The notes beneath the pieces are model-generated. The model saw only the letters and a program-made list of their open reading frames with translations. It did no database searches and had not been told where the DNA came from. From Pseudoscleropodium purum (lineage: Eukaryota; Streptophyta; Bryopsida; Hypnales; Brachytheciaceae): a stretch of DNA of 64,000 bases. Numbering within the stretch: the first letter of the stretch is position 1; the number at the start of each line of letters is the position of its first letter. The position numbers and the translations under genes are program-made. This document shows positions 1 through 64,000 of the stretch, in pieces. The stretch lies in assembly GCA_963969395.1 (NCBI GenBank), contig OZ017797.1, positions 8,866,001-8,930,000 on the forward strand, in the 5' to 3' direction.

Positions 1-168
1 TTTCGATAGCTCATATTATCCTATTTTCAACTATGGTACTTTCACTTTTCTTCAATTGGTTCTCAAATTCAAGCTCCCATATTACATAATCTTGTAAAAT
101 GGATTTTTTAATGTGTTTTCAAGTATTTGACATTGTTGTTATGGGATTTGTAGATGTTTGTAGTTGTA

Positions 169-194
169 GGGGGGGGGGGGGGGGGGGGGGGGGG
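169..194. repeat. poly(G) run of 26
   Basis: Uninterrupted run of 26 G on the + strand, six bases before the start of a CACTA-like MITE. Homopolymers of G this long are rare in AT-rich plant DNA and the exact length may be a sequencing or assembly estimate. Confidence 0.9.
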
Positions 195-199
195 TTTGA

Positions 200-415
200 C
201 ACTATAAGAAATCTGCATTTTAGGTGACGAGCCTAATTTTTTTAAATGGATTTTAGGTGACGTATAATGCAACAAACCTACGTTTTTATATTAACAAAAT
301 GTTCAATGTAACATCAATATTGACATAAAAACATGGGTTTGTTGGATTAGATGTCACCTAAAATTCGTTTAAAAAAATCAGAGCTTGTCATGTAAAACGT
401 GGATTTCTTATAGTG
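200..415. mobile_element. CACTA-like foldback MITE
   Basis: A 216-bp element with perfect 14-bp terminal inverted repeats CACTATAAGAAATC / GATTTCTTATAGTG. The two arms stay similar for most of their length, including shared TTTTAGGTGAC and AACAAACC blocks, so the whole unit folds back. CACTA ends are typical of the En/Spm superfamily, which makes 3-bp target duplications. Here the flanks are TGA and CGA, two of three bases matching, so the duplication is only weakly supported. No coding capacity. Confidence 0.7.
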
Positions 416-479
416 CGATTTTGCAAGACATTGCATGTGTATTTTGAAAAATTACAGAGCATTGTTACTTATTGATGCC

Positions 480-1015
480 ATTAGAAGAAGAACAAAAAAG
501 TGTAGATGCAAGCAGAAAAGTAAATTGCCAAAACTTTTTTTTGTGGAAAGATAAAAAAGGTGATTATAGAAAAATACAATATTGGTAATGAAGAAAGCAA
601 TAGTGATTCAAATTGATGCTTGGATTTTTTGTTTCAATTCATTCATTGTGTGAATTTAAGAGGTTAGATATCATGGCTTCCTTACAGCTTTGTTTGATAA
701 AGTTTGTGAAGCCTATTAGCAGAGAAGAGAGAAAATTAGAGTTGGAAAAGCTATCATAACATCTTGTTCAAGAATCTATAGCAAAAACTCCAATAGAGGT
801 TGTTAGCAATTCCTCCATCAAAAGAAAAATTGATAGGCCTCAAAAACTTCCCTCATCTTCTATGACACTTCTAAACTTGCTAGTATCTACAACCTCAAGT
901 GCTCCACCACCTGTTGCTCCAAAAAAAACATAGAAAAAGAGAGGATCATATACAAATAAGTTTGAAGTTGACAAATGGTCTCTAATTGAAGTAGTTGTTA
1001 AATGACATTAGAGCA
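480..1015 (+). pseudogene. Decayed N-terminal part of a pogo/CENP-B-like ORF
   Basis: Conceptual translation with stops gives a Pro/Ser-rich stretch followed at about 930-1010 by KKRGSYTNKFEVDKW, resembling the segment before the helix-turn-helix region in the transposase remnant that I recognise at 20.8-21.9 kb. There is no open frame and no start can be chosen. The call rests on one short segment and could be wrong. Confidence 0.25.
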
Positions 1016-2379
1016 TGTCTGTAGCCATACATTACCTCAAAGTGGCTCACATGAAAGCTTACTAGTACTTCAAACTTTGATTATGAAAATTCTATTTTTT
1101 GCAATATTGGGGTTTAGGGATTTAGAGACTTTTGGAATTGTAAGGTTTATAGCACAATACTAATCATCATTCACAACCTATAAAAAGTTATATGAACTTC
1201 AGAATGTAATGTTCATCTTTTGAATTAATTGTATTTGTTTAGAATGTAATGTTTAGATTGAGAATGTACTATTTTCTTGAGAATATATTTCTTTTTAATA
1301 TGAGAATGACGGGGCATTTACACCCAACATTAGAATAGGTCTTAGTTGGTGCTCCTATTTAGTAGTGTCTATAGGCTTAGATAGCTACAACATTTGTTGA
1401 ATGCTGAGCTTATATGGATCCATCCAGGGCATCCATAGAATACAATGCTTTAAACACCGGTGGGCCATAAAATTATTTTAGGGAATTTCTAGATGGCAAA
1501 GTAGATTCACAACAACAATCAAGTGTGGATGTACATTTCAAAGTTGAAGAAGCGATGCTATGTAGATACCTACGGACACATTGATTAATTGTAAACGACA
1601 CATTAGGCTAATATAATAGAGCGTAGTAACTCACAAACTAGGACAAGAGGGACCATACACAACATGTAGGTTTCGTTTGCATGTTATGGAATTCAATGCC
1701 ACCAACTACAAGTTGCCAAATGTGAATGAGGAATTCAAGCCACATTCAAGTAAACATCATTGCATCCAACAATTGTCTTAGTGAACCACGGTTGATTACA
1801 AGAGAATTTGAGTGAGCTATTCCCAAATTGTACAAGCTCTTCACTCAACGTCGACACTATAGACAAAAGAAGCAAGTTGTAATCAATGTGCTCATTAGTA
1901 GTCCTTCAATAATTTTCACAATAATTCAATTGCTCATGTACTCAAATTTTAGCAGCATTGATGGAAATTAGAGTGTTGATCGTGCAAATCGGTTGTCATG
2001 GACTAGCAATTGTATAAAAAATCAATGAGTGTGGTGCTAGTAGCAACTATTTGCAAGAGGTAAGTGCTTTGTTGATTTCCCTTGTGTTGTGGATTCATGC
2101 ACCAAAGAGGTAGGTATGGCATGAGGAAGTCTTTATTGATGTACTATTATCCTCCTCCAACATTCGTATGTGAAGATCTTCAGCGGCAACTGGTCACAAC
2201 AACATTTGAGGAGCATAGAGCCATGCAAATGGAAGGTAAGTTTTCCTATATCCCTACATATCGGCCACTTCTTCTCAACACATTGTCTTCACTAGTGCAT
2301 GAGCTTACTATCTTGGACTGCATTGTTGCCACTACAATTCACATCGCCTTTGCTTACACTACATGCTCATTGTGGCTAT
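1016..2379. other. AT-rich stretch without a supported gene
   Basis: No convincing coding region on either strand. A 120-codon open frame near 2082-2444 runs across the boundary of the inserted 3.3-kb element at 2380 and is not a gene. Confidence 0.6.
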
Positions 2380-2579
2380 TGTCGCAGCTTAAAATTTTGA
2401 TTTTCTTAGTATACACCAAAATAGGAACGGAAACTAGTCATTAGGGAACCGGATCCGATAAGGTGGAGAAGGAAAACTCAAAATTAGCACGGAATGTGAA
2501 GTAGTGGGCCTCTTGGATCTAATCCGGTCAGGAGTAACTAACGACGGAAACGGAATGTAATACGGATTAGGTCTAGGAC

Positions 2580-2641
2580 CGGATTATGATGGTAAACCGG
2601 ATTTATGATGACAAACCGGAAAGGGTCCAGGGACTATAAAA
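2580..2641 (+). promoter_or_regulatory. Promoter of the element ORF (TATA + ACCGGAT repeats)
   Basis: TATAAAA at 2635-2641 lies about 175 bp before the ORF start. Just upstream are repeated ACCGGATTATGATG-like units (about 20 bp each). Copy 2 of the element has one more unit than this copy. Confidence 0.55.
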
Positions 2642-2816
2642 GGAGGAGCTTTCACTGTTGCACCCCCTTTTAGAAACTCGACCTTGAGCGTGCGCGGTTG
2701 AGTTTTTGGAATTTGTGCGTTTGTGTTCTGTTTGTTTTGATTCCGGTTGAGATCGGAGAGAGAACGTGAGCAACGGGACATGCGGCTAGGAGAGAGTGAG
2801 ATAGATTGGAGTGGGA

Positions 2817-4475
2817 ATGCCGCCGCTACGTAGGTCGAGACCAGCGAGTCCCTCTGGAGGCGAGGTGAAGCTCCGGAAAGTCATTCCGGTTATTCCCTCC
2901 ACAGAGCCGGAAAAGTCTCAACTCATGGAGGATCTCAAATCCATGGGTTGCCTCGGGTTTGCCGAGAAACCCTGGGGTTTTAGGGAGGAGAGAATGGTCA
3001 AGGAGCTCCTTGGAAAGCTGTCCAACCAGTTTGACAACACCGTGAGAGGAACTCCCGTCCGCTGGAACGAGGGAATGTGGAGAGCGGTTTACAGTTTCCG
3101 GGCAGGAGGTTTAGGGATGGCGAACCGGAAGGATGAGTTTGTCCGAGGGAAGTTCCAGGGGGCTGTCAATCCGAAGGACGGATACGCGGTCGAGGATTGC
3201 GTGGATGACCGACACCGTCGGCTCCTGCAATTCCTGGTTCCGGTTCTTCACCCGGAAAAGCCGACCAGGGTGACGATCACCCTCGGCAACACCATTTTCG
3301 GTGCCCTCAGTGGTACCAGGAAAGTGGACTGGGCACGGATCATTTCCGATCTCGTGGCCCAGCTCGTTAGTAGGGTTGGGAAGAAAAGGGCCACTCCAGT
3401 GTGCCCTTACCTCTTTCACCTCTATCGAGAACACCAAGTCCTCACCGACACGGAGGAGAAGGTGTGGAAGACTTAGGAAGTCCTCCTGAAGTATGGGGAG
3501 TCGGAAACAGATGACGAGGCCGAATCCGATTCCAGGTCAGAACGGGAGTCGAGCGAGGAAGAGGAGGAGCCGATGCCGCCGGTCAAGCGACAGAAGTTGA
3601 CGCCTCCACACAAGCGTGGGACGCCTCCCGGTCAAGACAGACCGGCCCCGGAAGAGAAACCGGAAGCCGAGAAGACCGTTTCCGGGGGAGACCCGGAAAT
3701 GCAAGATCCGTTCAACGGTCTGATCAACGTCCTCTGCAACATCAGGGCGGATTGGGAGATCAAGCACAGGACGCTTGCGGCGATCGGAAAGTTGGTAGGT
3801 GCGCCACCGGACAGCAAGTTGGCGGAACAGGTGGCGGAGTGCATCACGAATCCGGAAGAGACCCGGAAGCAGGAAGCAGAGATCCGCCGGTTGCAGGAGG
3901 AGGTGGATAAACTGAAGGCAATTCTTTTTGCCTATCAGGAAGACGTGACGGCCGCCCGGGAGATGGTGGAGGAGACTCGGAAGATAGCCGAGCAGATCAA
4001 GGCGGTCCTGGGAGAGACCGGAACGGCTGCCGCCAAAGCGAAGCTCTTCGACGAGAAGATCCACGAAGAGAAGAAACTATCCGGTTCCCGGATGGTCCAG
4101 ATTCTCGCCGACTTTGCTGAGCAGGTGGAGACGGCAATGGTGGAGGGGCGGAAGGTTGCGGACCGGATCAAGGAGAGCAGCCGGAAGCTGGCTGGAGCGA
4201 CGTGCGACAAAGGGATTCATCTTTCGGATATCTCGCTACCGGATCTCTTTCCGGACGCGACTATTGCGAAGGATAGGAAGGATTGGACTCCTGAGTCCAA
4301 GAAGTCTGCACGGACTGGGACTCTGGGCAGGAGACCGGATATCACCATCGACCTGGAGTCTCCACCCGGATCGAATCTTGCGGAGGGGGAATGGATTCGG
4401 AATTTGAGTGAAGTCTTCGAGGAGCTAGTCCCGGAGATCGGAAGCCCGACAATAGGATCCAGAGTTGTAGGGTAG
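2817..4475 (+). pseudogene. 552-codon element ORF, one nonsense mutation
   Basis: Same ORF as the intact copies at 17327-18985 and 28000-29658. One in-frame TAG at 3474-3476 replaces the CAG (Gln) seen in both other copies, splitting it into about 219 and 334 codons; the rest of the frame is open to the same stop. The start is the ATG at 2817 (GTG GGA ATG context); no upstream in-frame ATG is plausible. The N-terminal ~220 residues have the layout of the 'putative plant transposon protein' domain often found in plant retroelements (VRG...W..., a central [R]KVDW motif); the middle is acidic (SEEEEEP) and basic (KRQKLTPPHKR, NLS-like); the C-terminal half is a predicted coiled coil. Function unknown. 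Confidence 0.8.
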
Positions 4476-4626
4476 ATAGGATTTTTGATTTCAGTTAGGA
4501 GTAGGAGCGGATCCGAATCCGGATCCGGCTCAACAGTATTAGGTTAGCCGGAAGTTAGATTAGGATGGCGGCGGACCCCCACGGGTTTTCCGCTCCTTTT
4601 TGTGCTTTTAGGGTTTTTACCCTTTG

Positions 4627-4634
4627 TATATAAA
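4627..4634 (+). promoter_or_regulatory. Second TATA box of the 3.3-kb element
   Basis: TATATAAA about 150 bp after the ORF stop, followed by TTGTACTTTTCTATTCTCTTC, a composition like plant LTR transcription starts. It recurs at 19137-19144 in copy 2 and is mutated in copy 3 (antisense near 27840). If the element is an LTR this would be its retroviral-type promoter, with R-U5 running to 5657. Confidence 0.45.
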
Positions 4635-5879
4635 TCGGTTCCCGCGATGGGAATTGGGAGTTTTTCATTTTGCAAACTTCTTGTACTTTTCTATTCTCTT
4701 CATTGTGTGTCTCTCTCCAGCACGACATGATTGTATGATGTGGAGTTAGGATAGTACGAGCCGGTTTGTGAGTGATTTCTCCCCTTGGTGTTTCTTTTCC
4801 GATCCTAGGTGCATGTGAGTAGGTATCGAAGAGTTGGGAGTGAACTTAGTTCCTCAGCACGTCTAGAGTTTGAGATTCCGGGTGAGAAAGCCGTTGTTAG
4901 GCTAGGCGGGTAGGGAGGGATTCCTTAGCTGCGCTAGAACTCCCGGGTGGGAAATCCGGTCGAGTGTCCGATCTCCTGTGAGGTCTCACCATCCGTATGG
5001 GTAACGGAAGAACTTTAGTTGATGTTGGAACGGACGGGTGCACTTGTAACCACCTGTCTTCGCACGGATCGAAAGTAGCATCAAGGTCGTTGTAGTACGA
5101 GAGGGTCGAGTGTAGGGTCTTTGTGTGACCTACAACCCAGATTGCTATCTGGGTTGTTGTGAAGGACCAAACTGGATCCGGATTAGTTTAAGAGTTTAGG
5201 AAGTAGGATAGTGGGTCTTCAGCCACTATAAGTCACAGAAGGAGTGGTGGGCCTACCACTCTCAAATGTAAGCGGCGACCCCTCTGATGGTGAAACAAAG
5301 GCAAAACTAAACCGGATAGGATTACGGATACATGATGACCATCCCGACCGGATTGGTCAGGACGGATTTCTAGGACCAGAAGTTGTAAGATCATGGGATT
5401 TGGATGTTTGTACAGACCGGATAGTAAGTAGGACCGGAAGAAGGAGTAATCCGGTCTGTAGTTATCCGGTGTGGTGGTATTTCTGGTTCTAGATCTAGGA
5501 CCGGAAAGTAAGATTGGGATACTGACTTAGCTTAACTACTTAATAGAGCTAGATACTTCACAGGATCTCGTGGGTTCGATCTTTAGAGTCACTTAGTTAT
5601 ACTTTAGAGCGATTTTTGTGAGTATAATGGGGAATTGACCTGCCCTGTGCTGCGACAGCTATGTTGAATGCCACTCAAGGATTGCGTCTACAGAGCCGCA
5701 TAGTGTTGTTGATCACATTCATGCTTTGCTTGGCCTCCATCTACTTGTGTCAACTAAGGTGACTTACAATGTCCCTTCACCTTCCAAACACTTACAAAAG
5801 AAAAGAAGGCTCAATTGGAAGTCACTTGAAGTGCATGTACTTGTAAAGGCGATGTGAACTTTGTTTTTGGAAGAACGAG

Positions 5880-6190
5880 ACTACTTTGACACCTGAGATT
5901 TAATGAACAATGATAGCAAGAGATGGCTTCAAATCACTCAAGATGTGATGAAAGATGTAATGTCTTTGTTTCACTACGATGGTAGTGTTTGTAAGAGCAA
6001 ATGAAATGAAATGATTGTAAAATACACAAAGATAGCAGATTATATGTGCTATATTATTATAGACAATCAATGTTTTTGGAGCTTCACTATTGTAGAGTAG
6101 AAGGAGGATCTACCGAAATCTTTCCTAGAGGGTGTGTTTCATCACATTCAGAAGTGGTACAGCACAAAAGTAGACATCATGCTACTACAC
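5880..6190 (+). pseudogene. Decayed trihelix/Myb-SANT-like DNA-binding domain
   Basis: Translation with stops gives RWLQITQDVMKDVM, then SVCKSK.NEMIVKYTKIADY, then CFWSFTIVE and LPKSFLEGVFHHIQKWY. This is the order of conserved blocks in Myb/SANT-like (trihelix) proteins often encoded beside PIF/Harbinger transposases (WxxIaxdv, CKxKWNxMixdyKkIsDY, FWxltxxe, LPxxF). It ends just before the hAT element at 6246 and has at least three stops, so it is a dead fragment. Confidence 0.45.
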
Positions 6191-6876
6191 ACTCGTGATT
6201 CAATAGATGACATTACTATATGAAAACAGACAATTTAGTGACAAACAGGGTTGACGAATCTCTATGTCCACTGTCGGGTAGAGAGAAGCGCGCTTTAGGA
6301 ACACACGGGGTGTTTGGCTACTACTGTTTGTTGTATACTGGGTGTCTTCTTCAATCTTCAATCTTCAGTGTTCAAACGGTGCCCGTTGGCCTATCCTGTG
6401 TAGGCTTTAGATAGGTATAAGGGTCAAGGAAGGGATAAGAAACCACGGGATACGGGATGGGTAAAACGGGACAGTAGACACGAGCTACCATCCGAATGAT
6501 GGGATCCAAAATTTCAAATTCACGGTCTGCTGGCCAAAACTCCAGACCGTGAGAACAAGCAAGTCTCGACCATGTGGGCCATTAACCTCATTTCGTCACC
6601 ACGACAATAAATGGGGTTGAGTCTTAGTTTTACCCAGACCGCCCGCAATCAGGGTTACAAAGCAAAAGGAAATAAAAGACAACGAGCCTCCAAATCAGGC
6701 TAGGAATAACAAAGCCACATCCCACACATACATATAAAAAAAAACCCAAAACATTCCTCTTCAAGTCTTCAATCTTCAAGTCTTCAATCTTCAAGTCTTC
6801 ATGTTTTGATAAAAACAATGAGAAATCTTCAAAGCCGTACCCTAAAGTAGCTGCGACCTTTTATCTAGTGCCACAG

Positions 6877-7740
6877 ATGGCTCACAACTTCAAATGCTAA
6901 GTACAATAGCATTTTGGAAAGCTAACCCAGTAACCTAACACCTCTCCAAATTTCACTTTATTCTAAACTACTGTCCAAAAGTTATAGGCAAACAAAGTGG
7001 CGGCTCTTCTCTTCCTTGCCAACCAACCACTACCTTTTCAAACTTTTTATAAGTTTTGATTTACAAACTTTGAACACAAGTGTGATAGCAATTTGGAAAG
7101 CTATCACGTCCGGCTACAACATGTGAAAATTTCACTAAGAACTAAAACTCTGTCCATAAGTTACAGCCCAACAAAGTCTCGGTCTCCTATTTTGAGAACC
7201 CATTCAACCTCTACACTTCTACACTCTATAATTTCTTCAATAAAACTCCAAATAGCTCGTGTGATAGCTATTTAGAGAGATAAATAAACAAACTAACACT
7301 CATAAAATTTTCAAAAGAAATCCTTATACTGACCGAAGGTTATAGCCCTCCAAAGTTTCGGCCTTGCTCTTCACAAGTGGCAGCCAACCTCCAAGTCATC
7401 ACACCTCTATAACTTTTTCTTCCAAACTCCAAATCTTAAGTTTAATGACTCTTTGTAAAGCTAAGATTAAGATGAACACGCTTCCAAATTCCCTTTGCAA
7501 ATTGATTAACTGAACGTCAGCTATGGCTTGACAAAGTCTCAGCCTTTCTTCATGAAAGGTACTATAACTCCTCGAATTCAAACGCTCATAATTTTTTCAT
7601 CCTAACTCCAAATCAAACTTGCAAATTCATTTTGGAAAGTCAATTTCACAAGGAAAAATCTCACCAAATTTCATTACCAAAGGCCTCATACAATGAGAGA
7701 TATCACTCCTCGAAGTTTCGGATTTTCTTTCCCACTCAAG
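6877..7740. repeat. ~180-bp degenerate tandem array, five units
   Basis: The marker TTTGGAAAGCTA (or a close variant) recurs at about 6912, 7091, 7270, 7450 and 7633, a spacing of 179-183 bp. Each unit also carries an AACTCCAAAT segment and a phrase of the type GTTATAGCC..CAAAGTTTCGG. A similar period is visible in the related region 14160-14700. Confidence 0.7.
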
Positions 7741-8067
7741 TTTCTCTATCTCTTCCTACACATACACTTCTCTCCTCTTCCACACACTAACTCAGCATCT
7801 TTTCCCTCTTTTCCTCCCTATCTCAAGTGAGGGGTGGGGCACATCAGCCCATGCCCCTACCAAGACCCCACCTAAGATGCCAAACTAAATCCCCATTCAC
7901 ACTCTCCCTTTACTCTAAAACCATAACTAACTTTTTATCACTAACTTTTCATTATACGTTTATAATCACACACTGTGATTTTAATAAAATACTCAAAGTA
8001 TAAAATTAGTAACTAACATTTAATAAATGCTCATTAGAGATAAAAAACTAGAGTTCCAATCACAGCT

Positions 8068-8526
8068 TCACTTCATCTGCAGAAAGTTGAGAATGCGTTT
8101 GATGGTGGCAGCAACGTAATTTGTACGCTCGGACTTCATCAATGGGTTGACCGGACCTTCCAACCAACATTGGTGGCCACGACTACCCTCCACCGGCAGA
8201 ACCATACAATAATAATGATCGATGTTTTTGCCCTCATAACTCGCTTCAAAAGTCACTTCCCGAGTACCTGGCTCAACACACCTAACTTGGAGCAAGATTA
8301 CCAAAACACAAGCATTGGTATCAAGATTACCGTGCCATCGCCGCTCCACGCGAGGTTGCTTCGGCGGTCTAGAAGGCCCAGCTTCATCTCGAGGATGCCT
8401 AAGTGGCAATGCAAGATTCCGGTCCAAAAGGGGTTGATCTGGTAGTTGTGACAATGAAAGCTTGAATTCAGCCTCTGGTTGAAGCTCTTCATCTTGAGAC
8501 TCAGAAAAAACCCTCCAGTTCGACAT
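8068..8526 (-). CDS. 152-aa ORF of repeat R, unknown function
   Basis: Open frame from ATG at 8526 to 8068, in the insert of the 2.7-kb hAT element. The N-terminus is acidic (SESQDEELQPEAE), then a Pro/Arg-rich basic stretch (RHPRDEAGPSRPPKQPRVERRW) that could be a nuclear signal, then a compact C-terminal half with HYYCMVLPVEGSRGHQCW and NYVAATIKRIL. A decayed homologue on the same strand occurs in repeat copy 2 (15005-15370), which argues that the frame was once a real protein. I do not recognise a family. A 5' exon upstream cannot be excluded. Confidence 0.45.
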   Translation of the reverse strand: MSNWRVFSESQDEELQPEAEFKLSLSQLPDQPLLDRNLALPLRHPRDEAGPSRPPKQPRVERRWHGNLDTNACVLVILLQVRCVEPGTREVTFEASYEGKNIDHYYCMVLPVEGSRGHQCWLEGPVNPLMKSERTNYVAATIKRILNFLQMK

Positions 8527-9489
8527 TCTAACTCTAAAGTAAAAAACAAAATCCACTACTTGAATGTAATGAAGTTCTAAAGCAAACTACCCTCTTAAAT
8601 AGATGTCAGAGTGGCGTCACCTTGAAGCTACTCAATATAACATATAATAATATGTTTTTACCTAATATACAAATCTACAACAGGACACCGCCCGAAAAAA
8701 GCGTCCGTAACCCGAACGTCCGAACACACGGACACTAGCAGACGCAACGTCCCTCCCGCCGTCGGAAGGCGGACGGGCGGGGCGGGGTGGACGGCCCGAG
8801 GGGGACGCCCAGATCGTGCGGACCACATCAGTCCGCGTGTCGATCGGACGGCCATAACCGGGCGGACGAGTGAACAGGCGGACAGGGCGGACAGGGCGGA
8901 CAAGCGGACGCGAATGTCAACAGACGCTACGGACAGAGCGTCCGCGTCCGAACGTCCCGGACGTTCGACCGTCCTGTCAACCCTGGTGACAAAAAAAACA
9001 AGGGATGATGTCGCTCAAAACACAAAATAGATTTGCATTGACATCACCTAGAATCCATTATAATTGACTAGCAAAAAACATGCAAAAAATGTGCCTAAAC
9101 GTGGCTTGTTCTTTGGTAACATCACAAAAAACATAGTCTTCCAAGCTCTCCAAAATGCGACATTTGAATGCCACTTAAGCGCCATGTCAACAAGGAGAAC
9201 CATGTAGGATTTTTTTTCATCAAGCCCATTCATGACATGGCACTTGATATAGTGGCGGGAAAATGATGACGTAGTATGCCTAATTAGCATACTTTATGTT
9301 GTTTGCAAATTTTAATGTTGTTTTTTGAGACATCAAATTAGATATTTTTTAAAATATCAATTAATACATACCACATTTGTAGGACAAGGCCAACAAAAAA
9401 CAATTAGTGAAAATAAATTAAAAAATAAAATAAAAACAACAAAAATAACTGTAGAATTCACCTAAAATTAAAGAAAACTTACCATCTAT

Positions 9490-9779
9490 CAGGGTTGACA
9501 AGACGGTCGGTCGTCCGGGACGTCTGGACGCGGACGCTGCGGGCACAGCGTCCGCTGACATTCACGGATGCCGTCCGCCCCGTCCGCCTGTCCCCCCGTC
9601 CGCCCGGTTACGGGTGTTGATCGATACGCGGACTGATTTGGTCCGCATGATCTGGGCGTCCGCCCCGCCTGTCCGCCTTCCGACGATGGGAGGGACGCTG
9701 TGTCCGCTGGCGTCCGTGAGGACGGACGTCCGGGTTACGAACGCCTTTTTCGGACGGACGTAGAGATTCGTCAACCCTG
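9490..9779. mobile_element. hAT MITE, 290 bp, TSD CCATCTAT
   Basis: Starts CAGGGTTGACAAGACGG, ends TAGAGATTCGTCAACCCTG, with identical CCATCTAT at 9482-9489 and 9780-9787. The body is CpG-rich and dominated by GTCCG/CGGAC pentamers. It has the same asymmetric pair of ends as the giant element at 21892-43269, in opposite orientation, so it is an internally deleted derivative of that family. Confidence 0.92.
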
Positions 9780-12369
9780 CCATCTATCATCAAGAGAATT
9801 TTTGATGGCAAAATGAATGAATTCCTTCATTGAAAATTAGTGAAAATGAAGATTACAAAAGTCATATTTGTATCTATTCTCTATCCATAGTGAGTCAAAA
9901 GATATGGATTAACTAGAATATGAAAACTTGGCCATTGTACTTTTTGACATTGTTTCAAATGTCTAAACGTTGATTCAGACATTTTGATGTTGTTTCAAAC
10001 ATCTCTATGTTGTTTATGGCCTCTTGATAATGTTGTGTGGGAGATATTTTATATTGAACACAATTCTTGCTATATATATCCCATATGGATTGTTTTACTT
10101 CCTACCACCCTACTTGTATAAAAGTCATCTCTTTTCATTCATTGTGCTCATTCATCCATTTTTTTTCTTGCAAAGCATGTCATGTGGCTACCCTTTTCCT
10201 AAATTTTTTACAAATGGTCAATATTTTACCATAGACTGTAGTAATTTAATTAACTTACCCACAATGAAAAACAATGTAGTTGCTGACATGGTTGTCTATG
10301 TCTTAAAGTATGTTTTTGAAAAACATGTACTTGTCTCTTTTGATGTCGTTAGAAACATTTTTGTCTTGTTTGACATTAGATTGTTTTTCTACATATATGA
10401 ACACGTTTACAATGACATCACATGGAATTTGAACTTCTAGGGCTTGAATTATTTGACGCTGTTTATTTTTTAAAATAGGGCCCATTTCAATAAAACAACA
10501 TCAAAAATGTAGTTTTCTAATAGTACATTTGCTACAAAACTTGGAGCCCTGACTACGAAGATCTACACTATTGAGTAGAAAGTGCGAATGCATTCAAGGT
10601 TCTTATTGCAATAGAAGTCTCTATAGACAACAACAAAGACAAAAGTGTATCCACGTAATCCCCCCTAGCCCACAGCAGCAACAAGAGAGTGCGAGCGTTT
10701 GTCAACCGACCTTCATTGTCACCTTCAACTACAGACCCACCTATGCCGCATGCATCCATTCCAATTGGGATGATTTCGTTTGTACTTAGCTCGTCATTGG
10801 ACCCACCTCTAGTTAGATAGAGTCACTAACTAGGCAATATGGCCATTTGAAGAAAAAGTAGTAAGGTCACTCACTAATTGCTAAGGCTACTCGTGCAAGT
10901 GGGGCCATCATGGCTCTACAGCTGAAGGAGATGTTGAATTCTAGTAATGACATTGAGCTGTCAAAAATGGAATAGCAAAAGTAGTTTTTTCCAAAGCAAA
11001 TGGAGTACCAAAAGGAAAATGATCAACGATATAACAAGAATGCAATATTAAAGATTGACAACACCATGAAAGCCATTGAAACATAAGGTGCAATAGTTCA
11101 ATGTCTAGTAGATATATGTACAGTTCTAGGTACTAGATTATTATGACATGATGCTATTTTTGTTAGAACTCCCTTCTGAAACATCATTAGAAATTGTAGT
11201 TGGTGGCTAAGTAGCCATAGCTATAAACGAGCATTGAGAGCGTTAGAGCGCTCCTCAACATGTCAAATGAAGTTCGGCAACATGTGCTTCCTATAGCAAG
11301 TCCACAAAGATGACTCCATGTCGGCGACCTAGCTACATCTTACAATATAGACACACAATTTTGGGTCTTAGAACTAGTGTTATGCACTGCTATACACATG
11401 CAATTAATTGTATTCCCAATACATGTACAATACAATGGGGATTCAAAAGTACGGAGTGTTTTAAGCTATTTTTTATGTACATTTTTGTCTCATAATAAAC
11501 TTTGTAAATTTAGTGAACATAGTAAGGCATGTCTCTCAACATATTGAAAGCAAGAAGAAAAGACCAAAAAGCTTGTAACGACCACATTCAGGGAAACATC
11601 ATTTGCATGCAATTGGGTGGAAACGTCTATTGAACTTTGGAAAATAAACTCACATATTAGCAAACTCTAAATGGAAGAGGAATCTATATGGGATTATTCA
11701 TTACAACCTAGCTTGATAGCAAATGCAAATTAAGAAACCATATGACAATCATAGCTACCTCAAGCTCAACAATTGCTAATAGGTTCACGAGGTCTAGATG
11801 GCTTACAATGCAATAATCTATCCTTGGGATTTCCCATGTACAAGCAACCATATAATTGACGTGATTTGCAAAGCCTCGTATTGTCAACTACTAAATAATA
11901 AACTCACCGATTTGAAGATTATTTAGTTTGAATGCTAATTCTATGCATATAAAAAAAACTTATATACTTAAAGAACTTTAGAAGTCACCAAACTAGAGTT
12001 CAATGCAACAAATATGACAATTTTGGCCACATGTTGTCTCAAAATCATACTCCTCAACTATAGAAACTCTACTATCACAAAAATTGATGTTAAATGAAGA
12101 TGAAAATGAACGTTTGGAAATATAGCATTTTAAACACTTCTAACTGTCCATTAATCCATGAGGTTGATACTTGATCAATTCAGAAGAATTTTTAAAAAAT
12201 AAAAAAACTGCAACCTTCATATTTAGACAATTTGTTGCATTAATAGAAAAGCTCCTAACTCTCTTTACTTGAGATGCACCTCCTGCACTACCAATACATC
12301 TCCTCCTCCATCCTCGTCTCCATCTTTTGGTCCCATAGCAACCGTTGAATTCAGCTTATACTCCTTGTT
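9780..12369. other. AT-rich stretch, mostly no supported gene
   Basis: A 138-codon open frame at 10024-10440 is AT-driven, with no recognisable domain. The phrase GATGTTGTTTCAAAC and variants recur near 9960-10010. Apart from the weak fragment at 10870-11095, I see nothing that I can support. Confidence 0.5.
10870..11095 (+). pseudogene. Possible C-terminal coiled part of a Myb/SANT-like protein
   Basis: Translation with two stops reads MALQLKEMLNSSNDIE ... QMEYQKENDQRYNKNAIL, a charged helical stretch like the C-terminus of trihelix-type proteins. It could belong with the remnant at 5880-6190. Weak, based on composition only. Confidence 0.25.
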
Positions 12370-13590
12370 CTACATCACATACAACAAATGTTTTATCTCT
12401 TCTTTTGATTGATTTAGCACGAAATTGTAGAGAAGTGCATAGCCATTCACAACATTGGGAAAAAAAGTAACATGGATCTTAGATTGTTTGTGCAATTCAC
12501 GGAAGGAAAGTTTCAATAAGCAAATGCATTTTCCACCACACCGTGGCTCCAACTCAATTTCTTGTTGAAAAGTCACTTTGCAATGGAGAATTCCTCTACT
12601 TGTCAATTAGGAACCATGAGCTATGGCAACAAAGAGTAACTTGAATCTCCTAGTAGGTAAGGTAAGAAGTCATAGAAGGTAGGATTACCCTCCCAAAGAG
12701 CTTATCGCTATGCTTTGATGTACAACGTTGACCTCCTCAACATTTGAGAGTCATTTGTAGAGCTATACTGCCTATACATGCCCATTTACAAGTTTAGAAA
12801 GAGCTTTGAAGCATCAACAACTGCTTGACAATTTATTGTATATCCTCTTGGTTTAAAGTAGTAGTAATTAGAGGCTCCAAAACGGGGCTTCACGATTCCA
12901 ATGTGGATTCCATCAATTGCACCTAATACACTTGGAAGCCCATAGAGTTGCTGAAATTCACAGGCTGTGGTAGTCAAATGATCTCCTCGAGGCCACTTTA
13001 TTTCCTTCCACAAGGCTACATTGATGGCCTCTACAACTTGGTAAAGCATTATCAACAATGTACTAGACTCTATAGCTTGGTAGAGCATTATCAACATTGT
13101 GCTAGATTCTACAACAAACATTTTGCTCAAAATAAGTAGATTAGAGCCATAACATAATTCGAATAGTGTGCAAGCTATACAAATAAGAACAGGGATAGCA
13201 AGACAATATTTGGTGTTTCTTTTCTCTACAATTGCTCTAAGTAGCTCTAACAAGAAGAAGACACAACGCTTTATCATTCTAAACATTTGAATCCACTATT
13301 CATCATCATATTCTTCTAATAAAAATCTAGAAAATCAAGTCGTGGACCTAGGCTTCATCCAAAAGCCTTGGTCGTTGTCAAAAAATGACAAAGAAGACCA
13401 CAGTTGGAAGTGCATGAAAGTAGCTTGAGACACTCTATCCACATTTATAGTTGCAATGTCCTTATAAGCATTGTCGAATGAGAAGAGTTTGCTTTGGGAA
13501 ATTACGGGGATTCTAGCTGCTGCTAGAAATGACTTGAGGGTAGGGATTCTTGCTTGATGTTCCTTCAAACCTTGAATCTTCAACAAGATG
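12370..13590 (-). pseudogene. PIF/Harbinger transposase remnant
   Basis: Minus-strand translation gives, in order: QGFWMKPRSTT (N-terminal FWxxPRxxxWF block), LWKEIKWP, GLPSVLGAIDGIHIGI carrying the first catalytic Asp of the DDE_4 domain, YTINCQAVVDA, LLGDSSYSLL (the LGDSgYP block), and a C-terminal ILHN-like helix area. Several frameshifts and stops separate these blocks, and a 39-bp in-frame tandem duplication is present near 13041-13115 (SSTMLIMLYQ / SSTLLIMLYQ). It is dead. No TIR or 3-bp duplication was resolved. Confidence 0.75.
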
Positions 13591-13599
13591 TCCTCTCAA

Positions 13600-15480
13600 A
13601 CCTTGAATCTTTAATAAATCTTGAATCAACTCCCCATTGGCCTATCATGTTATGGCTCTAAGGGTTCAAGGGTTAGGGAGGAGATAATAAGCTACAAGAT
13701 GCAGAATGGGTAGAACAGACGGCAGACTACGAGCTGAACCGTCCGTGAATATGGCTCCTAAAGTTTTAAATTTACGGTCTACTGGTGATTAATCCAATCT
13801 CACCGTGAGAACGACATAAAATTCAACCATGTAGGTCATTAATCCCACTTCGTTGTCTATGACACAAAATGAAGTAAGGCAATGTACACAATGTCAAGCC
13901 AATCCGCAAATAGAGTTTACAATGCAAAAATTTGATAAAGTCACATACTCACAACATGAAATGACAATGAGCCTACAAATCTGGCTAGGAATAACAAAGC
14001 CACAAGCCACAACATAGGTTAGATTCTTGTAAGGTAAATCTTCTCTTGAGTCTTCAAATCTTCACTTGAATTTTCAAGTTTTTACTTGAATCTTCAAATC
14101 TTCAAATCTTCAAGTCTTCAATCTTTTAATCTTCTCTTCTACCCTCTTCTAGATTAGTAGCACTATAATAGACACCAAAAACATTTTAAAGTTCCATTTT
14201 AAGGAGATGATAACTCTTTTGAAAGCTAAGATAGTAAGCTTTGATCCTTCAAAATCTCATTTGAAGCAAAGCTACTACCTATGAGCTATATGCTCTCAAA
14301 GATTCCCTAAAAAAATTTGAGCGACAATACTCTATTCCACTTTTCAATTCATAACTTAAGTTATACGAATGATATTGATAAGTGTGATAGCTTAATAGAA
14401 AGCTAACAACAAGATCTATATTCTACTCAATTTTCACTTTGCTTCAACAAAATTTGTGACTTTAGAAGAGGTACAAAGTCTTTGCTCCTCTTTTTGGATA
14501 GCAACAGACTACTCTTCACTCAAAGACTTATAAAATTCACATACAAGTTTGGAATCAAATGAAATTATCGCCAAAAGAAGAATAACACTACCATATATAA
14601 CTCCACCAAATTTTGTATTAAAAGCTTTCTCCAACAACACATAGCATCCAATTAAAGTTTCAGTTCTCCGTACTCCAACACACCACACACCAACATCGAC
14701 GAGAAAAAAGAGAGAATCTCCCCCCCTTCTCTTTCCACATGGACCACATCAACCCATGTGAGCATCTTTCATGCTATAGACTCCCTAAAATATTACTTTT
14801 CAATATTCTAAATGCTTCTTTGGGTCCACAAACCCTAAAGTCAACTAAAACAAGGTAAACAACCAACTAACTTTCATCCAATCTAAATAAAAACTAAATG
14901 GTAGTAGTACAAACTCAAAACATAAATAAAAACACTCTATCTTAGCATCCAAAATTCAATTTTGAAACCATTTACTTTACACACTTAGAAACTTCAAAAT
15001 ACGCAAAAGTATAGCAGCAATGTAGTTTGTTTTCCGTTCTGTGGTCAGTAGATTGAGTGGTCCTTGAAGTTAAAAGTGATGGCCTACTTCATTGGAAATA
15101 CGGCTGACCATCTGTTCTTGACTGTTGTTCTCAAAACACCTCTTAAACACCATTTGATAGTTCTCGAAAAGCGTGGGTTCAGATTCAAAAACGATCACCA
15201 AAGCTTTATTTTCCAATTGCAAAACTAGCAGTGAAAATTAATGGGTACCTGGCTCAGTTTGTGGTTGAATATGACATTCAGAAGATCCCGCTTCATCTTA
15301 TATACGTTGTCTTGAAGTAGATGGTTGAATTGGATCAACCAATAATTGCGATAACGGCAATTGCCAATCGTTAGGGTTTTATAAATCTATCACTACAAAT
15401 GGAAAAATCCAAACTAGAACTAACTCAAACTACGTCATAAGAAGCAAAACTACTCAGTTTTCTTTATTCTATACCTAATA
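13600..15480. repeat. Dispersed repeat R, copy 2
   Basis: Same block order and orientation as 6271-8655: CCCATTGGCCTATCATG near 13635, ACGGTCTACTGG near 13780, CTTCAAATCTTC tandem at 14040-14130, ~180-bp units with GAAAGCTAA markers near 14214 and 14395, ACATCAACCCATG near 14750, and the decayed minus-strand ORF at 15005-15370. It abuts the Harbinger remnant, so R may be part of, or derived from, that element. Confidence 0.55.
15005..15370 (-). pseudogene. Decayed homologue of the 152-aa ORF
   Basis: Minus-strand translation shows matches to the C-terminal part of the 8068-8526 protein: a GHHF.LQGPLNLL segment for GHQCWLEGPVNPL and TNYIAAILLRI for TNYVAATIKRI. Stops and frameshifts interrupt it. 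Confidence 0.45.
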
Positions 15481-15976
15481 GCTTCTTTGAGAAGCTTATT
15501 TTCTCATTAGATACTTCAATCACATCATACTAGCTATCTTTATAATAACACCAAAATGCCAACAGTCAACCTACAGTGGTATAAAACTGCTGTAGGATCA
15601 ATAACGGTCGCTAAATTGCGGACTTAGTTGGTTGAAGAAGTCCTTGGTTAACTGCTGGTCGGTTCTGGATTCGAATCTTGTTGAATTTGTTGATTTGATC
15701 TAGGCAGCTGCAACTTGGTACTGCTAGTAAAAGCAAGAAATAACTAATCAATCAGCCAACTACCCTGTCCCTCTAAGCTAAGTGACAAGATTCAGTATAA
15801 TCCAAGACCGTGGACTTCTCCACGACCCCACCTTTTTTATCTCAATTTTTTTCTTGTATTAGGACTGAAGGTTAATCCTTTGATACTTTTACATAGTAAA
15901 GTTATTTACAACAGGAAAGTGTGCAACACGTCAATGTCTTCCCTAGATTCTTTGGAGTTGTCATTGCTATTCTAAA
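15481..15976. other. No supported gene
   Basis: AT-rich sequence between repeat R copy 2 and the hAT MITE at 15985. No coding or structural feature seen. Confidence 0.5.
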
Positions 15977-15984
15977 GTGTTAGA

Positions 15985-16288
15985 CATGGTTGTCATAACG
16001 GGCAAGTTAGGGTCATCGGACAGGACAGACGGACGGGCAAACCGGACTGAACGAACGGATGGTCCAGACGACTTTAATTTTGTAACTTGTGCAATTTTGC
16101 GGAATGACACGTCACCTCGAAATGCGCCTTGACAATCTTGTCCGCGCCCAGCATGTTCCTTAATCCACATGGCATCCACGTGGCCTATTTTTCCGTTATC
16201 AAAAAGTCAACTATGTGTTGACTATATCGGACGGGTGGGACCTCTAATGAAGGGGCAAACCGGACGTCCGTCCACTATGACAACCATG
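15985..16288. mobile_element. hAT MITE of a second family, TSD GTGTTAGA
   Basis: A 304-bp element with 13-bp terminal inverted repeats CATGGTTGTCATA / TATGACAACCATG, flanked by identical GTGTTAGA at 15977-15984 and 16289-16296. The 8-bp duplication supports hAT. The termini resemble but differ from the CAGGGTTGAC family (CATGGTTGTC), and the body has fewer GTCCG pentamers, so it is a related but distinct family. Confidence 0.88.
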
Positions 16289-16296
16289 GTGTTAGA

Positions 16297-16858
16297 GATT
16301 TATTTGTGTCCATCAGCATGACAAGAAACAAGAAGGCCATTGACAATAGCTCAACCGAATTTTGGAGGACATCCAAGGTAGTGACTAGGGAATCAAACTT
16401 GCATTCCTATAGAACATCAGAGTCTAAATGGCAAAAATGACAATAGTAGAAGAACAATCTTCTAGTACATTCCTCTCTTCAAATTCAAGCCATATAAGCT
16501 CCTTCTGCTTGATGTTAATTTCTACACCTAAACTACTTAATATAATAGATGGTGATGCTGAAGGCTAGTACGTCAAAAATCATGATAAAGAGAAAATTCT
16601 AAATAAGTCTTCACTACTATTGAATTGGATTTCATCAAGATCTTCCGACTTCGGGGATCCACATTCATGTCAATGAAGAAGCATACCTCCTTTTAAAAAA
16701 ACAATTGTATTCTAACTTGATTCCTGTAGTGCAGCCAAGTGAAGAAACATTGATTTCCAGCCACTGCAGATGATGTTGTCCTAAACTATATACACATGCT
16801 ACCTTTGTTTGATTTTGCCACTTCTACCTGCCTCTTTTGAAGGCTCTAATAAACTTTG
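16297..16858. other. No supported gene
   Basis: AT-rich intergenic sequence between two mobile elements. Nothing recognisable. Confidence 0.5.
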
Positions 16859-17069
16859 ACCTGTGTCGCAGCTTAGAATTTTGATTTTCTTAGTATACAC
16901 CCAACTAGGAACGGAAACTAGTCATTAGCTAACCGGATCCGATTAGGTGGGGAAGGAAAACTCAGAATTAGCACGGAACGTGAAGTAGTGGGCTTCTTGG
17001 ATCTCATCCGGTCAGGAGTAACTAACAACGGAAACGGAATGTAACACGGATTAGGTCTAGGACCGGATT

Positions 17070-17143
17070 ATGATGATGAACCGGATTATGATGGTAAACC
17101 GGATTCATGATGACAAACCGGAAAGGGTCCAGGGACTATAAAA
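17070..17143 (+). promoter_or_regulatory. Promoter of the copy 2 ORF
   Basis: TATAAAA at 17137-17143 preceded by four ACCGGAT-type units of ~14-22 bp (17070-17125). ATCCGG/CCGGAT recurs many times elsewhere in the element and could be a binding site for an element or host protein. Confidence 0.5.
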
Positions 17144-17326
17144 GGAGGAGCTTTCACTGTTGCACCCCCTTTTAGAAACTCGACCTTGAGCGTGCGCGGT
17201 TGAGTTTTTGTCGTTTGTGCGTCTGAGCGTTTGTGTTTTGTCTGTTCTGCTTCCGGTTGAGATCGGAGAGAGGAAGTGAGGAACGGGACGTGCGGCTAGG
17301 AGAGAGTGAGGTAGATGTGAGTGGGA

Positions 17327-18985
17327 ATGCCTCAGCTACGTAGGTCGAGGCAAGCGAGTCCCTCTGGAGGCGAGGTGAAGCTCCGGAAAGTCATTTCGGT
17401 TATTCCCTCCACAGAGCCGGAAAAGGCTGAACTCATGGATGATCTCAGATCCATGGGTTGCGTAGGGTTTGCCGAGAAACCTTGGGGTTTTAGGGAGGAG
17501 AGAATGGTCAAGGAGCTCCTCGGAAAGTTGTCCAACCAGTTTGACAACACCGTGAGGGGAGCTCCCGTCAGCTGGAACGAGGGGATGTGGAGAGCGGTTT
17601 ACGGTTTCCGGGCAGGAGGTTTGGGAATGGCGAGCCGGAAGGATGAGTTTGTCCGAGGGAAGTTCAAGGGAGCCGTCAACTCGAAGGACGGATACGCGGT
17701 CGAGGATTGCTTGGACGACCGACACCGTCGGCTCCTGCAATTCCTGGTTCCGGTTCTTCACCCGGAGAAGCCGACCAGGGTGACGATCACCCTGGGCAAC
17801 ACCATTTTCGGTGCCCTCAGTGGTACCCGGAAAGTGGACTGGGCACGGATCATTTCCGATCTCGTGGCCCAGCTTGTTAGTAGGGTTGGGAAGAAAAGGG
17901 CCACTCCAGTGTGCCCTTACCTCTTCCACCTCTATCGGGAGAACCAAGTCCTCACCAACATAGAGGAGAAGGCGTGGAAGACGCAGGAAGTGCTCCTGAA
18001 GTATGGGGAGTCGGAGACGGATGACGAAGCGGAATCCGATTCCGAGTCAGACCGGGAGTCCAGCGAGGAAGAGGAGGAGCCGCTGCCGGGGATCAAGCGA
18101 CAGAAGCTGACGCCTCCACACAAGCGCGGGACGCCTCCCGGTCAAGACAAACCGGCCCCGGAGGAGAAACCGGAAGCCGAGAAGACCAATTCCGGGGGAG
18201 ATCCGGATATGCAAGATCCGTTCAACGGTCTGATCAACGTCCTCTGCAACATCAGGGCGGATTGGGAGGTGAAGCACAGGACGCTTGCGGCAATCGGCAA
18301 GTTGGTGGGTGCTGCACCGGACAGCAACTTGGCGGAACAAGTGGCGCAATGCATCACGAATCCGGAAGAGACCCGGAAGCAGGAAGCCGAGATCCGCCGG
18401 TTGCAGGAGGAGGTAGATAAACTGAAGGCAACACTTTTCGCCTATCAGGAAGACGTGACGGCCGCTCGGGAGATGGCGGAGGAGACTCGGAAGGTGGCCG
18501 AGCAGATCAAGACGGTCCTGGGAGAGACCGGAACGGCAGCGGCCAAGGCGAAGCTCTTCGACGAGAAGATCCACGAAGAGAAGAAACTATCCGGTTCCCG
18601 GATGGTCCGGATTCTCGCGGACTTCGCCGAGCAGGTAGAGACGGCAATGGTGGAGGGGCGGAAGGCAGCGGACCGGATCGAGGAGAGCAGCCGGAAGCTG
18701 ACGGGAGCGACGTGCGACAAAGGTATTCACCTTTCGGACATCTCTCTACCGGACCTCTTTCCGGATGCAACTATGGCGAAGGACAGGAAGGATTGGACTC
18801 CTGAGTCCAAGAAGTCTGCACGGACTGGGACTCCGGGCTCGAGACCGGATATTACCATCGACTTGGAGTCTCCACCCGGACCGAATCCTGCGGAGGGGGA
18901 ACGGGTCCGGAATTTGAGCGAAGTCTTCGAGGAGCTAGTCCCGGAGGTCGGAAGCCCGACGATAGGATCTAGAGTTGTAGGGTAG
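17327..18985 (+). CDS. 552-aa element protein (plant transposon-type domain + coiled coil)
   Basis: Intact ORF from ATG at 17327; the in-frame GTG two codons earlier is less likely, and an ATG at 17314 is followed directly by a stop. Residues ~55-220 show the layout of the 'putative plant transposon protein' domain: RMVKELLGKLSNQFDNTVRG, then W..., RLLQFLVPVLHPEKPTRVTI, GTRKVDWARIISDLVAQL. Residues ~225-260 are acidic, followed by a basic KRQKLTPPHKRGTPP stretch. Residues ~355-480 form a heptad-rich coiled coil (EAEIRRLQEEVDKLKATL). It is not Gag-like (no CCHC knuckle) and has no enzymatic motif. Three copies in the window align over full length, two unbroken, which suggests past selection. 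Function unknown; a nuclear DNA- or RNP-associated accessory protein is a guess. Confidence 0.85.
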   Translation: MPQLRRSRQASPSGGEVKLRKVISVIPSTEPEKAELMDDLRSMGCVGFAEKPWGFREERMVKELLGKLSNQFDNTVRGAPVSWNEGMWRAVYGFRAGGLGMASRKDEFVRGKFKGAVNSKDGYAVEDCLDDRHRRLLQFLVPVLHPEKPTRVTITLGNTIFGALSGTRKVDWARIISDLVAQLVSRVGKKRATPVCPYLFHLYRENQVLTNIEEKAWKTQEVLLKYGESETDDEAESDSESDRESSEEEEEPLPGIKRQKLTPPHKRGTPPGQDKPAPEEKPEAEKTNSGGDPDMQDPFNGLINVLCNIRADWEVKHRTLAAIGKLVGAAPDSNLAEQVAQCITNPEETRKQEAEIRRLQEEVDKLKATLFAYQEDVTAAREMAEETRKVAEQIKTVLGETGTAAAKAKLFDEKIHEEKKLSGSRMVRILADFAEQVETAMVEGRKAADRIEESSRKLTGATCDKGIHLSDISLPDLFPDATMAKDRKDWTPESKKSARTGTPGSRPDITIDLESPPGPNPAEGERVRNLSEVFEELVPEVGSPTIGSRVVG

Positions 18986-20172
18986 ATAGGATTTTAATTT
19001 CAGTTAGGAGTAGGAGCGGATCCGGATCCGGATCCGGCTCAATAGTATTAGGTTAGACCGGAAGTTAGATTTAGGTGGCGGCGGACCCCCACGGGTTTTC
19101 CGCTCCTTTTTGTGCTTTTAGGGTTTTGACCCTTTGTATATAAATCGGTTCCTGCGATGGGAATTGGGAGTTGTTCATTTTGCAAACTTCTTGTACCTTT
19201 CTATTCTTTTCGTTGTGTATCTCTCTCCAGCGCGACAGGATTGTATGATGTGGAGTTAGGAGAGTACGAGTTGGTTGGCAAGTGAATTCTCCCCTTGGTG
19301 TTTATTTTCCAATCCAAGGTGCATGTGAGTAGGTACCGAAGAGTTGGGAGTGAACTTAGTTCCTCAGCACGTCTAGAGTTTGAGATTCCGGGTGAGAAAG
19401 CCGTTGTTAGGCTAGGCGGGTAGGGAGGGATTCCTTAGCTGCGCTAGAACTCCCGGGTGGGAAATCCGGTCGAGTGTCCGATCTCCTGTGAGGTCTCACC
19501 ACCTGTATGGGTAACGGAAGAACTTTAGTTGATGTTGGAACGAACGGGTGCACTTGTAACCACCTGTCTTCGCACGGATCAGAAGTAGCATCAAGGTCGT
19601 TGTAGTACGAGAGGGTCGAGTGTGGGGTCTTTGTGTGACCTACGACCCGGATTGCTATCTGGGTTGTTGTGAAGGACCAAACCGGATCCGGATTAGTTTA
19701 GGAGTCTAGAAGGTAGGACAGTGGGTCTTCAGCCACTATAAGTCACGGAAGGAGTGGTGGGCCTACCACTCTCAAAATTAAGCGGCGACCCCTCTGATGG
19801 TGAAACAGAGGCAAAACCAAACCGGATAGGATTACGAGTACAGGATGACCATCCCGACCGGATTGGTCAGGACGGATTTCCAGGATCGGAAGTTGTGAGA
19901 TCCTGGGATTTGGGTATTTGTACGGACCGGATAGTTAGTAGGACCGGAAGAAGGAGTAATCCGGTCTGTAGTTACCCGGTGTGGTAGTATTTCTGGTTCT
20001 AGATCTAGGACCGGAAAGTAAGATTGGCATACTGACTGAGCTTAACTGCTTAATAGAGCTAGATACTTCACAGGATCTCGTGGGTTCGATCTTTAGAGTC
20101 ACTTAGTTATACTCTAGAGCGATTTTTGTGAGTATAATGGGGAATTGACCTGCCCTGTGCTGCGACAACCTG

Positions 20173-20840
20173 CAATCTCGCTTTTCTTTAGAAATTATCG
20201 TCACCTCCTTAGACATTGTTGAGCAAACAACAATAGTGAAGTCCAATTCTGCCAATCTCTTCTCTTCAAAGGTTTACACATGCAGTTTACACACTTCTTC
20301 ACAATTGTTATGAAGTTTTGGCACCAATGCAACTCTTATGTGTGCACTAACGTGGCCTAGGCATTCAATTGTAACGTTCATTTCTAGGATTTCTGGCTTC
20401 CAATAATTTTTATTATTTGCTAATTGTAAACAAAGTGATAAGTTCGCATTCAACAACTCTGACATGCCAAAGCTACTACGTCACCAAGCTGTCGATTATA
20501 ACAAAAATTTGCATTCTTTGATTATTTTACTATAACACAACTAATGATTGCTAACAAGAAGTGCAAATGCCCTACGAGTGTTGATTTTATTTTCTTACAT
20601 AAATTTAATCATATTGTTCATTCTTTTCAAAAACAAGAGAAGTAATGCCTATGTATGCTGTGTGTGATTTGTTTTAAATGACTATGTTAATGAATGCATG
20701 CTTTTGAAGCTTCATTGCAATATTTTGATCAAACAATTTTAAACTATTTTTTGGCAAACATTTTTCATTCTAATTGTGCAAAGTGAGTTATTTATGTTTT
20801 CTTTTGAAATATATATTCTATACAAACAAAAAGCCTAGAT
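20173..20840. other. No supported gene
   Basis: AT-rich sequence between the 3.3-kb element and the pogo-like remnant. No gene seen. Confidence 0.5.
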
Positions 20841-20844
20841 CAAG

Positions 20845-21891
20845 TGAAGGCCCTTTTGAGCATCTTTCAAGGGGATCACTATATAAGTGGTTTACACCTA
20901 ACAAACACCTCAAGAAATAATACTTTTGTCATGTTCAATGATAGTCAATTTACACCATCTACTCTACATGATGGTGTCTTTTCTTCAAGGCCTAATTAGG
21001 TTAAGATAATTTGTGATTTGCTAATTGGTATGAGAAATTTAGGACAAGCTTTGAATATGAATGTAATACAAACCATCATCAAGGGATTTGTTAATCATGC
21101 ATCTAAATTTTTAGGAAAGTTCAAAATCTCAATGATTTGGACACAAAAATTTATTAAAGAGCTATAGATGTGCAACTTCAGCATGTAACAAACTTCCTCT
21201 AGATTGGAAGACCCTCGATAAATTTATGGCATTCATAGTTGCCTATTTGGTGAAGATGTATGACATTCCTCCATCTTTAGTGATCAATACTAAGAAAACA
21301 TGTATTGCATTATTTCCTTATTCCTTTCATCTTTAGAAATTTTTTGATTTGACTATCAAAACTATGTTTCCATATAATTGATATAGCTTCCAGTGTTTAA
21401 TGAGGTTATATTTTATCTATAAAAACTAAACATACTTCTCAGTTCTATCAAAATTGGGAGTTTGTTCTCACATACGGCTTAAATATTTTTTTAGTTAAAG
21501 AATAATCATGATATTAGTTAATGTGCTTGCAATAAATCATGTTTGTAATAAGTCCTCGCTTGCAATAAGCAAGATGTTCTGACAATAATCACATTCAAAA
21601 TCAAAATATGGTAGGCCTCCTTAATCTTGTTGTATATATTAAATATCTCCACATCATATGTATGCCATTGAAATGTATAGAAATGAACTCCATTTCAATC
21701 CTTCAACTTTACAAAGTGATTATTAAGACTTAATATTATAAAATGTGAATACTATAATTTCAATATTATTATTATAGGTATAAAGTTTAAAGCTTTGAAT
21801 GATCTATTGCAAATATACATTTAGTGCCAATGGCTAGAGAACATACATGGGAGAAAATTGAAGTTCAAAGGGCATCAAAGTCATTGGAATG
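20845..21891 (+). pseudogene. pogo/CENP-B-like (DDE_1) transposase remnant, 5' part
   Basis: Conserved blocks in order: PFEHLSRGSLYKWFTP (~20845), QALNMNVIQTIIKGFV and FKISMIWTQKFIKE (helix-turn-helix part, ~21045-21160), CNKLPLDWKTLDKFMAFIVA and YDIPPSLVINTKKT (start of the DDE_1 domain, ~21195-21300), then after a ~500-bp AT-rich gap AREHTWEKIEVQRASKSLEW, which runs to 21891. The frame is interrupted there by the giant hAT element and continues at 43278. Stops and frameshifts show it was dead or dying before or after that insertion. Confidence 0.7.
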
Positions 21892-22382
21892 CAGGGTAGA
21901 CGAATCTCTACATCTGCCCCAAAATAGCATCCGTAACCCGGACGTCCGGATGTCCGGATGCACGGACGCCAGCAAACGCAGCGTCCCTCCCGCTGTCGGA
22001 AGGCGGATGAGCGGGGCGGATGGACGGGGCGGCTTAGAAAACCCATTTTGGGTTTTTTGTTTTGATTGTTTTCACCAATGAGAGATTGAGAGTGAAGTCA
22101 TTTTGATTTTGATTTTTCTTATATTGCAATTGCGATTCAATAGAGTTGTATATCATTATTTATGTAAAAGCTAAAATATGAAATATATTTTTAATTTTTT
22201 TGTTGAATTTCATTTTGATTTAGAAACAAAATCACTTTAAAATCCAGCGAGATGTATATCATCAATAAACAAACAATTTTATAATAAAATGATTGAAGAA
22301 ATCATTGTCATTTGTTTACATGAGCTCCATATATCATGAGCAACTAAACAATCAAACATCTAAATTCACATCTCCACAATTC

Positions 22383-23479
22383 CTATGCACGCCAATCCAC
22401 ATCTCCTTTACCCTCAGCCCCACTACTTTCTCCTATAGCTCTCTGTTCAAAATCTTCATTATCGGAGTCATCTTCATTGTTGGAATCAAGTATTGTTGTC
22501 TCGTTCAAGTCTTCTCTCAAAGTAGGTTTACTCCCTTCTTTCGAATTTAATTTTTCCTTTTTTCCTTTGACAGAATGATTAAAGGCTTTTTGAATAGGAA
22601 CCTTTCTTTTCTTTCTATTTGACAAAGTAACAACATTTTCATTAAGAGGGGTCCTATTCTTCATTGGAGAGATAATAAAAGGTTGCATTTATCTTTTCGC
22701 TTTCACCTTACTCGATTCTTGAACCATCAATCTCGATGTAGGGTCGACATGTCCATGAACGGTTATCTCCACTTTGGCTTTCTTTTGAAGTAATAGAGTG
22801 CCGTTTGTTGATTTGGTGGGTTCTTGCACCATTCCTTTTCCTAAAATGCGAGCACACAAAGATGCCAATGGCATCCGATCACTATCCGTATCACTTAGGC
22901 TTGTAGGTGATGACGCTACTTTCCGTAGATTACCGCCTGTAGAAATTTCTTTGGAAATGTTCATTAGGCGTTTTCCATATCCAAAGCTCTGAGAATCATT
23001 CAATCGTGTGCTAACAGACTTCAACAATATTGGTGGAAGAGCACTAGATCTCGGTACTTCAAAAATAGACTTCATTGGCTCCTTTCCTTTATCACTCTTC
23101 ATAATTGCCGAATTTGTGACTACCATCCCAACTGAATCACTATTTTTCTGTACCCCAATATTTGGTTCCCCCTCATCACCACTATTGCTGCCCGCACCTT
23201 TTGGAATGTCCACCTCCATGACCGCATCTTCTCTTTTGTCATTTCCTTGCACTACATTTAATGCCACAAATGGAGATTGAGAAATTAGAACTTTTTCATT
23301 TCTCCCATCATCACCAATAGCATTCTCATTGATTTTCACCTCTTTGGCAATAGCATTTGCCTTTTCCGATAGAATATTTTCGCTATTCAAGAATTCCATT
23401 CCATTGCAATATGTAGTTAAAAAAGGTAGATTCTCTTGTACTTCTACATTGTCCTCGTCTTCATAAAAGGTATATGCAT
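22383..23479 (-). pseudogene. Truncated low-complexity nuclear-type ORF near left end
   Basis: Minus-strand frame running from the junction at 23479 to a TAA at 22689-22691, then in the same frame from ATG 22688 to stop at 22383. The protein is acidic and Ser-rich with basic NLS-like clusters (SNRKKRKVPIQK, KGKKEKLNSK) and EDDSDNEDFEQ near its end. The 5' part is removed exactly at the terminus of the nested hAT element. Its position (stop about 490 bp from the element end, read toward that end) mirrors the RING-type ORF set in the nested element (stop about 465 bp from its end), so it fills the same slot although the sequences do not visibly match. Function unknown. Confidence 0.5.
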
Positions 23480-24118
23480 CAGGGTTGATACGACGTCCGG
23501 ACGCGGACGCTGTGTCCGCAGAGTCCGTTGACATTCGCGGTCCCCGCGGACGCAGCGTCCGCCGGGACCGCCCCGTCTGCCTATCACCCTGTCCGCCCCG
23601 TCCGCTTTGACGGCCCTATTTCCCCTAACCGCCCTACCCAAACTGCCCCGCGGTCACTCCTTTAATCTATAAACAATTAAATGTTAAATAAAGTGCAATG
23701 GTTCGCGATTTGTCATTAAAACAATGTCTCTTATAAGTTGAAAGATTATAAAGTTTGACCACCAGTCCATGATAGTCTTGAAACTATGAAAAAATTCCAA
23801 TTCATTTTCAAAAGGCAAACTAAAAAAATTTGTAACTTCAAATATATATATATATACTATTTAAAAAATCAAGATCAACACAAATACAAATATAATCAAT
23901 ATGGGCAAAATGTATTGAATTTAATATAGAATACCATACGTTGTGCACATTTGGCTAATTGCACATACAATTTTTTTCAATCCAACTCTATATTTCTAAA
24001 TTAATTTTTAATGCCTATATAACCTATTCAACTACTACTTCTGCACTACCAATCTAATATAAATGGCGAAAATGTTCATCTGGCATCGGCCAACGATATG
24101 TATTAGAAAATCGCGTAA

Positions 24119-25549
24119 TCACATGGGCCAAACTAATATATTTTCATCGTCAGTCTTCGAAGAAATGCACTTCAAGTAAGCATAAAACACTTTTGCAAAG
24201 TCATGAAAGGAAAATTGTGTCGCACTAGGTGTTTTAAGTAGCAAGTTGAAATACGCCTCTGACATGTTGTTTCCATTCATCTGCCGAGCAATTTTTCGAA
24301 TGGCATACTCTTCCGACTTACGTGAATACATTGGAATGACTTCCACATCTGCACCTGCTTTATGCAAATATGCAATACGTGGATCCACCCACCATCTCCT
24401 CTGCAAAGTTTGGTTCATCTCATCTATTGATGTGAATGTGTACAAAGACTTCATTGGCTGAGAAGCTAAGGTGGTCATGCCCCAATCACAAACTCCAATG
24501 TATACACGTGACTCATCCTCTGGAAAATGCAACAAGATGTTGTTCGGAGAAAGATCATTGTGCAAATGTCCAGCAAGATGCACTGCATACATTATATGTA
24601 TAAAGGCCCATATAAGCTCTGTGCGCTTCTTCTGATATCGCCCTAAACAGTGAGCTTTTACAACCTCCTCTTCGGTTGAATTCATATACATCAAACGGAT
24701 TTGAATGTTGTCTGAATAGTCCTTATCCATATTCAACATTTGTCGAATAGTTCCACCATTCCACCAATACGCATAACCTTCACACGTCGTTCTGTGCACC
24801 GCAGCAAACTGTATCACACCCGCGTGTGGAATTCGAACAGCCATTGATTCGTTTTGATGTTCTAATTTTGCAAGATCGGATCGAGTTTGGTGGTGAATGG
24901 ATTTCTTTGCCGCAAACTCCCAATAAGGAAGTATTCCTGGACATCCTTCAATACGAACCTTTCGAATAGTTGCATATCCACCTCTCATCGTTCTATGATC
25001 AACAGGAATCACGCGTGTTGTATCTGGAAGTGCTATGAGGTGTCGTTTGGTCCTTTCCGCTTCAGCAACTCCATCATTGCTTTTCCACCAAGCAATCGAA
25101 CCAACTCGATTGTGCCTTTTGGCGAATGAAGCACATCGCCCCCTAAATAAGTCCGCTTTCAGAATCACTTCTTTAAATTGGGCGTCATTAGGTCGATATT
25201 CCTTGCCATATTTAACCAAAATGACTTTGGAATTCCACAAAGCGTCATGAATCTTGTTCTCCAAACATTTGGTGAAGTGCGCTTTATCCATTTCGTCATG
25301 CCACTTCGCCACATTCAATGCATCCAACAACATCTGTGTCATTTCTACTTTGGATTTAGACACGCACTTCTCTTGATATCTGATGTACTTATTGTCTAAA
25401 GACAATGTTGTTTCCGATTCATAAAATTGAACGATGCGCTCGATCATGAATTTCTTGCATTCCTCCGAAGGACTTTGGCGAGCTACTTCAAAGTTTGATG
25501 GTCCCTCTCCATGTTTTAGCTTCGCAACCTTCTTCTTTCCGTTCGGCAT
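24119..25549 (-). CDS. Protein-kinase-like cargo protein, 476 aa, intact
   Basis: ATG at 25549, single open frame. The N-terminal ~190 residues are charged and helical without a known domain. From ~190 the kinase core begins: RGGYATIRKVRI (glycine-loop-like), EFAAKKS (candidate ATP-binding Lys), a helix with E in AKLEHQNES, then catalytic HNDLSPNNILLHF with the catalytic Asp at residue 332 and a metal-binding Asn, and CDWGMTTL, where DWG stands in place of DFG. The key residues are present, so it may be active, though the lobes are divergent and lack an obvious APE motif. A near-identical copy lies at 39730-41095. It is transcribed toward the right-type hAT end, 640 bp away, with a CpG-rich array upstream. 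Transposon-captured or element-specific kinase; substrate unknown. Confidence 0.8.
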   Translation of the reverse strand: MPNGKKKVAKLKHGEGPSNFEVARQSPSEECKKFMIERIVQFYESETTLSLDNKYIRYQEKCVSKSKVEMTQMLLDALNVAKWHDEMDKAHFTKCLENKIHDALWNSKVILVKYGKEYRPNDAQFKEVILKADLFRGRCASFAKRHNRVGSIAWWKSNDGVAEAERTKRHLIALPDTTRVIPVDHRTMRGGYATIRKVRIEGCPGILPYWEFAAKKSIHHQTRSDLAKLEHQNESMAVRIPHAGVIQFAAVHRTTCEGYAYWWNGGTIRQMLNMDKDYSDNIQIRLMYMNSTEEEVVKAHCLGRYQKKRTELIWAFIHIMYAVHLAGHLHNDLSPNNILLHFPEDESRVYIGVCDWGMTTLASQPMKSLYTFTSIDEMNQTLQRRWWVDPRIAYLHKAGADVEVIPMYSRKSEEYAIRKIARQMNGNNMSEAYFNLLLKTPSATQFSFHDFAKVFYAYLKCISSKTDDENILVWPM

Positions 25550-25744
25550 CGTGACAAATGAAATTGATATAGATCAAATTTTTTAATTTGAAATTGAATC
25601 CACGCGCAAGTGTCCAAAAAATTGGCAACAAGGGGGCCCCAATAAACTACTCTTGCCTTGTCTCAGAAAGGAGCCAATGGAAGATGAACCACCAAGCTCT
25701 CCGCTCCACCTTGCATTCACAAGGGGCAAAGCAAAAGTGACAAT

Positions 25745-26282
25745 GCGGACGGCCCCAAACCGTCCACCTGATTGGATGGGCCGGGGGTGGTGGACGCATC
25801 GGCTGTCCGCCTCCCCGAAACCCTCGAGCCCCGTCTGCCCAATCGGACGGCCATGGGCGGACAAATCTGCCGTCCGCCCGATCTGACGGGCAGCGGCGGA
25901 CGGTCCGTCCGCCCCATCGGACGGCCCCAAGCCGTCCGCCCGATCGGACGGGCCGCAGGTGGTGGACGCATCGGCTGTCCGCCTCCCCGAAACCCTTGAG
26001 CCCCGTTTGCCCAATCGGACGGCCATGGGCGGACAAATCTGCCGTCCGCCCGATCCGACGGGCAATGGCGGACGGCCACGGGCAGACAAATCTAGCGTCC
26101 GCCCGATCCGACGGGCAGCGGCGGACGATCCGTCCGCCCCATCGGACGGCCCCAAGCCATCCACCCGATCGGACGGGCCGCGGGTGGCGGACACATCGGC
26201 CGTCCGCCTCCCCGAAACCCTCGAGCCCCGTCCGCCCTATCGGACGGGCACAGGCGGACAAATCAAGCGTCCGCCTGATCCG
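25745..26282. promoter_or_regulatory. CpG-rich tandem array upstream of the kinase gene
   Basis: About three units of ~172 bp (starts near 25745, 25917 and 26140, the last spacing enlarged by a partial ~50-bp duplication), each with CGGACGGCCCCAA, ACGCATCGGC, CCCTCGAGCCCCGT and CCGTCCGCCCGATC. Dense GTCCG/CGGAC pentamers in an AT-rich setting. It ends about 196 bp upstream of the kinase ATG, where a promoter would lie. Candidate promoter and/or transposase-binding array; open frames through it are composition artefacts. Confidence 0.6.
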
Positions 26283-26817
26283 ATTTATTTTTCACATTTG
26301 AAAATAGAATCTAAAGAAGAACCACTAATTGTCTAATTTGGGCATTTCTTCATACAAATAAGAAATCATTTTAGTTTTTAGCAATCGTTGAGTGAAAAAT
26401 AAAAAAATTTCAAATATTCAAATAATTCAATCTTTCATAAATTAATTAGAAATACATTGTTACCATTTACGAGTTTCTAAATGTAATAAACACACAACAA
26501 TAATTTCAAAATACACACCATGCTAGTACATATTTAACCTCGAATGCTAAATTCAGAAATAGACATAATATGGCTCTTACAAAATTACATTTCTTCTTCA
26601 TATTTTTATTATTTATCAAAGTCGCTTATAGCTGTATACATCAACGCTATTATAAAATAATACAATGATGTCTTCAACAATATGCTTGCCTACATACATA
26701 CTTGGTGTACACTATTACACAACACTTTTTGAAAAAGTGAACAAAATTGTTGTTCAAAATTGTTCTATTCATTTAAAATTTTGTACTACTTCTACCAATC
26801 TAGTGCTCTATACTTGT
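26283..26817. other. No supported gene
   Basis: AT-rich segment between the GC array and the 3.3-kb element. The continuation of the gene broken at 30088 is not found here. Confidence 0.5.
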
Positions 26818-29800
26818 TGTCGCAGCACAGGGTAGGTCAATTCTCCATTATACTCACAAAAATCGCTCTAGAGTATAACTAAGTGACTCTAAAGATTGAA
26901 TCCACGAGATCCTGTGAAGTATCTAGCTCTATTAAGCAGTTAAGCTCAGTCAATATCCCAATCTTACTTTCCGGTCCTAGATCTAGAACCAGAAATACCA
27001 CCACACCGGATAACTACAGACCGGATTACTCCTTCTTCCGGTCCTACTTACTATCCGGTCTGTACAAACATCCAAATCCCATGATCTTACAACTTCCGGT
27101 CCTAGAAATCCGTCCTGACCAATCCGGTCGGGATGGTCATCATGTATCCGTAATCCTATCCGGTTTAGTTTTGCCTTTGTTTCACCATCAGAGGGGTCGC
27201 CGCTTACATTTGAGAGTGGTAGGCCCACCACTCCTTCTGTGACTTATAGTGGCTGAAGACCCACTATCCTACTTCCTAAACTCTTAAACTAATCCGGATC
27301 CAGTTTGGTCCTTCACAACAACCCAGATAGCAATCTGGGTTGTAGGTCACACAAAGACCCTACACTCGACCCTCTCGTACTACAACGACCTTGATGCTAC
27401 TTTCGATCCGTGTGAAGACAGGTGGTTACAAGTGCACCCGTCCGTTCCAACATCAACTAAAGTTCTTCCGTTACCCATACGGATGGTGAGACCTCACAGG
27501 AGATCGGACACTCGACCGGATTTCCCACCCGGGAGTTCTAGCGCAGCTAAGGAATCCCTCCCTACCCGCCTAGCCTAACAACGGCTTTCTCACCCGGAAT
27601 CTCAAACTCTAGACGTGCTGAGGAACTAAGTTCACTCCCAACTCTTCGATACCTACTCACATGCACCTAGGATCGGAAAAGAAACACCAAGGGGAGAAAT
27701 CACTCGCAAACCTGCTCGTACTATCCTACCTCCACATCATACAATCCTGTCGCGCTGGAGAGAGACACACAATGAAGAGAATAGAAAGGTACAAGAAGTT
27801 TGCAAAATGAAAAAACTCCCAGTTCCCATCGCAGGAACCGATTATATACAAAGGGTAAAAACCCTAAAAGCACAAAAAGGAGCAGAAAATCCGTGGGGGT
27901 TCGCCGCCACCCTAATCTAACTTCCGGTCTAACCTAATACTGTTGAGTCGGATCCGGATCCGGATCCGCTCCTACTCCTAACTGAAATCAAAATCCTATC
28001 TACTCTACAACCCTAGATCCTATTGTCGGGCTTCCTCTCTCCGGAACCAGCTCCTCGAAGACTTCACTCAAATTTCGGACCCGTTCCCCCTCCGCAGGAT
28101 TAGATCCGGGTGAAGACTCCAGGTCGATTGTAACGTCCGGTCTCCTGCCCGGAGTCTCAGCCCGTGTAGACTTCTTGGACTCGGGAGTCCAATCCTTCCT
28201 ATCCTTCTGAATGGTCGCGTCCGGAAAGATATCCGGTAGCGAGATGTCCGAAAGATGTATGCCCTTGGAGCACGTCGCTCCAGTCAACTTCCGGCTGCTT
28301 TCCTCAATCCGGTCCGCAGCTTTCCGCCCCTCCACCATCGCCGTCTCCACTTGCTCAGCGAAGTCGGTGAGAATCCGAACCATCCGGGAACCGGATAGTT
28401 TCTTCTCCTCGTGCATCTTCTCGTCGAAGAGCTTCGCTTTGGTGGCAGCCGTTCCGGTATCTCCCAGGATGGCCTTGATCTGCTCGGCTATCTTCCGAGT
28501 CTCCTCCGCCATCTCCCGGGTGGCCGTCACATCTTCCCGATAGGCAAAGAGAGTTGCCTTCAGGGTGTCCACCTCCTCCTGCAACCGGCGGATCTCCGCT
28601 TCCTGTTTCCGGGTCTCTTCCGGATTGGTGATGCACTCCGCCACCTGTTCCGCCAACTTACTGTCCGGTGGTGCATCTACCAACTTTCCGATCGCCGAAA
28701 GCATCCTGTGCTTGACCTCCCAATCCGCCCTGATGTTGTAGAGGAGGTTGATAAGACCGTTGAACGGATCTTGCATTTTCGGGTCTTCCCCGGAAACGGT
28801 CTTCTCGACTTCCGGTCTCTCTTCCTGGGCCGGCTTGTCGTAACCGGGAGGCGTCCCGCGCTTGTGGGGAGGCGTCAACTTCTGTCGCTTGATGGGCGGC
28901 ATCGGCTCCTCCTCTTCCTCGCTTGACTCTCGGTCTGAACCGGAATCGGATTTGGCCTCGTCATCCGTTTCCGACTCCCCATACTTCAGGAGGACTTCTT
29001 GAGTCCTCCATACCTTCTCCTCCGCATCGGTGAGGACTTGGTGTTCCCGATAGAGGTGGAAGAGGTAAGGGCACATTGGACTGGCCCTCTTCTTCCCAAC
29101 TCTACTAACGAGCTGGGTCACGAGATCGGAAATGATCCGTGCCCAGTCCACTTTTCGGGTACCACTGAGGGCACCGAAAATGGTGTTGCCGAGGGTGATC
29201 GTCACCCTGGTCGGCTTTTCCGGGTGAAGGACCGGAACCAAGAACTGCAGAAGCCGACGGTGTCGGTCATCCACGCAATCCTCAACCGCGTATCCGTCCT
29301 TCGGGTTGACGGCCCCCTGGAACTTGCCTCGGACAAACTCATCCTTCCGGTTTGCCATTCCTAACCCTCCTACCCGGAAACCGTAAACACCTCTCCACAT
29401 TCCCTCGTTCCAGCGGATGGGAGTTCCTCTCACGGTGTTGTCAAACTGGTTGGACAGTTTTCCGAGGAACTCCTTGACCATTCTCTCCTCCCTAAAACCC
29501 CAAGGTTTCTCGGCAAACCCTAGGCAACCCATAGAGGTGAGATCCTCCATGAGTTGAGACTTTTCCGGCTCTGTGGAGGAAATAACCGGAATGACTTTCC
29601 GGAGCTTCACCTCGCCTCCAGAGGGACTCGCTGGTCTAGACCTACATAGCGGCGGCATTCCCACTCCAATCTATCTCACTCTCTCCTAGCCGCACGTCCC
29701 GTTCCTCACGTTCTCTCTCTCCGATCTCAACCGGAATCAAAGCCTACAGCACACAAACGCGAAAACTCGACCACGCGCGCTCAAGCTTGAGTTTCTAAAA

Positions 29801-30087
29801 GCGGGTGCAACAGTGAAGGCTCCTCCTTATATAGTCTCTGGACCATTTCCGGTTTGGTCGTCTTGAATCCGGTTCACCCATAATCCGGTCCAAGACCTAA
29901 TCCGTGTGGCATTCCGTTTCCGTCGATAGTTACTCTTGGCCGGATTAGATCCAAGAGGCCCACTACTTCATGTTCTGAGCTAATTTTGAGTTTTCCTTCT
30001 CCACCTAATCGGATCCGGTTCCCTAATGGCTAGTTTCCGTTCCTATTTTGGTGCATACTAAGAAAATCAAAATTTTAAGCTGCGACA
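26818..30087 (-). mobile_element. 3.3-kb gene-bearing element, copy 3, inverted, no TSD
   Basis: Complete element (3270 bp) with both TGTCGCAGC termini, in reverse orientation inside the nested hAT element. Flanks are CTTGT on the left and TTGAG on the right, so the 5-bp duplication seen at the other two copies is missing. With a truncated gene on the right and unrelated AT-rich DNA on the left, this suggests a deletion or inter-element recombination after insertion. Confidence 0.85.
28000..29658 (-). CDS. 552-aa element protein, copy 3, intact
   Basis: Full-length open frame from ATG at 29658. Colinear with the copy 2 protein, with scattered substitutions (for example VWRTQEVLL for AWKTQEVLL, IFPDATIQKDRKDW for LFPDATMAKDRKDW) and no indels visible at domain scale. 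The domain order (transposon-type N-terminal domain, acidic/basic linker, coiled coil) is unchanged. That the frame stays open while the non-coding parts of the copies also differ supports a functional protein in the recent past. Confidence 0.85.
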   Translation of the reverse strand: MPPLCRSRPASPSGGEVKLRKVIPVISSTEPEKSQLMEDLTSMGCLGFAEKPWGFREERMVKEFLGKLSNQFDNTVRGTPIRWNEGMWRGVYGFRVGGLGMANRKDEFVRGKFQGAVNPKDGYAVEDCVDDRHRRLLQFLVPVLHPEKPTRVTITLGNTIFGALSGTRKVDWARIISDLVTQLVSRVGKKRASPMCPYLFHLYREHQVLTDAEEKVWRTQEVLLKYGESETDDEAKSDSGSDRESSEEEEEPMPPIKRQKLTPPHKRGTPPGYDKPAQEERPEVEKTVSGEDPKMQDPFNGLINLLYNIRADWEVKHRMLSAIGKLVDAPPDSKLAEQVAECITNPEETRKQEAEIRRLQEEVDTLKATLFAYREDVTATREMAEETRKIAEQIKAILGDTGTAATKAKLFDEKMHEEKKLSGSRMVRILTDFAEQVETAMVEGRKAADRIEESSRKLTGATCSKGIHLSDISLPDIFPDATIQKDRKDWTPESKKSTRAETPGRRPDVTIDLESSPGSNPAEGERVRNLSEVFEELVPERGSPTIGSRVVE

Positions 30088-30226
30088 TTGAGCAATCCCA
30101 CACTCTTGTTGATTCTTCTTCCCATCCCGGTTCACCCACGCACAATGGATCGGCCCAAGCATCCCAATCGAACAATTGGGGTCTTCCCTTTCGACTACTT
30201 TTTTTAGGTGTTCTATCTTTCGGCAT
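30088..30226 (-). pseudogene. Truncated unknown gene, first 46 codons
   Basis: ATG at 30226 opens MPKDRTPKKSSRKGRPQLFD and continues WDAWADPL...WDCS until the 3.3-kb element cuts it at 30088. The basic start resembles the MPNGKKKVAK start of the kinase protein in style only. A CpG-rich block lies ~200 bp upstream, as for the other cargo genes, so this was probably a third cargo gene (perhaps the transposase, but nothing shows that). Its remainder is not found on the other side of the insertion. Confidence 0.5.
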
Positions 30227-30426
30227 GATGAAGCCGAAGCAAAGAGAATGAAACAATTAGAAAGCTTAAGAACCAAAATTTTGATTTAATTAATTAAAAT
30301 TTTACAAGAGTGAACTTTGTGAAAATTTGTAACAATGCCACAACAATTGTTCACTCAAAGCGGAAGGGGCAAGCAGAGCTTCCAATGCACTGGTCCGCCC
30401 ACTCCAAAAGAGAACGATTGTTCGGA

Positions 30427-30705
30427 ATGAGCCGTCCGCCTCCCCATATATATATGCGGACGTCCAGATCATGCGGACCACATCAGTCCGTGTATCATCG
30501 GACGGCCGTACCGGGGCGGTCGGGGCGGTCAGGGCGGATGCCGGATCGGGCGGACCGGGCAGATGGTGGACGGGGCGGACAGGTATCGGGGCGGATGGGG
30601 CGGTCGGGGTGGACAGGGCGGACTCCGGATCGGGCGAACAGGGCGGACGGGTATCGGGGCGGACAAGGCGGACGCCGGATCGGGCAGACAGGGCGGACGG
30701 CTCAT
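30427..30705. promoter_or_regulatory. CpG-rich block with 14-bp inverted ends, upstream of truncated gene
   Basis: Bounded by ATGAGCCGTCCGCC (30427-30440) and GGCGGACGGCTCAT (30692-30705). Inside are GCGGACCACATCAGTCCG, also present in the hAT MITEs, and short tandem GGGGCGGAC / GCCGGATCGGGC units. No target duplication. It is followed by AAACCCTAAACCT (telobox). Likely derived from the internal part of the hAT family and placed as a promoter. Confidence 0.5.
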
Positions 30706-30719
30706 CTTAAACCCTAAAC

Positions 30720-30963
30720 CTAATGAAGCAAATTGTTCTTTTTTCAAAATCTCATGGTAGAAATGTTTAACCCATAAAGTTCTTTTCACTAAAAACACTT
30801 CAAAACTGCCAATAGTAGTGCAAATATCAAGTGTTAAAAGAAAAATACTTTGGGGCATATGTAACCGTAGAATCTTGTAGTAAATTAGTTGGAAAAAATG
30901 TGGAAAAAATTTTAGACAAATCCACCATTTGGATTGTAAGATATTAGATATTGAATGTTTCAT
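30720..30963 (-). repeat. ~240-bp repeat shared with 42590-42830
   Basis: Conceptual translation (minus) ILQSKWW...LKFFPH...IGSFEVFL parallels plus-strand ILQSTWW...LKFFPH...NGSFGAFL at 42590-42830. The DNA is related, so an AT-rich repeat occurs in opposite orientation in two parts of the giant element. Coding status doubtful. Confidence 0.5.
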
Positions 30964-33110
30964 TTAAGGGGGCTACTCAATTATGTCTATTAATGAACAA
31001 TTGGTAGGCTGACATACCTAACTTAGCATGTATTTTAATATTTGTTGCAATTGTTTTAGGAATATTATAACATAACACTATTATAATATTCTTATAAATG
31101 ATATAGTACTAAATCATTTCAAAATCAACAACATTCGAACACAATCTGTCAATCTTGTCTTTCATACTCCTTTAATGATATATATATACATACATAAAAT
31201 ATATTAGATAAATCAACATGAACAAATCAATGATTATATATTTTGATAGATCTATTCTTTATCAATCAAATAAGAGTGCATATTCAAATATAGACAAAGA
31301 TGGTTTCTCCATTTGTTGCCAAAAAATAGATAAACAAATAGAGAAAGATATGAAGTGAATGTTACTTAGAGAATTGAAAAGAAAAAAATTGAAGTACTCA
31401 ATTGCATTTTATTAAATTGGAAAATTGCATATGGATGGCATGAATTAATCTTCATAGATGCTAAACTCATACGAGTTGCATTTCAACATTTATGATTTAT
31501 GCAATTGATTGAATTGAAAGTTCTTGTAATTATATTTTCAAATTTTCGATTCAATCATTCAAATTTGCAAAAGTGATTTATGATAGATTTATAACTTTAA
31601 ATGTGAAAGCATTCAATGCCTTTATGCGTTTGTTCATCAATATATTAATTTTAGATAAATAATGTGTTTTTTTTATAACATATGCATAAACCATTACACT
31701 AAAAAAAAAAAAAAACTAAGAGCCAAGCCAAATAGGCTGGTCAAATGAAGAGAACAAGAGAATAAGAGCCCTACGAGACAGAAAACAACGGAAAAAAAAG
31801 AAAATATCAAAAGGATTCAAAGGAAGGAACAAGATGCATTCTTGTAAGACCGTAGAATACATAATGATTTCAAAATCCAAACACAAATATATTTTCTATT
31901 TCAATGAGAGCCAAAAATGAACTACCTTGCTCTCAAAGATTGAACAATGTACACATTATACAAAATGAACATATAACAGAAAGAGTAGAAGACATCGTTT
32001 ATCATGATTGAAAACTGAAATGATTTTTTTTTTCTATGTAGAATATTTTATGAAATGTAACAATGTATTTAATTATCATAGTAATTGGTAGAAATCTTTG
32101 TGCAATACATAGAAACATTTCATTCATGTGGAGTTTTTTTCATTTATTTAGGATTAAAATGGAAGTATTATACTCTACAAAGTACAAACCAAAAACAATA
32201 CCATATACCTAAGTTCAAAAGTTTGCAATTGTTTCGTGAATTCATTTTGAAAACTCAAACAAAGAAATATTTTATAATCAATATCTTGTTCATTTGAATC
32301 ATTTCAAAATTGAATTCCGAATTCAATTCCTATTTATAATAGAAATTATATTTGTCAATTTTTTAGATCTTTGAACAATGAACCCTCTTTTTTAAAATTA
32401 ATATTTAAAAACATCTGAAATAAGAATATTGGAATTACCCTTCAAAATAAATATAGCACATGTATAAGTGGATAATGTATTCTATTCCACCAACTCAAGT
32501 AACGAATTTTTCTATGTTTTTAAAGAAAAATATAGCCATACATGATTTGAAAGTTAAAACATTGATTCTTTTTCTTTGTTTTCAAATCTAATCAAAATTT
32601 CATTAAAAAATATGAAAGACTCGATGTTCATTTGAAGATCGTGATGCACTTTTAATGAGAAATCACAACCTTTCATTAAATATCATGAGGTTGAAATCCA
32701 TTAAACTATTATTCTAATTATGTATTGGGGCCTTTTTTTAAAATTTCATTTGCTTACAATGAAAAAAGAATTGATTATTTCTGCAAAACATTTGATTTTC
32801 TAATGAACTTAAAAAAAATCCCCACCATCTTCAGATCTTCTCAAAACCTATTTAGAGGAATAATATCAATAAATAATCCAAACATATTCAACTTAACCAC
32901 ATTCCCCTCATTCGTAAAACAATTTAGGGGAGAAAAGAAAAGGTTTAGGGTAATTAGGGTATAAGGTTTAGGGTTTACATTTAAAAAAAATAAAAAATGA
33001 TAAATCAATTACATTGATCCTCATTTAGCAGTGATTATTAGGCTGTTTTATTTTTGAAATGTTACCACTCTTTTTGAATAATAATGACCTCATAGGATGC
33101 ACCAATGAAC
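30964..33110. other. AT-rich spacer of the nested hAT element
   Basis: About 2.1 kb without a supported gene, between the GC blocks that serve the leftward truncated gene and the rightward RING-type ORFs. It contains a poly-A run near 31700. Possibly the divergent central region of the element. Confidence 0.5.
32940..32978 (+). promoter_or_regulatory. Telomere-like (TTTAGGG) cluster
   Basis: GGTTTAGGGT, AATTAGGGTA and GGTTTAGGGTTTA occur within 40 bp, plant telomeric/telobox motifs about 140 bp upstream of the GC block of the RING-type ORFs. The reverse motif AAACCCTAAACC occurs at ~30711 beside the other GC block. Confidence 0.45.
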
Positions 33111-33113
33111 AGT

Positions 33114-33275
33114 TGGGCGGACGCCGTCGGTGGTCAGTGTTTAAGTGGGGCGGACGGGGCGATGGGCGGACGGTGCGTCCGCTGCCGAAGCGAACGTCGT
33201 CGGTCCGTGCGGCGGACGCGAGGTTCGGGGCTGCTTCGCGCGGTCCGGGGCAGGTCCGGCGACGGACGGCTATAA
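33114..33275. promoter_or_regulatory. CpG-rich block upstream of the RING-type ORFs
   Basis: GGGCGGACGCCGTC, GGGGCGGACGGGGCG, GGCGGACGGTGCGTCCG and GTCCGGCGACGGACGGC within 160 bp, ending ~214 bp before the first ATG. Same pentamer composition and position as the array upstream of the kinase gene. Confidence 0.5.
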
Positions 33276-33488
33276 GGATGGAGTGACTTTCATTTCTTCT
33301 CACTTCAATTCTCCTTCGGTGCCAAGTTGGATTTGCTACTATTGCTTTATGCGCTAGTTGCTCCTATGGGATGGAGAGTTGGGGTCCTCTATCTTTTGTT
33401 ACTGTATTGCGGTTGATGCCATTACTTTTGACTATCATGTAAGATTTTCTTATTCACTTCAATTGGTTATTGAATCCAATTGACAATC

Positions 33489-34565
33489 ATGAACGATGAA
33501 GGTGATCGAAATATGGATGGGGTGACTCCGGGAAGCGAAGCCAAGAAAAAAAGCAAAGTGAAGGGGGCTACGCATGACCTTCGGCTTGACATTTTAAATG
33601 ACCCTACAATTAAAACAGAAAGCAAGTGGGAAGATGAAGATGCGGAGTATTGGACATCAAAAATGTGCAGGACCTATGTTAAAATGTTCCACATTGACAA
33701 GTTGTGGCCTCAGGAGTCGCACAAGAGTCATACACGGGATTTTTGTTGTAAACCATGGACTTGCAACAACAAACATTTTGTCCATCGATTTGAGGAGGTG
33801 TGGCGTGTTCTATTCGGAAACAAGCGCAGAAGTAAAGGCTATATTAATTATAGCATGGCGTGTATGGTTTACGCCGAACTTATATTAGAGCGCAAGATTG
33901 ATTGGAGCACGTTTCCGATGACAACAGCTTGCCCACTTCTACTTGAAGCCAATCAAAAGGACATTCCCGACTTGTACAATTTAGAGGGAGAAACAGAAAA
34001 AGTATTAAAAAATACTATTGAGGTGAAAACGGATGGTGTGGAGAAAGCCTCAAATGTTGAAGAATTACGGTCTGTACAATCTCCAATAAAAGCAATCAAT
34101 GAAAGCTCTTCGAAAAATGTGGGGAAAAATGTGGAGAAAGATGTAGAGGCGCAGGAGGGTGAAGTCTTTTCCACAACTCCAACGCGTTTGACCTTTACAC
34201 CAAATGTTGCGGCACAAACGCAAACGGAGTTTGTAAACAAAGGCAAGGTTTGCACGGAACGCGGGAAAACTTCAAAAAGTAAAGTAGACGAAGTCTTGGC
34301 GGAGAAAGTGGCAAAGGCTAATGCTACAATTGATAGTCTGATAGCCAACAATTGTTTTGATAGTTTGGTCTACAAATCTCCACTTGTGCATCAAGGCGTT
34401 GAATCTAGTTCAGCATTAAGTTTAGAAGACAAAGTACATACGCCTCGTGGACAAGGCGTGACGATTGATAATATATCCTCATTATGGAGTTCCGAGCGTA
34501 AAAGGCGGGTGGAGGAGTTTCCGTTTACACCGGCATTGCTAAGTCCTCTACATCGAACCTTGTAA
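33489..34565 (+). CDS. Cargo ORF 1 (plant transposon-like domain), 358 aa
   Basis: ATG at 33489. Residues ~45-145 (KWEDEDAEYWTSKMCRTYVK, FVHRFEEVWRVLFGNKRRSK, ILERKIDWSTF) have a layout similar to the N-terminal domain of the 3.3-kb element protein, including a RK[IV]DW motif. The rest is Ser/Thr/Lys-rich and probably disordered, with AAQTQTEF near residue 242. It ends in TAA, then GAC, then the ATG of ORF 2 in the same frame, so ORFs 1 and 2 look like one protein split by a stop. Function unknown. Likely the N-terminal third of a ~1130-aa protein. Confidence 0.5.
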   Translation: MNDEGDRNMDGVTPGSEAKKKSKVKGATHDLRLDILNDPTIKTESKWEDEDAEYWTSKMCRTYVKMFHIDKLWPQESHKSHTRDFCCKPWTCNNKHFVHRFEEVWRVLFGNKRRSKGYINYSMACMVYAELILERKIDWSTFPMTTACPLLLEANQKDIPDLYNLEGETEKVLKNTIEVKTDGVEKASNVEELRSVQSPIKAINESSSKNVGKNVEKDVEAQEGEVFSTTPTRLTFTPNVAAQTQTEFVNKGKVCTERGKTSKSKVDEVLAEKVAKANATIDSLIANNCFDSLVYKSPLVHQGVESSSALSLEDKVHTPRGQGVTIDNISSLWSSERKRRVEEFPFTPALLSPLHRTL

Positions 34566-34568
34566 GAC

Positions 34569-35669
34569 ATGTCCAATTCAAAACAATTGGAAAATCTTTT
34601 GAAGCTCTTGGTTCAGTTTGCTAACCTTCATGAAGAAATAGGCGGATCGTCTAACCCCAATGATGGTACTACTGCTGTTCTAATGAGTCCACTTGCAGAT
34701 CCAAAGAATGATGCACATATACTTGATACAGCTTTCAAGATGATGATGTCAGCTGAATTTTTAGCGAAAGTTGCTCTGACTTTTATGAATTTGGCCAAGG
34801 AGTTTTCTTTCATGGCACCAGAGATGTTGAAAGGTGCTATAGCATTTCAGAATCTCAAGAAGACTTTCAGACCACTTTTCGAAAAAAGAGATGTTCACAT
34901 ACTACAATTGGTAGAATATGAGAAGAAAATTGCTGACCTTGAAGGAGTAGAAGCAAGGTGCAAAGTGTTGGAGTTGAAATTAAAGACTTCGGAGAGTGAG
35001 GTTGAACATTTAAATCAACAATCATCGAGGCAAATGGAGGAGTTGATGAAGATGCATAAACGGATTGTAGAATTGCAAGGGACCTCCAAAAATTCAAGTG
35101 AGGTTGCAATCTCACTTGTGATTGTACTCGGAGATAGTCAAGAGACTCAAGAGAGTGAAGATAAGCTCTCTCTTCCTTTTGATAAGGCCGAAGCAAGCGA
35201 CAACCCTGCCATTGTGAATGTACAAGAAAGTCACGATATGAGCATGTTAAAAGCGACACAACAACCATCAATGGAAAAGCTTTTATCCGTTTACGTGAAT
35301 GCGGAGACGCAAACGGAGAGTTGTGACTTTGAAGAGTTGAAGCATAAATTAGAGGAGGCAATTGAAGCAAAAGGAATAGTTGAATCCGAGTTGAATCGAT
35401 TGCAATTGTGCTTGGATTTGAAGAAGTTTATGCCATCTAGCAGCTTGAAGTCTCGATGGTTAGTATGGATACAAAGACTCCAAGACAGACCCTCTATAGT
35501 ATCTCGAGCAATGGCAGGTCTTCAAACATTGGCAATGGAGTCGAATGAAAATTGCGATGCCATTCAAAACTCTTTGAGTTGGTTCAAGACTATGTTTGAC
35601 CAACATCCTTCAAAGGGATATACGGAGATCACATGTTGGAGAGACAGGATGCCATGTTTGAGCGGTTAA
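34569..35669 (+). CDS. Cargo ORF 2 (coiled coil), 366 aa
   Basis: Starts three bases after the ORF 1 stop, same frame. Helical and charged throughout, with coiled-coil stretches (LVEYEKKIADLEGVEARCKV, LKLKTSESEVEHLNQQ, EELKHKLEEAIEAKG) and NAETQTES, echoing the TQTE motif of ORF 1. The frame fails at about 35630, where a one-base shift continues into ORF 3 without loss of sense (upstream frame ...HPSKGYTEI, downstream MLERQDAMFERLNH). Probably the middle of a single ancestral ORF. Confidence 0.5.
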   Translation: MSNSKQLENLLKLLVQFANLHEEIGGSSNPNDGTTAVLMSPLADPKNDAHILDTAFKMMMSAEFLAKVALTFMNLAKEFSFMAPEMLKGAIAFQNLKKTFRPLFEKRDVHILQLVEYEKKIADLEGVEARCKVLELKLKTSESEVEHLNQQSSRQMEELMKMHKRIVELQGTSKNSSEVAISLVIVLGDSQETQESEDKLSLPFDKAEASDNPAIVNVQESHDMSMLKATQQPSMEKLLSVYVNAETQTESCDFEELKHKLEEAIEAKGIVESELNRLQLCLDLKKFMPSSSLKSRWLVWIQRLQDRPSIVSRAMAGLQTLAMESNENCDAIQNSLSWFKTMFDQHPSKGYTEITCWRDRMPCLSG

Positions 35670-36886
35670 ACCACACAAAGAAGGACCAAGCTCCACCCAT
35701 CAATTGGGCCTTGGAAGTAGAGGAAGGATGGATCCCTTACAATACACTTTCAGCACACATCAATGTGAAAGACAAGCGAGTGGTGCATGCTTGTGATCCA
35801 GCCTCTCCAATCTTGGATGGTTGTTGTAGCCTTTGCCAAGGCCTCTTCGGACCGGAAGGTGCGGTAACCATGGGCCAATGTCGCCACACTTTCCATGTCA
35901 CTTGCATTGTGAAAGCATCACTCATTCGTTCGGTGTGTGCCGAGTGTCGTAGTCCATTGAGTGCTAGGTTCTACGAAATGTTTGGTATCTTGGAAGCTAT
36001 GCCTCCAGGCCACAAGTACAATCATTGGAATCTTCCTCTTAATCAAGCGCCGTACAAATTCCAAAATTATCAACATTGGGGGAAGCCAATCCAATGGAAT
36101 GCAAATGAACAGAGGCATGATTTGTACGAGGAATCTCAGCAACCATTGGATTTGGATGTATGGATGATTCACAATAGAGAGGTGGAATTGAAGGCTCGAG
36201 GAATCGTAGATGACGCGGCCCGTGAAATGTTTTGTCGCAACATGGGGGGACATTGGAGCTTGCAACACGAAAAGTTCTTTTGTTTTCCAGATAAAAAAGT
36301 GGAGAGAGGACCAGAAGATAGTTGGGTGGAGGTGAACCATGGAAAAGAGTTCGATGAGCAGTATAAGGCATACGACCACACCCTCGTAGGTAGGGCCCTT
36401 CTATTGTCGAAGTTGGAAGAGGCTGCAAAAGTTCGTGCTGTCTACGATACAAATGGACTAACAAGTACAGGACATTCATCTGTAGATGTGGCAGCAGCAT
36501 TTGATAGGCGCATTGGCGATATTATAGGGCATTGGAAGGCTTTCCTATTGGATGGAGACTGCCTCACAGTATGGCAAGGGAAAGGAGATGATGAAGTTGT
36601 TCAAGTGATGGTAGATCGTGTGGAGAGCAACTTGAGAACCTTGAAGGTAGACGAAGTCGATTTATCACCGAAAAGAAAACAAAAAAAGAAGCGTGAAGAG
36701 GACAATGACTTCTCTCCGGAAACCAAGAAACAATTTCATAAGGTGGACATTGAAGTTCAATTTGGAGGGCAAATAGTCCGTCCAAGTCAACAACGGTCAA
36801 TTCGTCAATCATCTGCTAAACTCCTCGGTATAGTAGATTTTCCTTTTGTTTTGGGAGAAGGTAGTGGTCCATCCGGTGGAAAGTAG
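35633..36886 (+). CDS. Cargo ORF 3 (RING-H2 finger), 417 aa
   Basis: Overlaps ORF 2 by 37 bp in a different frame. Residues ~62-107 carry CSLC...GQCRHTFHVTC...CAEC, which fits the RING-H2 pattern C-x2-C ... C-x-H-x2-H-x2-C ... C-x2-C, so it could be a ubiquitin ligase. Downstream is a Trp/His-rich region (HWNLPL, YQHWGKPIQW), then a charged C-terminus with KRKQKKKREE (NLS-like). It ends ~465 bp from the left-type terminus of the nested element and reads toward that terminus. Target unknown. Confidence 0.6.
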   Translation: MLERQDAMFERLNHTKKDQAPPINWALEVEEGWIPYNTLSAHINVKDKRVVHACDPASPILDGCCSLCQGLFGPEGAVTMGQCRHTFHVTCIVKASLIRSVCAECRSPLSARFYEMFGILEAMPPGHKYNHWNLPLNQAPYKFQNYQHWGKPIQWNANEQRHDLYEESQQPLDLDVWMIHNREVELKARGIVDDAAREMFCRNMGGHWSLQHEKFFCFPDKKVERGPEDSWVEVNHGKEFDEQYKAYDHTLVGRALLLSKLEEAAKVRAVYDTNGLTSTGHSSVDVAAAFDRRIGDIIGHWKAFLLDGDCLTVWQGKGDDEVVQVMVDRVESNLRTLKVDEVDLSPKRKQKKKREEDNDFSPETKKQFHKVDIEVQFGGQIVRPSQQRSIRQSSAKLLGIVDFPFVLGEGSGPSGGK

Positions 36887-37182
36887 GATTTGAAGAGAAT
36901 TTTGTTTTTTAAAAACAATGGTCCTTTCATTGTTTAAAAACAAAAAAAAATGTGAAAGATTTAGATCTTAAAAAGATCATATAGGATTCAATAGTGATAT
37001 TGGAACTATGTTTTCATGTATTTTGTTTATACATATATATTTATATATAAAGATGCTATATTTTCATTTGCGTATAAAAATATTTTTATATGTACATCTT
37101 ATTTTACGTGGATGCATTCATTTTTGATTGTGTAACATTCAAATTACATAACAATATAAAATTTTCTAATGACTAATGGCAA

Positions 37183-37350
37183 TGCGAAGTCCGCCCCGTC
37201 CGCCCTGTCCGTCTACCCCGGCCGTCCGCCCCGCCCCGCGCATCCGCCTTCCGACGGCGGGAGGGACGCTGCGTCCGCTAGTGTCCGTGCGTCCGGACAT
37301 CCGGAAAACGGACACTATTTTGGGACGGACGTTGAGATTCGTCAACCCTA
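37183..37350 (-). mobile_element. Left-type hAT end (inverted)
   Basis: Matches the left end of the outer element (21892-22035) in reverse: the shared blocks TCCGCCTTCCGACGGCGGGA, GGGACGCTGCGTCCGCT and GAGATTCGTCAACCCT. The last base is A rather than G. It directly abuts a Ty3/gypsy integrase frame at 37351. Confidence 0.8.
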
Positions 37351-37359
37351 CTAAAGGCC

Positions 37360-38655
37360 TACGTCGGCTCCGAGTGCTCCAATCCCGACACGATTTTCCA
37401 TCGGTGGGACATTTTGGTTATAACAAGACCATGGAGCTTGTATCTCGGGATTTCTGGTGGCCCCAAATGTGAAAGGCCGTTAAAGAATACGTCACGATAT
37501 GTGACACTTGTTCAAGGTTCAAGATTCCTCGTCATCGACCATATGGACTACTTCAACCATTGCCAATTCCTGAGAAGCCATGGACATCCATATCCATGGA
37601 CTTCATAGTGGATCTTCCGCCGTCCAAGACCTTTGATTCTATTTTTGTTGTTGTCGACCGGCTCACCAAGATGGCGCACTTTATTTCGTGTCATAAGACA
37701 GTTACCGGCGAAGAAACGGCAAAACTCTTTATAGACAATGTCTACAGAATCCATGGCTTATCTGCTGATATTATCTCTGATCGTGGGACGCAATTCACAT
37801 CCAAATTTTGGCAATCCTTGTTCAAAATCCTAGGGGTGGAGATCAAATTGTCTTCAGCATACCATCCTCAGACCGACGGACAAACCGAGCGTGTCAACCA
37901 AGTGTTGAAGTAGTACTTGCGCTATACCATCAATTACCATCAAGATAATTGGGCGAACTTGTTGCCACTGGCGGAGTTTGCATACAACAATACATTGCAA
38001 GGGTCTACCCGACAGACGCCTTTCTTTGCAAATTACGGCCATCATCCAAAGTTTGATCAATTCAATCTCAACATCTCAGAGAATCCAGCTGCTACAGACC
38101 TTGCTACCCGACTATCTGATATCCAGAAGCAGATGAAGGAAAAACTTCTTGAAGCCCAGGAGCATGAGAAAACCAATGCAGATAAGTCTCGCAAGCAACA
38201 TCCTTTGATTTCTATTGGAGGTAAGGTTTGGCTGCTCCGTCAAAATTTAAAGACTCGACGGCCATCTGACAAACTTGACTACAGACTACCGCCGCCTAGG
38301 GCCGTTTTCAGTCGCCAAACAAATCAACAAGGTGGCTTATCGATTGGAGCTACCTCCTTCTATAAAGATTCATCCCGTATTTCACGTCTCTCTCCTCGAG
38401 CCCTACAAAGAATCAACAATGCTAGGAAGGATTCAAGAATCTCCGCCTCCAATTGAAATCGAAGGTGAAGAGGAATTTGAAGTTTCAGAGATTCTTGACT
38501 CCCGCATCCATCGACGACGACTTGAATATCTTATGCATTGGCAAGGCTACAAAGTCAGCGAAAGAACATGGGAGCCTAACTCTAATCTCGACAACGCCCC
38601 TGAAATGATTCAAGAATTTCATCGGCAGTATCCGCAAAAACCAAGGAGCATTTGA
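37360..38655 (+). pseudogene. Ty3/gypsy integrase and chromodomain, broken
   Basis: Starts mid-protein with the HHCC zinc region (HDF..VGHFGYNKT...FWWPQM, then CDTC), followed by the integrase core (WTSISMDFIVDLP, VVVDRLTKMAHF, ISDRGTQF, SSAYHPQTDGQTER with the DDE residues), GPFSVAKQI / HPVFHVSLLEPY, and a C-terminal chromodomain (EFEVSEILDSRI, YLMHWQGYKVSERTWEP). Disabled by TGA at 37470-37472 (a Trp codon is expected), TAG at 37911-37913 (Gln expected) and a frameshift near 38270. The chromodomain identifies a chromovirus. Not translatable as one protein. Confidence 0.9.
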
Positions 38656-39086
38656 GTTTAATGCGTCTGGACCAACACCAACACCAAGTTCTGCAAGATT
38701 TTTCTTGGTGCTAGTGCAGATGCAGAGACTTTGAACTAAAACGGTGGTGGTATCGACGAGGTAATAATATACTAGCTCAGTTTTGAGAGGACAGGCCTTC
38801 GAACTCATATCGGCCAAAAAAGTCAATAACATCGTAATCACCACCTTGCCGATATCTCATGTTGTCATTCACACGGCCTTATACTTCAGTTTAGCAGCGC
38901 TACTATTTCTTACCGCCGTCGGACTCGCCGCCATTCGTCACCTTTTTGCAGCCAACATTTCGTCTAACGGTATTCTTTACACCGAACATTCTTTTCTTTT
39001 GTCGCAGTCACGTGAAGTCCCACGTAAACATTCTTTTTTCTATTCATGCTATTGGCCTATAGGTGAACTCGTAGAACTCGTTCCTT

Positions 39087-39099
39087 GAAGGGGGGGTGA
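39087..39099 (+). other. Polypurine tract
   Basis: GAAGGGGGGGTGA directly before the LTR start TGTCACGG, the position of the plus-strand primer in LTR retrotransposons. Confidence 0.8.
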
Positions 39100-39727
39100 T
39101 GTCACGGACGTGCTATACCGGGCCTTATCCAGTAGTTTCGTCCCTAATAGAGTCTCCACCGCCTTTGCAACAAGGATGCTTCTTAAGAACCTTCTCAAAA
39201 GCGGTGGCCTAGTGTACAAGTTGTTTCCAATGACTCTAGTAGATTCCAATAGTCTTCATTAGTTTCTATTTGTTTCCGGAAGCTTCCATAAGCTTCCGGA
39301 AGGTTCTACTTAGTTCTATTAGTTTTCGGAAGCTTCCATAAGCTTCCGGAAGGTTCCATTTGGTTCCACTAGCTTCCGGAAGCTTCTATAAGCTTCTAGA
39401 AGGTTCCACTAGATCCTTCTAGTTTCCACAAGCTTCCGGAAAGACCTACGGATAATTCCAAAGGTTTCCAAGGCCTTATTCCGGAAGGTTCCTTACTCTA
39501 GTATAAATAGAGAGTCGAGGGCCATTGTCCCTCACTCTCTTCAACACCAGTTGTACTCAGTCATTCTTTGACTTCATGTTATCAATACATCTTCTAGTTT
39601 TCTCATCTTGAAGCATGTTCTGAGTCATGTGTGAGGAATCCCTTCACTTCTAGCTTGTTCTTGTCTCTGTTTGAGGTATCCCCTCAAATCTGATCTTGGT
39701 TCCGTCCAATAGTTGCCGTCCACAACA
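39100..39727 (+). repeat. 3' LTR of the chromovirus (628 bp)
   Basis: Starts TGTCACGGAC right after the polypurine tract and ends CCACAACA where homology to the intact kinase copy begins. U3 has a repeat array of TTCCGGAAGCTTCC-type sequence, then TATAAATA at 39502-39509. The right edge is placed by comparison with the kinase copy at 24119-25549, within about two bases. Confidence 0.8.
39274..39491 (+). promoter_or_regulatory. Array of heat-shock-element motifs in the LTR U3
   Basis: Six perfect three-unit motifs TTCnnGAAnnTTC start at 39274, 39294, 39344, 39374, 39394 and 39479; partial motifs lie near 39329 and 39434. The last lies 10 bp upstream of TATAAATA (39502-39509). TTCnnGAAnnTTC is the binding pattern of heat-shock transcription factors. 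The array arises from ~50-70-bp tandem units with AAGCTTCCGGAAGGTTC. Confidence 0.65.
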
Positions 39728-39729
39728 GC

Positions 39730-41095
39730 AGCTCGCCAAAGTCCTTCGGAAGAATGCAAAAAATTCATGATCGAGCGCATCGTTCAATTTTATGAATCGG
39801 AAACAACATTGTCTTTAGACAATAAGTACATCAGATATCAAGAGAAGTGCGTGTCTAAATCCAAAGTAGACATGACACAGATGTTGTTGGATGCATTGAA
39901 TGTGGCGAAGTGGCATGACGAAATGGATAAAGCGCACTTCACCAAATGTTTGGAGAACAAGATTCATGACGCTTTGTGGAATTCCAAAGTCATTTTGGTT
40001 AAATATGGCAAGGAATATCGACCTAATGACGCCCAATTTAAAGAAGTGATTCTGAAAGCGGACTTATTTAGGAGGCGATGTGCTTCATTCGCCAAAAGGC
40101 ACAATCGAGTTGGTTCGATTGCTTGGTGGAAAAGCAATGATGGAGTTGCTGAAGCGGAAAGGACCAAACGACACCTCATAGCACTTCCAGATACAACACG
40201 CGTGATTCCTGTTGATCATAGAACGATGAGAGGTGGATATGCAACTATTCGAAAGGTTCGTATTGAAGGATGTCCAGGAATACTTCCTTATTGGGAGTTT
40301 GCGGCAAAGAAATCCATTCACCACCAAACTCGATCCGATCTTGCAAAATTAGAACATCAAAACGAATCAATGGCTGTTCGAATTCCACACGCGGGTGTGA
40401 TACAGTTTGCTGCGGTGCACAGAACGACGTGTGAAGGTTATGCGTATTGGTGGAATGGTGGAACTATTCGACAAATGTTGAATATGGATAAGGACTATTC
40501 AGACAACATTCAAATCCGTTTGATGTATATGAATCCAACCGAAGAGGAGGTTGTAAAAGCTCACTGTTTAGGGCGATATCAGAAGAAGCGCACAGAGCTT
40601 ATATGGGCCTTTATACATATAATGTATGCAGTGCATCTTGCTGGACATTTGCACAATGATCTTTCTCCGAACAACATCTTGTTGCATTTTCCAGAGGATG
40701 AGTCACGTGTATACATTGGAGTTTGTGATTGGGGCATGACCACCTTAGCTTCTCAGCCAATGAAGTCTTTGTACACATTCACATCAGTAGATGAGATGAA
40801 CCAAACTTTGCAGAGGAGATGGTGGGTGGATCCACATATTGCATATTTGCATAAAGCAGGTACAGATGTGGAAGTCATTCCAATGTATTCACGTAAGTCG
40901 GAAGAGTATGCCATTCGAAAAATTGCTCGGCGGATGAATAGAAACAACATATCAGAGGCGTCTTTCAACTTGCTACTTAAAACACCTAGTGCGACACAAT
41001 TTTCCTTTCATGACTTTGCAAAAGTGTTTTATGCTTACTTGAAGTGCATTTCTTCGAAGACTGACGATGAAAATATATTAGTTTGGCCCATGTGA
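39730..41095 (+). pseudogene. Kinase-like cargo gene, 5' truncated copy
   Basis: From AGCTCGCC at 39730 to the stop at 41095 it is nearly identical to residues ~23-476 of the intact kinase protein, with a few substitutions (FRRRCASF for FRGRCASF, RRMNRNNISEASF for RQMNGNNMSEAYF). HNDLSPNNILLHF and CDWGMTTL are conserved. The first ~22 codons including the ATG are replaced by the gypsy LTR; the frame is open into the LTR but begins without an ATG, so a shortened product could only start at an internal Met or from an LTR-driven transcript. It lies next to the right end of the outer element. The high similarity implies a recent common source. Confidence 0.75.
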
Positions 41096-41923
41096 TTACG
41101 CGATTTTCTAATACATATCGTTGGCCGATGCCAGATGAACATTTTCGCCATTTATATTAGATTGGTAGTGCAGAAGTAGTAGTTGAATAGGTTATATAGG
41201 CATTAAAAATTAGTTTAGAAATATAGTGTTGGAATGAAAAAAGTGATATGTGCAATTAGCCAAATGTGCACACTATATGGTATATGTAAATTTTTGAGTT
41301 CACAATGTATGGTATTCTATATTAAATTCAATACATTTTGCCCATATTGATTATGTTTGTATTTGTGTTGATCTTGATTTTTTAAATAGTATATATATAT
41401 ATATATTTTTGAAGTCACAAACTTTTTTAGTTTGCCTTCTGAAAATAAACTGGAATTTTTTCATAGTTTCAAGACTATCATGGACTCATGGTCAAACTTT
41501 ATAATCTTTCAACTTATAAGAGACATTGTTTTAATTTTTTTTTCCTATGTGGTTGAATCCCTAGAGGACCAACATGTGTTTTGGGGCAATATATAATTTT
41601 TGGGCATACGTGTGACTGTAGATTTGCATATTTTGGGCTGAAATTTCTTAATAGAATGTGGGGAAGAGGAATATCTTCCATATGTACAAATTTCATGACA
41701 TTTGAAAATATGAGTCAAAAGTTATTGCATAGTATGTTGTTTGTTTCTCAACTCAGGCAGTCCGGGGTTCCGGGCAGATTTTAAAAAATCAATTTTTCAA
41801 GAAATAAAAATTTGAAATTGATTCTTGAAATTTATATGTATTCAAAAACTTTAGAATCATTGCATTTCAATAGTTGAGATAAAAGTTATAAAGCTTTTCA
41901 GTTTGCAGGCAGTCATAGAATCT

Positions 41924-42209
41924 CAAGGTTGACAGGACGGTCGGACGTCCGGACGCGGACGTTGTGTCCGCAGGGTCCGTTGACATTCGCATCCGCCTAT
42001 CCGCCCCGTCCGCCCGTCTGCCCGGTTACAGCCGTCCGATCGACACGCGGACTGATGTGGTCCGCACGATCTGGACATCAGCCTTGGGCCGCCCGCCCCA
42101 CCCCGCTTGTCCGCCTTCCGACGACAAGAGGGACGCTGCGTCTGCTGGCGTCTGGACGTCCGGGTTACGGACGCTTTTTTCGAGCGGACATAGAGATTCG
42201 TCAACCCTG
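41924..42209. mobile_element. hAT MITE, 286 bp, TSD TAGAATCT
   Basis: CAAGGTTGACAGGACGG ... TAGAGATTCGTCAACCCTG with identical TAGAATCT at 41916-41923 and 42210-42217. Same family and orientation as the MITE at 9490-9779, including the internal CGGACTGATGTGGTCCG hairpin. Confidence 0.92.
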
Positions 42210-42589
42210 TAGAATCTTTACACCAAAAAAAACTTTGAAGTCCATTATTTTACTGAAATTTCAATATTTTTGAAAAATAATAATAATACTGGATGTATAA
42301 TGTTTATAACAACAATTCACCATTTGGATTGAAACTTTTTAATTCTATAACTAATTTACTAACAATTTAGTATTTTGAATCATTCTCTATTTCTTTCTAC
42401 TTACTAATTTTTTCCTATATGTTGTAGAACTCCAAATGATTTGAAAATTTTCATATGTGTAGCAAGCTTGCCTTGAAGAATGTATCTAGAGAAGCACAAC
42501 CATTTTGGACATTTCTTCATAATGATCTAACCTTTTGAAGCGCAGTTGCCCATTTTTTCGCAGGGTCAAAAAAAGGATTTTTGTCACTT

Positions 42590-42830
42590 CAAAGTTTAAA
42601 TGCTAATATCTTGCAATCTACATGGTGGAAATTTCTGAAATTTTTTCCACATACTCTCAAATATATTAGTACAAGATCATACCGTCACATCTGTCAAAAA
42701 ATGATATTTTTCAAAATTTTGATACTTGTACAAAAAAATGGCAGTTTTGGAGCATTTTTAGAGAGAACAGAATCAAGGACCTTTAGGGTTAAAACTCACA
42801 GTTTTTAAACTTGAAATAATATGAAATTAA
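42590..42830 (+). repeat. Repeat shared with 30720-30963
   Basis: See the partner entry: related AT-rich sequence in opposite orientation. In this copy it ends near AACTCACAGTTTTTAAAC. Confidence 0.5.
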
Positions 42831-43048
42831 GTGTTCAATGAATGCATTTGAAAATATATTTATTTTAGGTTTTAGTTTCTTAGTAGCCTTTTGCATTACA
42901 AATTTAGAAGTTTAAATTTTTTGGATATAAGTATATAACATGTCTACTTTGAGTTAGTAGGGTTACATTTCCCAAAAAATTAATATAACTCATGAAAATG
43001 GTTTCTTTTCCCTTTAATTCTAAGGAAACATTTTTTTTAATTTTTTTT

Positions 43049-43269
43049 ATAACAAATCGCGAACCATTGCACTTCATTTAATATTTAATTGTTTAAGGAT
43101 TAAAGAAGTGACCGCGGGGCAGTTTAGGTAGGGCGGTCGGGGGAAACAGGGCCATCAAAGTGGACAGCGCGGACGGGGCGATCCCGGTGGACACTGTGTC
43201 CGCCGGGACCGCGAATGTCAACGGACGCTGTGGACACAGCGTCTGAGTCCGGACGTCCTGTCAACCCTG
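43049..43269. mobile_element. Right terminus of the giant hAT element
   Basis: Subterminal sequence from ACAAATCGCGAACC through GACCGCGGGGCAGTTTAGG and GTCCGCCGGGACCGC to the end GTCCTGTCAACCCTG; it is the reverse complement of the end at 23480-23700, with GTCCG/CGGAC pentamers concentrated in the last 150 bp. Confidence 0.85.
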
Positions 43270-43277
43270 TTGGAATG

Positions 43278-44060
43278 GAAGACAAACGACAAGTTACTAC
43301 TTGTGTGACATCAAATGCTAATAGAAAGTTGCTTCTAATGCAAATAATATTTACAGGTTAAACAAGCTAATGTTTGCCAAAGACTTCACTTGCAAGAATA
43401 TACTTAAACCATGGATTCCATTTTTCTATGATAGAAAATCATTGGTCCAACTTGAAGACTTGCCCATAGTTTGTACAAAACATATTCAATCTTTACTAAG
43501 AGTGAATGGTAGTGTACATAGGTTTGCTTGCAAATCAAAAAATGATTTGGCTTTTGGACTGTTGGTTTGTTTATAAATTTGAGGCTTTCTTATCTTGGAT
43601 GAAGAAAGAACACCTATGGATTTGTGCTATTTTATTCCTACAAATTGCACATGAAAATTACAACTAGCGGATATAATATGAAATGGCTTTTTGAAGTGTA
43701 GATTTACAACACATTTTAGAAAGTGATCAATAGCTTCAATTCAACAACAATTGCAAAGGAAAGGCCTTTTTGATATTTTCCTTGATCTTAGTATAGAAAC
43801 TTTACGTGAATATTATATACTTGGTTGCTAAATTCATGAAAAAGTGTAGGAATTAAAATTGACTTGATCATAAAAGGATGGAAGAAATGTGGCTTATTAA
43901 AACCATTTGAGAAGGAATTTCAATTAGAAGCTATAGAAACCTATACCATGTCACTTTTATAGTTTTATTTAGTAATGTAGCCTCTATTGATTCAAGCGAA
44001 CAATGTGAGAAAGAAGAGGATTGGAATGAGTTGTTTGAAAATGAAGAGGTCTCAAAGATG
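43278..44060 (+). pseudogene. pogo/CENP-B-like transposase remnant, 3' part
   Basis: The frame resumes after the giant element with DKRQVTTCVTSNANRKLLL and MQIIFTG, then ENHWS-like (~43440), FIPTNCT.KLQLADII (~43635), GFLKC...THFRK, and a C-terminal KPFEKEFQLEAIET. These are the later DDE_1 blocks (DKRQ, PPNCTxxLQPxDv). Stops and frameshifts are frequent. Confidence 0.65.
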
Positions 44061-45226
44061 ATGTTGAGATGCCTTGCTATTTAACATAAAGCTCTTGCAA
44101 TGAAGTATTGTGAATTTTCTTCAATATAGTTTTGAAATTTAGCATTATTTCTCTCCAACTCCCTCTATACAACTTAGGTGACAATCATATGAAGAATGAA
44201 ATAATCTTCATGTATGATCAATGTATTACAATGAATGATAGTGTGGCAAATTGTTTGATATTTCAAAATGTCATTGTAAAGCCTGATTAGATTAAAGGGG
44301 TGGATTATAAGTCAAAGTTTGGGATTTTACTTGGTTACTTTGATTATCAAATTGATGATGATTATTTTAAACTTTTAAACATCAAAATGATATTTTTTTT
44401 ATTTAAAAAAAATTGAAATATTCAAGATTTTAGACAATATGGATGAAAATTTTTACAACCTTTCGGACATTTCACTTGTAATATTCCAAACATTTAGACC
44501 TTCTCCAAAATACTTAATGTATGTCCGAATTTGACCTTTACATAAGGTAGTTGAACTTTATTGATAAGAAATTAGGTGATAACTAAAAGAAATAAATCAG
44601 TTATATAAGGTTTTACAAGATAATGACTAATAAGATGCATTTAAAGAAAATATACTTTGCAAATTAGAAATGCTTTGAGAGAGAGGGTTGCTATTATGTA
44701 AGCCTATGAATATGAGCCTATGAGCCTAGAAGACTATACACCTATATTATACATGCATAAATTGTCTATAGTATAAAATTCTTCTATGATTATAGTATAA
44801 CTATATTATAAATACCTATGTTATAAGTGTACGTTATAAGTACCTATAATGATTGTATTATGTCTACTAAAATGTATACTCAAGGCTCACATGCTCACAT
44901 TTTCACATTCACACATTAGCATTGTTGCTTTGAGAGAAGACCAAAAGGAATGACAATTTGTTATATATTGATATAAATTTTAATTAATAAGAAATTGAAA
45001 GATGACTAAGAGAAAATAGGATCTATAGAAAACATGATCTAAAATAAATTAATTTGTTAACTAAAAACAAACAAGATTCATAATTGATTGTAAGTGTTTT
45101 GATCTCCACCCTTGAGACCAAACATGCACAACAAGGTTTTAAGTTAGTTTGTAAATTATATGGAAGAATGGCTATAGTAAACGAGCTGCCTTTCAAACAA
45201 TGGAGCTTTTTACTAAATCCTATAAT

Positions 45227-45386
45227 CATAGTAACTTTCCTAGTAACCCCTATTCCTCTAAAATTACCACAATAATTTTTTCTAATAACTCCTAAAATTA
45301 CCATAGTAATTTTTTTTAGTAATTTTTAAAATTACCACAATAATTTTCCTAATAACTTCTAAAATTACCACAGTAACTTTTAGATT
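45227..45386. repeat. ~45-bp tandem repeat, about four units
   Basis: Units of the form AAAATTACCACAATAATTTT followed by TCTAATAACTCCT repeat with small changes (CACAAT, CATAGT, CACAGT). Confidence 0.7.
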
Positions 45387-45838
45387 TATTGTAGGAAATG
45401 GTAGGAAATCAATTGAATTTGTTATCCTATTGGTAGTAAAGTCAATTCTTGTTAGAAGAAACCTTTTGAGAGTGGTTTTAAGTAGAAGCCTTCCAATAGG
45501 GGCTTTCTTTCTCTCTCCTTCCTTCAAGTCTATGAATGTTGCAAAAAAAAAACAATAGCTTGCAAATCAACTCTTATTCAACTTTTCATACTTCAATTTA
45601 TCAAAATTTCGTAATAGGTTGGCAATGTTCAATAATTTTGATGTTTTTGAAAAGCTCTCTTAGTTCTTGACACTTTTAACAACTAAACTGTGATATTAGT
45701 GATCTCTCACATAATTTAAGCAAATAGTTGTAAGTCAAAGCTCTACCGTTGTGACAAGAGCTGCTAATATTACACAAAAAAAATACTAGATTTGAATTCA
45801 AAGTTTCATCGTCGTGACAAGAGCTATGAAAACATGGG

Positions 45839-45950
45839 ATTTGAGAGCTTTGGTTCCCACCCAAAGTCTCTCCAAATGACAATGAGACTCAATTACATGG
45901 ACCTTGAGAGCTTTGGTTCCAACCCAAAGTCTCTCCAAAAGAAATGACAA
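45839..45950. repeat. 62-bp tandem duplication
   Basis: TTGAGAGCTTTGGTTCC and ACCCAAAGTCTCTCCAAA occur twice, about 62 bp apart. Confidence 0.7.
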
Positions 45951-48900
45951 CACAAGAACAAGAAGACAATGCTTAAACACAAAGTGGACACAAATTATGG
46001 CTCAAATGGCTAGAACTTAGAATAAGAAAGGTACCAAAGATTGGGACTATCGAGAAGAGAGGAAAGGAGAAGTATGAAGACTCAGAGGAGGGAAGGCCTT
46101 TTACACTCTCTCAAGACCTTGGAGGACCTTCCTTGAAGCAACTTCTAAACAAGCTTTGGAGTGGCTTCCAAGCAAGACTTGGAGTGACCTCCAAGCTTCC
46201 TGGAAGCTTCTAACTATTGCTAACTACCTAGTGAATACTTCTAACTTATTAAGTTTTCTACCTACTACTGGTCCGTTTATCATTTTTGGAGAAAAGCTCC
46301 AAACGCAAATCCGACTACACCATTGTCTTTAGAAAGCCCAAATCATCCCACTATTTGACCTACCCCCTATTTTCCAAACTATTTCACAAGCAAAAACCAA
46401 CAAATCGCCAACTAGTAAAAAGGTAGAAAATCCAAATATTAGAGTTTGCCTTTTTTCAAGGTTTTGACTAGCTAAGGTTATTTGGAAGGTTCAAAATAAT
46501 AAAAAAAAGAGTCCAAATGTACTTCATTTGGACATTGTATGCACCTTGTACATCGGTCAACCTGTTGAATGTATTTGAAAATTGTTAAAATCTAGTGCTG
46601 CCGCCAATTCTTGCACTTGTCAATGTCGGAATGTCTTGAAATTTGGCTGGGCGCTTATTTAGACTTAAACACACTATCCTAATTTTTAGTAGGATTTTAC
46701 CATCACCGGATGTATTTCTATGAATTTCCTATTTTTGGTAATATTGGTTGATTTTTTATGGAGTAATGTTCTGTAATTTGGAAAATTACAAAAAATTTTG
46801 GATAAATTTAGGAAGTTTCTAAATCCTTTGTGCAAAGTTTCAAGTTCAATTTTCACTTTTCATAAGAAGAATAAATTTACTTCCCTTGATTTTAATTCCT
46901 TTGGAGAGGAATCATTCCCATATGAGGGAATCTTGGCATTTTGGCTTCACCGTTACGCTCCTAGCATATTTTTACATTAAGAATTCCCTTATTCTTACAA
47001 TAACCACCTTTATATAACATTTATAGATCTTACTTGCAAACATACACATATGGTAGCAAATTTCCAACTTTTGCATTTGAATCGTGATTTTTACCTTGTC
47101 TTTTGTTGTAAGCTTCTATAACACTAGGGGCTAGGGAGGTTGGATTGATCCCAATCTTGTTGATTTTAGCCAATGTTGCCACATGCACTTTCTTTGGCCA
47201 AATCCTACCTGGAATCTAACGAAGTGTTTTTACTATGTTTGACCCTAGGGCTAGAACTACTCCCAAACCCTTAAATGAACACTCAAACACCTAATTAGAC
47301 TCTAAAATTAACAATATTAAGTTTTTATGGAACTTCTAGGGTTTTTGAACATTAACCCATAAATATAAGGTTTCTTTCTAATTATTCTCAAAATCCACTT
47401 TTCTAGCCCTTTTAACCATAATTATTCATAAAAATGAGCAAAAAAAAAAAAAAAAAAATCCCAAGACCCAAGTGACATTCACGGGGCTCACATATGCTCA
47501 CCATTTTAGATCAAATTCCTAATTTATAAGATGTTATTATAGAAAAAATCAATAGCTCATAAGATCTATTGCAACTACAAATGTATAGATAGATGACTAA
47601 GAGAAAACAATTGATTATAAAGATAAAAGACCGAGAGAGGGCAATAGGATATTTAGACAAGAAAATCCATTGAAAAGAGATAAAAAGATGACTTGAAAAA
47701 AAATAGTTTTATAAGGTTTTAGAATATAACAACTATTAGATAAGAATCAGTAGAGATACAATATTTGTAGAAAATTATATCCATAAAATAGACTACAGTT
47801 AAGATTCACATTTGATAAAATCTATTGTAGACAAGATCCATTATAAACAAAAATTGTATAAATAGGAAACCTTGGAAGGGAAAGAAACTGATTATAATGA
47901 TTGAAGATCAAGAAAAAGTAACTTTGTTATAGAAATGAAATAAAAACAATTGGTTAAATTTAGAAAGTAACCTAATTTATATGAGACAAGAAGATGACCA
48001 AAAAAAAGAAATTAGTTTTATGAAGTTTATAAAGCAAGAACATTCAAGTAGAGAAGAACCATAGTAGATAAGTTCTATATCAAAGAAGATCCAAATGAAT
48101 ACTTTAGAGGATATTCTAAGAATATTGATAGTTTCATGTCAATGATTGCAAAGTATTTATGTTTGAAGTAAAGAAAATGTTTTTATTTGCACCTTGAATT
48201 TCATGACTAGACTGTAAGACTTTGAATTTCCTTAACTTCAAATTTTTGCAGTAAAGATTTTGATTTAGAATCTTTTTATGTTGAACAATTGAGTTGACAA
48301 TTTGAAAAGAATCCAAAAATAAAAACTTGATTTTCAATCTTTAAAAATTGTTAAATAGAAGTAGTATTGTGGTAAACTACAAGATAGAAGGATAAACTAT
48401 ATTATTAAAATCTCTAAGATGGAATTTAAATACACTAATCCCAGTGGCAAGATTATTCTAGCAAACAAACTACATTTGGTGGATTTTTTTTTAAATAGTG
48501 AAGATTGAATTGAAAAACAAATCCAACATGTTATTTTTTTAAGAAGAAGCTATAATTTCTTGCAAAAGAAGATGGTCCATAACTTTGACGTAACTAATTC
48601 CAATGGATTGATACAAATCTTTGTATGTAGAAAAAAATATAATCTATAAGAAAAAATAATAATATCTAAGTATTTGTACTAAGATTATGGTTAGGATAGG
48701 TGACTGACACAAATGAGAGGGCCCAATAGATAGTGTTGGAATTGGGTGACTAACTACATTGGGTCGTTCTACCTAGTACCACTTTATTTTTCCTTTTTCA
48801 TCTATTTTGTTTAGTAGCAAGGTTGAGGATGCTCTAAATACACCTAATTGCATTCCTCACTTACTTGTGTTACTATGTGCATCTCCTCTTTATTTCATAA

Positions 48901-49734
48901 ATTAAATCTAGAATAGTCTTAGCATCATGACAATGCACTTGGGAGAGGGGACACATTAAAGTGTGGTTTAGCATGGGTCTACCCTTGCTTTATCAATTCA
49001 CTCGCAAAAAACTTTGAAAAATCACAAAAGATTCATTTCTTGTTGGAATGTCTTTAATCTACTTACAAATAATTTCTCTCAAACTTTGAAAAATATTGTG
49101 AGTTTATATATCTTCTCCAAGGTACCTAGATAGCAAATTTGGGTGGTAATAGGTTGATTTACCTTAATAGCTTCTCAATATTGTAGGAGGGAGTTTTGAG
49201 GTCAAAGCTCCAACCAAAACACTAAATGGGGCTCTTCAATTAATGATGTCCTAATTAAGATATGTTCGCATTTAAAGTTAGTGTAAGGGATGATGTTTGC
49301 AATGTGAATCCAATCCAAAAGTAGGTCTAAATTCGTTCATATAACCCTCAGAAACAGCAATCAGTTTTTGAGGCTGGCCCTAAGCAGTGCAATTAAAGAG
49401 GGTCAACGTGAAAGGTGTGGTTCGAATGACGGACCTCCAGCCAGTACGCCACTTGTCACTGCACTGGAAGCGAAGAGCACCCGGATGTCTTCGATCCTTT
49501 CGTTCCGAAGCCCCGACATCGCAATACTGTGAGTGAGTTAGAAAGACGATGCAATGGATTTCGTGCGGAGATTTTGACGAATGGATCGCCGACGAGCGAT
49601 TACGAGTACTCATGTAATTGCTGCTGGAGGAGAGCAAATCGGCGAGAACTTGACGAGAGATTGACCAGAAATTCGGCCTAGAATCGGTGAAGTGTCGGCG
49701 AAGAATTGGCCGAGGATTTCGAAAATCGTCGAGA

Positions 49735-51344
49735 ATGGGGGTTAGGATTTGGTCACGAGTGAAGCGCTGGATCAAGAACCGTCTCTTCACCGCCTTCTGG
49801 CCCATCGTGCAATCTCGCATCTTCGTCAAGCTCCGATCGTTGGTGTCGCGGTCGCTTGTCCCTGTCTCCCTTTGCGGCGCCGGCGCTGGCCTTGGTGCTC
49901 TCGCAGCTTCAGCCGTCGGTGAGTGCGCTCCCATCTGAAAATTTTGTCTAAATTGTTTCACCCTTTTGCATCTGGAGCTGCCGTGACTTGGTCGCCACAC
50001 AGTTCACAATCTACTTTTGTGAGATGAATTGGTGTTTGGTTTTAGGGCTTAGGGTTTGGGGCATAGTCGTGAGCATTGTGACTAGGTGTATGAATTTGTG
50101 TGTGGTATTTGTTGGCGCAGCTTTCCCATTGGGATATGCCGCTTTGGTGGGGGCGGCAGCGACGGCGGGTGTGTTGGGATTGCTAAGGTTGCATGCGCGG
50201 CTGTTTCCTCCGCAGCCATCATCCAGATTCGTCAGTGTCTTCCGCACGCAAAGAGTAAGCTATTTCTTTCCGCAAATTTTAATTGACAGCGAATTCAATC
50301 CGGTTGATTGCCGAACTGGATTAGCAATTTCTTTGAAACAACTGGTTTTGAATTCCGTTAATAAAGAGATGAATGATTGAGCGAACTTGTTACTGAAAAT
50401 ATAAAGCTCTCTGAACATGAGAACCTGGGGTCGGTTACCGTATCTATTCCATGTTCCAATTCCACCTGGCTCCTTAAACCATACATCTAGAATTTTATTC
50501 TGGTGAATGGAATCTACATATGCAATCTAGTGCATATGAAATGTCACCTCTCTGGTGCCATTATGAGTGCCCCATTGCGTGCTCACCTTCTTCTTGAGCT
50601 GCAGTGATTTTTGCCAAACCTTGCACCGCATTTCAGTCTCGACCCTCATACTGACAGGTGTTATTGGACACTGGCAGGGAACACCTTCTGGAAGATTGAT
50701 TCTCACACAAACTAGAGTTCGCGGCAGGGGTAATGTTTTCCGACGATAAGTGAAGATTCTTTCTCGCAATGCCAATCCAAGTGCACAGCATTTTCGCATA
50801 CTGCTATATGTTGAGGAAGATGGAAAAGTACCCCCGGTATATTCAGTCCTACGTATATCTGTCAACGTCGATAATAGATCCAACGCAGTACTGTAACATA
50901 ATGGTGTATTTAGTTAGAGGCTACCCACGCTTCAATCTACAAGGGAGTGTAGAAACTCTGTTCAGGAGGATACCACCTTCCCTGCAGGAAATTATCAGCT
51001 AGAGTGTAGCAATAGGCACCACAGCAGTTAGCAAATAATTTAAACTTCAAATGGAACGTGCCAGAAAATGTATCAGTGTTCCACACTCCCGAAAGCTAAT
51101 CCTCTCTGCTGACGGGTGAATATTTTACACTGGCACAATGTGAATGTATATATTCTGAACCCAGTTCTGTACAAGTGTGGCACATCTGTGTTGTCGGTGA
51201 CGTTCTCTTTCTGTCCAACTCCAGAAAACTGTTCGCAGGGCATCAGATAGAGGCACTTTGGGTATAGGTATCCATCTTGAGATTAATGCGTCGCAAAAAG
51301 ATGCCGAGCGCTACTTCAACAAACTACAAGGTCACAGCGAGTAA
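49735..51344 (+). CDS. Small membrane-protein-like gene, five exons, ~176 aa
   Basis: Exon model by reading splice sites: 49735-49918, 50121-50254, 50678-50729, 50782-50836, 51239-51344. All junctions are GT/AG, phases agree and the sum is 531 bp. Exons 1 and 2 are GC-rich and well supported: a basic start (RIWSRVKRWIKNRLF) then a hydrophobic Gly/Ala-rich stretch (LGALAASAVAFPLGYAALVG and on to AATAGVLGLL), likely one or two membrane helices. The last exon (ASDRGTLGIGIHLEINASQK ... to stop) is open and well placed. Exons 3 and 4 are short and less certain. I do not recognise the family; an organelle membrane protein is a guess. It ends 29 bp before the stop of the chromomethylase on the other strand. 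Confidence 0.55.
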
Positions 51345-51373
51345 AGACTCGTGTGCCTCCAAATTACGGTCCA

Positions 51374-54300
51374 TCACACCTGGTCTTGTATCGTCAAACA
51401 ATAGGGGAAGTAGCGGGGAAGTTCCAGTGTCTCTTGCTGAGGAGAAACTTGGCCAAGAAAAGATTGCCCAAGAGTGTATCCAAGTGCTGTAGCAACTGGT
51501 ACCGCAACCGCATTCCCTACTTGCATATATCTGGCAGCCAAATAATACGAGCACGTTCAGGACATAAAAATATCGTTGTCAGCACGCAATATGCTTTGAG
51601 GGGTGAATGAAAATAATACCTCTGCTTGATTGGACCAAACAACTTGTAGTAGTCCGGAAATCCCTGTAGACGTGCATTCTCTCTGATTGTCAACACTCTA
51701 TCTTGCTCAGGATGGAGAATGATCTGCACCCAATTTCGACAGACAAAAGTCACACTTGTCAATAATTTATCCAATAGAAGTAGTTTTAACTGCAAACTTA
51801 AAATCCTGGGCACGACACCCTAAACATACCAATGCTGTCTGGACTTGCTGCAAACGTGGAACAATATCTATGGAATCAGACCTGGTTGTGAGGCTCGGCT
51901 CGCGTGACAACAGTTGGAACCGTTTCATCCCACCACAACCTTCCGAAGGGTCTGTAAAAGCAGACATTGCAAGGGCCAGGTTAAGGTCATTCTTCTTTAT
52001 TGATGACTGAAGACAGCTGCATGGAAGCTTAAAATTTCTTCCAAATCGAAAAGTACAGATGCCTTACTTGAGAGAGCGACCTTTGATGAAGCTTACAGCA
52101 TAGTCTGGAACCTGCATGTCAAACCCAGAGATTATTCACAAGCAATGACTATGCTGCATGTTACAATTTTGTGAGGAGAGATTGTGTTCTCCAGTAAAAA
52201 TCTATCGATAGCCACAACTTTCAGGTGCGCATACCAATGGCTTGCCGGAGGGCAGCAGTTCACGGGGCTCCTTAATCACATCAACCGTGACTCCATCTTC
52301 TTTAATAATGATGCCCTTCAGATCCCTAAAATTTGCTCCCTGCGAGTCAGTAGTGTTCAACAGAAGTCAGATACAAGCATTCATGCTATACGTTACAATT
52401 TCAATCACATACATCCAATGTAGATATTCAGTATAGGAAAGAAAACCGCTAGTGAGAAAATTAAATACCTTTTTCTTCGGGATTTCCTTGACACGGTAAT
52501 AATCATCTGCATTCAAGCATAGAGGTCGATGATCTGGAAGCATGCCTTTTTTCTTCTGTGCACCGAGAGTGCCTAAACCTCCAGTGCCTGCAGTCATTTG
52601 AGCAACTTTAAGATCACTAAAGATTTCTCTGGACATAATTTCCAAACCAACGGGAGTTTCTCTTCGAATTCATTTTAACAAAAAACATATGAACATATGA
52701 ATACGGTAGTATAAGGGGAAAATATGACCGCACCTTTCTTTGGTAAGCGTAAGAAATGCTGGAAATCACATTGCGGTTCAATCTCATAAGCTATGTCATC
52801 CTTATTATGGTCATTACCAACCTGGTACAAAAAGCACACGGTTATCGCCTACATCGCCTACAACTATATCTGTACAAATTTCAAAAGCAAATGTAGATGC
52901 CATGACTGTTTGAAGAGTATGTACACTCAGAAAGGGTCCTGGCATACTTACAGGAGGAAGATCAGAAAGTGCATCCTTGAGGACAAGAGGTTTTTGCAGC
53001 CATTCAGGCTGCTTGAATTCTTCGTACGCAACAAGACATCGCTGGAATTACAAAAACAACGTATTAATGCACAACTCAGGAACAGAAAGTAATCAGGTTA
53101 TAGTACCAAACAGAACAGGGGAGACCATTATCTAAGAGAATAACTTATAGAAGTGACAGCAGTTCATTTAGGAGCAAGAAAACATACCTCCCACGCATTT
53201 GGAACTCCACCACGCACGATAACTTTATGTGTGGGCATAGGATATGGAGGAAGCGACTGCATAAAATTTGACAAGCGTACAAGCACACATGAGCACTTCG
53301 TCAAATCAATAGTTCGATGGAAGAAAAGATTGATGAATTCAAAGAGAAACTCGTACAATGAACGATCAATGGTAATGATATATCACAGGAAAACCGACGT
53401 AAGATTGTAAATGCGCCAAAGCAAGGTTGCTGTGAATGTAGAGCGTACGTGCCAGTTAATGCTATCAATTACTATCCATGCTTCTTTCATTTTAACAAGG
53501 CTCCGTTGCTTTGACTGAACTAGAGGTATGCAGGGAAGGACTGGCTAACCTCTTCGCTGTTAGCTCCCCACAAGAAGCAGCGAGCTCGAAATTGAGGCAT
53601 CCCATAACACCCAGCAACCATGATGCCAACTTTTGACTGAAAAAAAGGTTTTCAATTTAGTTAACTTCGAAATAAACTGGTATCCTGCAAAATTGCTTGT
53701 CAGGAGAGTAATGCCCTACGGAATGCAGCCGAATGTGCTTTTTATTACACACTAGACATGAACGATGAAAATTGCACAAACACGTATACTGGAAGGTCTT
53801 GGATGACGTTCAGAGAAATTAATCAAGGTTCCATGGAATCACGATGTACCTGGTAGTTCATTCCCACAGCTCTACCAAGAGCATAACGGCCAAGTACACC
53901 ACCACAGAATTTAAGGATATCTACAACGTTCTCCATAAGGAAAAACCTTGGACGTAAGAAATCAACGATGTCCATATACACGACCATCTGTTTGTTTCTT
54001 GGATCTGCCAAAGGATCCAGTTTGTTCCGAAATCGGTTGAAACCACTGGCACCTTGGCAGGGCGGGCCTCCGCAAATGACATCACAATCACCCTGGAACC
54101 AAGAGACACTGCCTGAGTAAATTTACATGCGAATTACAGTACCATTCGCGAAGATAATTAGCACAGATCTATAGAACACAAGATCCAGTTACTGAAGACT
54201 CATATTTAGAATCAGAGTCAATGGGGAGTTGTAAACATCCCAAAATTAGGTTTGATAACGTACAGGAAGTGGCAGCAGTTTTTGTTCCCTCCCTGCCAAT

Positions 54301-57300
54301 ACAAACTCCTTCACACGCTCAGGGCAGTGACTGAATGCACCCAAAGAAACAGTCAATATGCAAATCTGCAGGCATTCCCTGAAGGAAAATATATAAGCAC
54401 TGCAAATCACAATGCAACCAAACCAAATCGGACCAGCATGATTTCAGCATCAACGATTCCAGATGTTGCAGAAAGCCCAGAATCGTACTCTAAGCTTGCA
54501 GAAGGTTCCCAGGTGTCATGCTCAGGAGTGTAACCCTTCCATCTGACCTGAAAATACAGAGACACCCACAAATCACTACCTTAAGAGAAATGCATAAACA
54601 ACTGCAGGCCTCTTCAATTACTGGAATGGTGACAGCAATAGCAATGCCATGGCGGAAGTATGAACATTCAACAAATACATGCAAGTAGTATGGGTGGGTT
54701 TCATTCAATTCAGATTGCTCAAAGTCGTAGTGGAACTCACTTTGAACTCAAGACCTTTGGTGAGAGGAACATCATCCTCTTCGGACTTTAATTGCTTGGT
54801 ACTTGGAGTCTTTTGACCCGGAAGTTCATCTTCCATATCATCGACTTGCTCCATCACTTCCTTATCTTTGCTGCTCACTTCTCCAATCCATCGTACTCCA
54901 AGCAGCCGTTCCACTTCATACTCACCAGGGGCTGCTCCTTCGTCGCCGTCTTCCTCGTCTTCACTGTCCTCTTCCACAACGCATCCTTCTGGATACTTCT
55001 CACACAGTTTCTGCCACTCCTTCAGTAATTGCAGATAATCTTCTGCTGCTTCATTTCGGACCTGCAAAACACATGGACATTAGAGAGGTACCTACTCATA
55101 TCTTTAATATACAATGTACCCGAAGTGTATCACGTTGGTAAACCCATAACGTGCAACAGTAATTATTATACCTTGAACTGTTCCAATAGCATTCCCGGGA
55201 AGTATTTCTCACAATTCAGCAAGGGATAAAAGGCAAAATTCAGCATGATTGTACCAAATTCTAGGTTAAAAGAAATCAACAGCAGATGGAAGGACTCACG
55301 ATAGTTTCAGGGTGATTGTGCTTCAACGACATGCAGGCGAACTCGTTCAGGTCCACAGCCCATTTCTGCAGAAAACTTTCATTATCTGTTAGTCTGTATG
55401 TTCAATACCTTGCAAAACAAATTAAATCAAAATAGACATAACCAAATTTCGAAGATAATATCGTATTATCATCAGACTGCACCCTAATCAGCACCTAGAC
55501 CAGGACGAACATAGAACAGACAATAGAGATTGTGGACGGGTCTTACAGTGACAAGGTTAATGCCAGCCAGGTTCATCCCTAAACATATTCCAGTTGACAT
55601 AGCACCACATCCACAGTACAAATCAAGCAGATGAAATTCTTTCTTGTCTTCAGGGTCTTTGTTGGAATTGTCTTGAATTGACTCGTTCTTTGATGCTGAC
55701 TGGTTCTCCGAAATGTGAAATTTGTTCTCGGCATAATCTAATCCAGGGGGCTCTGCGAACAAACCATAGTAGCATGAGATAAAATGGGAATCCACAAATT
55801 GACAACAAAGACACTGAAGCCTGGCATGATTCATCAAAAAGACAGAATGGGGCACAAAGACTAACCTGGTAAGTCTTTCGGGAGCTCATAGAAAGTCGCG
55901 TATGCAAACTTGTATCCTTTATCAAAATAGTAATCGCATTTTGGAGTTTTAACACGAGATTTATCAGATCTTCCCTGGAGCAAACGAAAATTGAACACAA
56001 GTCAACGTATGGTTCAAGTTGTGGATCCGCGGGACCATCGATAAATAAATTAGATGCCTACTCAGTTGTTAAGGAAACTGTGCATGGATTTTGGTCAAAC
56101 CTTTGAAGCAATTCGAACGACAGTTACTTTGCCCACAATGACATGTAACTCATTGTCATCCATCACGTCAGAATAGAAAATTCTTTTGGGGTCCTGATTC
56201 CTGCCTTCTGTACCCATTCCCTGTCCCAAACCAAAAAAATATTTCCATAAGACTCGGTAGACATCATATTACATACTCGTAACATTGCACGAAAAAGGAA
56301 CCATAAAAAACCAAATATGGGAAACAAGTTTTGCAAATTACCGTGTCGTAAGTTCTGAAGAACCACTGCGCAGCAAACCACGGAGACTTATCTTCTTTCT
56401 CATAAAACTCAGTAATCCTCCCTATGAAGGGGTCCTCTAAACCAGACTGTCAAAACATGGCAGACGTGAGTTTGGAAGAAATGATCGGCATGTGCAGAAG
56501 GACGAACAGGGTATTGCTGAAACTAACACGCACACAAACTTGAACTGAGGCAAGGAGTGTGAATGGAAGAACCAACATGAATATGAACACAGTCTCCCAA
56601 TTTGTAGAGCTTCCCCTCCACTTCAGCCTGCTTATAATGCGCAATGACAGGGACCTCTTTCTCCTCCCCTGCCTGTGACCTTTGGGCAGTAAACACAAGA
56701 TCTCAACAATCTCACTCAAAAAAATATTGCTGCAAGTTCTGAGGGGAGTCACAAAAGACAATGAGACATTTCTCAGTTCATGAATTATACCTGTCTTTCT
56801 TCAATTTCATTACAGCTCCACCCTGCAACCAGGGCGCCAAACAGTAAGCGCACACAGCAGTCGATTCTACAAATTGCCATCACACGACAATGGCTGCTCT
56901 TTGGATGTCAGTAATCCCACATACCTCGGGATATCGGTGACAATAATCCTTTTTGGCCACATGAGTTGGAATCCGACTGCTCTCGATGAAGCTACAATCC
57001 ACGTCATCCTTGTCAAGTATCTCCGGCTCCACTTCTTCAGGTGCAGCACCTTCGTCACTGCCATCGCCAAGCACGCCGGAGTCATCGTCCTCTCCCCTCT
57101 CCCGAGCTTCAGATACCCCATTCCGCCCTTTGGCCGCCACAGCCGACGTTACCTTCTGCTTCTTCGTAGAAGCCCTACGCGAAGTCTTCTTCCGCTTCGC
57201 ATCCGATCGAACAAGAGGCTCATCAGCCACATCATCCAAATCAATCACGGCGCCATCACTCGCCGATTTCGGTGGCGTCACAGCAGGGAAAACCTCCTGC

Positions 57301-57347
57301 TGATCCCTTTTCACAGGCCGGCCTCGCACCAGCGTGCTCCTCGACAT
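51374..57347 (-). CDS. CMT: Chromomethylase (CMT) DNA cytosine methyltransferase, 22 exons, ~950 aa
   Basis: Exons (minus): 56925-57347, 56791-56822, 56573-56679, 56342-56436, 56101-56220, 55866-55974, 55547-55752, 55300-55365, 54741-55061, 54489-54547, 54264-54330, 53850-54092, 53550-53636, 53188-53256, 52952-53041, 52734-52821, 52469-52659, 52235-52339, 52068-52111, 51882-51951, 51620-51723, 51374-51530. All phases agree and the total is 2853 bp. Order: basic/acidic N-terminus (~1-150); BAH (~165-310, [30 protein letters not shown]); motif [15 protein letters not shown]; split chromodomain ([12 protein letters not shown], acidic ~45-aa insert, [17 protein letters not shown]); catalytic [17 protein letters not shown] (~545); [15 protein letters not shown]; target-recognition region; RLQGFPDYY and [11 protein letters not shown]. 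CMTs bind H3K9me2 and maintain non-CG (CHG) methylation that silences transposons. The ATG at 57347 is the first in frame. Apparently functional; CMT3- or CMT2-type not resolved. Confidence 0.95.
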
Positions 57348-58250
57348 CGTACTCGCCAACTACTTCACCACAACCACGCCACTCCAACGTCAACTAATAA
57401 ACCATCAAAAACGCCAACTCTGCCAAAAAAAAACACCACTCCACTCAACCGTCGCAAATAAACCGTGACATACATCGACCACGAAGAACATCAACCAAGC
57501 CACTAACACATCAACCTATACACCATGAAAACGCTAAATACTCTGTCCAAATCATACCAATAAAAACATTGCCAATGAAGCCAGACGAAACACCAACAGC
57601 CAAGAGACGACAAGAGCACCACAAGCCACAACAAGCATAACCGAAAACGGTAAAATCAATGACCCAAACTCGCAACATTCCCAAGATCCGGCAACCACTT
57701 CGGGAACAACAACAACAACTACAGCAAAATCCACAACTGATTCACCAATTCCACTGCTCACTGTACGCCATTGCAATTGTGAGCAATCAGAGAGACAAAT
57801 GAAGACTCACACTCTAACAAAACTCTCCAAAAACTCCTCCAAACTCTTCGAAACCCTCCCAAGACACTTCAAAAAGGGTGCAAACTCCAACAACGAGGGT
57901 CACGGCCTCTCCCACACTTGCACTCCGCGAAGTTCATAACCAAATCTGAATGAAATCGGGCCCAATGAAAAACAGGAACGCCTTCTACTCACCGAGCTGG
58001 GTCGAACAGAAGAACAGAAGCCGAGACGAGCAGCAAAAGCCCGCGAGGCACACGATTTGAAAACGAGCAAGTCCTGCTGCTGCGAGGAAAGCCCAAATAA
58101 GGAACCTGGCGAGGCGGGAGCAAATAGGCGTTGGAAGGCCATGGCGGGAGAAAGGGACGACATTCTAGGGGGCAATTTCGGGCAGCACGGGCAGTTGGGG
58201 AAGAAAATTGGGGGCTGGGGAGGGTCCTTCAAGAGAAGGACATGAGTCAT
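57348..58250 (-). promoter_or_regulatory. 5' region of the chromomethylase gene
   Basis: Higher GC than its surroundings and free of recognisable repeats. Likely 5' UTR and promoter, perhaps with a 5' UTR intron. GGCGGGAG occurs at ~58110 and ~58143. Small frames on both strands here lack support. Confidence 0.45.
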
Positions 58251-61200
58251 GAGTGTCCTTATTAGTGTCCTTGGTAGTATGTAAGTTCATCACGTAGGAA
58301 TTGTGGGAAAGGTCTTTTCTATAGTTGCTTTTCATTAGTACTGACATCCATTTTTTTTAAAAACGTAAAATATCAACTTCAATTATCTACTTTGTATTGT
58401 ATTCCCTCTATTTTTGAAAAAATACTCAAAATTTCTTTGTAAAATACAGAAGAAATGTGGGTCTTTTTCAGGAATAGAGGGAATATTAGCTAGCTTTTGT
58501 GTATAAATTCTTTGCAAGTAAATTGGGTGATTGAAGATTGTTTGTATAATCACTTTTCATTAAAAAAAATTGGGTGGTGAATTAATTAGCTTTCACTAAA
58601 AATGTGAAGCAACAACTTTTATTCTAAAGTCTTGGATTGGATTGGATTTTGCATATGAAGTTTTCATATAAAAATTGTGTAAAAGGTCATTCCTAAAATC
58701 ACTTTCTCTTAGAATGGATTGTTGCCCGTTTTCTAAGTACGAATTGATAGTGAATTGGCTTCTATTTGAAAATATGAAATAACTACTTTAATTTCAAACT
58801 TTATGTTTAGTTAGGTTTTATTGAATTCTCATAATAAAGCTAATTTGTGTAGATGGTTGACTCCAAAATCACTTTCTATAATTCTATAAATAAGGTTGGA
58901 ATAATTGAAATTTTCTTTCATGAAAAAATGAAATAGTGATTTCAATTCCAAACCTTATGATTATATTAGGTATTGTAGAATCTTGCTTATAAAGCAAAGT
59001 TGAAGAAGTGGCAATTACATTGTTGAACTTAAAAAAATCATTGTAGTATTTTTGTAAAAGGAATTAAAGATCAAGTGTAGTAGTTACTAGCTATGCTAGT
59101 ATAGCTAGTAGAACTATCTACAACACAATGTATACACACTTCATTCTCCATGGTCATGACAAGAAGATAAGAATTCTTCTTCTTGTCATTCCTCTTCTTC
59201 TTCTTCTCCTTCAAGATCAATTATTAACTATTATTCTATTAACAACTAACTATGAATCTTTTCAACTTCCAAGTTAGTTAATCATCAAGAACCCACCCTC
59301 ATCTAACTACTTCATCTTCTTTAATGTTCAATGCTGATTTGAAATCTTTGTCACTTCAATTATTTTAATTTGATCGACTCTATGGCAATGAAAATTTCAA
59401 CTAACAATTAGCCAAAAAGAGGCAAATGGATGTGTTTTGTATTAATCCTCCACTTTTGATTTGTAAAAAAATTGAGGATTGTTGATATGCAGTGGACATT
59501 AATTGCCCTTCACCTGACACCATTGATCTTTCAAAAAATGAAAGTTGTTAATGTCATCTGTCATATCTTAGCTAATATAGGATATGAAATACAATATGGA
59601 ATATAGATATGGATATGAATATATACAATAATTATACAAATGCATAATATAGACACAATATATACCTACTCTAAATACAAATGTAGATACAAACATAGAT
59701 ATTAATTGCACTCATCCTACATCTTGAAAAATACAAGTATGGAGGGTGGGGTGGAGTTATGTAATAAAAATAATTTGAGGGTTATATAACAAAACTAAAA
59801 TGCAATTAACTAATTCAATGTTTTGAATTTATTATAACAAAATTTCAACTAACAATGTGTAAATACCAATAGTAATATAAGATTGATGGCTTATAAACTT
59901 TGACAAGGGAACAAAATGATATAGAACAAACTATTTACAAACAAATAAATAGTCACTCTTGAGGTAAGCTATTGCACATAAAGTTAAGACATTCTATAAT
60001 CTTATAATAAAGACTTACTTGTGAGCATACATGTTGGGACCTACAAGATAGTGAATTGTATTGCTTGAAAGTTGAGAAGGACAGTGAAGAATGGTTGACT
60101 TTATAATCAGATTTGTAAGCTAGAACAAAAATGAGAAATGTTAGGGGTTTAAATGTAATTTTTGATAAATTGGTAGATAAAAAATGCATATAAGAAAAAG
60201 TTAAATATTTCACACCAAAAATTATTGAATGAAAACATATAATTTTTACAATGTTTTCTATATGAGGTTTGATTTAACCCTTAAATTTTTTGGCAATTCA
60301 AAATGTGTAGGTCAATTCATTTTTAGAATAGCCATTTTTAGACTTAAGAATATAAAAAATCACTTAAACTTGTGCTCATTCTCAAGAGAATTAAGTTAGC
60401 TATCAAGTAGTGTATTTAGATGTAAAAAAAGATTCATCATTGAATTTACAAATATTTCCAAAGAACAGGAGGTCTAGGGGTTGTAGCAAAGAGTCATCAA
60501 TTTAAGGAACTCTAGCCAATGAGGTGAAAGCATGTCTTCAAAAATAGGTAGGGTTATAAATATGCCATCAAATGTGAAAGCATGTGTTTATGGATAGGTA
60601 GGGTCATAATTATGCCACCTAATGTTATTAAGGCTTCGCCAGCTTGACGTTGGAAGACTTTTGGTATACTTTTAGAAACAACGTGTTGCAAACTATGTGA
60701 GGAACATCATGGGAGAAAATTGTTGAAAACCATCTCAAATGGAAGAGTAATTAGGTTGGGCAATGAGGACACTTGGAATTCTAATGGGTTCTTACATTAG
60801 AAGATTTTTGGGGCCTTTGGATGCCTGTGCGTTATTACAGCCTACAAATGTAGGAAATAGGTTCGGCGCAGCGGTCTAACGTGGCTGAGACCCTACCACG
60901 TCATTGACCAAAAAAAAAAAAAAAAAAAATTTTTTTACATTTGGAGACTATATTTTTTTATATTTTTTTATATTTTTTTTTATGAAAAAAGAAATTCTAA
61001 GAAGGAAATAGGCCCGAAACAAGCTTCTAGACCCCCCAAAACTCTCCTAATGGCCTAAACTATTTATAGCCCTTTTTCAATGATCCACCCAATAGTAGAT
61101 TAGACCTAAGGCAGTGCTACCCTCCCCCTTTTGTTACTCTGCCTAATTTTGTGGATACAAACAACCATTGGAATATAAATCTTGCACTTGGATTTTAGTC

Positions 61201-64000
61201 ATTTTTCCAAAAAAATTCTTATTGTGTGTCTTTTCTTGTGTTCTTTCATTCTACCATATTCAAGTTTTGAATTTTCGCTCTAGATTTGTGATAAATCTTC
61301 CATTTATCTCATAATGCTTGAAATTTAACATTAAAGTGGTCACTACTACAAGACCATTTTCTTGCTCATTTTTGGTTCTACTAATACAAAACTTGTTTCC
61401 ATGCTTGTGGAACTTGATTACCTTGAATATGAGCATAGTATGCCAAATTTATATTGGTAGTATATTAAATAAAGAATTGGCATCCCACGTTCTTTTTCTA
61501 CTAGCATATCTTTTATTTATTTTTAAATCTTAATACTCATTTGAATTTAAAAGTATTAAGAAGTGAGTTCAATTATAAATTGCCATTTATTGTTTGGTAG
61601 CTAAAACTTTTAAAACAAGAGGAGTAAAATAGGGGGTACTAATAAAATAATATGGAATAATGTCCTTAAATATTTTGAGCATATTTTGTAATGTTTCTTT
61701 GCAATTTCTAGTACTTATTGCCTTCTAAAAATATAATTTTGGATATTTATGGTTACTAGATGAGACAAAAAGCATCCTCCACCCATTGCTTCCATCCAAG
61801 TTGAATAGAAACCCTCTATAAAAACTAACGTCAATCATTTCAATTTATAATCTTGGCACCAAATACCCTTTTTGAAAATATAAATCCATCTTATTTTGGA
61901 TATTCTCAATCAACATTAGAAGTTCTTTGGATTCAATAAGGGATTATAGATTTTTCTTTCTAGTTTACTCACTAATTTACTTTACCAATAGAAGAATGTA
62001 TTTGGCAATATATATTCTAATAAACACACAACAAGTTGTTATGGTGTATTACACATTGGTAAATTTTTTCATCTCCTTTTTAAGTTAAAAAAAATGTAAA
62101 TCTTTTAGGATCGCTTTATTACCTCATATAAAATACCTTGCAATAAAATATGGTAAAAATAATTAAATCAAACTTTCTGAATTTATGATTTTTCTATAAC
62201 CAAATTTAATTTAAATAATTCTATCATATCTGAATTCTAAAAACTAAAGTATGTAGTCTTATGGATTCTTTTAGAGAATTTATAGATGCAAATAATTGTT
62301 TGAATATCATCTTTTACACTATCTAAGTTTTGTAATATTACATCTTATAGAAACAAGTTATAACATTTAACAATGTTATTAGTAACTAACTAATTGCATC
62401 AAAAATTGCATTTTCATTCTAAAACCAACCCTAGTCTTAAACGTAAAACTTAACACATAAAAGCCCAAGGCCTAGTTAAGGTTTAGACATTTTCAACAAT
62501 TGAAAATTCATATTTAAAATGCAAAGTGTTCCCCCTTCCAAAAGAAAATTTAAACATTAGATGTTTTTTGGGGTTGGAAGGGCCATTTGGGTCTATTCCC
62601 CCAATAGTCTAGGAATAACTATTGTCAAATTTTTTTGATTTTTTTTGAAAATTTTAAAATGCAAAAAAAAAATTTAATTTAAAAGTGACATGGTAGTTGC
62701 TGTTCCACGTCACATAGCTGCTACGAGTAGTGCACTGAGTTTGGGAACATAGATTTAGGCAGGGGAATTCATAGCCCTCTTGGAGGCTAAATCTCATCTA
62801 ATATACCTTTTCTAACAGTTTCAACAAGATCCAACAATAATTTTGAAAGTTTTACAATAACAACCACGTTCAATTTCTTAATTGGTTTATTTTAGGTGTT
62901 AATTACCTTGATAAGTGTGTAAAGTGAATTTTTAACTTCTATACATTTTTTCATAAAATTTCTTGGAATAAGTAAGGGTATGTTAAAATAATATATAATT
63001 AAAAGTATTCCAAAGTAATTAAGTACCAATGTTTTATTTATTATATGGGGTAATGGACACATCTAGACTACAACTGGTTTGCAGTGGATCCAATTCTAAT
63101 ATATCTCTATTCTGAAAAAAAAAGTAGGAACTTGTTATTGACTATGGCTTAAAATAGAATTTAAAAAAAAGAATTTGTATGTGGAATTAGGGACTCTATA
63201 TTAGTTAGATATAGACAAAAAATACAACTTTAACCACTCCACAATAAAAAAATGAATCTTATATTTATTTGTCCCAGTGGAAAATTTGGAATTTGCACCT
63301 TTAGTCTAGCAAGACCAATTGTAGTTTAACCCTGGTTGTTGGTGATGAAAAATAGGTTTTGACTTTTGAATGTATGACACCAATCAAACCAATTTCATTA
63401 TAAAATCTATACTACAAATAATTATGCCTTTGATTGATTTGTGATTTATTTCATTATTACCATTATCATATTGAATAATAATATCATAATTGTAGATGTC
63501 ATGGTTTTGAATCCTATTGGTAGAATCATGCTATAAACAAATTTGATTTGAAATATTTTTGTCTTACTAGATGCAATAATTAATAGAGCACAAAAAATGA
63601 ATTGGTAATAGTGATGTGAAATTTGCAATGAGAAGGTGCTCAAGGTAGCATAACATAATGACTTTGGATATAATAAGATATCGTATGTGAATTGGTATAG
63701 ATTTTTAATGATTGGATAACGAATAAATTGAAGCATGTATAGAGATTGAAACCCTAATCAAACCATAAAACTCAAGATGAACATTATTTTCATTTGTTTT
63801 TAGAATTATTCCTCCACCATAATCGTATTGGTATAGTATTCGTAATAAGCATGAGTTTAAGATTTTAAATGTCATTAAGATATAATAACAAACCAAAATA
63901 AAACTTTGGGTTTTTAGAATTTTATTACAATCCATGGTTTCTTTGGAATTGCATGATTCAATGAAATTTTTTGAAGAAAATATTGAAAATCTCTAGTTTC
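58251..64000. other. AT-rich intergenic region, no supported gene
   Basis: 5.7 kb of AT-rich sequence. Open frames are short and compositional. Only local features: a CTTCTT microsatellite near 59175-59210, the possible SINE fragment at ~60868-60930, and poly-A/T tracts. Confidence 0.55.
60868..60930 (+). mobile_element. Possible tRNA-derived SINE fragment with poly(A) tail
   Basis: GGTTCGGCGCAGCGGTCTAA resembles a tRNA D-arm/A-box region and is followed ~45 bp later by about 20 A. No B box and no target duplication were found, so this is tentative. Confidence 0.25.

Follow-up and report, generated by a model that had tools for sequence, protein, structure and literature searches.

Organization of the locus

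In the window, that is, the whole stretch of 64,000 nucleotides of Pseudoscleropodium purum DNA analysed here, a block bounded by the termini of a repeated hAT family holds two kinase-like gene copies, a RING-type gene, part of a transposase gene and several other repeats (Table 1). The outer termini reported in the initial annotation, CAGGGTAGAC at 21892 and GTCAACCCTG at 43269, stood on re-reading, as did the octamer TTGGAATG on both flanks (8/8 match); compared with the 10-mers of the family, the outer ones are one base off, in the left 10-mer. At either end of its members the family has a 10-bp terminal inverted repeat, CAGGGTTGAC with single-base variants, of the kind found in hAT elements (CAGGG or similar). 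With at most one mismatch, CAGGGTAGAC matches the window 10 times against 1.65 expected, and the left-end 17-mer CAGGGTTGACGAATCTC has 1672 matches in the genome (865 + 807) against 0 for the reversed control. The claim that MITEs have both ends in common with the large element is also supported.

The outer element, A, is judged by its sequence to be a remnant, with about 3.6 kb of its own DNA left, of a hAT type whose relatives with both ends measure 9.5-9.8 kb. Its left part is 92.5% identical to positions 10-1617 of L055, 91.8% to positions 154-1773 of L039 and 88.0% to L041. The initial annotation found no transposase in the block; in fact 371 codons from the 3' end of a hAT transposase gene, out of 1155 in the reference L055, are present, with a TAA stop at 22689-22691, and the ORF at 22689-23534 is this cut-off C-terminal third. 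The retained codons fall outside both the DUF659 and Dimer_Tnp_hAT domains, and a homologue search with the fragment returned nothing informative.

The inner element, B, is 13.9 kb long, including the 3.3 kb of an LTR-like repeat. We consider B to be a separate insertion because a right-type and a left-type end, both overlooked in the initial annotation, lie within the span of A and because the target site is uninterrupted in relatives: all 16 bases are found in three of the four transposase-type copies that were fetched, and 15/16 in the fourth, L040. The sequences that now flank B, ATATGCAT and CTAAAGGC, do not match each other. In kinase copy 1 the final ~26 codons lie in a different frame (24057-24134), and the RING gene is interrupted by a stop at 34563-34565 and changes frame near 35645. 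Arrays resembling the GC-rich tandem array of B also lie upstream of kinase copies elsewhere.

The LTR-like repeat of B, for which a matching 5-bp duplication was not found, replaces ~1.2 kb that carries a 347-aa ORF in the relative L054. Adjoining B is a fragment that we take, by eye and from its motifs, to belong to a Ty3/gypsy retrotransposon, with integrase-like frames at about 37355-38652 and an LTR at about 39099-39731; Pfam returned no family for the one frame searched (37917-38453). Pieces of the unnamed repeat in the right part of A adjoin right ends elsewhere.

Table 1. Features of the block and related elements in the window
Feature	Position	Strand	Remarks
Window element with both ends	6246-8985		exact 8-bp duplication GTGACAAA
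Window element with both ends	9490-9779		exact 8-bp duplication CCATCTAT
Left copy of A's 8-bp target duplication	21884..21891	.	TTGGAATG
Left part of A (transposase type)	21892..23479	+	left terminal region 21892-22019; similar to L055, L039, L041
3' third of hAT transposase gene	22386..23479	-	reads toward left end
Target of B within A's transposase gene	23472..23479	.	ATATGCAT
Inner element B (RING type)	23480..37350	-	inside A, reversed; right end 23480, left end 37350
Kinase gene copy 1	24119..25549	-	reads toward B's right end
GC-rich tandem array	25672..26283	.	upstream of kinase
3.3-kb LTR-like repeat	26816..30087	-	in B; TGTCGCAGC...GCTGCGACA, 554-aa ORF
Middle region, common to both element types	30719..33157	.	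91.6-94.1% identity to L039, L040, L041, L054, L055
RING-type gene of B	33480..36886	+	reads toward B's left end
Left terminal region of B	37220..37350	-	
3' part of putative Ty3/gypsy retrotransposon	37351..39731	+	inserted in kinase copy 2; 5' part missing
Kinase gene copy 2, of A	39727..41095	+	N-terminus lost to gypsy insertion
Unnamed repeat inserted in A	41535..43040	.	about 1.2 kb plus MITE
286-bp MITE of same hAT family	41924..42209	-	exact 8-bp duplication TAGAATCT
Right terminal region of A	43040..43269	+	
Right copy of A's target duplication	43270..43277	.	TTGGAATG

Related elements in the genome

Outside the window we found five elements of 9.5-11.9 kb with both ends; the kinase is present in all five and the RING gene in one, and the whole 21.4-kb nest was not seen among them. 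L055 (9641 bp, duplication CTTTTATT, 8/8) has a transposase frame of 1155 aa with the domains of a hAT transposase, DUF659 (PF04937, E = 8.1e-33) and Dimer_Tnp_hAT (PF05699, E = 1.2e-8); no zf-BED model was found in it at E 0.01, and a CxxC stretch is visible by eye. These domains together with exact 8-bp duplications in relatives bear out the assignment to the hAT type. Two neighbouring elements, C1:2658498-2668065 (duplication GTTGAAGA, 8/8) and C1:2680608-2690152 (GGCGGGAC, 8/8), each have by coordinates a hAT match and a kinase match between their ends. The remaining two are L039 (9756 bp, duplication 7/8) and the RING-type element L054+L056 (11,873 bp, ATATGCAA, 8/8). The flanks of L041, CCTAATAT and AATAATAA, do not match, and L040 is without a left end.

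The two element types differ in the genes that they hold. The transposase type runs from the left end through the hAT transposase (reading toward the left end), the middle region and the kinase (reading toward the right end) to the right end, whereas the RING type, known end to end from a single element of 11.9 kb, has the left end, the RING gene, another ORF, the kinase and the right end, with no transposase. In none of L055, L040, L041 and L039 are the transposase and the kinase both open: the transposase of L055 is open and its kinase broken, and the transposase is broken in L040 and L041, each with an open kinase of 505 aa, as well as in L039, where the kinase frame spans 483 aa.

Exact 8-bp duplications, as made by hAT elements, flank four window elements, L055, L054/L056, the two C1 elements and five of eight sampled left-end loci; those of L002, L003 and L039 are imperfect (7/8), and the flanks of L041 and B do not match. 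The target preference of hAT elements is nTnnnnAn, and among the 13 exact duplications position 2 is T in nine and position 7 is A in four.

Several other candidates were considered. L052 and L053, considered as long transposases, belong to another hAT family. For a KDZ transposon, the domain PF18758 gave 0 matches in the genome, and control genomes likewise gave none. Palindromes bounded by two right ends were considered as mobile units in two places. At L014/L020, the arms continue for 91 bp beyond the right ends and each flank is the reverse complement of the other, which suggests that the locus was duplicated in inverted orientation; the C1 pair represents independent insertions, each with its own duplication.

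The kinase and RING genes

The kinase gene matches Pfam Pkinase with E = 3.4e-5, which is under the gathering score. Its predicted structure (pTM 0.57) retrieved protein kinases in Foldseek with probability 1.00 and a best E of 3.2e-6, with low TM-scores (0.27-0.34 by query length) and an rmsd of 10 A or more; a search of the PDB by sequence with the kinase profile found no chain. The L054 copy contains WEFAAK, HNDLSPDNIL and DWGM, which we take to be the beta3 Lys, the HxD Asp/Asn and the DxG motifs. We therefore regard the product as a putative protein kinase with the motifs of the eukaryotic type. The RING gene matches zf-RING_11 (8.4e-6) and zf-RING_2 (1.5e-4), both below the curated cut-off; a Cys/His finger is present, and some relatives carry database-precomputed RING domains.

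Both genes are repeated and regularly placed. We scored 89 kinase copies from 1520 first-look candidates and 100 RING copies from 794. Among the kinase-RING pairs of these copies, RING is upstream and divergent in 19, with 16 of these at 9.1-9.7 kb, upstream on the same strand in 3 and downstream in 1 (null for divergent pairs: mean 0.14, maximum 3). With 150 scored hAT matches, 18 kinase-hAT pairs are divergent, 1 is on the same strand and 0 are downstream (null: mean 0.21, maximum 2). Of 28 other kinase loci, 27 can be aligned from the downstream side of the kinase as far as the right end; in the kinase loci L026 and L029, more than two bases of the right-end 10-mer are mismatched.

The two kinase copies of the window differ at 12 of 1365 nt (0.9%), and 10 of the 12 changes are replacing, as in neutral DNA (79% expected). 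Pooled omega for the kinase is 0.37 in 22 of 28 copies, the other six being left out for their other lengths and the copies having been ranked by protein score, which lowers dN/dS; omega is 0.365 in copies with stops and 0.372 in those without. Silent and replacing changes number 31:29 among shared and 61:147 among private changes (Fisher p 0.002). Because shared changes are less often replacing than private ones, the element seems to depend in some way on the kinase, which would be an integral accessory gene kept by selection.

Discussion

The block is very probably a nest of two members of one repeated hAT family in which the kinase is an integral accessory gene. The proposal of a giant form reached partly by nesting thus holds for the nesting and fails for the single 21.4-kb transposon, as A, with its ~3.6 kb, holds the 13.9-kb B, the gypsy fragment, the unnamed repeat and the MITE. 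The kinase and RING genes had been described as cargo; because the kinase is present in five of five end-to-end relatives and RING in one of five, and both are repeated genome-wide, they are, as far as sequence can tell, regular genes of the family and not captured cargo. What is new is a predicted hAT family with an integral putative kinase, plus a RING-bearing, transposase-less partner.

On this reading, B inserted into the transposase gene of A, and a gypsy element had entered A's kinase. A later deletion, from the left terminus of B into the gypsy element, may then have removed the middle of A and one of the duplications of B. An inversion between the two kinase copies was also considered as the cause of the mismatched flanks of B and was rejected, as it restores no duplication when worked through on paper. 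The idea that B combines two element types fused at the 3.3-kb repeat was dropped because the RING-type L054 has both halves. The transposase type probably encodes the hAT enzyme that cleaves the ends common to the family, and this enzyme would also move RING-type elements and MITEs in trans. The kinase may, at a guess, modify the transposase or host silencing.

Of the other readings, the one that survives best, although we consider it unlikely, is that the nest, wherever it formed, moved at least once whole as a 21.4-kb macrotransposon bounded by the ends at 21892 and 43269. The perfect outer duplication and outer 10-mers that depart from those of the family by one left base agree with such a move, but such a duplication would be just as likely had A inserted first and been filled later, and searches with parts of the nest brought up no further copy of it.

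It is very improbable that the kinase belongs to another transposon and merely sits in hAT elements as a passively amplified hitch-hiker. The terminal 233 bp of the two right ends in the window differ at 28 sites (12%), against the 12 in 1365 nt of the kinases, and this contrast points to different histories of these parts; however, such a mosaic could come from gene conversion between inverted copies, whereas a passive passenger sits poorly with the alignment of nearly all kinase loci up to one and the same right end, with the same place of the kinase in both element types and with the stronger constraint on shared than on private changes.

We give slightly less credence still to one giant hAT element that captured a host kinase and RING gene as cargo and moved as a 21.4-kb unit. 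The outer ends do have an exact 8-bp duplication, and hAT macrotransposons of 28 kb, which was excised (PMC9910405), and of about 100 kb (PMC3260210) are reported from maize. We nevertheless reject it because smaller end-to-end elements hold the same genes and have their own duplications, which are perfect in four of the five with the kinase. The numbers of scored kinase and RING copies, the internal ends and uninterrupted target that set B apart, and the broken state in the window of both kinases, RING and the transposase also stand against a single unit. Least credible of all is misassembly of reads as the source of the inverted arms of the window: near-identical inverted arms do occur elsewhere (L061, 99.97%), but those of the window contain different insertions and diverge by 0.9% over the kinase and by 12% over the right ends, and the two inverted C1 neighbours each have their own, different perfect duplication.

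Descriptions of hAT elements usually give them a single gene, and among the matches listed from the open-access literature (titles and abstract openings) no report of a hAT element with a kinase was found. Like plant DUF659-type hAT elements (Ac/Ds broadly, described in part in PMC3260210), the moss family has 8-bp duplications, short inverted ends, DUF659 and a hAT C-terminal dimerisation domain, as well as shortened derivatives and MITEs with ends in common. In contrast to them, it has an opposite-strand putative kinase, a transposase frame of 1155 aa, a length of 9.5-9.8 kb and a RING type with the kinase and no transposase. The hAT7 elements of rust fungi (PMC12730594) also carry an accessory gene beside the transposase, but theirs encodes a TET/JBP dioxygenase instead of a kinase, the duplications are of 7 bp and the host is a fungus. 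The composite Ac/fAc insertions and macrotransposons of maize, in which deletions arise from reversed-ends transposition, resemble the block in being large and hAT-bounded and in having 8-bp duplications, deletions and internal ends that are reversed (PMC9910405). Host sequence, for example the p1 enhancer, is part of what the maize structures enclose, whereas the moss span consists of nested family members and other repeats.

A further step, which we offer tentatively and lean against, is that transposition, or escape from silencing, requires the kinase as a second component, with the kinase acting mainly in cis. Elements that have lost the transposase and gained a RING gene would then still keep the kinase under selection, and the RING type would be a partner with an accessory function of its own and not a dead derivative. 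A hAT family with an integral kinase that appears to be under selection, together with a RING-bearing sister that has the kinase and no transposase, would in any case be a natural system for studying the part of signalling or ubiquitin-type proteins in the movement of cut-and-paste elements or in their evasion of silencing. Kinase relatives annotated as ordinary genes in moss gene sets (Ceratodon purpureus) may be transposon genes, and we suggest that these annotations be checked.

Nested structure of the 21-kb span

The termini at 21892 and 43269 given in the initial annotation, together with their flanking octamers TTGGAATG, were exactly reproduced, and both family ends also bound three further elements in the window (see the table). 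Past the first 10 bp the ends diverge, and two types can be told apart, left (CAGGGTTGACGAATCTC...) and right (CAGGGTTGACAGGACG... or CAGGGTTGACACGACG...). The span 21892-43269 is nevertheless a nest and not, as first supposed, a single 21.4-kb transposon, as self-comparison reveals two further ends within it in reversed orientation, one of the right type at 23480 and one of the left type at 37350. The outer element, A, is a remnant of the transposase type, in which a left end, a hAT transposase gene, a middle, a kinase gene and a right end follow one another; the inner element, B, belongs to a sister type that has a RING-type gene and lacks the transposase. The insertion point of B is ATATGCAT in the transposase gene of A, and the uninterrupted 16-mer is present in the related loci L039, L041 and L055 and, with one difference, in L040. 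The span had been thought to hold no transposase, but A retains the 3' part of this gene to the left of B.

The flanks of 23480 and 37350 differ (ATATGCAT versus CTAAAGGC). B matches the adjacent loci L054 and L056 end to end, in pieces, at 88-94% identity, except where a 3.3-kb LTR-like repeat replaces about 1.2 kb that carries a 347-aa ORF in L054. Rightward from 37350 the DNA resembles the 3' portion of a Ty3/gypsy element, named by eye, whose LTR ends within the 5' portion of kinase copy 2; Pfam found no family in the one gypsy-like frame tested. The middle of A is absent between the left terminus of B and this fragment. As the break lies exactly at that terminus, a deletion linked to the transposase, of the kind known from reversed-ends transposition in maize (excerpts of PMC9910405), may have removed it. 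The right part of A also received an unnamed repeat that contains a MITE, and about 3.6 kb of its own DNA is left. Pieces of the same repeat sit just outside the right ends of other copies (L012, L016, L024 and L055), perhaps a preferred landing place.

Features of the window and of related loci in the same genome
Feature	Position or length	Strand	Flanks or ends	Content
A-left	21892-23480			left end and 3' part of transposase-type transposase gene
Kinase copy 1 (of B)	24119-25549	-	adjoins right end at 23480
Kinase copy 2 (of A)	39713-41095	+	adjoins right end of A
Unnamed repeat	41535-43040			contains a MITE
Two-ended elements	6246-8985, 9490-9779, 41924-42209		exact 8-bp duplications
3.3-kb repeat	2380-5657, 16864-20167, 26816-30087		TGTCGCAGC...GCTGCGACA	554-aa ORF in two copies, broken in the first
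L055	9641 bp		CTTTTATT both sides	1155-aa frame with DUF659 and Dimer_Tnp_hAT
L039	9756 bp		duplication 7/8	483-aa kinase frame
Two inverted neighbours on contig C1	9568 and 9545 bp		perfect, mutually different duplications
L040, transposase type			without left end	open 505-aa kinase
L041, transposase type			flanks not matching	open 505-aa kinase
L054 and adjacent L056, RING type	11,873 bp		ATATGCAA both sides	open 505-aa kinase frame, 347-aa ORF, RING gene of 706 and 368 codons split by one stop

Better preserved relatives

The 313-Mb genome (where the window is C41:8866001-8930000) contains 1672 occurrences of a left-end 17-mer and none of its reversed control. Seven of eight fetched left-end loci are MITE-sized, with a right end 243-384 bp off and a duplication matching at 8 of 8 positions in five and at 7 of 8 in two; at the eighth, L001, no such right end with duplication was found. 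Of the other two-ended loci that the initial annotation had proposed to look for, five end-to-end elements were found outside the window, and the hAT transposase with matching ends that it had also suggested seeking is encoded by L055. The transposase is directed to the left end and the kinase to the right end in the transposase type. In none of the elements read through are both genes open, because the kinase of L055 and the transposases of L039, L040 and L041 are broken. Each C1 element, of which only the ends were read, has by coordinates a kinase match and a hAT match between them.

The kinase occurs in both types. In L054/L056 transposase-like sequence lies in no open frame, and the RING gene stands in the place of the transposase, as this one end-to-end example and the spacing statistics indicate. 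The 347-aa ORF (L054 3350-4390, minus strand) and the N-terminal RING part (window 33480-34562) have about 50 residues in common at 39% identity (E 8e-10, for a single comparison).

The transposase would move the RING type and the MITEs in trans; at a guess, the kinase might modify the transposase or counter silencing, and the RING protein might act on host proteins. Large hAT-bounded units in maize (PMC9910405, PMC3260210) and hAT elements with accessory genes in rust fungi (PMC12730594) are known, as excerpts of these sources describe. Among the matches listed from the open-access literature, none described a hAT element that carries a kinase.

Kinase and RING genes across the genome

The kinase search gave 1520 first-look candidates, of which 89 were scored; identity is 89-91% for all except the two window copies, and 37 of the 89, window copies counted in, have no internal stop. 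Of 28 other kinase loci, 27 have an alignment that continues downstream of the kinase as far as the family right end (in L025 it ends about 108 bp short; L026 and L029 show more than two mismatches in the terminal 10-mer). For RING, 100 of 794 first-look candidates were scored (91-95% identity besides the window copy), with frames of up to 1137 aa. In 19 pairs a RING and a kinase are divergent, with the RING 1.5-14 kb upstream (16 of them at 9.1-9.7 kb); in three pairs the RING is upstream on the same strand, and in one it is downstream (shifted nulls for divergent pairs: mean 0.14, maximum 3). For hAT matches, 18 pairs show the divergent upstream arrangement (5.6-8.7 kb), one pair is on the same strand and none has the match downstream (nulls: mean 0.21, maximum 2). 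These counts, over scored matches only (89 kinases, 100 RINGs and 150 hAT domains, the last including other hAT families), are lower bounds, because the best candidates alone were scored.

Among kinase, RING and hAT neighbours less than 30 kb apart, 15 distinct pairs are inverted and three are direct (p 0.008; scored matches only, hAT including other families; contigs C1, C40, C41, C42, C44, C45, C46, C48 and C49). Such neighbours often have identical scores. Some pairs are independent insertions (C1), and the L014/L020 pair looks like an inverted duplication taking in flank. In L061 (1-10000), two inverted RING arms share 99.97% identity across 3.4 kb or more, and their spacer is 94% identical to the 2.7-kb element of the window at 6246-8985.

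Identity and conservation of the kinase

Pfam matched the kinase to Pkinase below the gathering score (E 3.4e-5), and a sequence search of the PDB with the family profile returned no chain. The kinase does have the Lys, HxD/N and DxG motifs, and the predicted model (mean pLDDT 78, pTM 0.57) found protein kinases in all 50 matches shown, at probability 1.00 and with low TM-scores. The closest named relative (72%), on a 2.9-kb contig labelled as a Bacilli metagenome assembly, is taken for contamination; the other named relatives come from Ceratodon purpureus (49% and 42% identity), and the host is therefore likely to be a moss.

Pooled omega is 0.37 in 22 of 28 kinase copies, six of other lengths being left out; it is 0.365 in copies with stops and 0.372 in those without, and 0.37 in seven MTKG copies and 0.40 in the other 15, all these values and those of the transposase (0.43-0.58 for L055 versus L039, L040 and L041) being biased downward by ranking on protein score. 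Upstream DNA is transposase-type in the MTKG copies and RING-type in 11 of the other 15. Changes private to one copy comprise 61 silent and 147 replacing, versus 31 and 29 among those common to three or more copies (Fisher p 0.002, which is rough because related copies are non-independent). This contrast within the sample is less exposed to the protein-score bias, and the lineages that spread therefore seem to have preserved the kinase sequence.

Change between the two window copies has been neutral, 10 of their 12 differences in 1365 nucleotides being replacing, and a frame break close to the C-terminus is common to both. At the adjoining right ends, 28 of 233 aligned positions are different, 10 of them through CpG transitions.

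Other repeats

The 3.3-kb repeat resembles either an ORF-bearing solo LTR or a small DNA element. The copies at 2380 and 16864 have 5-bp duplications (GCTAT and ACCTG, by eye), unlike the third, in B, which has no matching one. L052 and L053 belong to another hAT family, with frames of 1172 and 1174 aa that match Dimer_Tnp_hAT and a second, divergent frame of 760 or 699 aa; CAGGGTTGAC ends were not found in the 10 kb of these loci, which may represent a second hAT family with two genes in this genome. At 12786-13286 the window has a fragment similar to DDE_Tnp_4 transposases of the Harbinger type (Pfam E 0.011, below the cut-off).
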